Source: Lamellibrachia satsuma
Taxonomy: Eukaryota > Annelida > Polychaeta > Sabellida > Siboglinidae
DNA: 64,000 bases
Direction: 5' to 3'
Assembly: GCA_033239005.1 (NCBI GenBank)
Contig: BSQZ01000041.1
Span: 868,501-932,500 of the forward strand
The translations under genes were made by a program, and so were the position numbers. This document shows positions 1-64,000 of the stretch, piece after piece (the stretch's first letter is position 1; the number at the start of each line of letters is the position of its first letter). The notes under the pieces were generated by a model. It had not been told where the DNA came from. It made no database searches and worked only from the letters and a program-made list of their open reading frames with translations.

Positions 1-60
1 TCTGCCAGGGGGTGAGGTGTAAAGCACTTTGGACAGTCTTGCACTATATAAGAATATACT
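1..60 (+). repeat. SINE-like tail fragment in a UBA6 intron
   Basis: The first bases (TCTGCCAGGGGGTGA, then AGCACTTTGGACAGTC and a CACTATATAAG stretch) resemble the 3' part of the tRNA-derived SINE-like repeat at 28705-29113, which carries the same TCTGCCAGGGGGTGAAG, GCTTTGAACAGTC and CACTATGTAAG words. It sits directly upstream of a UBA6 exon. It is cut by the window edge, so its head is not visible. Confidence 0.4.
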
Positions 61-119
61 TTTACTGTACTTGCGAGTTGTGACTGTCCCCAGAGCTGTA
101 TATGTGTGTATGTTTGCAG

Positions 120-200
120 TGTGTCGTTGTCACTGAGGCTAGTCTTGATCTGCAGCTGAAGGTCAACTTGTTCTGCAGGTCTCAGCAGCCACCAATCAAG
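120..200 (+). CDS. UBA6: UBA6 exon (first in window)
   Basis: The acceptor TGTTTGCAG ends at 119 and the donor GTAGG follows 200. The exon is 81 nt, phase 0 to 0, and begins [20 protein letters not shown] and ends SQQPPIK. This is the segment before the first catalytic cysteine half-domain of E1s (CRSQ.PPIKF in UBA6). Confidence 0.9.
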
Positions 201-3200
201 GTAGGAATGTCCATTATATATTTAATCAGGATCACTGACAGAGCACTGCAAAATGGTTTAGGCTGCTAAGCAGCACCTGTGTCCAATACACTTGACCCAG
301 TGGCGTATTTAGGATCTCGCAACGGGGGGGGGCACAGGGGGGCCAAGTCTAGTCACCCGTGCTACCATGTAGTGCGCAACTGAAAAACACGTTAAAAAAA
401 TTAAGCCAAACGAGGCATGGCCCAGTGCCTCCCCCCCCAAATACACCACTGACTTGACCACACACATATGCAACAAATATACTTTTCCTGAAATTGTCAG
501 GTACAAATGCAGAGCAACATGTTCAAATACGAGCCATACGCTACTAATCTGCCGCAGTCGGGCAGTTAAGATGGCTGGGGTGGTTAGCGTGTCAGTTGAT
601 TTTTTTCTCTCTTCATAACATGCTAGGATATACTGAACTAAACGTCAACACCACAAAAATCACCCTGCACTAACGCCATATTTTGCCAATCCATCATTTA
701 AAAACGCAGTCCTTTCGGAAATCCCCTTGAGTTCCCGGAAGTGGAGCAATGTTTCCATAGTAACAACCGTGTGTGCTACGTTGTTCGAACCAGTTATATT
801 CGATCGCTGTGAAAGCGGACCACATCGTCTGGTTACTGTAATGCTAGTACACGTCAGTATTATATCTACCAAACTAAATCATGTACTTAAACCAGCAAAT
901 ACCAACGTTAACGTAGTTTATCATGCCAATCAAAAAGATACGTAGTTTATCGGGCCAATCAAAATGACTGTACACACACCCTGCCACAGGTTTGTTAGAT
1001 GGCTGGCGTAACCTGATACACTGTACCATAGACAACAACACGTTACAAGTACAGATTCAAGGGCTATTGTTATTACAAATGGCCATTATGGTTTGTTAAC
1101 AATACATAAAATGTCAGCAAAAACTTTAAATTTCAACACAAAAACAAGCATTTCTTGAGATTGTGTTTTCATTAATAACCAGGAAATTATGTTTAAAATA
1201 TTGTTTGAAAAAAACTAAAACACTCATGACATTGCAATTTTGCGTATGAACGCATCTTACATGCACGCAACGTAATACAGCAGTAAATTATTATTGGTAA
1301 AGGGTTTGTGTCAAAAATACACTGCCACTTTAGGCTGTCATTCAACTTTTGCTTAATTCATTCACGTTGGTGTAGCAGATATATAATTGGTTTATGTTAA
1401 CCAAAATCTGCCGTAAAGTTATCAGTTATACTGTCATTCTTATATGTATATCATTTATTTCTTTGAGGATTTTCTCAAAACGATTAAACTTTGCTTTTAG
1501 TTACCATTTTTTCACATTTACAAAAATGTTTTAAAAACCTTGTAACATAACCAAATAAATGAAAAACTTATTTTTATTCTGGTATATTATATAGTATTTC
1601 AACTACAATCTGTGAAGAAATGGTTAATTTATCTTAAAAACTTCTATTGAAACTAATCTCCTCCCCAGCTACCTTAAGAATGTTCATATAGTTTTGTTAC
1701 TTCAAATAATGTGTGAGCTGTGCAATTTGCATACATTGTGTTTATGTTATTATATATTACATGCCGAACTGGATACAGTTTACTTTTGAAAGTTTGTATA
1801 ATAGTATATACCTCGAAAGGTGTTGGAAACAATAAATCATTTATCATTTGGTTAACTGAGATGAGATGTAATAGTCAGATTCATGGAACTTGGTGTGTCT
1901 GACTGTGAGAGAGTACACTTACCATTGCATTGTCCTTATACATATTTGTACAAATTACTTTTCTGCATCATATTCTAGTTGACCTACAGTTATGACGTTA
2001 CGTTTCAGTTTGTGTGTGCTGATGTGTATGGCGTGTTCTGCTGGGCTTTCTCAGACTTCGGTGCTACCTTTGAAGTTATTGATGCCACTGGCGAGGAACC
2101 GAAACAGTGCTTCATCTCACACATAACTAAGGTGAGGATTAAAACCGCATCCACAATTAAATTTTCACTCATCTCGTTGTTGAATATATTCGCCAAAAAA
2201 TTGATCTGCTTAGTATCCAATATGACATGGTAGCTGGTTTTATACAAATTTGGTTTTGGTGAAATCATCAGATAAACTGGTTTTTTGAGTTGGCCCAGTT
2301 AAAATTCAGTGAAAAAAGAACAAAAGTAGTCCAGTCATATATGACTTACCGTAAATTCTGTATTTGTAGCCGTGGCTTCAATTACAATAGTGTGTAGCCG
2401 AATTGATGATGATGACCGCAAAGTTGGGGTGCGGCTTTAAATACAGTAATTTGCCGAAAAAATGCAAAAGTTGGCTCATTGGGTTGTCAGTAGTAACGGC
2501 TATTAGTGCGAAAAATAGCGGTTTATAATCAGTAAAAAAACGAAGTCGGATGCATCAATAAAACTTTGTATTACAATTGCCACTGGTGCATCACAAATAA
2601 TTACATAAAAACCAGTGTCCGCATTGTTCAAAAACTATGATCAAACATGTCAAAGTTAAATTCCTTCAAAATCACTTTAGTCGTCGCTGTCGAAGAACGC
2701 TGCCGGTATACCGGCATGTCGGCGTCATCCCAAATATCCTGGTATTCTATGCAAGTGGCCCCGTTAACGCGTGCCAGTAAACTGTCTGCGAACTAGACCA
2801 AACTGTCAATCAGTAGTTCTGAGAATAACGGTCACGCCTTGCTGATTATGTAATCAACATGCATCGTCATTGGTTGGAGACAATTGCATTTACAACAGAC
2901 TGTTTTATAATCCCTGAAAAGTTGTGTGAAGTCAGCAGTGCACAACCCCAGAAACAGCTCGAGTAAATAAACAATGACCAGGCTTGTTGAATTGAATGCA
3001 CTAACATTTGATCAAATGCTTGTGAGTACCAGGGTAGTAGGCCAAAGATGACGCAACAACAGGAACTTTCCAAGAAATAGGTCAAACCACAACACCCGTT
3101 CTCGCCAGCTGCAGCCGGCTGATCGAGATGTCCAGTTATTACATAGTTACCGGCTGTCACTCAAACACCTTTGAAGTTGAAACAGCTGGCACAACAACAG

Positions 3201-6200
3201 ACAGACCCCGGATAGTCTTTTTAATCTGCTGCAATACATGCAACGTTATACATGGTTCTACATAAAACGTCATACAAACAAAACTTCTCAACATATTTGA
3301 ATAATTTGAGCTTTATTGTATAGCCAACATGTATAGCTACATTTCTCCCACTGGGTGTATGGGCATTCAGCCACCCAGTTATTATCTGGTAGCACGGTGA
3401 TATTTGTTCATCTTTGTTTTCCGTTTTGACGAAATTCACATAGTAATATTGCCATGATTATATAATGTGATGTATTTATTATCATTGCATTACATTAAAG
3501 ACTCTTTTAACAATAAAATTATACCTCATTCATTCGTTTATGATAATTATTAGCAAAGTTATAACTTTTTTGCGGAACCCATCTACATTGTTCCTAATTG
3601 TGTGCGCTACGGAAATTCGTCACACGAAGCGTGTTAAAACGGTCTTGGCTCAAAATCCGGGTGCGGCTTTAAATAAGGTTTTTGCCTGCAACAAACGGTG
3701 CGGAGGAAAGTCGGGGTTTATGTCAAAAGTCGGGGTGCGGCTTTAATTAGGGGTGTGGCTACAAATACAGAATTTACGGTACTTGACTTATACCCTTGTA
3801 CTTCCAGCTGACCCTAGGAGTGTCCCAACGTCCGCCCTTCAGTCTCCACAGACCTTCTCCAAGCCTTCTCTTCCGTTTCCCTTGTGGGTTCCATTTTAGA
3901 GCATGGTGTACCACATTGGACATTGGTTTTCGCAGGCTGTGGACGAACCAATCCCACTTTCTTCTCTTGATCTGGGCTTCTGTTTGTGCTTGTCCTGTTC
4001 TTCTCCAGATTTCTTCATTTGTGATTTTGTCCTGCCATTTGATGTGAAGGATGGCTCTCAAGCATCTGTTAATGAAGGTCTACACTTCGTGTGTTAAGGC
4101 CTTTGTTATGTGCCATTTTAAAAATCCGAAGTTTGGTCTTGACGGAGATGACCTGTTACGTCCAAATGGGTCTCAGGGTCTTAAACGCTATTGTGGCTTT
4201 CCCTATTCTGCTTTTGATGTCTTGGTCTGTTCCAACTTCACATCCCAGGTATGTGAACTGCTCCACGTCCTCTATGTCCTCACCCCTCAACTATGTCCTC
4301 ACCCCTCAACTATGTCCTCACTCGTCAACTGGATGCTATTTTTGTTCGCGTGATTTGCTCTCATAGACCTGGTTTTCTTTTTGTTCATCTTCAGACCCAA
4401 TTTTGCAGCAGACTTGTACAGTCCTATGTACTATGACATAAAGGTGTTTATGCAATCAACAACACAACACAGATATAGAGATATGAAAAGGCCAAATGAA
4501 TGACGTTTATTTTGGGAATTAAAGGTAAGCCCACTTTCAAAGAAATGTAAAACAAAGAAACGTGGGCTCCACAACCCAACGCCAGGCTGACTACGCCCAA
4601 TGAGAGCCTCCTGGTTGTCGGGTTCGACAGAGCCCACATTTCAACACAAATCAGTAGCAGTATTCCTAGATCAAATAAAAGAAACACTGGCATTACTATT
4701 GTCATAGAACACCCTTAAACCAAATAGCATAATGCCCTACATGCTATCACGCAGTCTATGAATACAACTACCTGCTTAAAAATACACTAGCTCTAACTGG
4801 AATAACTACAAAGGTGGGGCCAATTCGCCACCGGTCACCGACACATGTGACGACATAAAGGTCTTTATGCTTTTGCAGGTTATCAGATCTAACAATTAAA
4901 GGTGCTTAATCAATTTGATTTTTTTGCTAGTCTCATTTCAAATAAATTTTGCAAAAAATCAAACCTACCAAGTATCCATGGCAACATGCTAGCTCGTTTG
5001 TGCAACTTTTGATTGTAGTTTGTGTGAAATCATCAAACAAATAATTAAATTAGTTAAAGCTCATTATCAGAAGTGAAAATCGAAATGCTGAAAAATCATA
5101 AACTATTCATACACTACATATTTGGATGCCAATGAACCGAATTTATGATAGGCTAAATCATTTGAGGAAGCAGTTTTAAAGTAATTTTTCTCGATGATTT
5201 CAACAAAAGTACACACTACTTCATTAGTAGATATGATAGGAACATGTGATATGAACATATGATAGGAACATTTGATATGAACATATGATAGGAAAATATG
5301 ATAGGAACATGTGACATGAACATATGATATGAACATGATATGAACATCAATGAACCTGTTACATGAATTGTGGAAGGATCTTTAAGGTTATCACTCATAG
5401 GCTCTTGTAGCTGCCTATGTTTCTGTATCACATCACCATTGCTGAAAGTCTGTGATGTTGTGGAGGTTTCTAATTCTGTTGGGATCTTGCATCTAGATTT
5501 TGACTCTTTGCACCACAAAACTGGTGTTTCAGCAAGTTTTGCTTACAGCTGTATCTGAACTGTTGCTCAAAGTCAGGGCCGTCTCAGTGTCTGTAGCCTG
5601 CATCCATGAAGGAATCCAGATTAAATTGTTCAGTTCAATGTATGCATACCTTAACACCAGCTGGTGACCCTAGCATAGAGTGTGGTGTATTTTGTGTCAT
5701 GCTTAAGTCTCAAGTAGTTATACTCCAAACAGCCCAATCTTGAGCTAATGCAGGAGTTTGGACCAACGGCTTTTAGTGTCTTCCAAAAGACACGGGCAAA
5801 GTGGGGTGAACGAAATTGCCCAAGCTTCGTAATGGCGGAGGTGGAATCGAACCACCGTCCTCTCGATCGACAGACGGGTGCTCTAACCATTAGACCACCG
5901 CTCCCCATGGCTACAACGCCCGGATATGAACATAGGCCATTGACAGAAAGCAAACAGCATCTGTGATGATTGCATGTTACAGGCCAACCCTGGAGTTGTG
6001 TCAACTCTAGAGAACAGAATGCACCATCTTGAATCAGGTGACATGGTGACCTTCAAGGAGGTCAAGGGCATGACCTCTATCAATGGGATGACCTGTCGAG
6101 TGGAAGGTAGGTTCAGTTTTGTGGGAGAATTTCAAGGATGGGTGGGTTCATGGGTGGGTGGGAGGATGAGGAATTAAAAGGACAAATTAAGTTAAGAAAC

Positions 6201-9200
6201 AAAATGAGAATGGTGAAAATAATCTGATATTTAATGAATGGGAATATAAACCATAAGAACTGGTGTGACGACATGTAGTACCAGAACACTTTTACCATCA
6301 TTAGAATGTCAGTATATCTCATTTTGTTTTATGATAGCCGAGTTGCCCGGCATTGCACAGGCGAAAAAGCAGTGACTGCAAAAGCTTATGACTCCTTGCA
6401 CTACCCAATTTATGTACAAACCATCCACATGGCCCCTGGTCACGCCTACAAAATTTCATTCCTATATATACAGACACAGCCACAAACTACTTTATGGTAC
6501 AGATAGAAACACTTGCAGGAAGGGAACATTGTGTGCTTGCTGCTACCCTGTACTTGCTGTAGACTGGTGGTGTCTGTTCACTGTAGTTCTCACACCCTAC
6601 ACCTTCACTGTGTGTGACACCAGCGGGGCAGACTTTGCACCCCACGAAGGGGGCGGCATTGCTACTCAAGTGAAATTGTCTCAGACAGTTAAATTTGTAA
6701 GTATGAATTCGTCTTCTCTATCACCCTGCCTCCTAGCTGCTAGTTCCATATCCTCACATTCTGTTTTTTCATTCTTTAATTTCCACACATATTCCATATC
6801 CACACATATTCCCCTCATGTCCTCACTTCCCTTTCCTTATCCTCACATATTCCCCTCATGTCCTCACTTCCCTTTCCCTACCCTCACATATTCCCCTCAT
6901 GTCCTCACTTCCCTTTCCCTATCCTCACATATTTCCCTCATGTCCTCACTTCCCTTTCCCTATCCTCACATATTCTCCTCATGTCCTCACTTCCCTTTCC
7001 CTATCCTCACATATTCCCCTCATTTTCTAAATTCCATTTCCCTATCTTTAATTACCCCATGACTTCCCATTTTGTCACATACGTTTCCTTATCTACACGT
7101 ATCTTTATTTTCACATATCCCCTAATTGCTAACTGCCTCACATTCCATTCCCTGTCCTCCCATAGTTTCATGATTCTTACCTACTTATTTAGGTCCATTT
7201 GCTCACCAGGAGCATGGGCCATCGACAACAGCTCTTCGTTGTGTCCTGTTCTGTGCCATCGTTATCTCATCCCAGGTGTAGACCATCTTCTTCAGTTTGG
7301 TTTCCACCTTATGCCGCCAGGTGTTTTTGGGCCGTCCTCTTTTCCTCTTTCATTGGGGGTTCCATGTTAGTGCCTAATAATGGTTGGGGGTTTTCACAGT
7401 GTATGGCCTATCCACCTCCATTTTCTCTTTTTGATTTCTTTTTCTACTGGAATTCTGAGCTGTTGTTGCTAACTTTGTCAGACCATTTCAGATTCATAAT
7501 TCTGCGCAGATGAAAGCCTGTATCCTTTTCGTGGTTTTAGCGCGTCATATTTCCCAGTTAAAGCAGCTTGAAATATTCTGCTGCAACATGTTGGAGTAGC
7601 AAGAACTTTATAATAATCCAATTATCTCATTTTGACCTTTTTTGTAGATACAGATTTTTTTTCGGGTCAGAGTGATCAAGTATGGTAATCTGAGTATCTG
7701 ACTGTAGGTTGCATCGTGGTCAGTGTGTGTGCTTGATGGTCAGTGTCTGATGGTCAGTGTCTGTGTGACGTCCTTGTAGCAATCCCTGGAGGAGCAGCTC
7801 ATCGCTCCATCCTACTTGAACCCTGACCTGGGCAAGCCCGATGCCCCGGCCTCCATCCACCTGGGCATGTGTGCCCTCCATAGCTTCATCAAAAGGCACA
7901 ACCGACTGCCAAATGTCAGGTAAGTGTCTGTTCTTTTATAGTACCATAATATAGAGATCAATATGCTTTAAAATAAAATAATAAAGAAATAGCACATAAT
8001 TATGCTTCAAATCCAACATTAAAAAATCTGTAATATTAAGTGAAAACCTTTTTTAAATTGAATGCTATAAATTAGACAGCATACATTAAAATAATATTAT
8101 ATTTAATAATGACATGTATTAAAATTGGAAATTGTAAGCCGTTTCTTAGCGACTTTGATAATGTGTCATTGGTAATAAAATGGAGAATAGGTGAGTTTTC
8201 AGTATTTATTTAAAAGTATGTAAATCATTATATAAATAATACTATAGTAATAAAATACGATATTTATATAGCACCATAATCATCTAGTACTCTGTGGCAC
8301 TGTACAATAACTTAAACATGAATATATACATAAAAACACATTGATACACTATAATAGAACTAAAGGTGTATATGGAATTAAATAGCTAAAATAATATTGG
8401 TCTTGGGTGGGGTGGCCCTATCTGTTTGTAATTAAATTTGTGTATTGGTGGTGGAATGTCTGTATTCTTTGCCTTATATATTCATGACGACTTCTTGATG
8501 TATATATGTTATTGTCATGCTTGCAGGAATGTGGGCTCTGAGAAACTTGCCAGACGCGGCTGTACATGTGTTCAGTTCCTGCCCAGTTTGCTTTGAAGAG
8601 CTCACATTCCTGTTAATGTTCTTCCCAAAGTGGCTGCGTGATAAGCAGTCCACTTTGTAATAAAAAACATCATTTATTTGGCCTATTTCAATTCTCTACT
8701 ACACCGGACTTTGTCCAGTATTGTGGAGACAAATGTCAATTTTGATATTGGGCAGTCTTTTTTGAAGATGTTCTGATCTAGATTCTTTTTTTTAACTGTG
8801 GTCTAATATGCGCACGCTTATTGTCAGTAGGCACTGTAGGAATAGGAGGTGGCAAGTAACTTGTACACAATGGCACTGATTATTGATAGTAGTTCATGTA
8901 CGCATGCTTTTAAAAGCCAATTTGGTAGCGATTCAAGTTCACACAATTTTTATGGTGAAGACATGATTATGCAGTGTATTTCTTGTTTTTGTCATTGGAG
9001 AGAATGAGGCAAGCGATGTTGAAATGTCATTGGTTCCCGTGACCATTGTTATCTCAGTGTTTCCATTAGAACACGGTGAATTACGGATGGTTGAGATCTT
9101 TGTGGTAAAGAAATCGACAAACTCGTCGGCGAGTTGCGTGTGCGTAGAGTGTAGCAGCACGCAACTACTGCCGCTCACCGCCAACTTCTTTGAGATTCTG

Positions 9201-12200
9201 AACATCGACTTAGTATCTCACCCACATTATTCAATCTGCATTGCTTAGTGCTCAGTCTTGGTGTCAAGCAACCATTTGTTGACAACAGTGCATTTCTCTC
9301 AGTACAGCTGGTGGTGTATATCCAGTTATGTCTTACGCCAGAGTCTTTCCAACTGTTGCTGCTTATGTTTTGTCTCTTGTAGTTCAATTGAATACCAGGA
9401 GTGTGTCGCCTCAGTGTTTTGATTTGTTTACAGAGGGGAGCATAAGAATTGATTATCGTTCTTTCAGCATCACAGTTGTTGTTGACTAAGCAGTGCATCT
9501 CTGGATACTCTCGCTTCGATATCTATCTCCCGTAGCTTACGATATAGCACATTCTTGTGAGTTACACCTGGTTTCCCTACATTTGGCTTGAATGAGATTG
9601 CATAGTGGTCTCCTGATATGTTTCTGTTCTTGTCACAGAGACATGGGTCAGTCACTGTAAGTTTGTGATTTTGCAGCTAGCGTTTTTTATTACGATGATG
9701 TCCAGGGCTTTCGATGGGTCAGCTCATTGATATGTTGCTTAAGATCAAAGTATTTCTATCAGAGTCCAAATAAAAATTCATGTCACCGACTATGTAAATG
9801 TCTACCATTTCAGTGGCCAAGTGTTCAATAAATAGTGGCCACTGAACGTCACCATAATACTCAACTCAGTAGTCAAGATACTCAAAGTGTGTAACGTCAT
9901 TGTTGTCATTATTCGATGACGTCATCACCATGACAGATAGTTCAGCTTTGAATAGGCCGGCGACCCCTCTGCCCGAATGACTGGTGTTGTAGGGCACGTT
10001 GTGTCATAATTGTTTGATGTTACATAGTCTGCAAAAGAAAGTGCCTTATTCCTTACGGAGTAAACATTTAAGTAACATATGCTGATGTTGGTGCGTACGT
10101 TAGTTGATTGATGCTTATCACTATCACTTGATGGGGTGGTTGTCCTTGTCTGATGGGGTGGTTGTCCTTGTCTGATGGGGTGGTTGTCCTTGTAGTTACA
10201 TGTATCGTTTGGCCCGATGGCGAGTCTGATTGCACAACATGTATCACGTTTAGCAGAGTCTGATTGTACCTGTGGTTCTTACCGCCTTGGCACCACGCTG
10301 TGGAGGGGCTATTTCCAGTTCATTCAGAAGACAGTAGATCAGTCCAGGTAGTCTGTTGTCTTTTGTCTTCGTAGCAAAGTAGTTCACTATAGGTGCAACA
10401 TTGCAGATCTTGTTGTTTTGAACAGGTGCAATTGTAGATCATATTGTCCAAAATGTCACAAGCTAAGGAGGGCGGGTTACACATAGATGAAAAAATTTTG
10501 AACTCTTCATAAGCCAATGGCTTCCTAATCCACTAGCTATCTGGGCCGTTGCCTTGGATTACAATCTTGTTAAATCTTGTTAAAACCTGTAATACATAGG
10601 TCCAGTTTACACAAGTAATTGCATCACATGTAGCCCGTGGTATAGGTAATGATGTAATCAACTGGATGGAAAAATGGCTTACACACAGAAGACAGAGTAA
10701 TAGTAGATGGTGAGATTTAAAACTGGAAATCTGTTTTGAGTGGGGTACCTCAGGGATCAGTATTAGGACCTATACTATTTTTAATATATATAAATGATTT
10801 GGAAGATGACATATCTAGCAAAGTACTGACATTTGCAGATGACACAAAAGTATTCAAAAAGGTTACAAATGATACAGATAAAAAATTTTCAGGATGATCA
10901 AAATAAATTGGTTAAATGGTCAGAAAAATAAAAAAATTTGGGATGTGTAAATGCATTCACATAGGACATGGAAACATGGACAAAGAATATAAAATGGGGG
11001 ATGCTGAACTAGGTAGAACCACACAAGAAAAGGTCTTGGGAGTAACATTTAATGCTGACATGAAAGATTCAGAGCAACTTGGGATTCCTACTTCAAAAGG
11101 AAATCAAATAGGGCTAATTGGGAGAACATATACATATAAGGAGAAACAGCTAATTGTATCCCGGTACACAGAGATAGTTAGACTGCATTTGGAATATTGT
11201 ATACATGCATGGAGGCCATATCACAAGAAGGATGTAGTGTCAGTAGTGTCACAAAAAACATGCATGGTTACGGGTACGATCCCACAGTTATAAAACACAG
11301 TAAAATAGCATAATCAGATTTGGGAGTGGGGTCGCTGAAACCTAAAGCCATGCCTCCCAAGCCCATATGTAGAGACAACAATCAGATCAACAAAAAACAC
11401 ACAGTAGACAGTCTATTTTTCGAATCGGCCAGATGCTAAACATAAAACACTATATTACAACAGGTAAAAATGAAGTTACTTTTTTCGAATACAAAGTTGC
11501 CATTGCAATACTTATACGGGCATATTTTGTCATGGGTGTCAATGACTTTTAAAGTTCCTTATAGAGGGTCGAGGGGGTCAGAAGCTAAATGACATTGGTT
11601 TTGTGTAGTGTCGTGCATTTGGTTTGAGAGGACCCCTTTATTTTGAGACGACCCCCTTATGTAGGAAAACCAAATAGTTAAAAAGCTTAAACATTTTATT
11701 ACTTGTCCTTTGCAGATGTGACACTGACGCAAGTGCCCTAGTGCAGATAGCAAGACAACTCAACGACACCATGATTGCCAGCAAGGTATCTGCCAACACC
11801 TTACGGCTCATCACGTAATTTTTAATGCATTTATTGAGTTATGTAAAACGTTTATGAAAACTAAAATAAATCATGTACTTTTTAAGTTCCCTCAGTTTGA
11901 TTTTTTGCTCGTCCCATTACCAACTTATTTCACACAGAAATCAATCCTATATAGTAGGCCTATTGAGTATAAAGTTATTGTTCATTTGTACAAATTTATT
12001 ATTTAGTTTCGTTGAAATCATCTGACAGACTAGTAAATAATTTTTTACAGGATCCAAGATGCCAAGAGTGGTCCGCCTCTATGTACTATGACAAACCTAT
12101 TCACACTTTTATAAGTTACCCGATCTAATGATTAAAGTCAGTTCTGTCAAGGATTTTAACATAAGTATGCAGTCTTATTAAACTAACTCTGCATATTACT

Positions 12201-14124
12201 TAAACTATTTACATACTACTAATTTGACCAGCAACGAACCTGAGTCTCGATGGGCTAAATCAGTTGAGGAAGTTTGATGCTGTTTTATGACATAATTGTC
12301 TGCGTCAGGTGGACGAGGTAGACGAGACTATGCTGCGGAGACTGTCCTACAGTAGTCAGGGATGCCTTCCTCCACTCTGTGCCGCTATTGGGGGGTTAGT
12401 GGCCCAGGAGGTGTTGAAGGCACTCACTGGCAAATTTAGTCCTTTGAAACAGTGGGTAAGTCACTTTAGCAGCCCAGGAGGGGTTGAAGGCAGTCATGGG
12501 CAAATGTAGTCATTTAAAACGGTGGGTAAGTCTCTGTTTTGGCCCTGGAGGAGTTGAAGGCGCTCACTGGCAAATTTAGTCCTTTGAAACGTTGGGTAAA
12601 TAAGTCTGTATAATGGCTCAGGAGGTGTTGAAGGCATTCGCGGGCAAATTTAATCCTTTGAGACATTGGGTAAGTTACTGTTGTGGCCCATGATAAGTCA
12701 CTAATAAACATTAGCAAGAGGTCAATCAATATAATGAAACTGATATGAACGCCCAATGCAATGGGATTTCCGTAACTGCTGCCTTAAGTACTTGAGAACA
12801 GTATGGATTGTACACCTGTTGGTTTGTTGGTGAATTCAGTGTAAATTTCCACAGATTCATTTGGATGCGACAGAAGTGATGTTGAGTGAGGACCCCCCGG
12901 ACAGTAAGGAGTTCCTTCCCAGGTGAGTATATCCCCATCAGAGGACTGAATAGTGTTTTATCACATATTACAGCCATGTGTGCATGTAAAAAAATAGTGC
13001 TGAATTTCATGCATATATTTTTTATTTGACATGAAATATGTTGCTAACTAATTTGTAATAATGTTGTAACCTTGTACACTTTAGCTCTTGTTTTCTGTAA
13101 ACTAAATGAATAATTCATAATTCTCCACTGGCTACATTTATATTATTGTTTTAATTTGGGATATCGATAAGTAACTGCTTGCTGATTTAAAACTGAAACA
13201 TACTGATATGTAACATGGTGTAATATGTTACTAAATTGCATGTGAATATAAATATTAAATTGTACAGTGTTGCTATTTTGTGACGTCATTGCTGTCTGGA
13301 GGTGGGATGTTTAAAGAGCACATCATTGTGGTACTTCATGGTGTGTTTGCTGTCTGTAGGGGCACGAGATATGATGCACTGAGGATATGTATAGGAGAGA
13401 AACTGTGTCAGCGGCTCGCTGGTCTTAGGTTATTTATGGTGAGTGCACGCTAAGGCTATTTAAAGGTAGTGTCTTTTCTGTGTGTATACGGGTGCGTGGG
13501 TGTGTGTGTGTGTGTGCATGTGTGTGTGTGTGTGCGTGTGCATGTGCGTGTGTGAGTCTGTACATAGATACTAGTTACAGTGGAAGCTTGTTAATCTGGA
13601 CACCTTGGTTCTCAGTATACGTATCCAGATGAACAAGTTTTCCGGATAAACAAATCATGCAATTAATGGGATATATTAGTGTTTGGATATTCCGTTCCCT
13701 TGAAATGATGTCCAGATACATAGGTTTCTGGATTATAGGCACCCAGATTAAATAGATTCCACTGTATATGGAAGATCATCTTGATATCATGTACAATGAC
13801 CAATTTCTGTTAGGATCACATCTGGTTAGGCTGATGTCACTACTAGTATTACTGATGAAAGAAAAGAACTGCTGAATGATTTAAGGACAGAGGGGTATTT
13901 TCAAAGTGGGAAGTTATATTGTCCACACCAGAGTTGCAAATTGCATCAGAATTGCATTAGATACTTCTGATGCCACATGCATGTCTCACATGCATGCATG
14001 CGCACACATTTACACACACACACACACACACACACTCACTCACGCACCCATCCACACGCACCCACACACAAACTCGCACGCACCCACCCACATGCACCCA
14101 CCCGCACACACGCATGTACACACA

Positions 14125-14217
<93 letters not shown>

Positions 14218-14243
14218 TTTAGGGATGTTGTGCATATTATGTA

Positions 14244-14318
<75 letters not shown>

Positions 14319-17300
14319 TTGTGAATATTAGAATTTTATAGTCTTGCAGCTTTGATGATTGCAGTCTTCTATGTTTCTAGATTGGGTGCGGTGCAATTGG
14401 CTGTGAGATGTTGAAGAATTATGCCCTGCTGGGGGTAGCATCTTCAGAGAACGGTTTGGTAGGCACAGTTAACACATTTCACCATCTCTTGTCAATTGTA
14501 GCCTGTTGCATATGATTGGTTTGCTGATATATTATTTTTTTTTATTAGATATACATATATTTTTAATTTAGGATATTTGGACCCATATATGTTTGGGAAA
14601 CATTGAAACCAAGCTTCCAGGTTTGGTTGCAATCACTGAAACAGTTTCAATGCAGTTATAGGACGTGTTCAGTAAAATACCTCAATCTTTTTGTACTGAC
14701 AAAGTAATATCTTTATCTTTTATTAATAAAGTAATATCTTTATCTTTTATTTTATCTTAATCTTTAAATGATTATTTTGTTTATATTTGCCTGAAGCTGT
14801 TTCTCTAATGTAGAGCTATCATGATATTGCATTTTGACGTTGCAGATATCCATGACGGACCATGACCTGATAGAAAAGTCCAATTTGAACCGACAATTTC
14901 TGTTCAGACCACATCACATACGGGTTAGTTTCAATTTCTGTTCAGACCACACCACATATGGGTTAATTTCAATTTGTGTTATGACCACACCACATAAGGG
15001 TTAGTTTCAATTTCAGTTCAGATCACACCATATATGGGTTAGTTTAAATTTCTGTTCAGACCACACAACGTATGTGTTAGTTTAAATTTCTATTCAGATA
15101 CAGGTGAATTTCAATTTAAGTTAAGATCCCACCACCTACAGGTGAGTTTTTGTTTACGTTCACAGTCTTAAGACCATAACACATATGGGGTAGTTTCATT
15201 TTCTGTTCATACCATGACACATTGTTGGGTTAATTTCAGAAGTCAGCTTATTGGTCAGTTGCATCTATAATCAATTTAACTATTGTTTGATACTGAAATA
15301 AACTAGTTGGTGTGATAATATCATAGAGACATGACATAATTCCTGCAATAGATATGTGCGTGCGTGAGTGCGTGCGTGAGTGCGTGCGTGCGTGAGTGCG
15401 TGCGTGTGATGTATTTCATGGGCGGTTGTTTCAGCAACCTAAAAGTACAACAGCTGCTCTGTCAACCAAGGAACTAAACCCAGGTTGGTGCTTTCTTCAT
15501 GTGTTCTGTAATGTGCTGTCACGGTCTCCCACAATTTTTTTATTAAATATGCTGTCATATTTGTCCCGCCATTTATATATTAAGTGGCCTGTACCGGGTA
15601 TATCACGTTAGGCAACTTGAATAGAAAATGTATGACATAGATGTCAGTTCATATCTTAAATGCATGTTAATGGTTAATCAAGTTTAAAATGTATTTAATG
15701 TAATGGAATAATGTATTTGATCAATAACTATTTGTAGTTTATTGTAGAAGATGGTGAAAATTCAATGTTTACCATCCTTGGATGATTGTGTTGCATACAG
15801 ATTACTTGTGGGCCAGTTTGGAACTGACTTTATTTCTAACCTGCCAACATTGGAGATAACAGTTGGAGATAGAAATTATGTTTAAAAATATATTGAATAG
15901 TTATAAAGCCATTGATAGTAAAATGTTTTGTTAGATAGAACATATTAGATGTGAAACATACTAGTCTTGTAAAAAAATATTTTTAACAAGAAAACATCTG
16001 GTAAAGGCAGGCCACACATATATGAAAAACCATAGAACTTTCAATGTCACTGGATACTTTGTGCACATATCATGAAATATGTGGCTTTGGACTTATATAA
16101 CTGGACATTGTGTTTGTTTCAGAACTGAGGATTGATGCCCATCAGAATAGAGGTATTTGCCTGTGCACTGACACCTTTGTCTAGGCAAACACAGCACTAA
16201 CTGGACATGTACATGACCTTGAAGACAGAGGTCATAATTAACCAACTACTTTTGTTGCGTTCTATTGAGAAAAGCCTAGCTCAGGCGTCTTCACCAGTTG
16301 ATCTTGCACAATATGTAACTTACCAAGTTCATTATCTTCATAGTATTAGGTGTACTGGAAATAATCTATATGAATAAAGAATTGTTAACAGGGAAATGTT
16401 GATTGGATTATATTAAATTGGTCAGGAAAACTGAATATAACGCAGTAACCATGCATTGAACTTACGTGCTGCAGCATATCAGTAGATGATTTTATTCCTG
16501 ATTTCGTCCAAGTCTTGTGTGAATGAAATTGTATTGAGGCCGAGTGTCTATAGTGTCTGTGGTCTTGGTGATTGAGACCGAATGAATTGATAGTCTCGAG
16601 TGACAGTTTGGGAACCTGGCTCTGTGTATCGTTTAAGGAACCACAACAGTTTACAGTTGTAAGGCTGTAATAGTTTTGTAAGTAGACTCGCCAAAAGAGA
16701 ATACCATATGTTTCCAGTGTGTCCCGAAACAGAGAGCTCCTTGTACACGGACGCTTTCTTTGAGAGTCAGAATGTCATTGTCAATGCCCTGGACAATGTT
16801 GAAGCTCGTAGATATGTTGACAGGTGGGTGTCATCACTAGTGCTTTGACAGGGTGGTTCTGTCGGAGTTTGTCACATGTGTGTCAGTAGAATAGAGATTT
16901 TTCAACTATTGTGATGGGGCAGAAGTTGTTACAACTGTGTGTCATTTTATAATTGTGTGTAATTTTTTTTTGGCTTGTAAAATTGCTTCATAAATAAATT
17001 CATCAGTTTGGAAAGTTAAATAACTTGCAGCTCAATTGCCACCAAAATAGATCAATAAAACTGCACTCATTAAACAAACTAAGTATGAGCAGTTCTTCAT
17101 CATGTCCCATCAGTCATTCATGTTTACATAGCCCAGCTCTGTAGGATTCACCCCCTCGTTAGTGTTAGGTCAGTAGGAAACATAACCAAATGTTGCCCTC
17201 ATGTGAAGATTATCTTTTTGACCGTTCCTACCCTCTTTAGCCGCCTGTTATGTCCATCCATCCGTTGACAACTTTAATATCGTGTACCCGTTTTGAAATT

Positions 17301-19965
17301 GTTTAACCCTGTGCTCGGGTTTCTGAGCATTTAGGCGCAATGGAAGTTTTTGCATTATTATTAATATTGTTATTATTATTGTTGTTATTATTGCTATTAT
17401 TATTGTTATTAATATTATTGTTATTAATATTATTATTATTATTGTTATTAATATTATTGTTATTATTATTATTAATATTATTGTTATTATTATTATTATT
17501 GTTCCAAATGTAGGTTGTCTACATTCGTGGATCAGTGTTTACATGTGTCATAGTGTGCACTGATGGTTGGTGGGGTGGTCACATGTGTCGGTGACCGGTG
17601 GCGAATTGGCCCCACCTTTGTAGTTATTCCAGTTAGAGCTAGTGTATTTTTAAGCAGGTAGTTGTATTCATAGACTGTGTGATAGCATGTAGGGCATTAT
17701 GCTATTTGGTTTAAGGGTGTTCCATGACAATAGTAATGCCATTGTTTCTTTTATTTGTTCTAGGAATACTGCTACTGCTTTGTGGTGAAATGTGGGCTCT
17801 ATTGAACCCGACGTCCAGGAGGCTCGCATGGGGCGTAGTCAGCCTGGCGTTGGGTTGTGGAGTCCACATTTCTTTGTTTTACATTTCTTTGAAAGTGGGC
17901 TTACCCTTAATCCCCACAATAAACATCATTCATTTGGCCTTTTCATATCTCTATATCTGTGTTGTGTTGTTGATTGCATAAAACTATGTTCTCATGCAGT
18001 CGCTGTGTGACAACCCAGAGGGCGCTACTAGAGTCTGGTACAATGGGTGCGAAGGGCCACGTGCAGGTGATCGTACCTCATTTGACAGAGTCCTACGGCA
18101 GCCAGGTAATGTTCCTTTGATATTACAAATTACACATGATACATGTCTGATTTGTTAAGACTGATCTGAAGTAAAGCTTTTCTTCATGGTTTGCATACTT
18201 TTTATCAACCTTGTGGGGCAAAATAAATCTTATGTAAATTAATCATTGTTTTTCATAACTGTTTGATAGATGGCTTGATTAAAAACCAATGCATAGGTGT
18301 CAAAATGTATATAGACAATATATTATTTAATTAGGGTTAGGGTTTCCAATAAGTAGAATTAGTAGGTTTTTATAGATGTTTTGAGTTTGGCAGTAAAATG
18401 TATGGTTTGTAGTCCGTAATGTGAACCAGTGAAAAAGCCCAACGATACATTTAATGAAGGATTTAAGAATTTGAGGAATTTGGTCTGTTTAAGGAAGACT
18501 TAAACCAAATAAAAAATGTTAAACTAAACAGTTATCTTATGTTGTATGTGCCCAAAATAGTAGGCATTAAAGGAATATAACTATAGTTATAGAGGGTTGT
18601 TAAAGCAAGACAACAAGGGGCCACATAGGAATGTACAAAGAACATTTAATGCCAGGCATACATTGCCCGAGTCTGTGTGACGTCTCGTCAGAGACTGGCA
18701 TACATTGCCCGAGTCTGTGTGACGTCTCGTCAGAGACTGGCATACATTGCCCGAGTCATGTGTGACGTCTCGTCAGAGACTGGCATACATTGCCCGAGTC
18801 ATGTGTGACATCACGTCAGAGACTGGCATACATTGCCCAAGTCTGTGTGACGTCTCATCAGAGATGGGCATACATTGCCCAACTCTATGTGACGTCACAT
18901 CAGAGACTGGCATTAGGAGATGAACAATGGGTGTTTTGTTGCAGAGTGACCCCCCGGAGGAGGAGGTTCCCTACTGTACCCTCAAGTCCTTTCCTTCCCA
19001 AATTGAGCACTGCATCCAGTGGGCCAGGGACAAGGTAACATCACAAATAGTGACAGACACGTACTTCTAGACACTGACGGAGACAGAGATTGGTGTGAAT
19101 AAATTAAAACTTTTGTGAAAATGTTCATCAGGTTGGTAGAGAATAATGAAGTAATGATTTACTTCTAATCACAGCTATTTAGATTTACATAACATTTCGG
19201 CTTCCATCGTTAGCCTTCACTAGGAACTGAATTCTGGGATGGCTAGTTCTTCTTCTGCTCGCCAGTTGGCATGGCAAGCAGGCCGTCCCATGCGTGGCTG
19301 CATCGGTATCCCCCTCATCTCGATTCTTGATTGAAGTCGTCTTTTTATGCATATTGTCTCTTTAATCCATTCAGTCATGAGTTCCTAATGAAGACTACTC
19401 ACAGTAGCCAGAATGTTGAGTACGTAAATCTCAATAGTTTTGATTAGAAGACAGTCGTTACTTCAAACTAAAACATGTTTAAAATTTTAGGTTTTATTAT
19501 TAATATTATTATTATCCTTCCTTTAACATAATATTAATTGTGCAAAATGTTGCTGTAAGTTTATTATATTTGCAAGGCTGTAGACTTGTCTCTTTCTGTT
19601 TTAGTTTGAGAGTTCATTTTCCCACTTTCTGTTTCAGTTTGAGAGTTCATTTTCACAGAAACCTTCGCTGCATAACAAGTTCTGGGAGATCAACCGCTCC
19701 CCCGAGAATGTCACGGAGGTAACTCTAAAAACTTCCCCCTCAATTGATTCACGAATCAGGTTTGTAGAGGTTCGTGTATTTAGTGTGTGAATAGTATAAT
19801 TAATAGTGTGTGAGTAGTATAATTTAATTAATATGTGCAGTTAGTATTACAAGAGAGCATACTTTTGTTAAAAACGCCAAAGGAATTGACTACGTTCATT
19901 AGATTGGGTAACTTCCAAACTTGTAAATAGTGTTATAGTGTATGTAATATACATATATATATATA

Positions 19966-20013
<48 letters not shown>

Positions 20014-23000
20014 TAGGCAACTTTTGCTTTTGATTTGTTTTTTTTAACAAAATAAGTCTGAAATGAGACGAGAGAAAGAATCTGATTGAAGAGGGACCTT
20101 TTTCTCACCAAGTAGTTGATTACTTGCAGTTCTACTAAGTATAGCATACCTCCTCATATGGAGGATTGGATAAATGATGACAAAGTTTGGTCGCTGTTTG
20201 ATATATTATGTGTTTTACATAATATATCAACCATTCATTAGGCATCGTAGAAAGGTGACTATGGAGAAAGTCACGGAATAGATAAGCGTTTAGAATGTAC
20301 ATAGAAAAAGTGTGGGAAATGAGAATGTTGTTGGAGGTTGTTATGAAAAGAAGGATTTGGCCTCAGGATGCCAGAAATGATTACTGACTTGTGCACTTGT
20401 TTGTTGTTGCATAGAAACTGGAGCAGGGTGTTCCACTGGAGGGGGTGGTTCAGGTGTTGAAGTTGGCCCTGTGTCGCCCTCAGTGCTGGTGTGACTGTCT
20501 CGTGCTGGGACGACTCAAGTTTGAGAAGTACTTCAACCACAAGGTCAGTGTAAAACATTGTGTGTGTGTGCAGTCATTCGACATGCAAGAGAGATTGTGC
20601 CCATAAATTCAACTCAAGCGGGTTACTGGATTCATCTGAATTTCACACAACAAAATATCACACCTAACAGTGTAATGACATGGTTGAAAATGGAGATATA
20701 ATTCTTCAGAAGTGATCTCACACTTAATAAAGTTATTAATAAAAGTTTAAAATACTGTATTCCACCTATTAAGTGTACATTCCCTAATTAGCATACACCA
20801 CTTTTTTAATGAGCAGGATCCATAATTATTGTAATTGGACTAGTTTGGAACAACTGAAAAGTGTCGCCATCTGGTGTTAAACAGTTGGCACCACTTTTCA
20901 GTTGTTCTACTCTAAAAACATGAAACACATGAAACTGAATTACTGTATTTGATCTATTAAGTGTACATGCCCTAAATAATGTACACACCCGTTTCCGTTG
21001 TTCTACACTAGCGACCGAATGACACCACTAGTGTTAAACAGTTACCTTATTGTCTAGAGAAAAAATGTTGGTATATGCTTAAGAACAGATTCTTTGACAT
21101 TTTTCCATGACCCAATTTTTTTCAAGTGTACTGTACACTTGCTAGGTCGAATACGGCAAGTTAAAATTAATAAAGTGTAATGACAAGGTTGAGAAAACGG
21201 AGGCGCAGTCCTTCAGCAATGACTATTTTAATGTATCATTTGCTTGTTTTTTCAGGCTGCTAGTTTATTGTGTGCCTTTCCCCTGGATACGAGGCTCAAG
21301 GATGGATGTAAGTATCACATTACTGCACAAGGTTGTTAGACAGAGCGAGCTACTGATGACTGATCACTGTACATGTCAGACCAATGAAACTGATGCTCCA
21401 CAAAATTAGACCTTTTAAATTTTTTGTCATGTAAAGCATATCAACATAATTACTAGGGAAGGTTTCTGATATTCAATGTTGACATTGTGTTAAGTCTTAC
21501 AACACTTGTTGTCTGTATTGGTTTCTAGACAATTTCTTTGACAATATATTATGATATTAATGCTGTACATATGTATATAATTCTTTGATATTATGCCATC
21601 TGTAGCTCCCTTCTGGCAGTCACCCAAGAGACCTCCCGTACCAATTGTCTTTGACACTTCAAACAAACTGTGAGTATACACATTGTAGAATTAAAAAAAT
21701 TCTACTGTTTCCCAGAATCTGAATGTAAATTTTACAAATACAGTTTAACAAATAGCTTAGACGTATAGACTTTGTGGTGCTACAGTGTTGCATCTGTTTC
21801 AGTCATACAGACTTTGTAGTGCTACAGTGTTGCACCTTTTCAGTCAAACAGACTTTGTGGTGCTACAGTTTTGTGTCTGTTTCAGTCATACAGACTTTGT
21901 AGTGCTACAGTGTTGCACCTGTATCAGTCATACAGACTTTTTGGTACTACAGTGTTGTGTCTGTTTCAGTCATACAGACTTTGTGGTGCTAAAGTGTTGC
22001 ATCTGTTTCAGTCATACAGACTTTGTGGTGCTACAGTGTTGCACCTTTTTTCAGTCAAATGCACTTTGTGGTGCTACAGTTTTGTGTCTGTTTCAGTCAT
22101 ACAGACTTTGTAGTGCTACAGTTTTGCACCTGTTTCAGTCATATAGACTTTGTGGTGCTAAAGTCTGTATGACTGAAACAGATGCAACACGCATCTGTTT
22201 CAGTCATACAGACTTTGTGGTGCTACAGTGTTGCACCTTTTTCAGTAAAACAGACTTTGTGGTGCTACAGCATTGTGCCTGTATCAGTCATACAGACTTT
22301 GTGGTACTACAGTGTTGTGTCTGTTTCAGTCATACAGACTTTGTGGTGCTACAGTGTTGCACCTGTTTTCAGTCACATAAACTTTGTGTTGTTACAGTGT
22401 CATGTCTGTTTCAGTCATACAGACTTTGTTGTGGCTTGTGCCAAACTCTATGCTGAGATAAGTGGCATTACTGTAAGGCCCCAGGTATGTTAACTTTAAT
22501 CTGTTTGTCATTCTTAATAATAGTAAAAGTGTATTATTCAATATTTTCTCCTTTACCAAATTTGGCTTTATGTGGATGTATAATTTTGTATTGGTAAATA
22601 AAATATTGAAATTGCATTACACAGCATTAATAAAAATGCTCTAAGGTATTTACATAAAATCATGCAAATAAAATATGTGTTTAGACATTTATAATATTGG
22701 AATTGATTATGTCTATGCAATAATTCTATATCAATTTGTTAGGAATGCTACAAAGAAGTTTGCCAGTCTTGTATTCATGTATGATATTGTTATAAAGTTT
22801 AGTTGTGTCTGCTTTAGGATCTACAACTAGCAGACATAACGGAAGTGTTGACACGTGTAGACGTGCCTGAGTTTAGGCCATCATCAAAGGTAAGTGTATG
22901 AATTATCTTCATTCTTCAAAGCTTTATTATGTATAGTTAAATAACAAAGAATGCTAAATGTTTCTTAACACGACACATTATGGTAACATATGTGCAGGGG

Positions 23001-26000
23001 TGAACAACCTTTTTCAGTCGAGGGCCGAATTGAGATTGTAGAATCATGTGGAGGGTCACATCGATAGTAATGTTGTATGCTTTAAATTATTATTATTATA
23101 TATAACCATAGAGGTCTTTCAAATATCTGATGCTATCTCAGATATGCAGTGAGCAATCGTGCAGTGTGATAGGGACAAATCAGCAATGGCCACCTTTTTT
23201 GCACACCCATGTGCCACGATGTCTTTGACAAATTCCCCAACTGAAAAGGGTTTCTCCTTCTTTGCAACATGCTCTATCATGAGATAACTGATATTCAGCA
23301 CTGATAATAATGCTTGGTTCGAACATTGAAACAAATCATGCTTTGTTGTGCGTTACTGACAAAAGTGTTCTGCCCACCCTTGGGTTAGTGTATCATTTGG
23401 TAGTGTAAATTGTTGTAATGCAACTTTTCCAAATCTACCTTTTTCTTATTCTGTCTACTGTAAGTGTTAACACAGCAAGGCTCCAGTACTGCACACTACA
23501 CTTGTTATGTAGACTGTAAGTGTTGATACAGCAAGGCTCCATTGCTGTACATTACACTTGTTATGTAGACTGTAAGTGTTAACACAGCAAGGTTCCAGTA
23601 CTGTACACTACACTTGTTATGTAGACTGTAAGTGTTGATACAGCAAGGCTCCATTGCTGTACATTACACTTGTTATGTAGACTGTAAGTGTTGACACAGC
23701 AAGGCTCCAGTACTGCACACTACACTTGTTATGTAGACTGTAAGTGTTGATACAGCAAGGCTCCATTGCTGTACATTACACTTGTTATGTAGACTGTAAG
23801 TGTTAACACAGCAAGGTTCCAGTACTGTACACTACACTTGTTATGTAGACTGTACGTGTTGATACAGCAAGGCTCCATTGCTGTACATTACACTTGTTAT
23901 GTAGACTAAGTGTTGGCACAGCAAGGCTCCAGTACTGCACACTACACTTGTTATGTAGACTGTAAATGTTGACACAGCAAGGCTCCAGTACTGTACATTA
24001 CACTTGTTATGTAGACTGTAAGTGTTAACACAGCAAGGCTCCAGTACTGCACACTACACTTGTTATGTAGACTGTAAGTGTTGATACAGCAAGGCTCCAT
24101 TGCTGTACATTACACTTGTTATGTAGACTGTAAGTGTTAACACAGCAAGCCTCCAGTGCTGTACATTACACTTGTTATGTAGACTGTAAGTGTTAACACA
24201 GCAAGGCTCCATTGCTGTACATTACACTTGTTATGTAGACTGTAAATGTTGACACAGCAAGCCTCCATTGCTGTACATTACACTTGTTATGTAGACTGTA
24301 AGTGTTGACACAGCAAGGCTCCATTGCTGTACATTACACTTGTTATGTAGACTGTAAGTGTTGACACAGCAAGCCTCCATTGCTGTACATTACACTTGTT
24401 ATGTAGACTGTAAGTGTTGACACAGCAAGCCTCCATTGCTGTACATTACACTTGTTATGTAGACTGTAAGTGTTGACACAGCAAGCCTCCATTGCTGTAC
24501 ATTACACTTGTTATGTAGACTGTAAATGTTGACACAGCAAGCCTCCATTGCTGTACATTACACTTGTTATGTAGACTGTAAATGTTGACACAGCAAGCCT
24601 CCATTGCTGTACATTACACTTGTTATGTAGACTAAGTGTTGACACAGCAAGGCTCCATTGCTGTACGTTACACTTGTTACATAGACTGTAAGTGTTGACA
24701 CAGCAAGGCTCCATTGCTGTACATTACACTTGTTATGTAGACTGTAAATGTTGACACAGCAAGCCTCCATTGCTGTACATTACACTTGTTATGTAGACTG
24801 TAAATGTTGACACAGCAAGCCTCCATTGTACCTTGCACTTGTTCATGATGACATTAAAAACATATGTTGACCTCCTCTGACATAACCACTCTTACACAAG
24901 GGACCTTGGCATCTGTCACTTGAGCCATGTAGCTTTGGAGACATCATTGCCATGGCTAATTGCAAAACATTTGTTATGATTTCTTTGAATTATTAAACTC
25001 ATATTCTGTGATCTTTCCATGTCTGTCACGGTCTGCTACAGCCGATTGAAACTGACGAGTCGGTGAAGAACGATAAAAGCAACCAAAGTGAAGAGATTGA
25101 CTACGACTGTGACGAGATGAAGAGCATCGCTGACAGAATCAACAGTCTCAAAAAGACAGTGCCACAAGGTAGGTGATGGAGACTACTATCAGTCTCAGAA
25201 AGACAGTGCAACAAGGTAGGTGATGAAGACTACTATCAGTCTCAGAAAGACAGTGCCACAAGGTAGGTGATGGAGACTACTATCAGTCTCAGAAAGACAG
25301 TGCCACAAGGTAGGTGGTGGAGACTACTATCAGTCTCAGAAAGACAGTGCCACAAGGTAGGTGGTGGAGTCTACTATCAGTCTCAGAAAGACAGTGCCAC
25401 AAGGTAGGTGGTGGAGACTACTATCGGTCTCAGAAAGACAGTGCCACAAGGTAGGTGGTGGAGACTACTATCAGTCTCAGAAAGACAGTGCCACAAGGTA
25501 GGTGATGGAGACTACTATCAGTCTCAGAAAGACAGTGCCACAAGGTAGGTGGTGGAGACTACTATCAGTCTCAGAAAGACAGTGCAACAAGGTAGGTGAT
25601 GGAGACTACTATCAGTCTCAGAAAGACAGTGCCACAAGGTAGGTGATGGATACTACTATCAGTCTCAGAAAGACAGTGCCACAAGGTAGGTGGTGGAGAC
25701 TACTGTCAGTCTCAGAAAGACAGTGCCACAAGGTAGGTGGTGGAGACTACTATCAGTCTCAGAAAGACAGTGCCACAAGGTAGGTGGTGGAGTCTACTAT
25801 CGGTCTCAGAAAGACAGTGCCACAAGGTAAGTGGTGGAGACTACTATCGGTCTCAGAAAGACAGTGCCACAAGGTAGGTGGTGGAGACAACTATCGGTCT
25901 CAGAAAGACAGTGCCACAAGGTAGGTGGTGGACACTACTATCGGTCTCGGAAAGACAGTGCCACAAGGTAGGTGATGGAGACTACTATCAGTCTCGGAAA

Positions 26001-28162
26001 GACAGTGCCACAAGGTAGGTGGTGGAGTCTACTATCAGTCTCAGAAAGACAGTGCCACAAGGTAGGTGGTGGAGCCTACTATCAGTCTCAGAAAGACAGT
26101 GCCACAAGGTACGTGATGGAGACTACTATCAGTCTCAGAAAGACAGTGCCACAAGGTGGTGGTGGAGACTACTATCAGTCTCAGAAAGACAGTGCCACAA
26201 GGTAGGTGATGGAGACTACTATCAGTCTCAGAAAGACAGTGCAACAAGGTAGGTGATGAAGACTACTATCAGTCTCAGAAAGACAGTGCCACAAGGTAGG
26301 TGATGGAGACTACTATCAGTCTCAGAAAGACAGTGCCACAAGGTAGGTGGTGGAGTCTACTATCAGTCTCAGAAAGACAGTGCCACAAGGTAGGTGATGG
26401 AGACTACTATCAGTCTCAGAAAGACAGTGCCACAAGGTAGGTGATGGATGGAGACTACTATCAGTCTCAGAAAGACAGTGCCACAGGATAGGTGATGGAG
26501 GCTACTATTTGCAGTGTTTGTCTAGCAGAAATCCTGCTGTATGCGGAAAATAGTTGGCAACCAAAACATGGACAGAGAAGACCAGGGATACCACGCCTAA
26601 CTAATCCAAAGGTACTTGTGTCTTAATTGAGGATAACAGTTTGTGAACTTGAATAAGTTATACAGGCATCAGTGTCAACTGCTTTCGGGCAGGATATACT
26701 GCTTTTTTCACTTGGTGCATTGTATATTTTTGGTTTTACCTTTTTTACATTTTCTCGCACTTGCATTCACCGTGAACGAACTCAGCAGATCAAAATGGTG
26801 ACCTGTAAAACAACACACAAAAATTCCAAAAAAACAAAAGTTGAGTGGAGGGGGTTAGCTTCACTAAGTCTCACTTTTGGTTTATTTCACGTATATATAT
26901 ATGTGTGTATATGTATGTTTTTATTACTTTTATATATATATATAATATTATGGGCTCTTGCCTGAAATAAAACATTATTATTATTATATATATATATGTA
27001 TGTATATATACTATTTTTATTGTAGTGACACTGTATATCCTATTGAGCAAAGTCGTACTCTGGAAACCAGTGTTTAAATAAAGTTCATTATTATTACATT
27101 CCCACTTTTTCATAAGCAGATGTTGACATTAATGTACAGGACATACACCAATATACAGGACAGACACCTATGTACAGGACAGGCACCTATGTATAGGTCA
27201 GACACCTATGTACAGGACAGACACAATTGTACAGGATAGACACAACTGTACAGAACAGACACAATTGTACAGGATAGACACCTATATACAGGACAGACAC
27301 CTATGTACAGGACAGATACCTATGTATAGGACAGACACCTATGTACAGGACAGACACCTATGTATAGGTCAGACACCTATTACATGACAGACACCTTTGT
27401 ACAGGAAAGACACAACTGTACAGGACAGACACAATTGTACAGGATAGACACCTATATACAGGACAGACACCTATGTACAGGACAGATACCTATGTACAGG
27501 ACAGACACTTATGTACATGACAGATACCTATGTACAGGACAGACACATATGTACAGAACAGACGCCTATGTACAGGACAGATACCAAAGGAGAAATATCA
27601 CAAACACCTTTCATGGGACCCGTCCTTCAGATGACCCAATGAGATACCTGATAAGATGATACAAAGTATGATACATCAGTATGTTTTATGATGAAAGACC
27701 TATTTGTATTCAATCATTGAATATGTGAACCCAGCTAAAAAGCCAGATTTTGATAATCAGTGTTTCAGTTGAAAGGTGGAATTCCTACATTATGGGTCAG
27801 ACATTGGATCAGTGGTATAACATGCGCAGCTGGTTACTCTGAAAGAGAGACTTATACAGATATGTTAACACTTTTTTTAACAAATCGAACAACAACAGCA
27901 TAAACTGCACAAACTCTTACCAACTGCAAGAGTTGCGGCACATAATATGCAATGTTATAATACACTACCCTTTACCCAAAGTAAACACAAATAGGACAAA
28001 GAACTGTTTTATTAACTGGTGTCTTTTTAACCAATAGCATTTATAATTATTATATTTATTTTCAATCTGTTCAGAATGCCTTTTTTTAGATAATACTATA
28101 CTTATTCATTATACTTTTTTAATAACTGTTTATATAATTACCTTTTATTTCTTCTAGTAATT

Positions 28163-28242
<80 letters not shown>

Positions 28243-31200
28243 CATACATTGTTTTTTTAGTTTAAAATATTATCTAACAAAATGTACATGTATAGTTTTA
28301 GCAAATGCATACTTTGTTCTTGTACTATTATTCAATCTCATGATTGCAAAGAAATAAATAATTATTATATTATCATTATTATTACCTGATGCACTTTATT
28401 ACTGGTGTCTTATGCTTCATTTTCTTTCAACTATTCATCATATTATCTGACCTTATCAGACATGACTTTGTTATTTTTTGCAGAAAGTAAAGCCAAATAT
28501 TGTTGTTCCATAGTGTTCCAGAAGATGGCGCCACTATCGTTTGAGAAGGACGACGATGAAAACGGCCACATAGACTTCATTACTGCGGCTTCAGTGAGTA
28601 GCTCTGTTGACCTAGTAAAATGTGATGTGAGGTAAAACAGCTATCTGAAGACATTGCTGAAAGTATCCTTTAAATTACTATGTATGTATTTATAATTTTA
28701 ACTATAATTATAATCAGTGTAGCATTGTATTTAGATTATCAGACTCTCAATCTAGAAGACTGGAGTTTGAATCCTCTTCCTGCCTTTTTGAATCTTGGGT
28801 AATTTTGTTCACTCCATGTTGCCTCAGTTCACTCGGCTATATAAATGAGTACCTGGCTATAGACAGTGGTGCATATGTGAATGAATAGTCTTCACACAGT
28901 AATTGCAGAATGGCTGAATGCTTACTAGAGAAGTCAAGTTGATGTTGGAACGAACAGGTCTGCCAGGGGGTGAAGTGCTTTGAACAGTCCCAAGGATTGG
29001 ATGCAAGTAAACAGAAGTAACATGGTGCTGTGGTAGTATCACGTGGCAGTACTAAAGGACATAGCATTAACATTAAAACAGTTTACATAACACTGCACTA
29101 TGTAAGAAGGTCCTTGTGGAGAAATGTTAATACTTATGGCATGTGTCATTTTGATTGTCTTTTTCCTGTGGTGGTCACTGGTCACCTATATTGCATGTTT
29201 CAGAACCTGCGAGCTGCCATGTACGGTGTAGCGGAGGCCGACAGACTCAGGACAAAGATGATCGCAGGCAGGATTGTTCCAGCCATTGCTACAACTACAG
29301 CCACTGTCTCTGGACTTGTGAGTCACCTTATCTCTACATTAGGCTTACATCTTGAGATGTCACTTTGTAACAGTTTTATTGTACTGTGAGTTGCCTTATC
29401 TCTACATTAGGCTTACATCTTGAGATGTCACTTTGAAACAGTTTTATTGTACTGTGAGTTGCCTTATCTCTACATTAGGCTTACATCTTGAGATGTCACT
29501 TTGAAACAGTTTTATTGTACTGTGAGTTGCCTTATCTCTACATTAGGCTTACATCTGGAGATGTCACTTTGAAACAGTTTTATTGTACTGTGAGTTGCCT
29601 TATCTCTACATTAGGCTTACATCTGGAGATGTCACTTTGAAACAGTTTTATTGTACTGTGAGTTGCCTTATCTCTACATTAGGCTTACATCTTGAGATGT
29701 CACTTTGAAACAGTTTTATTGTACTGTGAGTTGCCTTATCTCTACATTAGGCTTACATCTTGAGATGTCACTTTGAAACAGTTTTATTGTACTGTGAGTT
29801 GCCTTATCTCTACATTAGGCTTACATCTGGAGATGTCACTTTGAAACAGTTTTATTGTACTGTGAGTTGCCTTATCTCTACATTAGACTTACATCTTGAG
29901 ATGTCACTTTGAAACAGTTTTATTGTACTGTGAGTTGCCTTATCTCTACATTAGGCTTACATCTTGAGATGTCACTTTGAAACAGTTTTATTGTACTGTG
30001 AGTTGCCTTATCTCTACATTAGGCTTACATCTTGAGATGTCACTTTGAAACAGTTTTATTGTACTGTGAGTTGCCTTATCTCTACATTAGGCTTACATCT
30101 TGAGATGTCACTTTGAAACAGTTTTATTGTACTGTGAGTTGCCTTATCTCTACATTAGGCTTACATCTGGAGATGTCACTTTGAAACAGTTTTATTGTAC
30201 TGTGAGTTGCCTTATCTCTACATTAGACTTACATCTTGAGATGTCACTTTGAAACAGTTTTATTGTACTGTGAGTTGCCTTATCTCTACATTAGGCTTAC
30301 ATCTTGAGATGTCACTTTGAAACAGTTTTATTGTACTGTGAGTTGCCTTATCTCTACATTAGGCTTACATCTTGAGATGTCACTTTGAAACAGTTTTATT
30401 GTACTGTGAGTTGCCTTATCTCTACATTAGGCTTACATCTGGAGATGTCACTTTGAAACAGTTTTATTGTACTGTGAGTTGCCTTATCTCTACATTAGGC
30501 TTACATCTTGAGATGTCACTTTGAAACAGTTTTATTGTACTGTGAGTTGCCTTATCTCTACATTAGGCTTACATCTTGAGATGTCACTTTGAAACAGTTT
30601 TATTGTACTGTGAGTTGCCTTATCTCTACATTAGGCTTACCTCTTGAGATGTCACTTTGAAACAGTTTTATTGTACTGTGAGTTGCCTTATCTCTACATT
30701 AGGCTTACCTCTTGAGATGTCACTTTGAAACAGTTTTATTGTACTGTAAGTTGCCTTATCTCTACATTAGGCTTACCTCTTGAGATGTCACTTTGAAACA
30801 GCTTTATTGTACTGTCAGTTACCTTATCTCTACATTAGGCTTACATCTTGAGATGTCACTTTTAAACAGTTTTATTGTACACATCTTACAAACAGGCTTA
30901 GAAATCTTAACATATGAACTTAGGGGATTTGTATATATAAAAAATTCTGATTATTAAAACAAATAGGGTTGTTCCAGCCCCCAAAAATGGAGACAGTGTA
31001 CAGTGTACAAAATTCCGATCAGGAAACAATTCTCTCTAAAAAATACTTTTCCATTTTTTTTATAATTCGAGGGGCTCCTTCACCCACCCAACCATATCCA
31101 TTTTTTTCTGGATTATTGGATTTTTTATATTTACAAAGCGTTAGAACACTACAAGAACTGACGGTTGTTTACAGGTGACGATTGAGTTGATAAAGGTGGT

Positions 31201-34200
31201 TATGAAGGCCCCATTAGAACACTACAAGAACTGTTTTCTCAACCTGGCCATACCTACTGTGATCTTCTCAGAACCGGGACCTGCTGAGAAGACCACACTG
31301 AGGTAAGTAGTTTCAAGGCCAAACCACTGCCCTACAGATCAAAACCTTCGTACTATATTTGACCTAGCAAGCATACAGTTCACTTGAAAAAATATGGACT
31401 ATGAAAAAATGTCAAGGAATCTGTTCTTATAAGTGTACACCAGGGATCAGCAAACTTTTTGGGACGAGGGCCAAAATTTGGAGCGCTATGTTAAGGCGGG
31501 CCAAAGCTCTTAAGCACGGAAAAACACAGTGCACAAATATTGCTTTTATTATCTGCTTTGCCAGGCTAAAAAATACGGTACTGTACAAGTAGAAAATGGA
31601 AACATTTTCGAAACAACGCAAGAGAAGTCAGCACATCTAATGAATGCAGTCAATGCGAAGGATGATACTGCATATTCTTCGACAACTGACTGAACTGTGG
31701 GCAGAGCGGAGAGATTGAGAGTCGCAGAAGATCCCTCAAACGTGTGTCCTTGAGTCGGCACCGAAGGTTGTTCTTGATGTGATTCGTGGCCGAGAATCCT
31801 GATTCACATAACCATGTGCTGCCGAAAAGCACCAGCAATTTCTGTGCTGCTTTGATCAGCACTGGAAATCGCACAGGCACTTGTGTTGCCCAGAAAAGCA
31901 CGACATCATCTTTCACAGCATTAAACTAATCTTTTAGTCCTGGCACCACCTTGAAATCGATGAAATTGTCCTGCAACGCTGCTTCGTCGACTGCAAATGT
32001 TTGCGATAATGTTTGGCAAATAGCTGGCTCTGCATTAAAAGGGCTTGCAAAGAAGCAGCAAACGTCGTTGATAGCAGCGAAGTCAGCGAATCGTCCGCTG
32101 AATGCGGTCTCCAGGCTGTTAAGCACATCAGCAAGTACCCGCTTGGCGTCTGCGATACGTTCATCGTCTTCGCCACAGAATTCTCTGGTGAACTTGAAGT
32201 GCAGAAAATTGCCGCCTTCTGCATGAACTTTGAAAAGTGTCACCTTGTCCTCGAAGCCCTTCACCGCTTTGTATAAATTACACAGCAACTTGTGCCGTCC
32301 TTGTAGCAGCAGGTTTAGTTTATTTAGGTGTCCGATAATGTCAGTCAGAACGCAGAGTCGCGCCCGAAACATGTCATCTTCCAGATGGGCAACTGGGTGA
32401 TCAATTTCTTTGAGAAAACTCACGATGTGAGGAAGCAGTGCAGCAAATCTCTCAAGAAATGCGCGTCGACTCAGCCATCGGACACTGTTGTAGAATAGCA
32501 CATCACCAAATTCTGCATCATCAAGTGCAGCCAAGTGATTTTGGAACCTCCTGTGGTTAAGAGAATATGCATGGATAAGGTTCACGCTCTGAACAGTTTT
32601 CATCGTATCCTGCAGCCTGCTTTCGCGCACAATGCTTGCTGGTGAATTATGCAGTGGTATGATATTAGATTCGACTTTCCGATTTCTTGATGGAACAACG
32701 CAACGAATCCAGCTTGACGACCAAGCATGCTGGGCATGCTGTCAAATCATTTTCTTCGCCGAACTTCAATAGCACACTGCAAACGTTCCGCGCTGTCGTT
32801 GTGCCCTTCAATGGGATCAGGCACAGGTCTTCTGATACACCTTTGTTGAAATACCGCACAGATACCATCAGCTGTGCCGTGTCACTTTTGTCAGTGCTTT
32901 CGTCGACAGCAAGTAAAAAAGCAGGACAGACTCGCAACTTAGTCATCAGCTGCATGAAAATGTCACTACTCAACTCATAACTTCGACGGGCACATGTGTC
33001 GGGTGAAAGTGGCAGTTTCCCAATCTGTTGCATGATCTTATCTTTGTTCTGGAAACCAGCGAACAGAACTTGAGCACTGGCCATGAAAGCCTTCTTGAAC
33101 AATTCTGTGTGAGCGAGTAAGTAACAGATGCGATAGCTGGCTTCATTAAGATGGCTCGAAGTGTCTGTAAACACAGATACTCTCTTCATCTCGCCCAAGT
33201 ATGCACCAAATCGTTTCTTGAACTCCTTCATGCGTTCGTCTTTTCCCACATATGCACCGTCAAAACAGTTTTTATGCTTTGAATCGTAATGCCGTGTCAC
33301 GTTATAGCGTTTCAGATCAGCAACGCTTTCTCTGCATATCAAACACACTGCTGTTTGGTCATGTTCACGATAGCAAAAGAAGTACTCATGCTCCAGGGCA
33401 GCGTCAAACACTCTCTTTCCGGAATAATCAAAACGACTTTTTTTTTTCGATATACGCCATAGTCCTGATATTCACAAATTCAATGTTAGCTGTGTCAAAG
33501 ATGGCTTGTTATTGAGCGATGTTTCATCCGGGTTTCTGGGAATCGAACGTTAGCTTCTGTTATATTAACAGTAGCGCCGCCTAGATAACATCACTGCAAA
33601 AGTGAAGGTTGTTGCTATTAAATGTGTACAAAGTTTACTCTGGCGAATTGACATTAAGTGAACAACAAAATTAATGATTCATAATATTTAAAATTTGTGT
33701 AAGCTCTATGGCTGTTTTGTAAAGTTGAAACATTCAGCATAATTGTATTGAAAACCATCAGGAAACACGTTATTTAGTGCTCATAGAACAACTTGAAAAT
33801 TGGTACTGAAAACAATTATATTGCAAGCATGGTCACACGGGCCAGTTGAAAGTGGGCCGCGGGTCAAATATGTCTAGTATAGAAAAACGGACAAGTTGTG
33901 CCAACTGTTTAACACCAGATGGCGACACTTTTCAGTTGTTCCACACTAGACAAATTACAATAATTAGGAATCATGTTCATTAAAAAAGGTGGTTACGCTA
34001 ATTAGGACATGTACACTTAATATGGTGAATACGGTATTTTAAACTTTTATTAATAACTTTATTAAGTGTGAGATCATTTCTGAAGAAATCCTGCTGGTTG
34101 AAAAGGGCGTGTACACTAATTAGGGCAAGAATGCTTAATAAGTTGAATCTGAATCACAACTTTAATTTTTATTCAGTATTCAGAACATTTATGTATCTGA

Positions 34201-36489
34201 CATTGTTTTTTTGCATTGTAGCTCGTGCTAAAATCCTCCCTTGATGGTGCGAAGGGTGTGATTTTGTGTTGTGTAAAAAAACTCCAGCCTTGTCAGTTCA
34301 GAAATTTAACATGTCTGCAGTCAGCATTCAATCATTAGATGCATGCACGCATACACACATTGTCCATACAGTGTGTAAAATTGTGTGAAGAGGGACAGAG
34401 GCTAGTGTTTTTGCCAGCCTCTTAGGGGTGATCTCAAACATCGATGTTTGACACTACACAACATTGGCAGGGTTAGCAACTGTTTCGTTTACCATTGAAC
34501 ATTAATATATTTTTCAAAAAAACATTTCTAATCACAGTTCATAAAGGTGCTGACTTTGAACATATATAGGTTGTTTTCCGTTGTGACAGCTGAATATAAA
34601 CACAATGTGACAATTAGAGCATGACAGATAAAGACATTTTCATTACCACATGTCAATGTACCGTATACAACCTAATAAGCACACAGAATGCTTGAAAAAA
34701 AAATTGGGCCACGGAAAAATGTCAAGGAATCTGTTCTTATAAGTGTACACCAAAATTTGTTTCTCTAGACAATAAGGTAACTGTTTAACACTAGTGGTGT
34801 CATTTGGTTTCTAGTGTAGAACAACAGAAAAGGGGGTGTACATTAATTAGGGCACGTACGCTTAATAGGTCGAATACGGTAATTCAGTTTCATGTAGCGG
34901 GGAACAAGGGTGACTGAGGTGAAATGACATGCCAATTATGCCATGCATCAGTGTTTTGAGTTCATCCCTTATGGGCCGTCATCTGTTGTAGCAATGGCCG
35001 CAGCCACACACTGTGGGATCACTGGCAAATCAAAGGCAATTCTGACTTCACTCTCAGGCAGTTCATTGACGCCGTCAAGGTCAGTCGTTATAGACATGTA
35101 GGGTTGTGGCCAGATGGAGAGATCACTGTCGGGTCTGTTGCCAGAATGAACTAAGCATGCATGCATGCACGCATGCAAGCGTACATACACGTGTTCTCAG
35201 AATCGGAAACTTTGTGAGTTTATAAATCCTGTCAAAGTTTGTTAATATAATTGATAATAGGTGCCCTTAATGTTATGAACATTCTCCACTGATGGTAAAA
35301 TTTAGTTAAATTCAGTGGGACGGTGAAATTCTTCTAAGTGTATTGTTTCTGTGAAAGCTTCCACAAACCAAGGATGCACACAACAGATAAGTGAATGCTG
35401 TTAATCTGCTCCGGGTTTTGACATGCCACTGGGCACTATCAGAAACATTGCAGTTGAAAAAAACCAGGTGTCAAGCCGTAGCATGCAGTCTGTTTTAATT
35501 TGATCTTGTCAGTAGCTGCAGTTTAAATTTTAAATGTTAATATAAAATGATCACTAACACTTGGTTATTTACAAGTAAAATGCAGAAAATTATCAAACAA
35601 GTTTATGATTACTGTCTGTGATCAAAAATGCATTTATGTGTACAGAACCCCTTAAAGCGGCCACCCCTTGGAAATGGCCGCCCCATGAAAATGACCACCC
35701 CTTGGAAACAGCCACGCCTTGAAAGCGGCCAGTATATCACAGTCAGTTTTTCCCACATCTGTATATTTGACCAGCCTCTATAATTCGGCCACCCCTTTAA
35801 TCAGGCCACTTTATCTCAGTCACTGGGTGGCCGTTTTAGAGGAGTTCTACTGTACGTGTGTTGGTGTGTAGAATGACTTGACGGTAACTGGAATATGTAT
35901 GAAGTGAGTGTTTGTGACAGGAGAAGTACGACATAGAAGTAGCCATGGTGGTTCATGGGGTGAAGATGGTCTATGTTCCCATCATGCCCACACACAAGAA
36001 ACGACTGTCACAAACGTGAGTTTTCTAGCATATTCATTGAGCCATCCAATTTGTATATAATTTCTTATTTGAATGTAACTATCAACAATCTTGACCTATA
36101 TATATTTTCTTTTATCTTTTTTTTTAATCAAAGTCATAGTCTGTAGTCCTAGCATTTTCGTCAAATGTAAACACTCCTAAACATGGCCTTACTCTGGATA
36201 TGAGTGTATAAAGTTGTTAGTGTTATATTGTTATCTGAATGATCCTTGTGGCCACAGGATGCTGAAGTTGTTAGTGTTATATTGTTATCTGAATGATCCT
36301 TGTGGCCACAGGATGTTGAAGTTGTTAGTGTTATATTGTTATCTGAATGATCCTTGTGGCCACAGGATGCTGAAGTTGCTGAAGCCGTCACCGGACAAGG
36401 AGTATGTTGACCTTGTAGTGTCCACCAGCACCGAAGACAATGAAGACAAAGTGATGCCACTCATTAGATATTTCTTCAAAGATAGGTGA
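120..36489 (+). CDS. UBA6: UBA6, ubiquitin-like modifier-activating enzyme 6 (E1), 29 exons, N-terminus outside window
   Basis: UBA6 is a cytosolic E1 that adenylates the C-terminus of ubiquitin (and FAT10 in vertebrates), takes it onto a catalytic cysteine as a thioester and passes it to E2s such as USE1. Twenty-nine exons join in phase into 910 codons plus TGA. Visible landmarks in the partial protein are the nucleotide loop IGCGAIGCE (about residues 315-323), NLNRQFLFR with the adenylation arginine (about 353-361), NVEARRYVD, the catalytic Cys in YCTLKSFP (residue 474), [42 protein letters not shown] and a C-terminal ubiquitin-fold domain ending RYFFKDR. Preference for UBA6 over UBA1 rests on DPPEEE before the cysteine motif, HLTESYGSQ, and the [10 protein letters not shown] and FWQSPKRPP regions, which follow vertebrate UBA6 as I remember it. 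About 150 residues are missing upstream of the window. No exon contains a stop or frameshift, so the gene looks functional. Single exons are listed separately. Confidence 0.95.
298..451. mobile_element. hAT-type MITE with 8-bp target-site duplication
   Basis: A 154-bp element starts CAGTGGCGTATTTAGG and ends CCAAATACACCACTG, which are imperfect inverted repeats. It is flanked on both sides by the exact 8-bp direct repeat ACTTGACC (290-297 and 452-459). Eight-base duplications and CAGTGGCGTA termini are typical of hAT elements. It has no coding capacity. It lies in the intron after the first visible UBA6 exon. Confidence 0.8.
460..2008. other. UBA6 intron, no recognisable feature
   Basis: AT-rich intronic sequence. 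I see no open frame with family resemblance and no clear repeat except short AT-rich stretches. Confidence 0.6.
2009..2131 (+). CDS. UBA6: UBA6 exon
   Basis: Acceptor CGTTTCAG ends at 2008 and donor GTGAGG follows 2131. The exon has 41 codons, phase 0 to 0, and reads [18 protein letters not shown], then [22 protein letters not shown]. It aligns with the FISADVHGIW...FCDFGDEFEVLD region of E1s. Confidence 0.93.
2349..3779. mobile_element. DNA transposon with long inverted ends, TA-flanked, non-autonomous or decayed
   Basis: The left end CCGTAAATTCTGTATTTG (2349) is the inverted copy of the right end CAAATACAGAATTTACGG (to 3779), and both are flanked by TA. The subterminal word GGTGCGGCTTTAAAT or a close match recurs near 2428, 3659 and 3733. 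On the - strand around 2650-2790 a decayed acidic stretch (FDSDD*SDFEG in one frame) resembles the acidic tail of pogo/Tigger-like transposases, consistent with a TA duplication, but no catalytic domain is visible. The pogo assignment is a weak inference; the inverted ends are seen directly. Confidence 0.65.
3800..4428 (-). mobile_element. LINE reverse transcriptase 3' fragment
   Basis: The - strand encodes a broken reverse-transcriptase C-terminus: [46 protein letters not shown], then [20 protein letters not shown] and [16 protein letters not shown]. These are the thumb and tail motifs of a common invertebrate non-LTR retrotransposon family. The frame is interrupted several times, so this is a dead 5'-truncated copy. 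It ends next to the dispersed repeat at 4454-4851. Confidence 0.75.
4435..4870 (-). repeat. Dispersed ~400-bp repeat (subfamily A) with 19-bp flanking direct repeats
   Basis: The core 4454-4851 is an inverted, highly similar copy of 17579-17980, and a more distant copy of 8403-8700 and 59040-59350. It is flanked by 19-bp direct repeats of form GACATAAAGGTnTTTATGC (4435-4453 and 4852-4870, one mismatch), which suggests target-primed insertion into the older intron repeat seen at 4871-5195. An 85-codon hydrophobic frame occurs in this and the intronic copy, but the differences between them look neutral. Confidence 0.7.
4871..5195 (+). repeat. Old dispersed repeat shared by several UBA6 introns
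   Basis: Words such as CTCATTTCAAATAAATTTTGC, AGTATCCATGGCAACATG, GTGAAATCATC and GGCTAAATCATTTGAGGAAG recur in order at 11870-12285 and partly at 2158-2280. This indicates an ancient interspersed repeat, class unknown. The element at 4454-4851 is inserted into it. Confidence 0.55.
5225..5346 (+). repeat. Short tandem repeat (GATATGAACATAT-type)
   Basis: Imperfect 18-22 bp units built from GATAGGAACAT and GATATGAACAT repeat about six times. It gives rise to spurious repetitive open frames on the - strand. Confidence 0.85.
5650..5908 (-). mobile_element. tRNA-derived SINE
   Basis: Read on the - strand, the head from 5908 resembles a tRNA with an intact Pol III A box (TGGTCTAATGG, 5887-5897) and an exact B box (GGTTCGATTCC, 5843-5853), most like tRNA-Asp/Glu. 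The acceptor and anticodon stems do not pair well. The body continues as unrelated sequence (AAGACACTAAAAGCCG...), as in tRNA-related SINEs. It is therefore called a SINE rather than a tRNA gene. Confidence 0.65.
5983..6106 (+). CDS. UBA6: UBA6 exon
   Basis: Acceptor GTTACAG ends at 5982 and donor GTAGGT follows 6106. The exon is 124 nt and ends in phase 1. It reads [20 protein letters not shown], then [21 protein letters not shown], matching the FCCH-region motif (ANPGIV..LEN...L..G...TF.E..GM) of E1s. Confidence 0.94.
6587..6696 (+). CDS. UBA6: UBA6 exon
   Basis: Acceptor TTCACTGTAG ends at 6586 and donor GTAAGT follows 6696. The exon is 110 nt, entered in phase 1. It reads [16 protein letters not shown], then [17 protein letters not shown], equivalent to the PFSFSIGDT...GGIAVQVK segment of UBA6. 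Confidence 0.92.
6799..7045 (+). repeat. 41-bp pyrimidine-rich minisatellite
   Basis: About six copies of a 41-bp CT-rich unit (CCTCACATATTCCCCTCATG plus CTTCCCTTTCCCTAT). The long open frames across it are low-complexity artefacts. Confidence 0.9.
7190..7515 (-). mobile_element. LINE 3' terminal fragment
   Basis: The - strand gives [17 protein letters not shown], then [17 protein letters not shown] and KKMVYTWDE, a decayed relative of the ...[18 protein letters not shown]... tail of the LINE family seen at 3800-4428. Stops and frame changes are frequent. Confidence 0.55.
7780..7919 (+). CDS. UBA6: UBA6 exon
   Basis: Acceptor TCCTTGTAG ends at 7779 and donor GTAAGT follows 7919. The exon is 140 nt and ends in phase 2. 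It reads [20 protein letters not shown], then [20 protein letters not shown]. This is the helical region after the FCCH part, linking to the second catalytic-cysteine half. Confidence 0.93.
8403..8700 (+). repeat. Dispersed repeat, subfamily B copy
   Basis: From GGTGGGGTGG through GAATGTGGGCTCTGAGAAAC and TTTATTTGGCC, this is about 85-90% like the inverted copy at 59040-59350 by eye. It also shares GGTGGGGTGG, GTGGGCTCT and CATTTATTTGGCC landmarks with subfamily A (4454-4851, 17579-17980). Confidence 0.65.
8940..9985 (-). mobile_element. LINE fragment, endonuclease-to-RT linker region
   Basis: On the - strand the frames read [11 protein letters not shown], then [15 protein letters not shown], and further on [19 protein letters not shown], a hallmark of the linker before the reverse transcriptase in Jockey/CR1-group LINEs (LA..F..FF..KI..IR). 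Several frameshifts and stops interrupt it. It lies in the UBA6 intron 7920-11715 on the strand opposite the gene. Confidence 0.65.
10129..10195 (+). repeat. 22-bp unit, three tandem copies
   Basis: TGATGGGGTGGTTGTCCTTG with a short join is repeated three times in a row. Confidence 0.9.
10462..10590 (+). mobile_element. CR1-like LINE 3' end
   Basis: Matches the 3' termini of the copies ending near 42490, 45475 and 50358: GGAGGGCGGGTTA, then ATAAGCCAATGGCTTCC, ATCTGGGCC and a terminal repeat of AATCTTGTTA. A short tandem repeat instead of poly(A) is characteristic of CR1-type LINEs. Confidence 0.75.
10640..11245 (+). mobile_element. CR1-like LINE, RT palm-to-thumb fragment
   Basis: Frames on the + strand match the near-complete copy at 45475-48395: [50 protein letters not shown] and [18 protein letters not shown]. 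It is broken by several indels. It shares a 2-bp coding deletion with the - strand copy near 46530. Confidence 0.85.
11716..11785 (+). CDS. UBA6: UBA6 exon
   Basis: Acceptor CCTTTGCAG ends at 11715 and donor GTATCT follows 11785. The exon is 70 nt, entered in phase 2. It reads [20 protein letters not shown], then ASK. Aligns with the QQDSEELLKLATSISE helix region of UBA6. Confidence 0.9.
11870..12285 (+). repeat. Old dispersed repeat, second copy
   Basis: Shares with 4871-5195 the ordered words TTTGATTTTTTGCTCGTC, ATCAATCCTA, GTTGAAATCATC and GGGCTAAATCAGTTGAGGAAG, as well as the CTATGTACTATGACA word seen at 4425. Diverged and without coding potential. Confidence 0.5.
12309..12455 (+). CDS. 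UBA6: UBA6 exon
   Basis: Acceptor TGCGTCAG ends at 12308 and donor GTAAGT follows 12455. The exon has 49 codons, phase 0. It reads [20 protein letters not shown], then [20 protein letters not shown] and GKFSPLKQW. It includes the AAIGG..AQEVLKA.TGKF..L.Q motif that closes the inactive adenylation half in all E1s. Its 3' end and donor are tandemly duplicated into the intron. Confidence 0.97.
12400..12680 (+). repeat. Tandem array founded on the exon end plus 5' splice site (70 bp)
   Basis: The last ~55 nt of the exon ending at 12455, together with its GTAAG donor, are repeated three more times in the intron. Donor-like GTAAG, GTAAA and GTAAG lie at 12526, 12596 and 12670 (spacing 70, 70, 74). 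Each copy keeps a recognisable CAGGAG-GTTGAAGGC-GGCAAAT-T-GG core. Reading through the true donor reaches a stop within the second unit. Confidence 0.95.
12855..12922 (+). CDS. UBA6: UBA6 exon
   Basis: Acceptor TTTCCACAG ends at 12854 and donor GTGAGT follows 12922. The exon is 68 nt and ends in phase 2. It reads [20 protein letters not shown], then LP. Matches the WLYLEA...EEFLPR linker between the two adenylation halves. Confidence 0.92.
13360..13438 (+). CDS. UBA6: UBA6 exon
   Basis: Acceptor TGTCTGTAG ends at 13359 and donor GTGAGT follows 13438. The exon is 79 nt. It reads [20 protein letters not shown], then GLRLFM. It is the RYDALRACIGDTLCQKL start of the active adenylation domain. 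Confidence 0.95.
13578..13764. mobile_element. 187-bp MITE, TA target site (pogo/Tigger-like ends)
   Basis: Inverted ends CAGTGGAAGCTTGTTAATCT and AGATTAAATAGATTCCACTG are flanked by TA on both sides (13576-13577, 13765-13766). TA duplications and CAGTGGAA..TTAATC termini suggest a pogo/Tigger-derived MITE. No coding capacity. Confidence 0.75.
14006..14217. repeat. (CA)n microsatellite
   Basis: Long CA tract with interruptions in its 5' half. The open frames across it (runs of HTHT or CVCV) are artefacts. Confidence 0.98.
14238..14315. repeat. (TA)n microsatellite
   Basis: Nearly pure TA tract of about 75 bp, 20 bp after the CA tract. Confidence 0.98.
14381..14458 (+). CDS. UBA6: UBA6 exon with the nucleotide-binding loop
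   Basis: Acceptor TGTTTCTAG ends at 14380 and donor GTAGGC follows 14458. The exon has 26 codons, phase 0, and reads [20 protein letters not shown], then [14 protein letters not shown] is the GxGxxG ATP-binding loop of the active adenylation half, intact here. Confidence 0.97.
14846..14923 (+). CDS. UBA6: UBA6 exon with adenylation-site residues
   Basis: Acceptor ACGTTGCAG ends at 14845 and donor GTTAGT follows 14923. The exon has 26 codons, phase 0, and reads [20 protein letters not shown], then RPHHIR. [18 protein letters not shown] holds the aspartate, asparagine and arginine residues that contact ATP and Mg in E1s; all are present. Its 3' end plus donor is tandemly repeated. Confidence 0.97.
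14890..15240 (+). repeat. 38-bp tandem array founded on the exon end plus 5' splice site
   Basis: The sequence TTTCTGTTCAGACC..CACATA.GG GTTAGTTTCAA, which is the end of the exon at 14923 with its donor, repeats with GTTA-type donors at 14924, 14962, 15000 and about 15038. More degenerate copies run to about 15240. Confidence 0.92.
15355..15410. repeat. GTGCGTGC simple repeat
   Basis: GTGCGTGCGTGAGTGCGTGC-type simple repeat just upstream of the next UBA6 acceptor. Confidence 0.9.
15435..15483 (+). CDS. UBA6: UBA6 exon (49 nt)
   Basis: Acceptor TTGTTTCAG ends at 15434 and donor GTTGGT follows 15483; ends in phase 1. Reads [16 protein letters not shown], equivalent to KPKSYTAADATLKINS of UBA6. 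Confidence 0.88.
16123..16152 (+). CDS. UBA6: UBA6 micro-exon (30 nt)
   Basis: Acceptor TTTGTTTCAG ends at 16122 and donor GTATTT follows 16152, entered and left in phase 1. Reads [10 protein letters not shown], matching QIKIDAHLNKV. At 30 nt it is unusually short, but it is required to keep phase between its neighbours. Confidence 0.85.
16718..16823 (+). CDS. UBA6: UBA6 exon
   Basis: Acceptor ATGTTTCCAG ends at 16717 and donor GTGGGT follows 16823; 106 nt, leaves in phase 2. Reads [20 protein letters not shown], then [26 protein letters not shown] is the strictly conserved E1 motif of the active adenylation half. Confidence 0.97.
17350..17502. repeat. (ATT)n-rich microsatellite
   Basis: About 150 bp of ATT/GTT trinucleotide repeats with AATATT interruptions. 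Confidence 0.97.
17579..17980 (+). repeat. Dispersed ~400-bp repeat (subfamily A), + copy abutting a UBA6 acceptor
   Basis: Close inverted copy of 4454-4851. It ends at ATTGCATAAA about 20 bp before the acceptor of the exon starting at 18000, so it supplies the upstream flank of that intron end. It contains an 85-codon hydrophobic frame at 17724-17981, judged non-coding because about 12 of 16 differences from the other copy change the residue. Confidence 0.75.
18000..18105 (+). CDS. UBA6: UBA6 exon
   Basis: Acceptor CTCATGCAG ends at 17999 and donor GTAATG follows 18105; entered in phase 2. Reads [20 protein letters not shown], then [15 protein letters not shown]. Carries the conserved L.SGT.G.KG...V.P.LTESY motif that leads into the catalytic cysteine domain. 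Confidence 0.97.
18650..18912 (+). repeat. 42-bp minisatellite, about six copies
   Basis: Units carry GAGACTGGCATACATTGCCC and TGTGACGTCTCGTCA. The CRE-like TGACGTC word is in every copy but is probably incidental. It lies about 30 bp upstream of the catalytic-cysteine exon and does not include its acceptor. Confidence 0.92.
18945..19034 (+). CDS. UBA6: UBA6 exon with the catalytic cysteine
   Basis: Acceptor TTTGTTGCAG ends at 18944 and donor GTAACA follows 19034; 30 codons, phase 0. Reads [20 protein letters not shown], then [10 protein letters not shown]. The TGT codon at 18975-18977 is the thioester-forming cysteine in the E1 signature CTL(K/R)xFP. The acidic DPPEEE before it is typical of E1s of this class. 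Confidence 0.98.
19590..19655 (+). repeat. 33-bp direct duplication of a 3' splice site and exon start
   Basis: TTTCTGTTTTAG followed by TTTGAGAGTTCATTTTC at 19593-19621 is repeated as TTTCTGTTTCAG plus the same exon start at 19626-19654. The interval is a multiple of three and has no stop. Confidence 0.95.
19638..19718 (+). CDS. UBA6: UBA6 exon with duplicated acceptor
   Basis: Acceptor TCTGTTTCAG ends at 19637 and donor GTAACT follows 19718; 27 codons, phase 0. Reads [20 protein letters not shown], then SPENVTE. A second full acceptor plus the first 18 exonic nt lies 33 bp upstream (TTCTGTTTTAG ending 19604), so use of it would add 11 residues in frame. Confidence 0.94.
19947..20014. repeat. 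(TA)n microsatellite
   Basis: TA-rich tract with a single TTTA interruption. Confidence 0.97.
20415..20543 (+). CDS. UBA6: UBA6 exon
   Basis: Acceptor TTGTTGCATAG ends at 20414 and donor GTCAGT follows 20543; 43 codons, phase 0. Reads [20 protein letters not shown], then [20 protein letters not shown] and NHK. Matches the KIQSGHSLEG...[16 protein letters not shown] catalytic-domain segment. Confidence 0.96.
20755..21156. mobile_element. MITE family with TACCGTATTCGACC-type ends (one or two joined copies)
   Basis: Starts CTGTATTCCACCTATTAAGTG and ends CTAGGTCGAATACGG. An internal second start at about 20945 suggests two joined copies. The same family is intact at 34661-34879 and split by a hAT insertion at 31353-31440 plus 33890-34034. 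All copies lie in UBA6 introns. Confidence 0.65.
21256..21307 (+). CDS. UBA6: UBA6 exon
   Basis: Acceptor TTTTTTCAG ends at 21255 and donor GTAAGT follows 21307; 52 nt, leaves in phase 1. Reads [17 protein letters not shown], matching LLHCFPLDIRLKDGS. Confidence 0.93.
21606..21669 (+). CDS. UBA6: UBA6 exon
   Basis: Acceptor CCATCTGTAG ends at 21605 and donor GTGAGT follows 21669; 64 nt. Reads [20 protein letters not shown], the [12 protein letters not shown] motif conserved in UBA1 and UBA6. Confidence 0.96.
21757..22414 (+). repeat. 42-bp tandem array founded on a 3' splice site and exon start
   Basis: About 15 copies of TCATACAGACTTTGTGGTGC followed by TACAGTGTTGCACCTGTTTCAG-like sequence. 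The last copy is the real acceptor (TCTGTTTCAG ending 22414) and exon start TCATACAGACTTTGTTGT. The unit is 42 bp and mostly open, so long frames with [10 protein letters not shown] arise. One unit is inverted, making a 26-bp perfect hairpin at 22160-22216. Confidence 0.95.
22415..22484 (+). CDS. UBA6: UBA6 exon
   Basis: Acceptor ends at 22414 and donor GTATGT follows 22484; 70 nt, entered in phase 2. Reads [20 protein letters not shown], then RPQ. Equivalent to LSFLQNAAKLYATVYCIPF. The next acceptor upstream (22372) would add 14 residues without a stop. Confidence 0.94.
22818..22889 (+). CDS. UBA6: UBA6 exon
   Basis: Acceptor TCTGCTTTAG ends at 22817 and donor GTAAGT follows 22889; 24 codons. 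Reads [20 protein letters not shown], then PSSK, matching the LLNILSEVKIQEFKPSNK segment. Confidence 0.93.
22995..23384 (-). mobile_element. hAT transposon remnant (GTF2IRD2/FAM200-type transposase piece)
   Basis: Begins CAGGGGTGAACAACCTTTTTC and ends near GCCCACCCTTGG, hAT-like inverted ends. The - strand frame between reads [20 protein letters not shown], then [20 protein letters not shown]. This resembles the domain after the BED finger in GTF2IRD2/ZBED-class hAT transposases. Heavily internally deleted. Confidence 0.55.
23455..24838 (+). repeat. 56-bp satellite array, about 25 copies, partly dimeric
   Basis: Unit carries GACTGTAAGTGTTGACACAG, CAAGGCTCCATTGCTGTACA and TTACACTTGTTATGTA. 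At the 5' end two variants (CAGTACTGCACAC and CATTGCTGTACAT) alternate, giving a 112-bp higher-order repeat; the 3' part is homogenised on one variant. A GTAAGTGT donor-like word is in nearly every unit, but the array is not contiguous with an exon. Confidence 0.97.
25042..25168 (+). CDS. UBA6: UBA6 exon
   Basis: Acceptor GTCTGCTACAG ends at 25041 and donor GTAGGT follows 25168; 127 nt, leaves in phase 1. Reads [20 protein letters not shown], then [20 protein letters not shown] and PQ. Acidic, poorly conserved linker of the E1 (VVQTDETARK... in human). Its 3' end and donor found the following array. Confidence 0.88.
25142..26492 (+). repeat. 47-bp tandem array founded on the exon end plus 5' splice site, about 28 copies
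   Basis: The exon end AGTCTCAAAAAGACAGTGCC-ACAAG with its donor GTAGGTGATGG is repeated about 28 times at 47-bp spacing (first donors 25169 and 25216). Nearly every unit keeps a strong donor (ACAAG|GTAGGT), and many also hold a TATCAGTCTCAG acceptor-like word 17 nt before it. Read-through from the exon stops at once (TGA in the first unit). Confidence 0.97.
27120..27588 (+). repeat. ~20-bp minisatellite (TATGTACAGGACAGACACC)
   Basis: About 24 imperfect copies of a 19-20 bp unit. No junction with an exon. Confidence 0.95.
28165..28237. repeat. (TA)n microsatellite
   Basis: Pure TA tract of about 70 bp. Confidence 0.98.
28484..28593 (+). CDS. UBA6: UBA6 exon
   Basis: Acceptor ATTTTTTGCAG ends at 28483 and donor GTGAGT follows 28593; 110 nt, entered in phase 1. 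Reads [20 protein letters not shown], then [32 protein letters not shown] is a hallmark of E1 enzymes that closes the catalytic domain. Confidence 0.98.
28705..29113 (+). mobile_element. tRNA-related SINE-like element
   Basis: The head holds a degenerate B box (GGAGTTTGAATCC, 28762-28774) preceded by a tRNA-like ATTATCAGACTCTCAATCT stretch. The body continues with CTCAGTTCACTCGGCTATAT, then ATGAGTACCTGGC, and the tail TCTGCCAGGGGGTGAAG shared with 1-60. It lies directly upstream of a UBA6 exon. Confidence 0.5.
29204..29317 (+). CDS. UBA6: UBA6 exon
   Basis: Acceptor GCATGTTTCAG ends at 29203 and donor GTGAGT follows 29317; 38 codons, phase 0. Reads [20 protein letters not shown], then [18 protein letters not shown]. 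The IPAIATTTA...GL motif positions the adenylation site; all conserved residues are present. The donor is multiplied in the following array. Confidence 0.98.
29311..30885 (+). repeat. 68-bp tandem array founded on a 5' splice site, about 23 copies
   Basis: The exon end TGGACTT|GTGAGTCACCTTATC is the first unit. It is followed by about 22 near-identical 68-bp units whose equivalent is TGTACT|GTGAGTTGCCTTATC (second donor at 29386). Units differ by only one or two bases, so expansion or homogenisation is recent. Read-through from the exon stops at the TGA of the second unit. Confidence 0.98.
31141..31233 (+). repeat. 20-bp exon sequence copied just upstream of its acceptor
   Basis: TTAGAACACTACAAGAACTG occurs in the intron at 31141-31160 and again inside the exon at 31214-31233. 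TTTACA precedes both, which suggests an older duplication of acceptor plus exon start with an internal deletion. Confidence 0.85.
31175..31302 (+). CDS. UBA6: UBA6 exon
   Basis: Acceptor TTGTTTACAG ends at 31174 and donor GTAAGT follows 31302; 128 nt, leaves in phase 2. Reads [20 protein letters not shown], then [24 protein letters not shown].......[10 protein letters not shown]...F.EP matches the end of the E1 adenylation fold. Confidence 0.97.
31353..34034. mobile_element. MITE copy split by a hAT insertion
   Basis: The left part (31353-31440, CTATATTTGACCTAGC ... AATCTGTTCTTATAAGTG) and right part (about 33890-34034, AACTGTTTAACACCAGATGG ... GAATACGG) line up with the intact element at 34661-34879. 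The intervening 2.4 kb is a hAT element. This gives a relative age: MITE first, hAT later. Confidence 0.7.
31441..33875 (-). mobile_element. Degenerate hAT transposon with ZBED/GTF2IRD2-like transposase
   Basis: Starts CAGGGATCAGCAAACTTTTT, a hAT-like terminus. The - strand encodes a transposase in pieces. At 33411-32665 there is a BED-like finger ([21 protein letters not shown]-x2-C...H-x4-H). At 32630-31926 is the central RNase-H-like part ([32 protein letters not shown]). At 31916-31650 is the C-terminal dimerisation region ([26 protein letters not shown]). At least two frameshifts near 32740-32640 and an in-frame TAA at 31926-31928 break it. The right terminus near 33875 is eroded and no 8-bp duplication was found. 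Confidence 0.85.
34661..34879. mobile_element. 219-bp MITE, TA target site
   Basis: Ends CCGTATACAACCTAATAAGC and CTTAATAGGTCGAATACGG are inverted repeats flanked by TA (34659-34660, 34880-34881). Same family as 20755-21156 and the split copy at 31353-34034. Confidence 0.75.
34992..35079 (+). CDS. UBA6: UBA6 exon
   Basis: Acceptor ATCTGTTGTAG ends at 34991 and donor GTCAGT follows 35079; 88 nt, entered in phase 2. Reads [20 protein letters not shown], then [13 protein letters not shown]...G..DFTL..F..AVK is the start of the ubiquitin-fold domain. Confidence 0.95.
35643..35852. mobile_element. 210-bp MITE, TA target site
   Basis: Ends CAGAACCCCTTAAAGCGGCC and GGCCGTTTTAGAGGAGTTCT(ACTG) are imperfect inverted repeats flanked by TA (35641-35642, 35853-35854). 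The interior repeats GGCCACCCCTT-type words. Mariner/pogo-like by target site. Confidence 0.75.
35921..36015 (+). CDS. UBA6: UBA6 exon
   Basis: Acceptor TTTGTGACAG ends at 35920 and donor GTGAGT follows 36015; 95 nt, leaves in phase 2. Reads [20 protein letters not shown], then [11 protein letters not shown]. Ubiquitin-fold domain core (KY.IE..MVV.GVKM.YVP.MP.H.KRL). Confidence 0.97.
36211..36372 (+). repeat. 54-bp tandem repeat founded on a 3' splice site, three acceptors
   Basis: AAGTTGTTAGTGTTATATTG and TATCTGAATGATCCTTGTGG then CCACAGGATGCTG recur at 54-bp spacing. Three identical CCACAG|GAT acceptors end at 36257, 36311 and 36365, the last being the one that gives the conserved exon. 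The spacing is a multiple of three and open, so either upstream acceptor would add 18 or 36 residues ([18 protein letters not shown] per unit). Confidence 0.96.
36366..36489 (+). CDS. UBA6: UBA6 last coding exon
   Basis: Acceptor GGCCACAG ends at 36365; entered in phase 2. Reads [20 protein letters not shown], then [20 protein letters not shown] and TGA at 36487-36489. The E1 C-terminus (KYVDL.V.......P..RY.F) is complete. Confidence 0.96.
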
Positions 36490-36630
36490 AGCCCTGTACT
36501 ACTCACGAAACTCTGTATTTGTTCTCTGTTGTCAGTCTGCTTGTAAACACTCACACTACGAGGTACAGGTCGTGGGAGTACTGCTCTCACTCGCTGCCAG
36601 TTCTTGTCGTCTGTGGAACTGTTTTGTCAA

Positions 36631-36636
36631 AATAAA
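36631..36636 (+). terminator. UBA6 polyadenylation signal
   Basis: AATAAA lies 142 bp after the stop codon and is followed by CTGCTTCTACTC and a GT-rich stretch (GTGTCAGCAGTATGTGTCTTG). It is the first canonical signal after the stop. Confidence 0.75.
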
Positions 36637-36739
36637 CTGCTTCTACTCAAGTGTCAGCAGTATGTGTCTTGTACTTTTATTTGTTAGACTGTTGATGCTT
36701 TCTCCTGTGGTATGAAACAATGTTTGGTGTCATAAAAAA

Positions 36740-37120
36740 AACTTGGTCATTTCACTGAGGCAACATTTCACTAACCTGTGATTTTTTCAATGTGTCATTT
36801 CATTGACATAGATTCCTGATCATTTCGTTGATATATCATTTCACTGACAAATATTGCTGGTCATTTCTCTGGCATGTCATTTCATTCACAGAGATTTCTA
36901 ATTATTTTTTGACACGTCATTTCATGACAAAGATTTCCTGATGCATAATTTTTTTTATTGACATATGTGTAATTTTCCTGATGTTATTTCATTGACAGAT
37001 ATTTCTAGTGATTTCCCCGGTGTCATTTCATTGACAGAGATTTCTAGTGTCATTTATTCACAACAAAAGCTATTTCACTTGCATTATTTCATTGTTATTT
37101 AACAGGCAGATTTCTAGTCA
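36740..37120 (+). repeat. Degenerate tandem repeat (TCATTTCATTGACA-GATTTCTAG)
   Basis: Roughly twelve diverged 26-36 bp units built on GTCATTTCATTGACAGAGAT immediately downstream of the UBA6 3' end. Confidence 0.75.
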
Positions 37121-37124
37121 TTTC

Positions 37125-38320
37125 ACATGTATGTGACAAATAAGCAGTAGAACTTTGTTGTCAAAATCATGAAAAACTTTCTTCAAACACATAGCCAAAA
37201 TGATTTTTCAGAGATTATAGTAAAATTAGTTACCACTGAAAAGGTCAACCTCCCTTTACTTTATGTTAATTCTGAAACTTCACTGCTTTGTATTTACTGA
37301 CTAATTGGCAGCATAAAAATTAATCACTAAGTCAAATGTCAATACTACGCACTTTAATAACTAAAAAATATATCGTCGATAATTCAGCTGGGAGTGTATG
37401 GAATAATTATATGTATGTATGTATATATATATAAGATATATATATAAACCATCGCAGATGTTCAGAGTTGGCATTCAGGACTCTTAAATTTCACACCTGA
37501 TTTCTTGAATCTTGAAGTGTACAACTAGTTTTGTTCTGTACATCATAACCCTCAGGTTACAAGGTACAAGTCTGGTAGTGTGAAGTCAGAATGCAGAGGT
37601 ACTCCACACATACTCTTTGCTCAGTTGGCCTTGTGGTAGGTCCTGGCACTGCAGTGGAAATGTGGGGTACCATGCCATGGCATACAAACCTATTAATTGA
37701 TATATTAGTTATTAAAATGTGCATATATTTTGGAGACACCCTTAATTACCTAATTAATGTGATTTGATTGTCCCATTTGGTATAATTAACCCTTTTCATA
37801 CCAACTACAATTCTGGTAGTAGCTTCTGTTATAATAATGAATGCTGCATTCATTTGTATGAAATGAATTATTAAAAGGCAATATGAGGCCGTGTACAGAT
37901 AGCACCTGCCGACATGTATACAGTACAACTTTGTTGACTCAAACTTCGATAACTGGTATACACATCATAACAGGACCCATGAGGCTGGTCCGATCTGGAT
38001 GCACTGCTTCGTGTGAACACACGACTTAACTCGAGCACATGGATAACTTGAAATGTTTCCCCAATCCAACTTCCAGTTAACGACGTTGTACAATGTGTGT
38101 TCATAATTGTGTGATTAAATAGTTACTGGTAGTGTGTGGTGCTAAGACAGTGGCGCCACTCACCATATCACCACTGCCACAACTTGATTATAAATACAAA
38201 ATGGACAGTTGTGGAGTGGTATAAAGGATTGGTTGGCTGGGCAACCCCATTGTAGTTTACATTACTATGTCATTGCAACTGTGCACTTCAGAGACATAAA
38301 ATAGTTTTGTATGAAAACAA
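37125..38320. other. Intergenic stretch, only a doubtful inverted-repeat element
   Basis: No gene seen. CAGTACAACTTTGTTGACTC at 37921 and GAGTCAA-like inverse GTTAACGACGTTGTACAATG at about 38076 could be eroded MITE ends, without a clear duplication. A short TA-rich tract lies at 37415-37445. Confidence 0.4.
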
Positions 38321-38326
38321 AAGTTA

Positions 38327-38678
38327 GGGGCTATCTATTAAGTATGTCATGCTATTTTTTTCAGACCCCCTCACCCCCTTGTCACGCTTGAATGTCTAGT
38401 GTGACATTTTTCCAGGGGTTGAGATGCAACAGACCAGTATTCTGTAGAGCTGCTTGCCAGCACAGTAAGTTTGCAGACTTTTCGCTTGCAACAGCTAACT
38501 TAGTTCATTGATGCATGGTAGAGTCTGCATTCCTTTCCATGGGAATTCAGTTTAAATATACCCTAAAACTGACATATCAGTCTGATATCGACAGTTAAAC
38601 AGGCATTTTTAATAACAAACATAACGCTTACCCAGATACCCCCAACCCCTGAGCATGACATACTTTAAGGATGGCCCC
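38327..38678. mobile_element. 352-bp Harbinger-type MITE with TTA duplication
   Basis: Left end GGGGCTATCTATTAAGTATG(TCATGCT) and right end AGCATGACATACTTTAAGGA(TGGCCCC) are inverted repeats. TTA flanks both sides (38324-38326, 38679-38681). A 3-bp TWA duplication is typical of PIF/Harbinger. Confidence 0.75.
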
Positions 38679-38699
38679 TTATCGTGTTTCTAATTCAAA

Positions 38700-40095
38700 T
38701 TTCAACACATAATAAACAGTAATTGTACGCAGTTGAAATTGAGAGATTTCTTGACTTATGGAATAAAGATGTGCAAAATGTTCACAGAAATGTCTGTTGT
38801 GGCAGGGGTGACATGATCATTTTCACGCATGAGTGGAGGTTGATGTCCACGTTGAAATAATCATCAGGACTGACTTCAGTGTTGATGTCCAGTCTGAATA
38901 ATATTGCGCAATACAGCTTTGTATGTTAAGTATAGACAGTTTCCCTCATACTCAATACTGAAGGGACTCTCTCTGTGATAGTTGCATTTATTCCATGTCA
39001 CTAAATAACTACACATTTTGTTTTTGCAAACATAATCATTGTTAAATGATGGTGTCAAATTTTATAAACCTGCCTAGATTATGCTAATTTTTAAAATGAA
39101 GGTTCTAGATTATACATGTGAAGGGTTTTATTTTTCAACAAAAGTATGTCGTATGAAAACATGTAATAAGCCAGCAATTTTGTATGGTTGAAACAACTGC
39201 TTCTGTCAGAATTTGTTGAAGCTCTCCAGTGTTTCGCTGTTGTAATACTTGCAACAAGATGTTTGCTCAAATGTCACAGTAAGCACAACATTCTTATTAA
39301 AAATGTTCTGATATAGAATTGTATCATGTTCATTGTAAGCCTAATCTCACAGGTAACACTGCACAAAAAGTGGTAGAACTAACCCTTTTCATAATGTGAG
39401 GGTGGTAGATAAAAATCTGGTGCATCGGGCCTCGAGCTGGGGTCTGGAAGGAGTGTCACAAGCCAAAATATTGGCCCATAACAGAATCTATTTCCGAGTT
39501 GGGAGTTTCTCACATGTAGCCACCAAGCAAATAAACGTGTAGACTTTGATTTTACAAAATCAGTACATTATTTGTTTACTTTGACATTGTGGTTTGGCGG
39601 TATATTTTGGCTCCAGAGCAGATTCTGTAAAAATTTAAGAAAACGCAATAATTCTACTGCCAAAGCAGTAGACTCTCTGTAATCTGTGTTTGTTGTGTTA
39701 TATGAGAAATAAACAGGGTACAAAGGACATTTTTATAGGATTAATTATGTAAGTAAGTATACTGTTTACATAAAGTCTATTTCATCCATGTAATGATAAA
39801 CTTGATTGATCAGTTGGCAAGTGTTATTGTTATAATCAATAATGTTTATCTTGTCCGGCTGGTTTAAGTTGTGAGTACACAGATATTTTTACCTGTACAT
39901 CTGCTGCCAGACTTTGGTAAGTGGCTTCTTTTGTTTTATGTACTGCTGCAAATGTGTTGCTAGGATCAGATTTACAATAAAAAGTGATTTACAAAATGAA
40001 AATGTAGTAGACTGTTTTACTTGTCAGTGGGCTAGTTCAAATTATTCAGTAGAATTCTGCACACACTCGCATTCAAGAGTTCAGGTGGACCAACA
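38700..40095. other. Intergenic stretch without recognised features
   Basis: AT-rich sequence with no family-level coding similarity, no array and no inverted ends that I could see. Confidence 0.5.
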
Positions 40096-40099
40096 TGCA

Positions 40100-41190
40100 A
40101 AAACCTGATAAATGGTGATACATGCAAGTGGTTTTCTTTATGGTATTTGGTATGAAGTGTAGTGCTGTATGAGGCAGAGACCAGGATGTCGAGAAAGCAG
40201 CGACATCAGATTTTTGAACATCTTTGAAGGATACGAGATCCAGAGGAGGAGGGTGTGAACAAACTGGACTGAAAGAATATATAATGAGGAGGAACACAAC
40301 GAAATACGTCTTCTTGGGATCCCGTAATATTCTCCACAAGGATTATCTGTGAAGGCTTTCAAATACTTCTTTTGGAGTATTTGAAAGCCTTCACAGATAA
40401 TCCTTGTGGAGAATATTATATCATTACAGGATCCCCCCAGAAGATGGTAAATTTAATCAACATACTCAACGAAGGCAATGTTGATCACACCAATCCATTC
40501 TGTGTTTTGTTCCAAGATTTGCAGTAGCTTCAAAATGTGGTGGATGCAAGATTAGCCTCTTCTGGACCCGACTTGCTCCAGATAAAGGACGGTGTCAATA
40601 TGTTATTCTCTGCAGGATGATGCAGCTGAAAATATTACATGTCGGTGATAACAGGGTGATGCCCTGTCCGTTGTTACATTTCCCCAAATTAACCATCTTT
40701 GACAACTTGACAATAGTGTCAGTCTTCCAGACCTCTTGTGTGTCTTCTTCATCCCAAATCTTCTGGAAGATCTGACATAGGACACCGGTGTCTCATGTTC
40801 CTTGAGGTTCCTTGGCGCTTTTCCATTCTTCTTCTGTGCTCTAATGGCTTCTCTAACTTCTGTTTCTGTGATTTGGTCGAGACTGATTTCAAAGTCATCT
40901 GCTGCCTCAGGAATGGGTGGTTGGGTGTGTATGGCTGAGAACCTGCTGGAAATGCTCGTTCCGTCCCTCTACCTTCTCTTTATCGTCCGTGATGATCTTT
41001 CCATCTGCAGCTTTCAGTGGGAGCTTTGGTTGGACCCTGTATCTCCTTTCAACGTCTTCGTTATTTGGTAGAATGACTTCATATCGTACCTACTGCTTCT
41101 TCTGCCTCCATTGCAAGATTTTCAGTGTAAATTTGTTTGTCTAATCTGGCACTCTTTTCCTTGTCTTTCTGCGAATATTCTCTGGAACGT
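40100..41190. mobile_element. Rearranged LINE reverse transcriptase fragments in opposite orientations
   Basis: From about 40376 the + strand reads YLKAFTDNPCGEYY, then ITGSPQKMVNLINILNEGN, a decayed (F)(E)KAFD...GIP.K.V.LI..LYEG RT segment. From about 41070 to 40600 the - strand reads FEISLDQITETEVREAIRAQ, then KKNGKAP and RFGMKKTHKRSGRLTLL, the RT N-terminal region of the same family. Between 40326 and 40417 the two orientations meet in a 42-bp perfect hairpin. All pieces carry stops. Confidence 0.6.
40326..40417. repeat. 42-bp perfect inverted repeat with 8-nt spacer
   Basis: Arm 40326-40367 (starts AATATTCTCCACAAGG) and arm 40376-40417 (ends CCTTGTGGAGAATATT) are exact reverse complements around TCTTTTGG. 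Beyond the arms, GGATCCCGTAAT and ATTACAGGATCC continue the symmetry after a 5-bp insertion. Confidence 0.97.
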
Positions 41191-41361
41191 TTTTCTTTGA
41201 GTCTTGGAAATGTGGAAACCAGACGTTTGTTTAGTTATTTCCTTTGGTATATTGTGTCCCAAGTTGATGTGGAAACCACATTTCTTTCTGTGGTCTTCCA
41301 TAGCCTAGCACTTCCATGGTTTCAGGGCAAGTTTCCATACCAACAGGCTGTTGTCGTTGCC

Positions 41362-42490
41362 AGCATCAGAAGTCAGAAAATTACAGACTAGTGAGTTTAA
41401 CGTCAGTGATTTGTAAATTATTAGAAAGGTTAATTAAAGACCATATGGTGGACTTCCTCGTTAAGCATAAAGTATTAAATTCATGTTAACATGGATTCCT
41501 TAAAGCGAGGTCATGCTTAACAAATATGTTATGTTTTTTGGAAGAAATCACTATGTGGATAGACGTGGGATCGCCAGTAGATATTATCTACTTAGATTTT
41601 CAGAAAGCTTTTGACAAAGTGCCACATCAAAGGTTACTACTTAAATTAAAAGCCCATGGTATCGGGGATAGCATAACTGACTGGATAGAACAATGGCTGA
41701 CTGACAGAAGACAACGAGTTGTAGTAGATGGAGAAGTTTCAAATTGGAAATCGGTTTTCAGTGGGGTACCTCAAGGATCAGTATTAGGACCTATATTATT
41801 CTTAATATATATCAATGACTTGGACGACAGTATAACAAGTAACGTACTGAAATTGCAGCTTCAAAAGGTAATCAAATTCTTGGGTTGATTAGAAGAAACA
41901 TAACATACAAGGGAAAAAAGTTAATTATACCTCTTTATAAAGCAATAGTTAGACCTCATTTAGAATACTGTATATAAGCATGGAGACCATATCGTAAGAA
42001 GGATATAGATACGCTTGAACGCATACAAAGGAGAGCAACTAAAATGATTCCAGAACTTAGAGACCTTAGTTATGAAGAACGCCTGAAAGAATGTGGTTTA
42101 ACAACTCGAGAGACAAGGAGGTTAAGAGAAGATCAGATTGAAGTTTTTAAGATATTAAATGGGTATGAAAATATTGATAGAAATATGTTTTTCTCACTCA
42201 AGAAGGATAGCAGAACTAGAGGACATGAGGTAAAATTAGTAAAGGATCAATGAAGATTGGACATCAGGAAGCACTCGTTCTCACAGAGGACAATAAATGA
42301 ATGGAACAAATTGTCTACAGATTGTGTAACTGCTAGCAGCGTGAATATGTTTAAAAACAAGGTTGACACATATCTCAGGAGGGCGGGTTATAAGTAGATG
42401 AACATTGTTGGACTCTCGATAAGCCAATGGCTTCCTTGTCCACTTGCCATCTGGGCCTTTGGCTTGGATGGAAAATCTTGTTAAAAAAAT
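41362..42490 (+). mobile_element. CR1-like LINE, 5'-truncated with internal RT deletion
   Basis: The + strand runs from a YRLVSLTSVICKLLERLIKD region through [40 protein letters not shown], then jumps at about 41853 from SITSNVLK to [18 protein letters not shown]. This deletes the FADD catalytic box and about 75 residues. It goes on through KKDIDTLERIQRRATKMIPE to the RRAGYK stop and ends in the 3' AATCTTGTTA repeat. Several stops are present. Almost identical to the - copy at 50358-51710 where both exist. Confidence 0.9.
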
Positions 42491-42519
42491 CTAAATGTTG
42501 GAAGAGTGTCTCTCCAATC

Positions 42520-42880
42520 ACAAAGTCAATTCCCCACATATGTCACACACATGCTGTCGTTGTCAGTCGTCCTGCCTGTTCCTTGTCTGCCCATGATCAG
42601 TGTTGTCGCTATAAACACGTGCGACGTAGTTCTCAAGAAGCACAAGTACATCATGTGTGGGATCATCTTCCAAAGTTGTTTGGAGACTATCATAGAAGGT
42701 GTCTCTTTCTTCTTCATCTGCTTCCCCGGTAGGTGCGTAACGGGTTACCACTGATAGATTGGTAAATATGTAGTTAAATCTAGTATAAAGAAGTCGTTCA
42801 CTGATAGGTTTCCATTCAATAAGAGTGTTGTTATACTTATGGATGATCAGGCCTACTCCATGTCGATTGCTCTGTCAGAA
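42520..42880 (-). mobile_element. LINE endonuclease fragment
   Basis: The - strand reads NNTLIEWKPISERLLYTRFN, then VTRYAPTGEADEEERDTFYD and SLQTTLEDDPTHDVLVLLEN. These are the apurinic-endonuclease motifs (SER....RF....V.Q.YAPT....EE..D.FY..LQ) of a LINE, with the GDxN catalytic region degraded. Confidence 0.75.
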
Positions 42881-42889
42881 TTGGAAGGC

Positions 42890-43050
42890 ACAACACATGA
42901 TTAGAAAAGGAATGGTGTAAATTGTATATGAGAAAGTACTCATTTTCACAGAGGACTATAAATGATTGGAACAAAGTCCTGCCCTCGATTATGTGTAGTA
43001 GACGTGAATATAATACATGTCGATTGAACGCAAAACCTTGATTAATTTTT
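42890..43050 (+). mobile_element. CR1-like LINE 3' RT scrap
   Basis: Reads KLYMRKYSFSQRTINDWNKV in the + frame, matching LDIRKHSFSQRTINEWNKL of the longer copies. Very short and decayed. Confidence 0.5.
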
Positions 43051-43329
43051 TTCACATGCCGATTGGGCCATAAATGCGGTTATAGTTACGCGTTGAATTT
43101 GATAGTAACGCGTTGATATATCAACCATGCAGTGAGAACTCGATACTAGTAACGCATTGAATTCTCAGCCTTCATAGTGGATGAAGAGAAGGGAGAACTG
43201 TAGAACAATGTTGTGCCACATTACTTATAAACACACCTATCTCGCTGTCAGTCACGGACGTGACTACGATTGCTCGCTTGGTTCATATTGTAGATCCGAT
43301 CTAGGGCAAGTGTGTACCACTGCTTTGAG

Positions 43330-44040
43330 TCTATACTTTTTTCTTCCTATTTCGTTTTACTACATCTTTGTATCTAAGTTTGAGATGTCCTCTGTTTGTA
43401 GTACCTTCCGACAATTGAGAGAATATAGTTTGTTTTGGGAGTCTGTTGTTGTGAACCATACGAGCCACATGACCTGTCCATCTGAGGTTTATGTGCATAA
43501 GAAGCTGTTGCATGTTCGGGATGTTTGCTCTTTTGAGTATTTTGTTCGTTGATAATGTGATCTCTCCATATGACCACGATGAATCTAAGGTGTCTCGTCT
43601 GTAGGGTATACAGCTTCCTAACTTGCTTTTGGTACACTGTCCACGCTTCAGCTCCATAGCACAGCATGGTGAGTACAATTGGTCTATACACCTGGCATTT
43701 CACCCTTATTGTTACATAGAGTCTTCCACAAATGCTGATGATGCCTATGCGCTTTACCAATTCCATGTCTAACTGCGTCTCATCAGAGATGGGGCTTCCA
43801 AAATAGGTGAAATTGTGAACACTGTAATGGTTGGCCACTTATGAAGACTTGAAGACACTTATGAAGACCAGGATCAGGTGGTTGGTACAGCACTACCGTT
43901 TACTTCAGGTAAATGCTTAAACCGTGACAGTTTGCTGCTTCAGCAAACTTGTCGATTAGGGTTTGCATATCGTCAACGTTGTTGTTGTTGGCAATAATGG
44001 CACTATCGTTTGCATAAAGTAGTTCACGAACTAAAGCCAT
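43330..44040 (-). mobile_element. LINE reverse transcriptase C-terminal fragment (third family)
   Basis: The - strand shows ELLYANDSAIIANNNNVDDM (position of the FADD box, here YAND), then NFTYFGSPISDETQLDMELV, LTMLCYGAEAWTVYQKQVRK, KRANIPNMQQLLMHINLRWT and YKDVVKRN. FTYLGS..S....LD.E...RI...YGAETWT is common to Jockey/Nimb-like LINEs. Frameshifted in several places. Confidence 0.75.
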
Positions 44041-44054
44041 ATTTGCAACACCAA

Positions 44055-44100
44055 GTCAAATCAAACGCAGTGCGCTGCGTTTGACTTGGTATTGCAAATA
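44055..44100. repeat. Inverted repeat
   Basis: ATATTTGCAACACCAAGTCAAA with AAACGCAG on one side and CTGCGTTTGACTTGGTATTGCAAATATT on the other form an almost perfect 30-bp palindrome with a 2-nt asymmetry. A third diverged arm (GTTGCAAGTATTTTTAAACAG) lies at 44343. Confidence 0.85.
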
Positions 44101-44402
44101 TTTTCCAACAGAAAAGATTATCGCAACCATTTACATTTATTTACAAGAAACGTGGTGGGCAGTGAAAACTATTGTATTACATTAGTATCTGCAATTCTAC
44201 GTGGTGTGTCGAAAGCGTGCACCATGGCAGGTGAGAAATAATGCTACCCAAATGTTCACTAAGTTGCATTATGCACCAACCACGGCACGAAAAGGATAGG
44301 TAAGTAAGTGCTCACTCAAACTAAATCGTGTTTTGATTCGGCGTTGCAAGTATTTTTAAACAGAACAGTGTTCACAATCATTTAACGTGAGCAACATGGT
44401 AG

Positions 44403-44813
44403 TTAGCGCAGCCACACCGACAGAAACGGTGGTCCGTTGTACCATACATTAGGCCAGTCGCTGTTACTTCTCGGAGCGTCAACCAAACGCCTAAATTTAA
44501 AACCGTGTGCAACCGACGCTGAAACACTGACAGCCAAGCACGTGTCACTATGTTCGAGGAGATAATCCGAATTAGGAGATGTTGATGGGTATTCACCATC
44601 GTAGACACCTATAATTCCATATTTGTTGTGGTAACAAGTGTGTTTTGGTGCAAACGAGCTTCGTACGTGGACAGGCTGTGTCGCCGCGGATGCTACAACA
44701 CTCGCGCCCACAGAGTGCCTCCAGAAGGTGTCGACGTCCCTCTCTGACGGCAAGTCCCACTCCACCCAGAACTGACCCATACCAGTGTCATTCTCTCCGC
44801 TGCTCAGGCGGAT
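44403..44813 (-). CDS. Fibrinogen-related-like protein, last coding exon
   Basis: The acceptor TTAATTTTCAG ends just above 44813 and a TAA stop is at 44405-44403. 136 codons read IRLSSGENDTGMGQFWVEWD, PSERDVDTFWRHSVGASVVA, AATQPVHVR, HTCYHNKYGIIGVYDGEYPS, SDTCLAVSVSASV and end PPFLSVWLR. This is the second half of an extracellular domain whose first half (YW...VFCDM..GGWTLIG) is on the exon at 57774-58005. The order matches a fibrinogen-related-like domain in invertebrate secreted and membrane proteins (ANHA.EVRLSSG, F.W...W.HSVG, TCYQNKYG, CMAVGV, VTVWLK). Cysteines in HTCYHNKYG and SDTCLAV are likely disulphide partners. Open and intact. A possible polyadenylation AATAAA on this strand is near 44137. 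Confidence 0.8.
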   Translation of the reverse strand: MRLSSGENDTGMGQFWVEWDLPSERDVDTFWRHSVGASVVASAATQPVHVRSSFAPKHTCYHNKYGIIGVYDGEYPSTSPNSDYLLEHSDTCLAVSVSASVAHGFKFRRLVDAPRSNSDWPNVWYNGPPFLSVWLR

Positions 44814-45474
44814 CTGAAAATTAATACAATAAATGCGAATGCTGCAACTATTTTTTTTTAATAAATATTGAAATGCTTCGATCGATTATTCAAGATGAAA
44901 AACTACCGTTATGTTGAAACAATTTAAAGTTCAAAATAAAGAATTCTCATTTGAAGCAGTACTTTTCAACGCTTTCAAATGGTAGACCAAACACCCATGA
45001 CATATTTGCTTACGAAAACGACACCATCACATGAGTAGGAAGCCACTTATATATCTACCGGGAAAATAGCCCCACATAAATTATTACCGCATTCATTAAA
45101 TATGTATTATATCGTCTGAATAATGGCATGAACCTTACTCATATTAGTCAGTGTTTATTTTATGTCTTTTTTTAACATGTAGTTACATTATAGTAGGATA
45201 TCACCAAATAATTAACCCTTCCCTCGCCATGTAGGATAATCATGTCAACATCAACGGATTTCTTCATAATCAATCAAATGTGTACACAAGGAAGGCAATA
45301 TTTAACTTGTGTGCAACCTACCCTATTTTTAATAGACATAACAACATAAAAAACCTACACTACATGTTAAGTCTTTTTATTTGTTGGGTTAAATTTGGCT
45401 TGCCTTACAATGGCAATGCACAATGATTGCCCTACTACCTGTTTTAAGTGAGTTGTGTGCCATTTTCATTGTTT
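44814..45474. other. Intron of the fibrinogen-related-like gene, no feature seen
   Basis: AT-rich sequence between the last coding exon and the CR1-like LINE. No repeat or frame recognised. Confidence 0.5.
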
Positions 45475-48395
45475 AACAAGATTTAACAAGATTGCCATCT
45501 CAAACAACAAGTTCCAGATGGCAAGTGGACAAGGAAGCCATTGGCTTATCGAGAGTCCAACAATTTTATCATCTATGCTTAGCCCACCCTTATCATATAT
45601 ATGTCAATTCCATTTTTAAACATATTCACACTACTAGCATTAACACAATCATTTGGCAGTTTGTTCCATTCATTTATCACCCTCTGTGAAAAAGAGTACT
45701 TTCTCATGTCCAACCTACACTGCTCCTTAACTAATGCTGCTTTGTGTCCTCTGGTTCTACTGCCTTCTTTAAGTTTGAAGAACATATTCCTATCAACATC
45801 TGAACATCCTCATAACCGTTCACTATTTTAAACACTTCTATTTGGTCTCCTCTTAGTCTCCTGGTCTCTAGTGTTGTCAAACCACATTGTAATAAGCGAC
45901 TTTCGTAACTAAGGTCTCTTAATTCTGGAATCATCTTAGTTGCTCTTCGTTGTATTCTTTCTAGCTTATCTGTCTTTTTTACGATATGGCCTCCATGCTT
46001 GAATACAATATTCCAAATGTGGTCTAACTATTGCTTTGTACAGGGGTACAATTAGATGTTTCTCCTTATACGTGATAGTTCTCCTAATTAGCTCTAGAAT
46101 TTGATTTCCTTTCGAAGCAGCAATCCCACATTGCTCTGAAACTTTCATGTCAGCATTAAATGTTACTCCTAAATCCTTTTCTTGTGTGGTTCTACCTAGT
46201 ACAGCATCCCCCATTTTATATTCCTCGTCCATATTTCCATGTCCTATGTGTATACATTTACACTTCTCAAAATTGAATAACATTTGCCATTTTTCTGACC
46301 ATTTAACTAATATTTCTAGATCATCCTGTAAACTTTGTTTATCTGTATCATTAGTAACCTTTCTGAATACTTTTGTGTCATCTGCAAATTTGAGTACTTC
46401 GCTAGATATGTCATCCTCCAAATCATTTATATATATTAAAAACAGTATAGGGCCTAACACTGATCCCTGTGGTACCCCACTCAAAACAGATTTCCAGTTT
46501 GAAATCTTACCATGTACTATTACTCTGTCTTCTGTGTGTAAGCCACTTTTCTATCCAGTTGATTACATCATTGCCTATACCATGGGCTTTTAGTTTAAGT
46601 AACAATCTTTGATGTGGCACTTTATCGAAAGCTTTCTGAAAATCTAAGTAGACAACATCCACTGGTGTCCCGTCATCTACCCACTTTGTAATTTCTTCTA
46701 AAAAACATAAGAGATTGGTTAGACATGACTTTGCTTTTAGGAATCCATGTTGAGATGTATTTATTAATTTATGTTTTATGAGGAATTCCACCATGTGGTC
46801 TCTAATTAATGTTTCGAGTAATTTACATACAACTGACGTTAAACTCACTGGTCTGTAATTTTCTGGCTTCTTCCTCGATCCCTTCTTAAATAGCGGCGTA
46901 ATGTTTGCTTCTTTCCATTCTGAAGGAACTATTCCTTCTTCTAGTGACAAGCTAAATAAGTTTGCAAGTGGTGTACTAATTTGATCAACAATTTCCTTTA
47001 GCAGTTTTGGTGGTATCCCATCAACTCCAGGTGATTTATTATCTTTCATCTTCTTAATTTTCTTTGCTATCATTTCAGGAGTTACAAATAACTGCCCTAA
47101 ATGTTCTGATTTATTGCCCTCAAATTTAGTCAATGGAACTGGAAGTGAGGTGATACCTTCTGTGGTAAAAACTGAGCTGGAATACTCATTCAGGACCTCT
47201 GCCATTTGGAACCCATCTGAAATTATGTTTTCACTGTTGTTTTCCAGTGGTCTGACCTTATCTCGAACTTTCTGTTTACTCCTTACATAAGCATAGAAAC
47301 TCTTGCTGTCATTTTTTATATTACCTGCCAATTTTTGTTCAAAGGTTCTTTTAGATTTTCTAATTTCAGTTGTAGCTAGGTTAAGTGCCTCTTTGTAGTT
47401 TGTGTAGTCTTCTACATTTCCAGTGTGTTTATAGACCTTCCACAGCATCTGTTTGTGAGCAATTTTTCTAATAGCTTCTTTTGACATGTGTTTTTTCCTG
47501 GATCTTTTCCCTTGTTTTTTTAATGGAATAACTTTCTCAATAATACCCTCAATCTCATATTTTAAACAAGTCCAGCATTCTGTTGCTGTCTTGTTCTTCA
47601 GCAAGTTATTCCAATCTATATTTGCTAGATATGTTCTCATCACTTTATATTTGCCTTTGTTGAAGTTCCTCCTCCATTGTTTTTTATATGTATTCCCTAT
47701 TTTTACTTTTATATTAAAATGGATTTGGTTATGGTCACTTGAACCCAAAGGTTCGTGTACTTTAACATTGTCAACTAATTCATTTTGAGAAGACAAAATT
47801 AAATCTAACACATTCCCACCTCTGGTTGGTTCCAAGACATGTTGAGTAAGGAAACAATCCTGTGTTAGAAGTAGAAACTGATGGTCGTCACCTCCAGCAC
47901 TCTCTAATGATTCCCATTGTATATGGCCATGGTTAAAATCACCCATTATAACACATTCTCCCTTGCTCACCTCCCTTATCGCCTTTTGTAATTTTACATC
48001 TTCCTCTTGTCCTATGTTAGGACTACGATAAACTACTCCTATTGTTAATGTTGAGTTCCTGGTAACTATGTTACACCAAATTGCTTCCACACTATCTGCT
48101 TCACTTTTCAGTGTAATTTCATATGCTTGGATAGATTCTTTAATATACAAAATTACTCCACCTCCCCTTCTTTCTCGTCTATCCTTCCTAAACATTACAT
48201 AGCCTGTCAGTGCTAACTCGGCATCTACTATATCTTCATTTGCCCATGATTCTGTGATGCCTATTACATGAGGATCAATATCTGCTACCATAATGTCTAA
48301 CTCACTTTTTTTATTTACTATGCTCCTGGCATTTAAGCATACACATTTAAGTTCATTGTCTGAAATTATTGGTGAACATTTATTGTGCTTAAAGG
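45475..48395 (-). mobile_element. CR1-like LINE, nearly complete endonuclease-RT copy with frameshifts
   Basis: The - strand frame from 48408 encodes an endonuclease (CLNARSIVNKKSELDIMVAD, ITESW, GGGVILYIKES, GVVYRSPN, IMGDFNHGHIQWESL, LGSSDHNQIHF with the GDFN and SDH catalytic boxes), a linker (KKHMSKEAIRKIAHK) and the RT start ([60 protein letters not shown]). The frame is lost at about 46530. The RT resumes at 46484 ([28 protein letters not shown]) and breaks again near 45960 and 45780. The 3' end carries the AATCTTGTTA repeat (45475-45500). 5'-truncated or flush near 48395. It lies in the fibrinogen-related-like gene's intron, same strand. Confidence 0.92.
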
Positions 48396-50340
48396 GGAAC
48401 TGAAGCAATTTTGTGTTATGCCGTATATTTAAATATATATTATCTAACTATGCATTAATGGTGACAGATACCTGCTAATTTATGAGATAAACTGAAAAAC
48501 TGATTTTGTTCGAGACAAAAATCGACAAAATGCATCACTGCGTATCGCCATCTTGTTGTCGAAACGAGTGGTTTGAGTCGCGTATATCTAATCAATGTAA
48601 ATTTTCGATTTTTTGCGATTTATTTCGTAAATAGGCATTCTGCAGCGAAAAAAAGATATGGGTCTCTGTTATATATACAAGTGTTTACACACATCAACAA
48701 AATAGCGTTTTTGTTCGTTCCAAATAAAAAAGTTAAAGAAATTACAACAAAACACGGAAAAAATCGTGAAAAACGCCGCACTTCTCGAACACACGAGACG
48801 CTAACCAACGAGAATATGCGATAACGGAATACCGGAACTATTTTTTACTTGTTGACAAGATGGATGCATCGCTTGTGACAGTTTTACCAGATCTGCCACT
48901 AGCGATTAGTGGTTTACTGAACTTCCGTAATAGTTGTCTATCTTTGGAGAAATGGAAACCACAGACGAAGAGTCTAGTTCGACAGGCCACACGGAAACAA
49001 CGGTTGACAGTCGTAAAGTGTCACCGAGTGTGCGAGTCACGCTTCAGACTCCAGGTCGGCTTCGCTTTTGTGAGTTTTGACTTTGTTGACGTTGGATTCA
49101 GGAAAAATTACAACAGCGCTTTGACTGTCAACGATTCCTGACTAGGTAATGTGATGTGGTGAACCTGTGGAAATTGCGTCCTGATGTCTGCGCACGTTTA
49201 CGTTGAGTCATCATGCTGCGCCGAGGAAGCTACCATGCCTAGGGCTAGGCTATGACTATGGCTATGCAGCACCGTGTGCCCGACCGCGTTGGTGCTTGCA
49301 TCACCGTACGAAGGTGAAGACGATTATTTTGTAGTGATATGCACAAACAGAGCGGTGCTAGATGTTGGTCTGCTGTCATTGCATGATTTGATTCGCCCTA
49401 TAGCTAGCAGGTCAGTAATTCAATTGTTATCGAATCATTGCCATTTATGATTTTAATAATCATATTTTTTCTGCATATTTCTTTTACCTAGCTCGAGGGC
49501 GAGGTCCGAACTACAATGGCTATGCAAGCAGGCTTTTCTCTTTATTTTGTATCTAATCTAATGAAGTGTACCGTGACTGTATTTGAATATTGTGTTTGAT
49601 TTTGTGTTGAATAACATTGATGACAATAATAACATGAAGGTTTATTTAATTCATTATGTGAATATATATATATTCTTAAATGTTACCGTAATCGTGATTG
49701 TAATAATGATTGTAATCATGACTACATTAGTAATTGTGATTGCAATAATTACTATAATCATGATTACATTAATATTCATACTTGTAATCACCCCTCTCTG
49801 TAGCACACCACAACACCTTGTTGTTTGGTGCAATGTAATCATTTAAATAACAATAATTAACTACTGACAGTATGTAATGTTCACAGTTTTGCAACTATTA
49901 TGGTAATTATGGAATTAGTGCTATCAACTAACCCTGACAAATTATATTTCAGGCTCAGGAAAGGCAAGACAAGTAATCCCATCCTGCGATGTGGGAAGGA
50001 TCTGTGATGTCTATTCTGAACCGAATTGAATTGATGGAAAGTTTAGCTATGGAGATTGACCTAACACAGGTGAGTGTACTGATAGTCTGATATAGACAAA
50101 TTGTGAGGCACCCACAGTATGCAGCAGGTCGAAAAACAACCTGGAAAACTACAAAAATTCCCACTAAAATATTAATAACTGAATGATGTGAATGCCTTCT
50201 TATCCATATCCCACTTCTGTCAACAAAAATGTTACCTGCAGCATCACTACACACAATTTCATTTATATTGAGACCAACATAAAATATATCAACAGTTTAT
50301 TCACATAGAAAAACAATTACCAAAGAAATAAGGCTAACTA
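48396..50340 (+). other. Unassigned stretch with possible transposon-like exons
   Basis: From 48952 a 42-codon frame starts METTDEESSSTGHTETTVDS and ends RLRFCEF. At 49952 an acceptor-like TATTTCAG is followed by GSGKARQVIPSCDVGRICDV, ending at a stop. The two pieces vaguely recall P2X7-C-terminal-like proteins common in invertebrate genomes, but the middle is missing. It begins at AAAGGGGAACTGAAGCAATT (48390), which looks like an element end. AT-rich GTAATCATGATT-type repeats occur at 49680-49790. Function not assigned. Confidence 0.2.
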
Positions 50341-50357
50341 GAACGACTGAAACCAAG

Positions 50358-51710
50358 ACAAGATTTAACAAGATTTAACAAGATTTGCCATCCAAGCCAA
50401 AGGCCCAGATGGCAAGTGGACAAGGAAGCCATTGGCTTATCGAGAGTCCAACAATGTTCATCTACTTATAGCCCGCCCTCCTGAGATATGTGTCAACCTT
50501 GTTTTTAAACATATTCACGCTGCTAGCAGTTACACAATCTGTAGACAATTTGTTCCATTCATTTATTGTCCTCTGTGAGAACGAGTGCTTCCTGATGTCC
50601 AATCTACATTGATCTTTTACTAATTTTACCTCGTCCTCTAGTTCTGCTATCCTTCTTGAGTGAGAAAAACATATTTCTATTAATATTTTCATACCCATTC
50701 AATATTTTAAAAACTTCAATCTGATCTCCTCTTAACCTCCTTGTCTCTAGAGTTGTTAAACCACATTCTTTTAGGCGTTCTTCATAACTAAGGTCTCTCA
50801 GTTCTGGAATCATTTTAGTTGCTCTCCTTTGTATGCGTTCAAGCGTATCTATATCCTTCTTACGATATGGTCTCCATACTTGTATACAGTATTCTAAATG
50901 AGGTCTAACTATTGCTTTATAAAGAGGTATAATTAACTTTTTTCCCTTGTATGTTATGTTTCTTCTAATCAATCCAAGAATTTGATTACCCTTTGAAGCT
51001 GCAATACCACACTCTCTGAAACTTTCATATCTTATTGTAACTCCTAAGTCCTTCTCTTTTACAGTAGTACCCAGAACAGTATCTCCCATTTTATAATTTA
51101 CATTCAAGTTCCCATGTCCTGTATGTAGGCATTTACATTTCCCAAAATTGAACAGCATCTGCCATTTCTCAGACCATTTCACTAATCTGTCTAGATCGTT
51201 TTGTAAATGTTGTTTATCACCATCAGTATTAACCTTTCTAAACAGTTTTGTGTCATCCGCAAATTTCAGTACATTACTTGTTATACTGTCGTCCAAGTCA
51301 TTGATATAAATTAAGAATAATATAGGTCCTAATACTGATCCTTGAGGTACCCCACTCAAAACCGATTTCCAATTTGAAACTTCTCCATCTACTACAACTC
51401 GTTGTCTTCTGTCAGTCAGCCATTGTTCTATCCAGTCAGTTATGCTATCCCCGATACCATGGGCTTTTAATTTAAGTAGTAATCTTTGATGTGGCACTTT
51501 GTCAAAAGCTTTCTGAAAATCTAAGTAGATAATATCTACTGGCGATCCCACATCTATCCACTTAGTGATTTCTTCCAAAAAACATAACATATTTGTTAAG
51601 CATGACCTCGCTTTAAGGAATCCATGTTGAGATGAATTTAATAATTTATGCTTAACGAGGAAGTCCACCATATGGTCTTTAATTAACCTACTAAACATTG
51701 ACTAAAAACA
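50358..51710 (-). mobile_element. CR1-like LINE, 5'-truncated RT copy
   Basis: The - strand 51698-50604 gives a 364-codon RT frame: [72 protein letters not shown] (catalytic FADD), [20 protein letters not shown] and RIQRRATKMIPELRDLSYEE. A single frameshift at about 50640 moves the tail into a second frame (CRLDIRKHSFSQRTINEWNK ... RRAGYK stop at 50462). The 3' AATCTTGTTA repeat is at 50358-50390. It is the youngest-looking LINE here: one clear break, against many in other copies. Confidence 0.93.
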
Positions 51711-51859
51711 GTGACTTCTACCACCAGGAAATACAACTTGGAACATGGATATCACAGTTACACACATCATTATTATGCTACAACATATCAAATATACTGG
51801 TAGTTTAGCTTAGGAAATAATTAATCTTTATAAAGCCAAGGCATTTTAACTTTTTCACC

Positions 51860-52345
51860 ATCATCATCTGTACCAATGGCAATATACTACTTGTTTTGAT
51901 TGGACAGTAAATGTACACCAATCATGTGTAACAATATTACTTGTACTGACTGACAGTAAACATACACCAATCATGCATACCAATACACTAGTTGTTCCTA
52001 CCAACAGTAAATGTACACCAATGATCTCATTCTGGAATCTGCACCATTTCACTACTTCTTCTGACAGTAAATGTACACCAATCATGTGTATCCAATATAC
52101 TACTTGTTCTGACTGAATCTACTACTTGTTCCTACCGACAGCAAATGTAAACCAAGCGTCTCATTCTCTACCAAATACACTACTTGTACTGACAGTAAAT
52201 GTATACCAATCATATGTATCAATACACTACTTGTTCTGACTGATAGTACTTGCACACCAACCATCTGTTCCAATACACTACTGGCACTAAATATACACCA
52301 ATACACTATTTATTCTGACTGATAGTACATGTACACCTAACCTAT
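51860..52345 (-). repeat. ~50-bp diverged minisatellite
   Basis: About nine imperfect units with ACAGTAAATGTACACCAATC, ATGTGTATCAATACACTACT and TGTTCTGACTGA. Intronic to the fibrinogen-related-like gene. Confidence 0.85.
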
Positions 52346-52586
52346 TCAATTCACCTTTCACTCATCCAGGGGTAGAAATCAGCATCCTTTCCTCTGACAG
52401 ACACCCCAGTATCCGAAAGACCTTGGCTGATAGATCAGACATGAGTACAACCTGTGTCACAGTTTATGGCTGTTTGGTGTGTGGCAGGTGCAGAAAAGTG
52501 ACAAGTTTTTCTCACGAATGACAAACTTCTTCTCTTTCTCATAGGTGTCGGAGCTGCTTGAGTCACCCTCGGTTATGTTGCTGTTA

Positions 52587-52910
52587 TCACATAGTGTGCA
52601 TCATCTGCACCAATGTCTTTATTCTCACTGAATCTGATGGAAGCTTCACATAGGAGTAGTCATGATCAACGTTCATTGGTGCAATAATGTCATCCATGAC
52701 TACAGCAGCATTCGCGAAGTGTCGCACTTGAAATATCGTTACCGGATCGATTTGCATTTCAGCATCAGTTGTATGTGGTGCCACAGCAGTGGTAGCAGTG
52801 ATGGCACTAAAGGTGACATCCGTAATGTAAAGATTGATGGCATCACCCATAGCGCTGGATGCTTCAAAACTAGTACCTGTACTTGTACGAACCAATGGTG
52901 AATCCTTCAT
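52587..52910 (-). CDS. Unrecognised exon-like open frame
   Basis: A 107-codon - strand frame ends in TGA and is preceded at 52911-52920 by a good acceptor (ATCTTTTCAG). It begins MKDSPLVRTSTGTSFEASSA and ends IKTLVQMMHTM. If spliced from the exon at 57774-58005 it would be entered in frame and give an alternative short C-terminus. I do not recognise a family; composition is Ala/Thr/Val-rich. It may be chance. Confidence 0.2.
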   Translation of the reverse strand: MKDSPLVRTSTGTSFEASSAMGDAINLYITDVTFSAITATTAVAPHTTDAEMQIDPVTIFQVRHFANAAVVMDDIIAPMNVDHDYSYVKLPSDSVRIKTLVQMMHTM

Positions 52911-53479
52911 CTGAAAAGATTACGCATACAGTGACTTGAAAATGTTACAAAATTCATCTTTTGCGTAATAAAAATGAATCACAATGTGAGAAACTTTCTC
53001 TTGTATATATTATTTTTAGAATATAAGAGTGCCAGTGTCATATAGAATGTATAAAGTAATCAACCACTGGGAAAAGCATTTTCCCTATGGAGCCATGTTA
53101 ATTCAACCAATGGGTCTTTCACTGATCTCTTAATGTTTTTAATGAATCTGTTTGGTCAGTTTGACGAATGCCACTGGTAACATAACCAAACGCATGTAAC
53201 CAAAATTGTAGCATCCTAGCTCCAAAGTGCATTATATTATCTAATCAACATTGCACTGTTTTCAATGGGCCAGGGAGGTAAAAATGCTATAAGGGGTCCA
53301 AATTCCATAACAAAATATGGACCCATAGGTACACTTTCTATGGGGTTCCTTATTTTATATCTGACACTCGATTTAGATAACATAATGCATGAATATTGTT
53401 ATTGGACCAAATGCAGATCTATGCTTGTGACGTCTTTACCTTATAAATGCTGCACGCACACACACATACCTGCCCACAC

Positions 53480-53535
<56 letters not shown>
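53480..53535. repeat. (TA)n microsatellite
   Basis: TA tract preceded by a short CA stretch. Confidence 0.97.
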
Positions 53536-53541
<6 letters not shown>

Positions 53542-54458
53542 GTAAATTTATATATATATATAATTATTAGGTATTATACTGAAAGCATCTGCTAGATAGT
53601 ATGGTGCATGGACAAAAGCCCCTCCCAACAAAAGCCCCACAGACAACCTTGTTTCAATTCAATTATACTGTTCATGACTGTTGCTGTAGTACACAGAGAC
53701 AAGATATTGTCATGAATATACTTCAGGCATGTGGTCAATTCCATTCCAGAATTGGAACTGACCCTCAATTCCAGTTCCGGAATTGGAATTGACTTCAAAT
53801 TTTTTTTTTATTGCAATTTTTTTTTTCCAAAATTTATTTTTTGGGAATTGGAATTGATTTTGTTGGAATTATTGACTTGATACTGTTAATATTTACCCTT
53901 ATATTTACTTATATTACTTTTAAAATCATATTTGTCTGCTATTAGCATGTCACCCTGAATCTGGTAACAGCCAGGAAGTTGTCAACATTACAGCATAGAC
54001 ACTGTCTACTCTGGTACACTGTCTACTCTGGTATTGAAACATTGTGACCAAGAACAATATAATCAAGCATTTGCATCAAAAAGAAATACTAAGTTACTGT
54101 AACAGACAGTAAAACCAAAATCAGACCATTCAGGCCTCATTTTCTTTCTCAGTGTACAAGGTTTATTTACAGAGATTGCCAAATAAGGGCACCTGCCTGC
54201 TCATTCCCTTTGTGTGAGAGAGGAAGCCTGCAGCCCCTTGTTTATCCAAGCCTAATGTTCAGCCCACAAGTTTCCCATACTAAACATGTCACTGGTCACC
54301 TGTACAATGCTGTTACATGTGGCTGTAGGGTTTGCCCTTTGTAGTAATTAAAAATGTCCCCATGGAGAATACATGTTGGAGATTAGGATGTTGAAGACTC
54401 AAACTTTCCAGTAAATTTTATGAAATATCAATGATACCACAACTGATAGCGATATAAA

Positions 54459-55496
54459 TTAGTATATTTGCTCCCCCCCCCGGACATCTGCCCCTTTTTT
54501 CTATGATAGTTGACAAATGAAAATCAGTTTGCAGTTTTATCATTATTACTACAATAACATAACATTCAATGACAAGTTGAAGTCACTTTAGCCTAATGCA
54601 ATGGCCTATCCCCTGGAGTGTGTATGAGATGATCTTGTCACCAGTTGTCTTCCAGGTATCATTGATAGTCAGATCAGTGGTGGAAGATGGGTTCTTGGGG
54701 TGATGCTTCCACAAACAGTGGTGGACAGTAACGAGTCAGAGATCAGCTGGTTTGGAGTGCCCCTGGTATTAGCTGCCGTAGTTTTCAGGTCCTCACAGAC
54801 CTTGGCAGCTTCTATCTGTGCCGTGTCACCATCATGGTAGCAGGCAGTCTTGTTGATCACATTCTGGATCTGGAGATCAGATCAGTGACCACAGCACCCC
54901 TGCATGATCAGGATCGACGCTGGCTTCACTCTCATTGAAGAGTAATCTTGTTGGTCCCCCTTCTTGGTGTAGGAATGACACTCAAAACATAGCTTCTGAC
55001 CTCCTCAGATGCTAGTAGTAATTTCCATGGTGAAGTTATAAGTGAATTCTGACAACTCTGGCTTGTGCATCCAGTTTTATAGGAAAATGGAGTTACTCCA
55101 ACTCTCCATGGTAAATGCAATTCAAAAGAAACCTTGTTGAGATGGCTTCTTTCAAATATCCTCAATTGTCCAGGTCCTAATGTCACTGGCTTCTTCCACA
55201 ATTGCAATAAAGATAATCCTTTGATTACAGGATCATCTCCAACTACATAAAGTAATTTACTTGGCTGATCTGGCCCAAAGAACATTAATTGCAATTAGGG
55301 TAATATATATCTTGAATTCATGTTCAGAAATAAAAAATAAGTTAAAAAAACATTTCTTAAAAAAAACTTACAAATAATCCAGAAGCTACGGACAGGCGGC
55401 AAATGTCCAGATTTTGAATAAGGCAAGGGGCTAATATCTGGGGGGGCAAGTGACAAAGGGGCAAATGTCCGGGAGGGGGGCAAATTACCTGGACCC
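54459..55496 (-). mobile_element. TIR transposon with FLYWCH/MULE-like remnant
   Basis: The ends TTTGCTCCCCCCCCCGGACA(TCTGCCCC) and GGGGCAAATGTCCGGGAGGG(GGGCAAA) are inverted repeats. GATATAAA occurs on both flanks (54451-54458, 55497-55504), a possible 8-bp duplication. On the - strand, SVIPTPRRGTNKITL (about 54990-54945) and CYHDGDTAQIEAAKVCEDLK, then NTRGTPNQLISDSL (54840-54710), resemble the start and end of a FLYWCH finger and the following helix in MULE-type transposase genes. Stops occur in between. Class is inference. Confidence 0.5.
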
Positions 55497-55667
55497 GATA
55501 TAAACAGGGGAAACTGTTCAAAACTCAGATTAATGACCCAACTGTCCAGGGCTGTCCAAAATGTCTGATTTTGTTAGCAAAAGTCCAGGAGAGTTGTCAC
55601 AGCAGAAAGTACATATGAAATGGCTGGATGCCACTTTAAAGTTTTTTATGGCAAACCTGATATATAT

Positions 55668-55672
55668 AGATG

Positions 55673-55716
<44 letters not shown>

Positions 55717-55718
55717 TG
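55668..55718. repeat. (TG)n/(CGTG)n simple repeat
   Basis: TGTGTG followed by CGTGCGTG units. Confidence 0.95.
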
Positions 55719-55799
55719 TCTAATTAAATATGATTGTGCACACGTGACAAATAAAACTGTTAAAACGAATTGGATTTGAATTTTTCTTTAGCCTAGGAT

Positions 55800-57773
55800 T
55801 TTAACAGTTGGAATTGATTTTATGCAAGGCGGAATTAGAACTGATTTTTTGGCAAAACAGAATTGACCCCATGCCGGATATACTTCCTTCATATGTATAG
55901 CTTGTACTAATACTATTGTGGGTTGCTGACAGTTGCCCCCTCCCCCCACGATATTCATTACAGTGTTATCAGTCGACTTAGAATAAAATGTAATTAATAC
56001 ATCTCTTTATGAACTTCCGGTTATTACATGTGGGGTTTAATCTGATCAATAAAGCAAATTAATTTTATATAATTTTGCCTCATTGTCAAGTCACAAGAAT
56101 TCAGACAGAAATTGTAAAGTGTCATTATAGAAAGCAGACATGTAATCTGACAGTGTTCAACTGGGTAGATGATGATGCCTTAGTTAGTTTCCTTTCCAGC
56201 TAGACATTGCATGGGTGAAATGCATTTTACTTACATATTTAAATACTTATAAAAAGTTTTTGTAACTGCATTTGCACTTAATCACAATGAAAGTATTTGT
56301 ATATTTAAATATTTCCATAAAGAATTTGAAATGTAAACAGCAACAGTAGGTTTCTGTTGCACTATAGTCTATACTGTCTTTTGGTCGTGTTTCTCCCATG
56401 CATCTAACCCCCCCCCCACCCGAGGCTTAGCCTTACGCTTGCCGCTTGCTCTCTAGGCATTTAGAACACAGGAGTATTTATTTAATAATTTTGTCTAGTA
56501 CATACGCCATGGTCCATGTTATAAGGTTGCAATATATCCTGTAGCACTTACTGAGTTAGTGTTATTGTTTTGAGTACGGCCACGTATTGATGGTACGTCT
56601 GATCACGTCGAAAATAAATCGGCGGATTGGAAAACACTCGTAATTATATCAAACTATTAACACTTACTCGCACTTCATTGTATTCATACATTTCGATTTA
56701 CTGTGGGTCATATATATGCTGACGTTGAAGCACAGCTGTGCTTATTGGGGTGGAACTATATTGTAATCGTAGTGATAAGTCACAATGGTAACGGTAATCC
56801 AATTTACTAACCTGGTTTCGGCTCTTCGCTTCCTACGCATCGCTCTGCCCTCTGATATCTGACGTTTCCTTGTCGCAGAATAGTCTGTAGATGCATGGTC
56901 ATATGCGGAAAAAAAGATCTAAGATGGAACGGTGTCTTTGACCTAGAATGACATTTTGATGCTCACCGTCTGTCCATGCTCATCACATAGTCTTTAGTCT
57001 TGTAATCTGCATCGGAAAAGTGATCACTCGCAGAGCCTGCGGCTGGCGGACACGGCAATTTCCGCATTTGCAACCACCTTTTTAGCTGCAAATTCTTCCT
57101 CGGAAGTCGATCAAAAGTTTTTTCCTTGCTTTTGTAGTACTAGTTGATATATCCAGGAGTCATCCAGTATACCCCAGTTTTCTTTTTATTCGATTTTCCA
57201 TGCGTTTCGGCCGTTTTTCCGAGAGGTTTTTACTGTGTGAACGCGGTGCCAGGAGCTCGTACTCAAACCACTCTGCCGCTGAGCCCCCCGCAGAGCAATA
57301 TGGCGGCGCCCAGCGAAGATAATGGCAAAGTTAAAAAGGATATTACAAAATTACCGTGGCGTTGCGCCCATCATATAAGGGTGATATATACTGTAAATGG
57401 TATGTTATTATGTTTGGGCTATGGTTGTTCGAGTGCTTCACCCCCCCTTTAAAGTAGCCCCTTAATTTAAAAGAAGCTACTTTGAACGTATTAAACAAAT
57501 TCAGCATGCTTACTTTACCTGTAGGCGGTGAAAAGTTTCCACACAACAGCATCGTGTTTACATCATAACAATCTTTATGCTATATGTAACTCAGCACAAA
57601 AAACCGATACTTTTTCGAAAGCAAAATGATTAGTAGTGAATGCTACAATGGTAGGTATAGATCTGTTTAACCTTCGCGGGCTGCAGATACAACACCTTCG
57701 CGACTTGTCTGTTATGTTCTACTGTAAATCCAAATAAATTCGTTATTTTGTCTGAATAGCTGAAACAACTTAC
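55800..57773. other. Intron of the fibrinogen-related-like gene, no clear feature
   Basis: Mostly AT-rich. The segment 57000-57460 is locally GC/CpG-richer and has an ATGGCGGCGCCC start-like context on the + strand at 57299 with a 50-codon frame, but no recognisable product or splice partner. Poly-C runs lie at about 55930 and 56408. Confidence 0.4.
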
Positions 57774-58005
57774 CTCATTTGCATGGTTGACAGCCAAATC
57801 GACTGCATCTATGCAGCCATAAGTCCCATTTTTAATTACAGGGGTTTGTAGTATATCCGTGTTTTCATTTGTGACCAGCCACTTGTCGTAGATGTCGCCT
57901 ACCGTACTGATCTGACCAATCAGTGTCCACCCGCCGCTGCGCATGTCACAGAACACTTCCCGGGCATCTGTGCAGTTGGGCGAGGCGCATATCCAATAAA
58001 CTCCG
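57774..58005 (-). CDS. Fibrinogen-related-like protein, penultimate coding exon
   Basis: The - strand acceptor ACGTGTTACAG precedes 58005 and the donor GTAAGT follows 57774, leaving in phase 0. Reads GVYWICASPNCTDAREVFCD, then MRSGGWTLIGQISTVGDIYD, KWLVTNENTDILQTPVIKNG and TYGCIDAVDLAVNHANE. GVYWI...VFCDM..GGWTLIG is the start of a fibrinogen-type C-terminal domain. It joins in frame to IRLSSGEND on the exon at 44403-44813 to give about 213 residues of one domain. Earlier exons (signal peptide and others) would lie to the right; none was recognised inside the window. Confidence 0.8.
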
Positions 58006-59035
58006 CTGTAACACGTAACATTAAAACTAGTGATACAGTTTGCATCACAATTCTATGTCCATTTATATTTGCTGTTTAAACCAGTCCAATATATTAGTTG
58101 TGAGTAAAAATAAAAGACAAGCGCTTATACTCTTAAGTCATTAGACGGCCATTCTACGTTAACTGGCCACTCTCAAGTAAAAAATTACCCACATTTCCAT
58201 GGTCTGAGATGTCATTCTAAGTGACAACAGCTTTAGGACAATAGTTATTATGCAGAAATTCAGCCTAACACATTAAAAAAAATTTTTATGGGACTGTCGC
58301 ATGGCTTTTTGTCAGCTATTTAACAATAGTTATACATGTTTCTTGGATATTGGCACAGTCCACCTGCCCGGTATGCAGAGAAAGATTACACAACTTCTGA
58401 GCATTAAATTTTGTTTTTTATCAAATGTGCATAACGTATTGCATTAAAAAAAGTGTTCAATATAGATCAGTGTTATGGGGTCATTGTACAAGTGAAAGAG
58501 ATTAATTTTACAAATTACACAAACTGAAGTATTATTGAATGTTGTCACGTGGACAAACCTTCGCAAGATTTGCGTAACTAAGTTGCGACTTCCGTCTAAA
58601 TAAGAACATTTGTTGTTTGAGAATAACCATTTACTAAATGTCGTAGTTGTCATGCAGTAATTTAGTATGGACGAAATAAAACTCAACTGTTTGACGTACA
58701 TTCAATTCCACAATTCAAGCATGCCGAGTCAATTTTGTTTCTGTAAATTTGCTTAAAAGAATCAACCGCTTAAGAGAATCAATTTATTATGGTCCGAATG
58801 GATTTTGTTAAGCAAAATCTCCTGTAATTAAATACGCACTTAGCTGCATTTGATGCACTGTCCAAGATCTGTTTGCAGCTCCTAGCGGCGTTGCGTAGGG
58901 TGCTACCAGGGAAAAGAACTGTGAACAAATACATTTAAAGTAAACACTTTTATGTATTATGCTATTAAGCAGTGATGTCTAACTAATTTACAATACAACT
59001 TTTATGCAATAACCAACACAAGTCCGATGTAGTAG
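58006..59035. other. Non-coding stretch, no feature seen
   Basis: AT-rich sequence without recognised exon, array or inverted ends. Confidence 0.5.
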
Positions 59036-59039
59036 AAAA

Positions 59040-59365
59040 TTGAAACGGGCCAAATAAATGACGTTTTATTGCAAAGTGGAATGCTTATCACGCTTTGGGA
59101 AGCACATTAACAGGAATGTGAGCTCCTCAAAGCAAACCAGACAGGAACTGAACACATGTGCAGCCCCGTCCGGCACGTTTCTCAGAGCCCACATTCCAAC
59201 AAGCGTGACGATAACATATATACATCAAGAAGTCGTCATGAACATGTAATGCAAAGAATACAGACATTCCACCACCAATACACAAATTTAATTACAAACA
59301 TGTGGGGCCATTTCGCCACAAGGTCACCCACAAACCTGTGACCACCCCACCACGACCTATGCACA
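59040..59365 (-). repeat. Dispersed repeat, subfamily B copy (most complete head)
   Basis: Inverted relative to 8403-8700. Read on the - strand it begins GGTGGGGTGGTCACAGGTTT (59360s), runs through GAATGTGGGCTCTGAGAAAC and ends ATAAAACGTCATTTATTTGG. A - strand frame LVGMWALRNVPDGAAHVFSS ends in a TAA that overlaps AATAAA, but it is not kept open in subfamily A. Confidence 0.65.
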
Positions 59366-59495
59366 GCACAACATCATCCCTAATCTTGAAATGGGGAAGC
59401 AGATCACCGACTCTAAGGTTCAGCAGCTTACTGCTGATTTCGGTACGTGTATGTGCTGTATGGGCAAGATCATGCGCAAAAAACTTAACCCTGCC

Positions 59496-59803
59496 CCCCG
59501 GGGGGGGGGGGGTACTGCCATACCAAAACGGTGGGGGTGTGCCACCAGAGCCCCATGGAGCACATGGAGAGAGAGAAAGAAATCAAGAAATTTATCTAAT
59601 ATCTATAAGCGTAAGGTAAGCCCGGGCGCACGTTTTCATTGGGAAATTTCCTCTTTGGTGAAAGAGAGAATTATCAGATTTCAATGGGGCACAAAGAGAG
59701 AAAATTAATTTTTTTTCTTCGGACAGAGAGATAAAACTGGCCAAAAACGGGCATTTGCGCGGCACATACATGTATACCTCAGTATAGGGAGTACCCCCCC
59801 GGG
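59496..59803. mobile_element. 308-bp MITE with 8-bp duplication
   Basis: Ends CCCCGGGGGGGGGGGGTACT(GCCATACC) and GTATAGGGAGTACCCCCCCG(GG) are inverted repeats. ACCCTGCC flanks both sides (59488-59495, 59804-59811). The 8-bp duplication fits hAT or a similar superfamily. Confidence 0.75.
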
Positions 59804-60049
59804 ACCCTGCCCTACGTCATGACTGTTGCCGAATCACAACGGGCTGCCTGAAACCTAGGCAAACTACAGGCAAACGACTTGCTGGCCGAAAACATACGTT
59901 TTCGGAGACAACTTGGAAAATGCGTAATAAACACGTATTTCATGTCCGTGTGCATTCTTATATGTATATCACAAAAGCTACTCTACAATAACCATGCATA
60001 ACCGTAACATGACGTGACGTCGGGCACATCTGACACGATATCAGTTCAG

Positions 60050-60640
60050 AGCTAATAACTTAAGATTTAAAACTAGCAAGCATTATCCATTTTATGTGTG
60101 GTCAGATCTTCGACTTTCCCTTGGAATGCTCTACGACTTCCTGGAAAGGCGGCTTAATTCTGTAGTTGTAGAAAAATTCCTCAATACTCCAATGTCTATC
60201 TAGACGGTTTTTAAACGAGTTGACACTTGGGGCAGTTACAACTACTTCCGGTAGATCATTCCATAACCTGGTAACTCTAAATAATTAAGAAGCTTTCTTT
60301 TTTAACGTTTGTACGAGTAAGTTCTAGAAACAATTTCAAACTATGACCCCTTGTTCCTTCTCTCGTACCACTGTCTTTGTGCAGCTTGACAATGTTAGAT
60401 ACATCACTGTCACATTTCCCTTTAAGCAGTTTATATACCCAATCATACCACCACGTGATCATCTATATGCAAGTGTGGGAAGTTTCAATATTTCAAGTCT
60501 TTCCTGGTAAGGAATATTCTTCATACAAGGAAGCTGCTTTGTTGCACGTCTCTGCACGTTTTCGATGGCATCTTTGTAGTTCTGTTTATAAGGGGACCAT
60601 AATGATATTGCATAATCTAAATGACTCCTAACTAAAGTAG
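60050..60640 (-). mobile_element. L2/CR1-type LINE 3' fragment
   Basis: The - strand reads TTLVRSHLDYAISLWSPYKQ, then IENVQRRATKQLPCMKNIPY, GKCDSDVSNIVKLHKDSGTR and GHSLKLFLELTRTNVKKESF. These are the RT tail motifs LVR.HLEY...W.P......IE.VQRRATK. Stops interrupt it. Its 5' break near 60640 abuts the putative LTR element. Confidence 0.75.
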
Positions 60641-60661
60641 TGGAGTGTGCCCCTAGCGGAC

Positions 60662-60921
60662 TGTAGGAGAACTGAACCGGTATCATTTCTCGAACATTTG
60701 ACAACGCTACAGTTTATTATCTACTCATACGGTACTGTGCTTTATACTCGTTTACTCATTGCTGAAGATGCGTGTAAGTTGTTGCACTACATTAAACATC
60801 GATGCAAATACACAAGGGTGTTATTTATGAATAAACGGACAATCTGCAGCATTGTATTAAGCACTCGTCGACGGTCCGGCCTATTATCGCTCACGCCCGC
60901 TTACGCAAATACGGTGGTCGC
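60662..60921 (+). mobile_element. Possible 5' LTR of the Ty3/Gypsy-like element
   Basis: The stretch starts TGTAGGAGAACTG and ends GGTCGCA directly before CCTGGTGCATAATC, which could be a tRNA primer site, and only about 28 bp before the gag start. The second LTR is outside the window, so the limits are unproven. Confidence 0.25.
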
Positions 60922-60949
60922 ACCTGGTGCATAATCTGCCGTTGTGATC

Positions 60950-62311
60950 ATGGATCCGGATACGCCCACGGCAGCTGTAAAGTGCCCCGTCGACAGATGC
61001 GAATACCGCCCGAATGTCACCAACGCCGCGCTCGCAGTCACACTCCTCACCATCCACGCGCAGAGCCAGCATGTCGATACGCCCACGCCCAGCCGCGCTG
61101 CCGGCGCCACGGCCAAGGTGGAGAAAATTAGCCGCCCGACTGTCGATGAGGGGATCTCCCTGGAAGAGTGGCTGTATTTCGAGCAACGCTGGCGTGAATA
61201 TAAAGACGCTACGCGAGTCGCCGGTTCCGACCTCGCTTACTAGCTCCTAGATTGCTGCAATCCCGAGGGACTACGGAAGAACCTCGTGCGGGTTCACCGT
61301 GATGCGCTGGCCTCCTGCAGCGAACGAGATCTATTGGCCAACATTAAGAAGTTGGCAGTGCGCGCCGAGAATGCAATGGTAGCCCGAGACGTTCTGTCAA
61401 AGATGCGGCAGGACCGAGACGAACCTGTCCGCGTCTACAGCGCTCGACTCAAGGGGCAAGCGCGAGTTTGCCAGTTCTTCATCAAGTGTCAGTGCCCGAG
61501 CTGCCCGAACCAAGACGCATGCGTTGGGGCAGATTACAACGACATTGTGGTGCGGGACCAGGTCATCCTGGGCTGCGCTGATCATGACATCAAACTGGAT
61601 TGTCTGATCGAGAAGGGACCGAGTACACCTCTCGAAGAGGTCGAGGCGTTTGTCGAGGGCAAGGAATCGGGAAAGATTTCCCTCCAGCAGCTGAGCGAAG
61701 GGTCAGAGGCGGCTGTCCCGATCAGCTCCTTCCGGAAACAGCAGAGAACGATTTTCAAACAACATGCCCCACCCCCACCCATGCCTACTCCGCTGTGCAC
61801 ACACTGCGGTCAGATCGGCCATGGTAGCAGCGGGGACGAGCGCTCTGATAACTGCCCGGCATACGGCCAAACCTGCACCAAATGCGGCAAGCAAGGTCAC
61901 CTTGGGACCGTATGCAGGAAAAAGTCAACGGTCGGCACTCACTATGTGCAACGCCGCCCGCGCCGGTCACCACATAGGGAAACTGCTACAGCTCTCTTCC
62001 AATCACTATGCAGCGTGTATAACGCGCCGCCTGTCGACAGTGAGATCGTCTGCAACCTCGGGGACTTCGAACTCGAACACTGCGTTTACAACGCTACTCA
62101 AGACACGTGGGTGAAGAAACCCTCGGCCCCACAACCTACACTGTCGTTGTACACCACTCACTATCCATGCGACACTCGCGCTCTCGGCCTCCACACGCCA
62201 TTGAGGCGCCCGACTAAGGCGGCGTTGGTGTCGGTAGTGGCTGATACTGGCTGCCAATCGTGCCTGGCTGGAATCTACTCTCCAAACTTGGACTCACCGA
62301 GCGATACCTGA
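60950..62311 (+). pseudogene. Ty3/Gypsy-like gag-protease region with nonsense codon
   Basis: One frame from 60950 encodes a retrotransposon Gag-type protein. It has an N-terminal C2H2-like finger (CPVDRC ... HAQSQH), a coiled capsid-like region, and two zinc knuckles around 61797-61914 (CTHCGQIGH..., CTKCGKQGHLGTVC). The aspartic protease site VVADTGCQS is at about 62236-62260. A TAG at 61241-61243 splits it, and the frame is lost shortly after the DTG motif (stop at 62309-62311). GC content is higher than the surrounding DNA, so it is probably a relatively recent insertion. Confidence 0.85.
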
Positions 62312-64000
62312 GCAAAACACGTCTGCAGATGTCAGCTGCCAACGGAAACAATCTGGACTTAATTGGGGCGATCGCCTTGCGCCTATCAGATTCCGCTTCT
62401 CCAAGTGGCACAGAAACACGCCAGATTGTCTAAATATGTCGAGACACGAGCGACTTCTTCTTGTCTCGAGGAGCGTGTGTGGCGTTAGGCATTGTGCCGC
62501 GTAACTTCCCTGGCGTCGGCCAAAGCCAACAACCCTTAGCGGAGGTGAGCACGTGCAGCGCCGCCTCAGAGTAGTCGATGACCGCGGCCTGTGAGTGCCC
62601 CCGCCGTCAACCTCCACCACTGCCTCCGCAAGGGCTGCCCTATCCAGCCATTGAGGATAACCGCAGCAAACTGGAGCAGTGGTTGCTGTCGCACTACAAG
62701 GCTAGCACATTTAACACGTGTCACCACCAACCTCTCCGACCGATGGGGGGCCCGCCACTCCGACTAATGGTTGACCCAGACGCCAAGCCTGTCGCATGCC
62801 ACACACCGATCAATGTCCAAATTCACTGGCGAAGCGACGTGAAGGCCGGCCTCGACCAAGACTGCAGTATGGGCGTCATCGAGGAGGTACCAACTGGCAC
62901 CCCTGTCACCTGGTGTCATCGCATGGTTATTGACGCAAAGAAGAACGGGAAGCCTCGACGGACTGTGAATATCCAGGCCCTCAACGCTATTGCCACCAGG
63001 GAGACCCACCACACACAGAGACCCTTTCACCAAGCGAGATCGGTGCCTCATGGAACAAAGAAACGGCGTGTGACGCCTGGAACGGCTACCACGCTGTCGC
63101 ACTCCACCCCGACGACCGGCACCTCACGACGTTCATAACGCCTTGGGGCCGCTATCGATACCGCTCTGCACCCCAAGGATACGTGGCGTCTGGCGATGGC
63201 TTCACACGGCGGTTCGATGAGATCGTCGCCCACATACCAAACAAGACAAAATGCATCGACGATACCCTACTGTGGGCGGACAACATCGAGCAGGCCTTTT
63301 GGCAGGCAGTGCAGTGGCTGGACACGTGTGGCCGCAATGGCATCACGCAGAATCCAGACAAGTTTGTATTCGCCAAAGACACCGTCGAGTTTGCAGGCTT
63401 TGAGATATCACCCACGTCAGTGAAACCATGCTCGAAGGTATTGCAGGCGATAAAGGACTTCCCGATACCGAGGAATGTCACATACATCAGAAGCTGGTTC
63501 GGCCTCGTCAACCAGGTGGCTTATGCCTTCGCCGTGGCGGACCACATGCAACCATTCCGCGACCTCCTGAAGCCAGGTCAGCTGGACAGAACATTTGGAT
63601 CACCTGTTCAAGCAGTCGAAAATCGTGATCATCGACCAGATCAGGCATGGGGTCGAGATCTTCGACCAGTCACGCCCGACATGTCTTGCCACGCACTGAT
63701 CTAAGGAAGGGCTCGGGTGTTGGCTAGTCCAGAAACACTGTGACTGCGCTGGTGTCCGACCGTTCTGCTGCAAGTCAGGCTGGAAAGTAGTGCTGATGGG
63801 CAGCCGTTTCACACACGGCGCTGAGTCACGTTATGCCCCCATCGAGGGCGAGGCACTGGCAGTTGTAGACGCCCTTGACAAGGCTCGACATGTCACCCTG
63901 CGATATTCGGACCTCATGGTAGCAGTAGACCACAAGCCACTACTCAAGGTGCTGGGTGACCGCGCCCTCGACGACATCCCAAACCCTCGCTTGCGGAACA
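62312..64000 (+). pseudogene. Ty3/Gypsy-like pol (RT-RNase H), broken and cut by the window edge
   Basis: Pieces in several frames show the pol order. They are the RT fingers (MGVIEEVPTGTPVTWCHRMV, KKNGKPRRTVN), the palm start (DAWNGYHAV, YRYRSAPQG), the catalytic box CIDDTLL (about 63250-63270, a CIDD variant of YxDD), the thumb (GITQNPDKFVFAKDTVEFAG) and RNase H (SRYAPIEGEALAVVDALDKA, VDHKPLLKVLGDRAL). Frame changes fall near 62310, 62440, 63050, 63140 and 63600. Integrase would lie beyond 64000. LTR retrotransposon, not an active copy. Confidence 0.85.

Follow-up and report, generated by a model that had tools for sequence, protein, structure and literature searches.

Minisatellites in the genes of this annelid assembly contain a splice junction far more often than their number and placement would lead one to expect. 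In three genes taken together (UBA6, an IP3-receptor-like or ITPR-like gene, and CRNKL1), the junction lies inside 16 of 30 arrays of period at least 30 bp, flush arrays included, where 2.98 are expected (P=2e-9). The original prediction was that TRF arrays would coincide with splice junctions more often than by chance, and in these three genes pooled they do. The repeat units are 33-85 bp long, and each resembles its own exon edge. About evenly balanced, in our judgement, is the case that splice junctions are the preferred place for tandem duplications of this size to arise, with likely growth into the intron afterwards.

The window, by which we mean the whole 64-kb stretch analysed, corresponds to positions 868501-932500 of contig C41 in an assembly of 735 Mb and 279 contigs. 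It carries the gene UBA6:

120..36486, plus strand: UBA6 gene, 29 visible exons and 28 introns, with the Pfam domains ThiF, UBA_E1_SCCH, E1_FCCH, E1_4HB and E1_UFD

The stop codon is TGA at 36487-36489, and the 5' exons lie upstream of the window. All 28 introns have GT-AG ends in the gene model, in which two acceptors (6587 and 28514) were set by comparison with relatives. The protein is 97% identical to that of Lamellibrachia satsuma over 89% of the query, 83% identical to that of Ridgeia piscesae and about 60% identical to that of Branchiostoma. These values point to a Lamellibrachia tubeworm as the likely host and led to the rejection of amphioxus, which the literature on mirages had first suggested.

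A minisatellite lies at the true splice junction in 7 of the 28 introns, as judged by TRF and the gene model; this is the number that had been noted. The donors of exons 7, 11, 23 and 25 and the acceptors of exons 17, 21 and 29 are involved. These arrays, a possible relic and four control arrays are as follows:

12395..12690, plus strand: donor-side junction array at the end of exon 7 (12455), 70 bp x4.2 by TRF, with 57 nt of exon per unit
14894..15240, plus strand: donor-side junction array at the end of exon 11 (14923), 38 bp, x5.4 by TRF to 15098, with decayed copies to about 15240
19592..19654, plus strand: acceptor-side junction array at the start of exon 17 (19638), 33 bp x1.9 by TRF
21767..22433, plus strand: acceptor-side junction array at the start of exon 21 (22415), 42 bp x about 16 by TRF
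25143..26508, plus strand: donor-side junction array at the end of exon 23 (25168), 47 bp x29 by TRF
29317..30880, plus strand: donor-flush array at the end of exon 25 (29317), 68 bp x23 by TRF, with one exon base per unit
36211..36380, plus strand: acceptor-side junction array at the start of exon 29 (36366), 54 bp x3.1 by TRF
31139..31233, plus strand: possible relic, about 21 nt of the interior of exon 26 found about 73 bp upstream in the intron, from reading the sequence
6792..7046, plus strand: control intronic array, 41 bp x6.2 by TRF, 95 bp from a donor
18655..18913, plus strand: control intronic array, 42 bp x6.1 by TRF, 31 bp from an acceptor that lies outside the array
23457..24828, plus strand: control intronic array, 56 bp x24.6 by TRF, away from junctions
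27132..27585, plus strand: control intronic array, 19 bp x23.9 by TRF, away from junctions

Both the exon side and the intron side of the junction are copied in six of the seven (with 18+18 nt of junction context), and the seventh, at 29317, is flush with the donor and does not span it. Copies on the donor side run from the exon into the intron, and those on the acceptor side finish at the exon. The exon part of each unit is that exon's own sequence. The claim that every array copies its own exon edge together with its splice signal thus holds for UBA6. The related claim, that this is not one mobile repeat, is supported by the exon-23 unit, the only unit searched, which has 28 matches in the 735-Mb assembly, all in its own array (the search skipped common words and scored only the best candidates). 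It had also been noted that some intron arrays begin elsewhere, and the arrays at 18655..18913 and 27132..27585 are indeed not at junctions. An eighth case (31141/31214) had been put forward as an older, deleted version. The copy of 21 nt from the interior of exon 26 is present, but the junction is not copied above background in a comparison with a junction-centred 40-mer, and the proposed history is unproven.

The splice signal itself is retained in most copies, at varying strength. Counting the real sites, GT or AG is kept in 79 of the 85 junction copies in UBA6: 4/4 at exon 7 (GT), 6/8 at exon 11 (GT), 2/2 at exon 17 (AG), 13/16 at exon 21 (AG), 28/29 at exon 23 (GT), 23/23 at exon 25 (GT) and 3/3 at exon 29 (AG). 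The arrays at exons 17 and 29 are open in frame, as is the interval 22173-22433 of the exon-21 array. In the latter the copies do not all run head to tail, since 22153-22200 holds part of the 42-bp unit in inverted orientation.

All 28 intronic copies of the exon-23 unit have G where the exon has A, which changes K to R in 26 copies and to G in two. The L. satsuma protein has R at this residue, which is read as K in the exon here. The intronic copies thus appear to keep an older state of the exon, and if they do, copying ran from the exon to the array. Two protein records, each of which may be a prediction, bear on the splicing of the gene. The Ridgeia protein crosses all 7 array junctions, with no repeat inserted at any of them. 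The L. satsuma protein crosses 6 of the 7 without inserts and diverges from exon 27 onward.

Other genes came from a blind sample of twenty 10-kb stretches (L011-L030) at preset positions on odd-numbered contigs, comprising 187.5 kb without N. The sample holds 46 arrays of period at least 30 bp (0.245/kb), which occupy 13% of the bases. The assembly is therefore very rich in minisatellites, and UBA6, with 10 such arrays in 36 kb, is average in array number. Genes in these stretches were located by a codon-score scan, by which weak exons will have been missed. The recognisable multi-exon genes were ITPR-like (L021), CRNKL1 (L022) and ATP6V1C, encoding V-ATPase subunit C (L013). A polycystin exon (L012) and a neurensin-like ORF (L014) stayed outside the junction tests.

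The ITPR-like gene carries eight junction-spanning arrays over 50 kb. Four are in the blind stretch and four more in 40 kb of flanks, which were fetched after the first four had been seen and are thus not a random sample. Pieces of the gene had no match in Pfam, and a first PDB search was likewise negative. With the exons joined in order, PDB searches gave IP3 receptors, and solved structures are matched collinearly in three stretches (E=8e-27). Alignment to one receptor or another covers four of the eight array junctions; for the remaining four the support is codon score, splice sites and exon order. To place the exon ends, the sequence was read alongside codon scores and splice sites. The donor at rc 4352 comes from reading, since the exon prediction continued into the array at that point. 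Of the model's 26 exons, 22 are taken from the 28 candidates of the exon finder, some with ends reset by reading, and four were read from the sequence. The candidates at rc 2177, 4743, 13689, 27518, 28915 and 44067 were left out, and with a doubtful donor and a doubtful acceptor also set aside, 50 junctions remain. By the copy numbers of the assembly, the arrays reach about 82 copies in this gene and 29 in UBA6.

CRNKL1, extended by 10 kb, has a single array (51 bp x8) that is flush at an acceptor and has only 4 nt in common with the exon (15800). The same structure is thus present in the ITPR-like gene (at eight junctions) and in CRNKL1 (at one, flush), and it is therefore not specific to UBA6. 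ATP6V1C and a 4-kb segment of a dynein heavy chain gene have no junction-copying array. One CRNKL1 intron (L022/L035, 3899-10907) consists mostly of three consecutive arrays, 73 bp x51, 85 bp x13 and 84 bp x24, none of which is at a junction. Another (L022, 1003-1398), which follows the gene's second exon in that stretch, has the ends ATATCCTT...AC and restores both the reading frame and the conserved protein text. It resembles a U12-type AT-AC intron.

Six of the 8 acceptor-side arrays have a unit length divisible by three (P=0.02), as do 3 of the 8 donor-side arrays. The idea arose from UBA6 itself, and in the later genes alone the acceptor count is 3 of 5 (P=0.21). A rule that acceptor-side arrays are always in frame and open, to which the UBA6 units of 33, 42 and 54 bp conform, is broken by the 85 and 55 bp units of the ITPR-like gene and by a stop in its in-frame 75 bp unit; the tendency is at most suggestive.

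Copied junctions were counted by a single rule: up to 1.6 kb into the intron there must be a gapped match that scores 18 or more and takes in 5 nt or more from either side of the junction. By this rule the junction is copied at 6/56 junctions in UBA6, 8/50 in ITPR-like, 0/21 in CRNKL1, 0/6 in ATP6V1C and 0/10 in dynein, a total of 14/143. The 56 junctions of UBA6 are those in the window, with the upstream 5' exons (L010) left out, and the flush arrays at 29317 in UBA6 and 15800 in CRNKL1 fail the rule. The strict cases are clumped, all 14 being in UBA6 and ITPR-like.

A junction-centred 40-mer finds a copy of at least 32/40 at 6 of the 56 UBA6 junctions, the next best being 23/40. Random intronic points in UBA6 have a nearby copy of at least 30/40 in 330 of 1500 cases (22%), because arrays fill much of the intron space. 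The only fair null for junction copies in these array-rich introns is one based on founder units. For this null, every array was reduced to a single founding unit, which was placed uniformly over introns and junctions. A control on points, with 15 of 1595 in the introns, did not serve as the main null because the arrays were left out of it.

Under the founder null, which assumes that all intronic bases are equally old targets, contact with a junction is expected for 1.33 of the 20 UBA6 arrays of period at least 10 bp and is seen in 7 (P=1.6e-4). For a period of at least 30 bp it is 7 of 10 against 0.96 (P=6e-6). UBA6 had been flagged for this very pattern, so that the other genes weigh more. 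Without UBA6 the pooled excess is 9/20 against 1.74 expected (P=1.6e-5). The three genes pooled give 16/64 against 4.12 (P=1.3e-6) at a period of at least 10 bp. At a period of at least 30 bp, the excess persists when the intron space is halved to allow for young inserts (16/30 against 5.15, P=5e-6), more weakly when it is cut to one third (P=6e-4), and when the two flush arrays are scored as misses (14/30, P=6e-8). For three of the 16 junction arrays (ITPR-like 4365 and 47153, CRNKL1 15376), TRF places the edge 9-12 bp into the intron, and they were assigned to the junction on reading the sequence. Five arrays of period at least 30 bp lie outside the pool (two in L013, two in L012 and one in dynein). 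None of them is at a known junction, and their inclusion would give 16/35.

The bias has a distinct shape. The 14 non-junction arrays of period at least 30 bp are spread evenly over the introns (KS p=1); 5 of them lie no more than 100 bp from a junction, where 4.8 are expected. No difference between junction arrays and the rest is seen in the length of the unit (p=0.57), the number of copies (p=0.98) or their identity (p=0.49). The exon share of the unit varies from 0.01 to 0.84 (from TRF edges or reading), and the position of the junction in the unit fits a uniform distribution (p=0.50). The data reject a rate that scales with exon content (p=0.002) but not one that scales with intron content (p=0.12). 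Eight junction arrays are at donors and eight at acceptors, flush arrays included, and each sits at one end of its intron. What matters is that the array contains the junction, not that it is close to an exon. This leaves two readings, a bias in birth at the junction point or a retention of those duplications that contain a junction.

Retention is the main rival. Duplications would arise evenly, and those containing a junction would survive longer or be favoured, and so accumulate. The suggested causes are redundant sites or an end unit under constraint and thereby protected from deletion. This reading fits the uniform placement of the junction within the unit and the symmetry of donors and acceptors, and the preponderance of acceptor units divisible by three is expected if upstream acceptors are sometimes used and survival is limited to those in frame. 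That frame bias, however, was first seen in UBA6 and is not significant in the later genes alone, with a stop in the 75 bp unit and no matching trend at donors. Nor are the spanning arrays more diverged than the others, although equal identity is compatible with retention if arrays are constantly homogenised. The splice-signal columns of the UBA6 copies are no better conserved than the others (divergent in 44/764 against 166/3699, p=0.13), which speaks against upkeep as functional sites and against the selection for decoy or redundant sites that the original prediction had offered as a cause. We regard retention as possible, with the doubts outweighing the support. The same prediction had named R-loops as another cause. 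A mutational hot zone around exon ends, produced by R-loops, polymerase pausing, or nucleosome or GC steps, would duplicate any nearby segment. Among non-junction arrays of period below 30 bp, 12 of 36 are no further than 100 bp from a junction, where 8.4 would be expected, a slight surplus that is not significant (KS p=0.16). The longer arrays that adjoin junctions are not in excess at all, donors and acceptors are equally affected, unlike in a direction-dependent process, and proportionality to exon content is rejected. Such a zone is thus quite improbable.

A genome so rich in minisatellites might also land arrays on junctions by chance. UBA6 is indeed ordinary in its number of arrays, and the appearance of the junction as a founder is forced by geometry, since copies of an exon can fall only on the intron side. 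The count of 16 in 30 where about 3 are expected, and its persistence without the flagged gene, nevertheless make the absence of any bias unlikely. Very improbable is the capture of splice sites, in which the array came first and the exon boundary moved onto one of its sites. Copies do carry strong sites: in 25 of the 28 exon-23 copies the site equals or exceeds the real donor in score. At exons 7, 11 and 17, however, the copied ends encode residues common to annelids, scallop and amphioxus, so that the exon is original there; the end of exon 23 is too little conserved to tell which came first. Long arrays are difficult to assemble, but the copies differ by scattered substitutions, the cases lie on three contigs (C41, C21 and C23) and short arrays of 2-4 copies are among them. 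An assembly artefact is hardly credible.

We favour a birth bias at the junction over these rivals, at about even odds, with the physical trigger reached by elimination. The process would likely start with a tandem duplication of 33-85 bp, preferentially over a splice junction, and the array would then likely lengthen into the intron by slippage or unequal exchange. The trigger may be an event at the junction point, for example a short DNA structure, linked to stalled transcription or to the spliceosome, that straddles the junction. Such a structure could be cut at both edges and filled in. A break or a template switch at the junction point itself is a possible cause. The duplication would be tolerated because the copy attached to the exon body could still be spliced (exon definition), and the extra sites would then lie inside the intron.

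The original prediction stated that no described process seeds minisatellites at exon-intron borders. In this it was mistaken. Minisatellite-like tandem duplications of exon-intron boundaries, called mirages, have been described in amphioxus (PMC3087553, PMC3902484). In the parts of these papers available to us, either boundary is duplicated, unit lengths are gene-specific and splicing is reported to be intact. The genes concerned are Adh3 (retold) and the globins BflGb6 and BflGb9 (PMC3087553), and TnC and PGBD5 (PMC3902484). Among the matches listed, mirages of this kind occur only in amphioxus (PMC3087553, PMC3902484); a paper on birds that contains the word (PMC5714495) was left aside.

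The arrays of UBA6 and the ITPR-like gene have the same structure as the amphioxus mirages. Exon and intron parts are copied together as one unit in six of the seven UBA6 arrays and in all eight ITPR-like arrays. Both 5' and 3' boundaries are affected, the units are specific to the locus, and many but not all of the UBA6 copies carry AG or GT. The junction arrays thus extend known mirages to a distant phylum, the annelids. They differ from those of amphioxus in their host, which is not a cephalochordate, in reaching up to 29 (UBA6) and about 82 (ITPR-like) copies, and in that the excess over chance is measured here. In amphioxus, according to the same parts of the papers, splicing and length instability were tested by RT-PCR or haplotypes, whereas the present arrays are known from the sequence of one assembly.

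Three other systems are related in part, as far as the accessible portions of the sources describe them. One is intron gain, in which a segment with AG|GT is duplicated in tandem (Rogers 1989, cited in PMC3087553; potato RdRp, PMC4974935). Splice signals are part of the duplication there too, but the intron arises inside an exon, whereas each of our arrays is at one end of an intron. Polyubiquitin has dual-specific splice sites in its tandem repeats (PMC10809524), and it resembles our arrays in having splice sites in every unit. Its array is coding and the sites delimit monomers; ours is intronic, and only the site attached to the exon is presumably used. The minisatellites of earthworm metallothionein lie inside intron 1, and the part of PMC12783039 available to us does not describe them as copies of a junction.

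Mirages have so far been a scattered curiosity of amphioxus genes. Their occurrence in a likely annelid, at 14 of the 143 junctions examined and above chance expectation even when the flagged gene is left out, suggests a mutational or selective link between junctions and tandem duplication. A long-standing model in which new exon ends or introns form from duplicated boundaries becomes testable, and many stages should coexist in such a genome. If arrays are seeded at junctions, as is likely, they would be a recurring raw material for changes in gene structure. More tentatively, and with more doubt than confidence, we suggest that splice junctions are point triggers of tandem duplication in annelids and cephalochordates, that a minisatellite sits on roughly one in ten junctions independently of gene and side, and that this gives a steady supply of duplicated exon ends and splice sites for new exon ends, isoforms and introns. 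Arrays of real-looking sites can also mislead gene prediction and splice-site counts in such genomes.

The window contains other repetitive elements as well. An insert at 31926-33471 (minus strand) in intron 26 of UBA6 has two long ORFs, one with a Spin-doc zinc finger (PF18658) and the other without a Pfam match; it is likely derived from a DNA transposon. A GC-rich block at 61244-64000 (54% GC over 60-64 kb) has gag-like and reverse-transcriptase-like ORFs recognised by eye, and its first ORF has no Pfam match. A non-LTR retroelement is represented at 46507-48447 (minus strand) by an ORF for endonuclease and reverse transcriptase (PF00078, PF14529), with several damaged relatives seen by eye at about 10.7-11.3, 41.4-42.5 and 50.6-51.7 kb.
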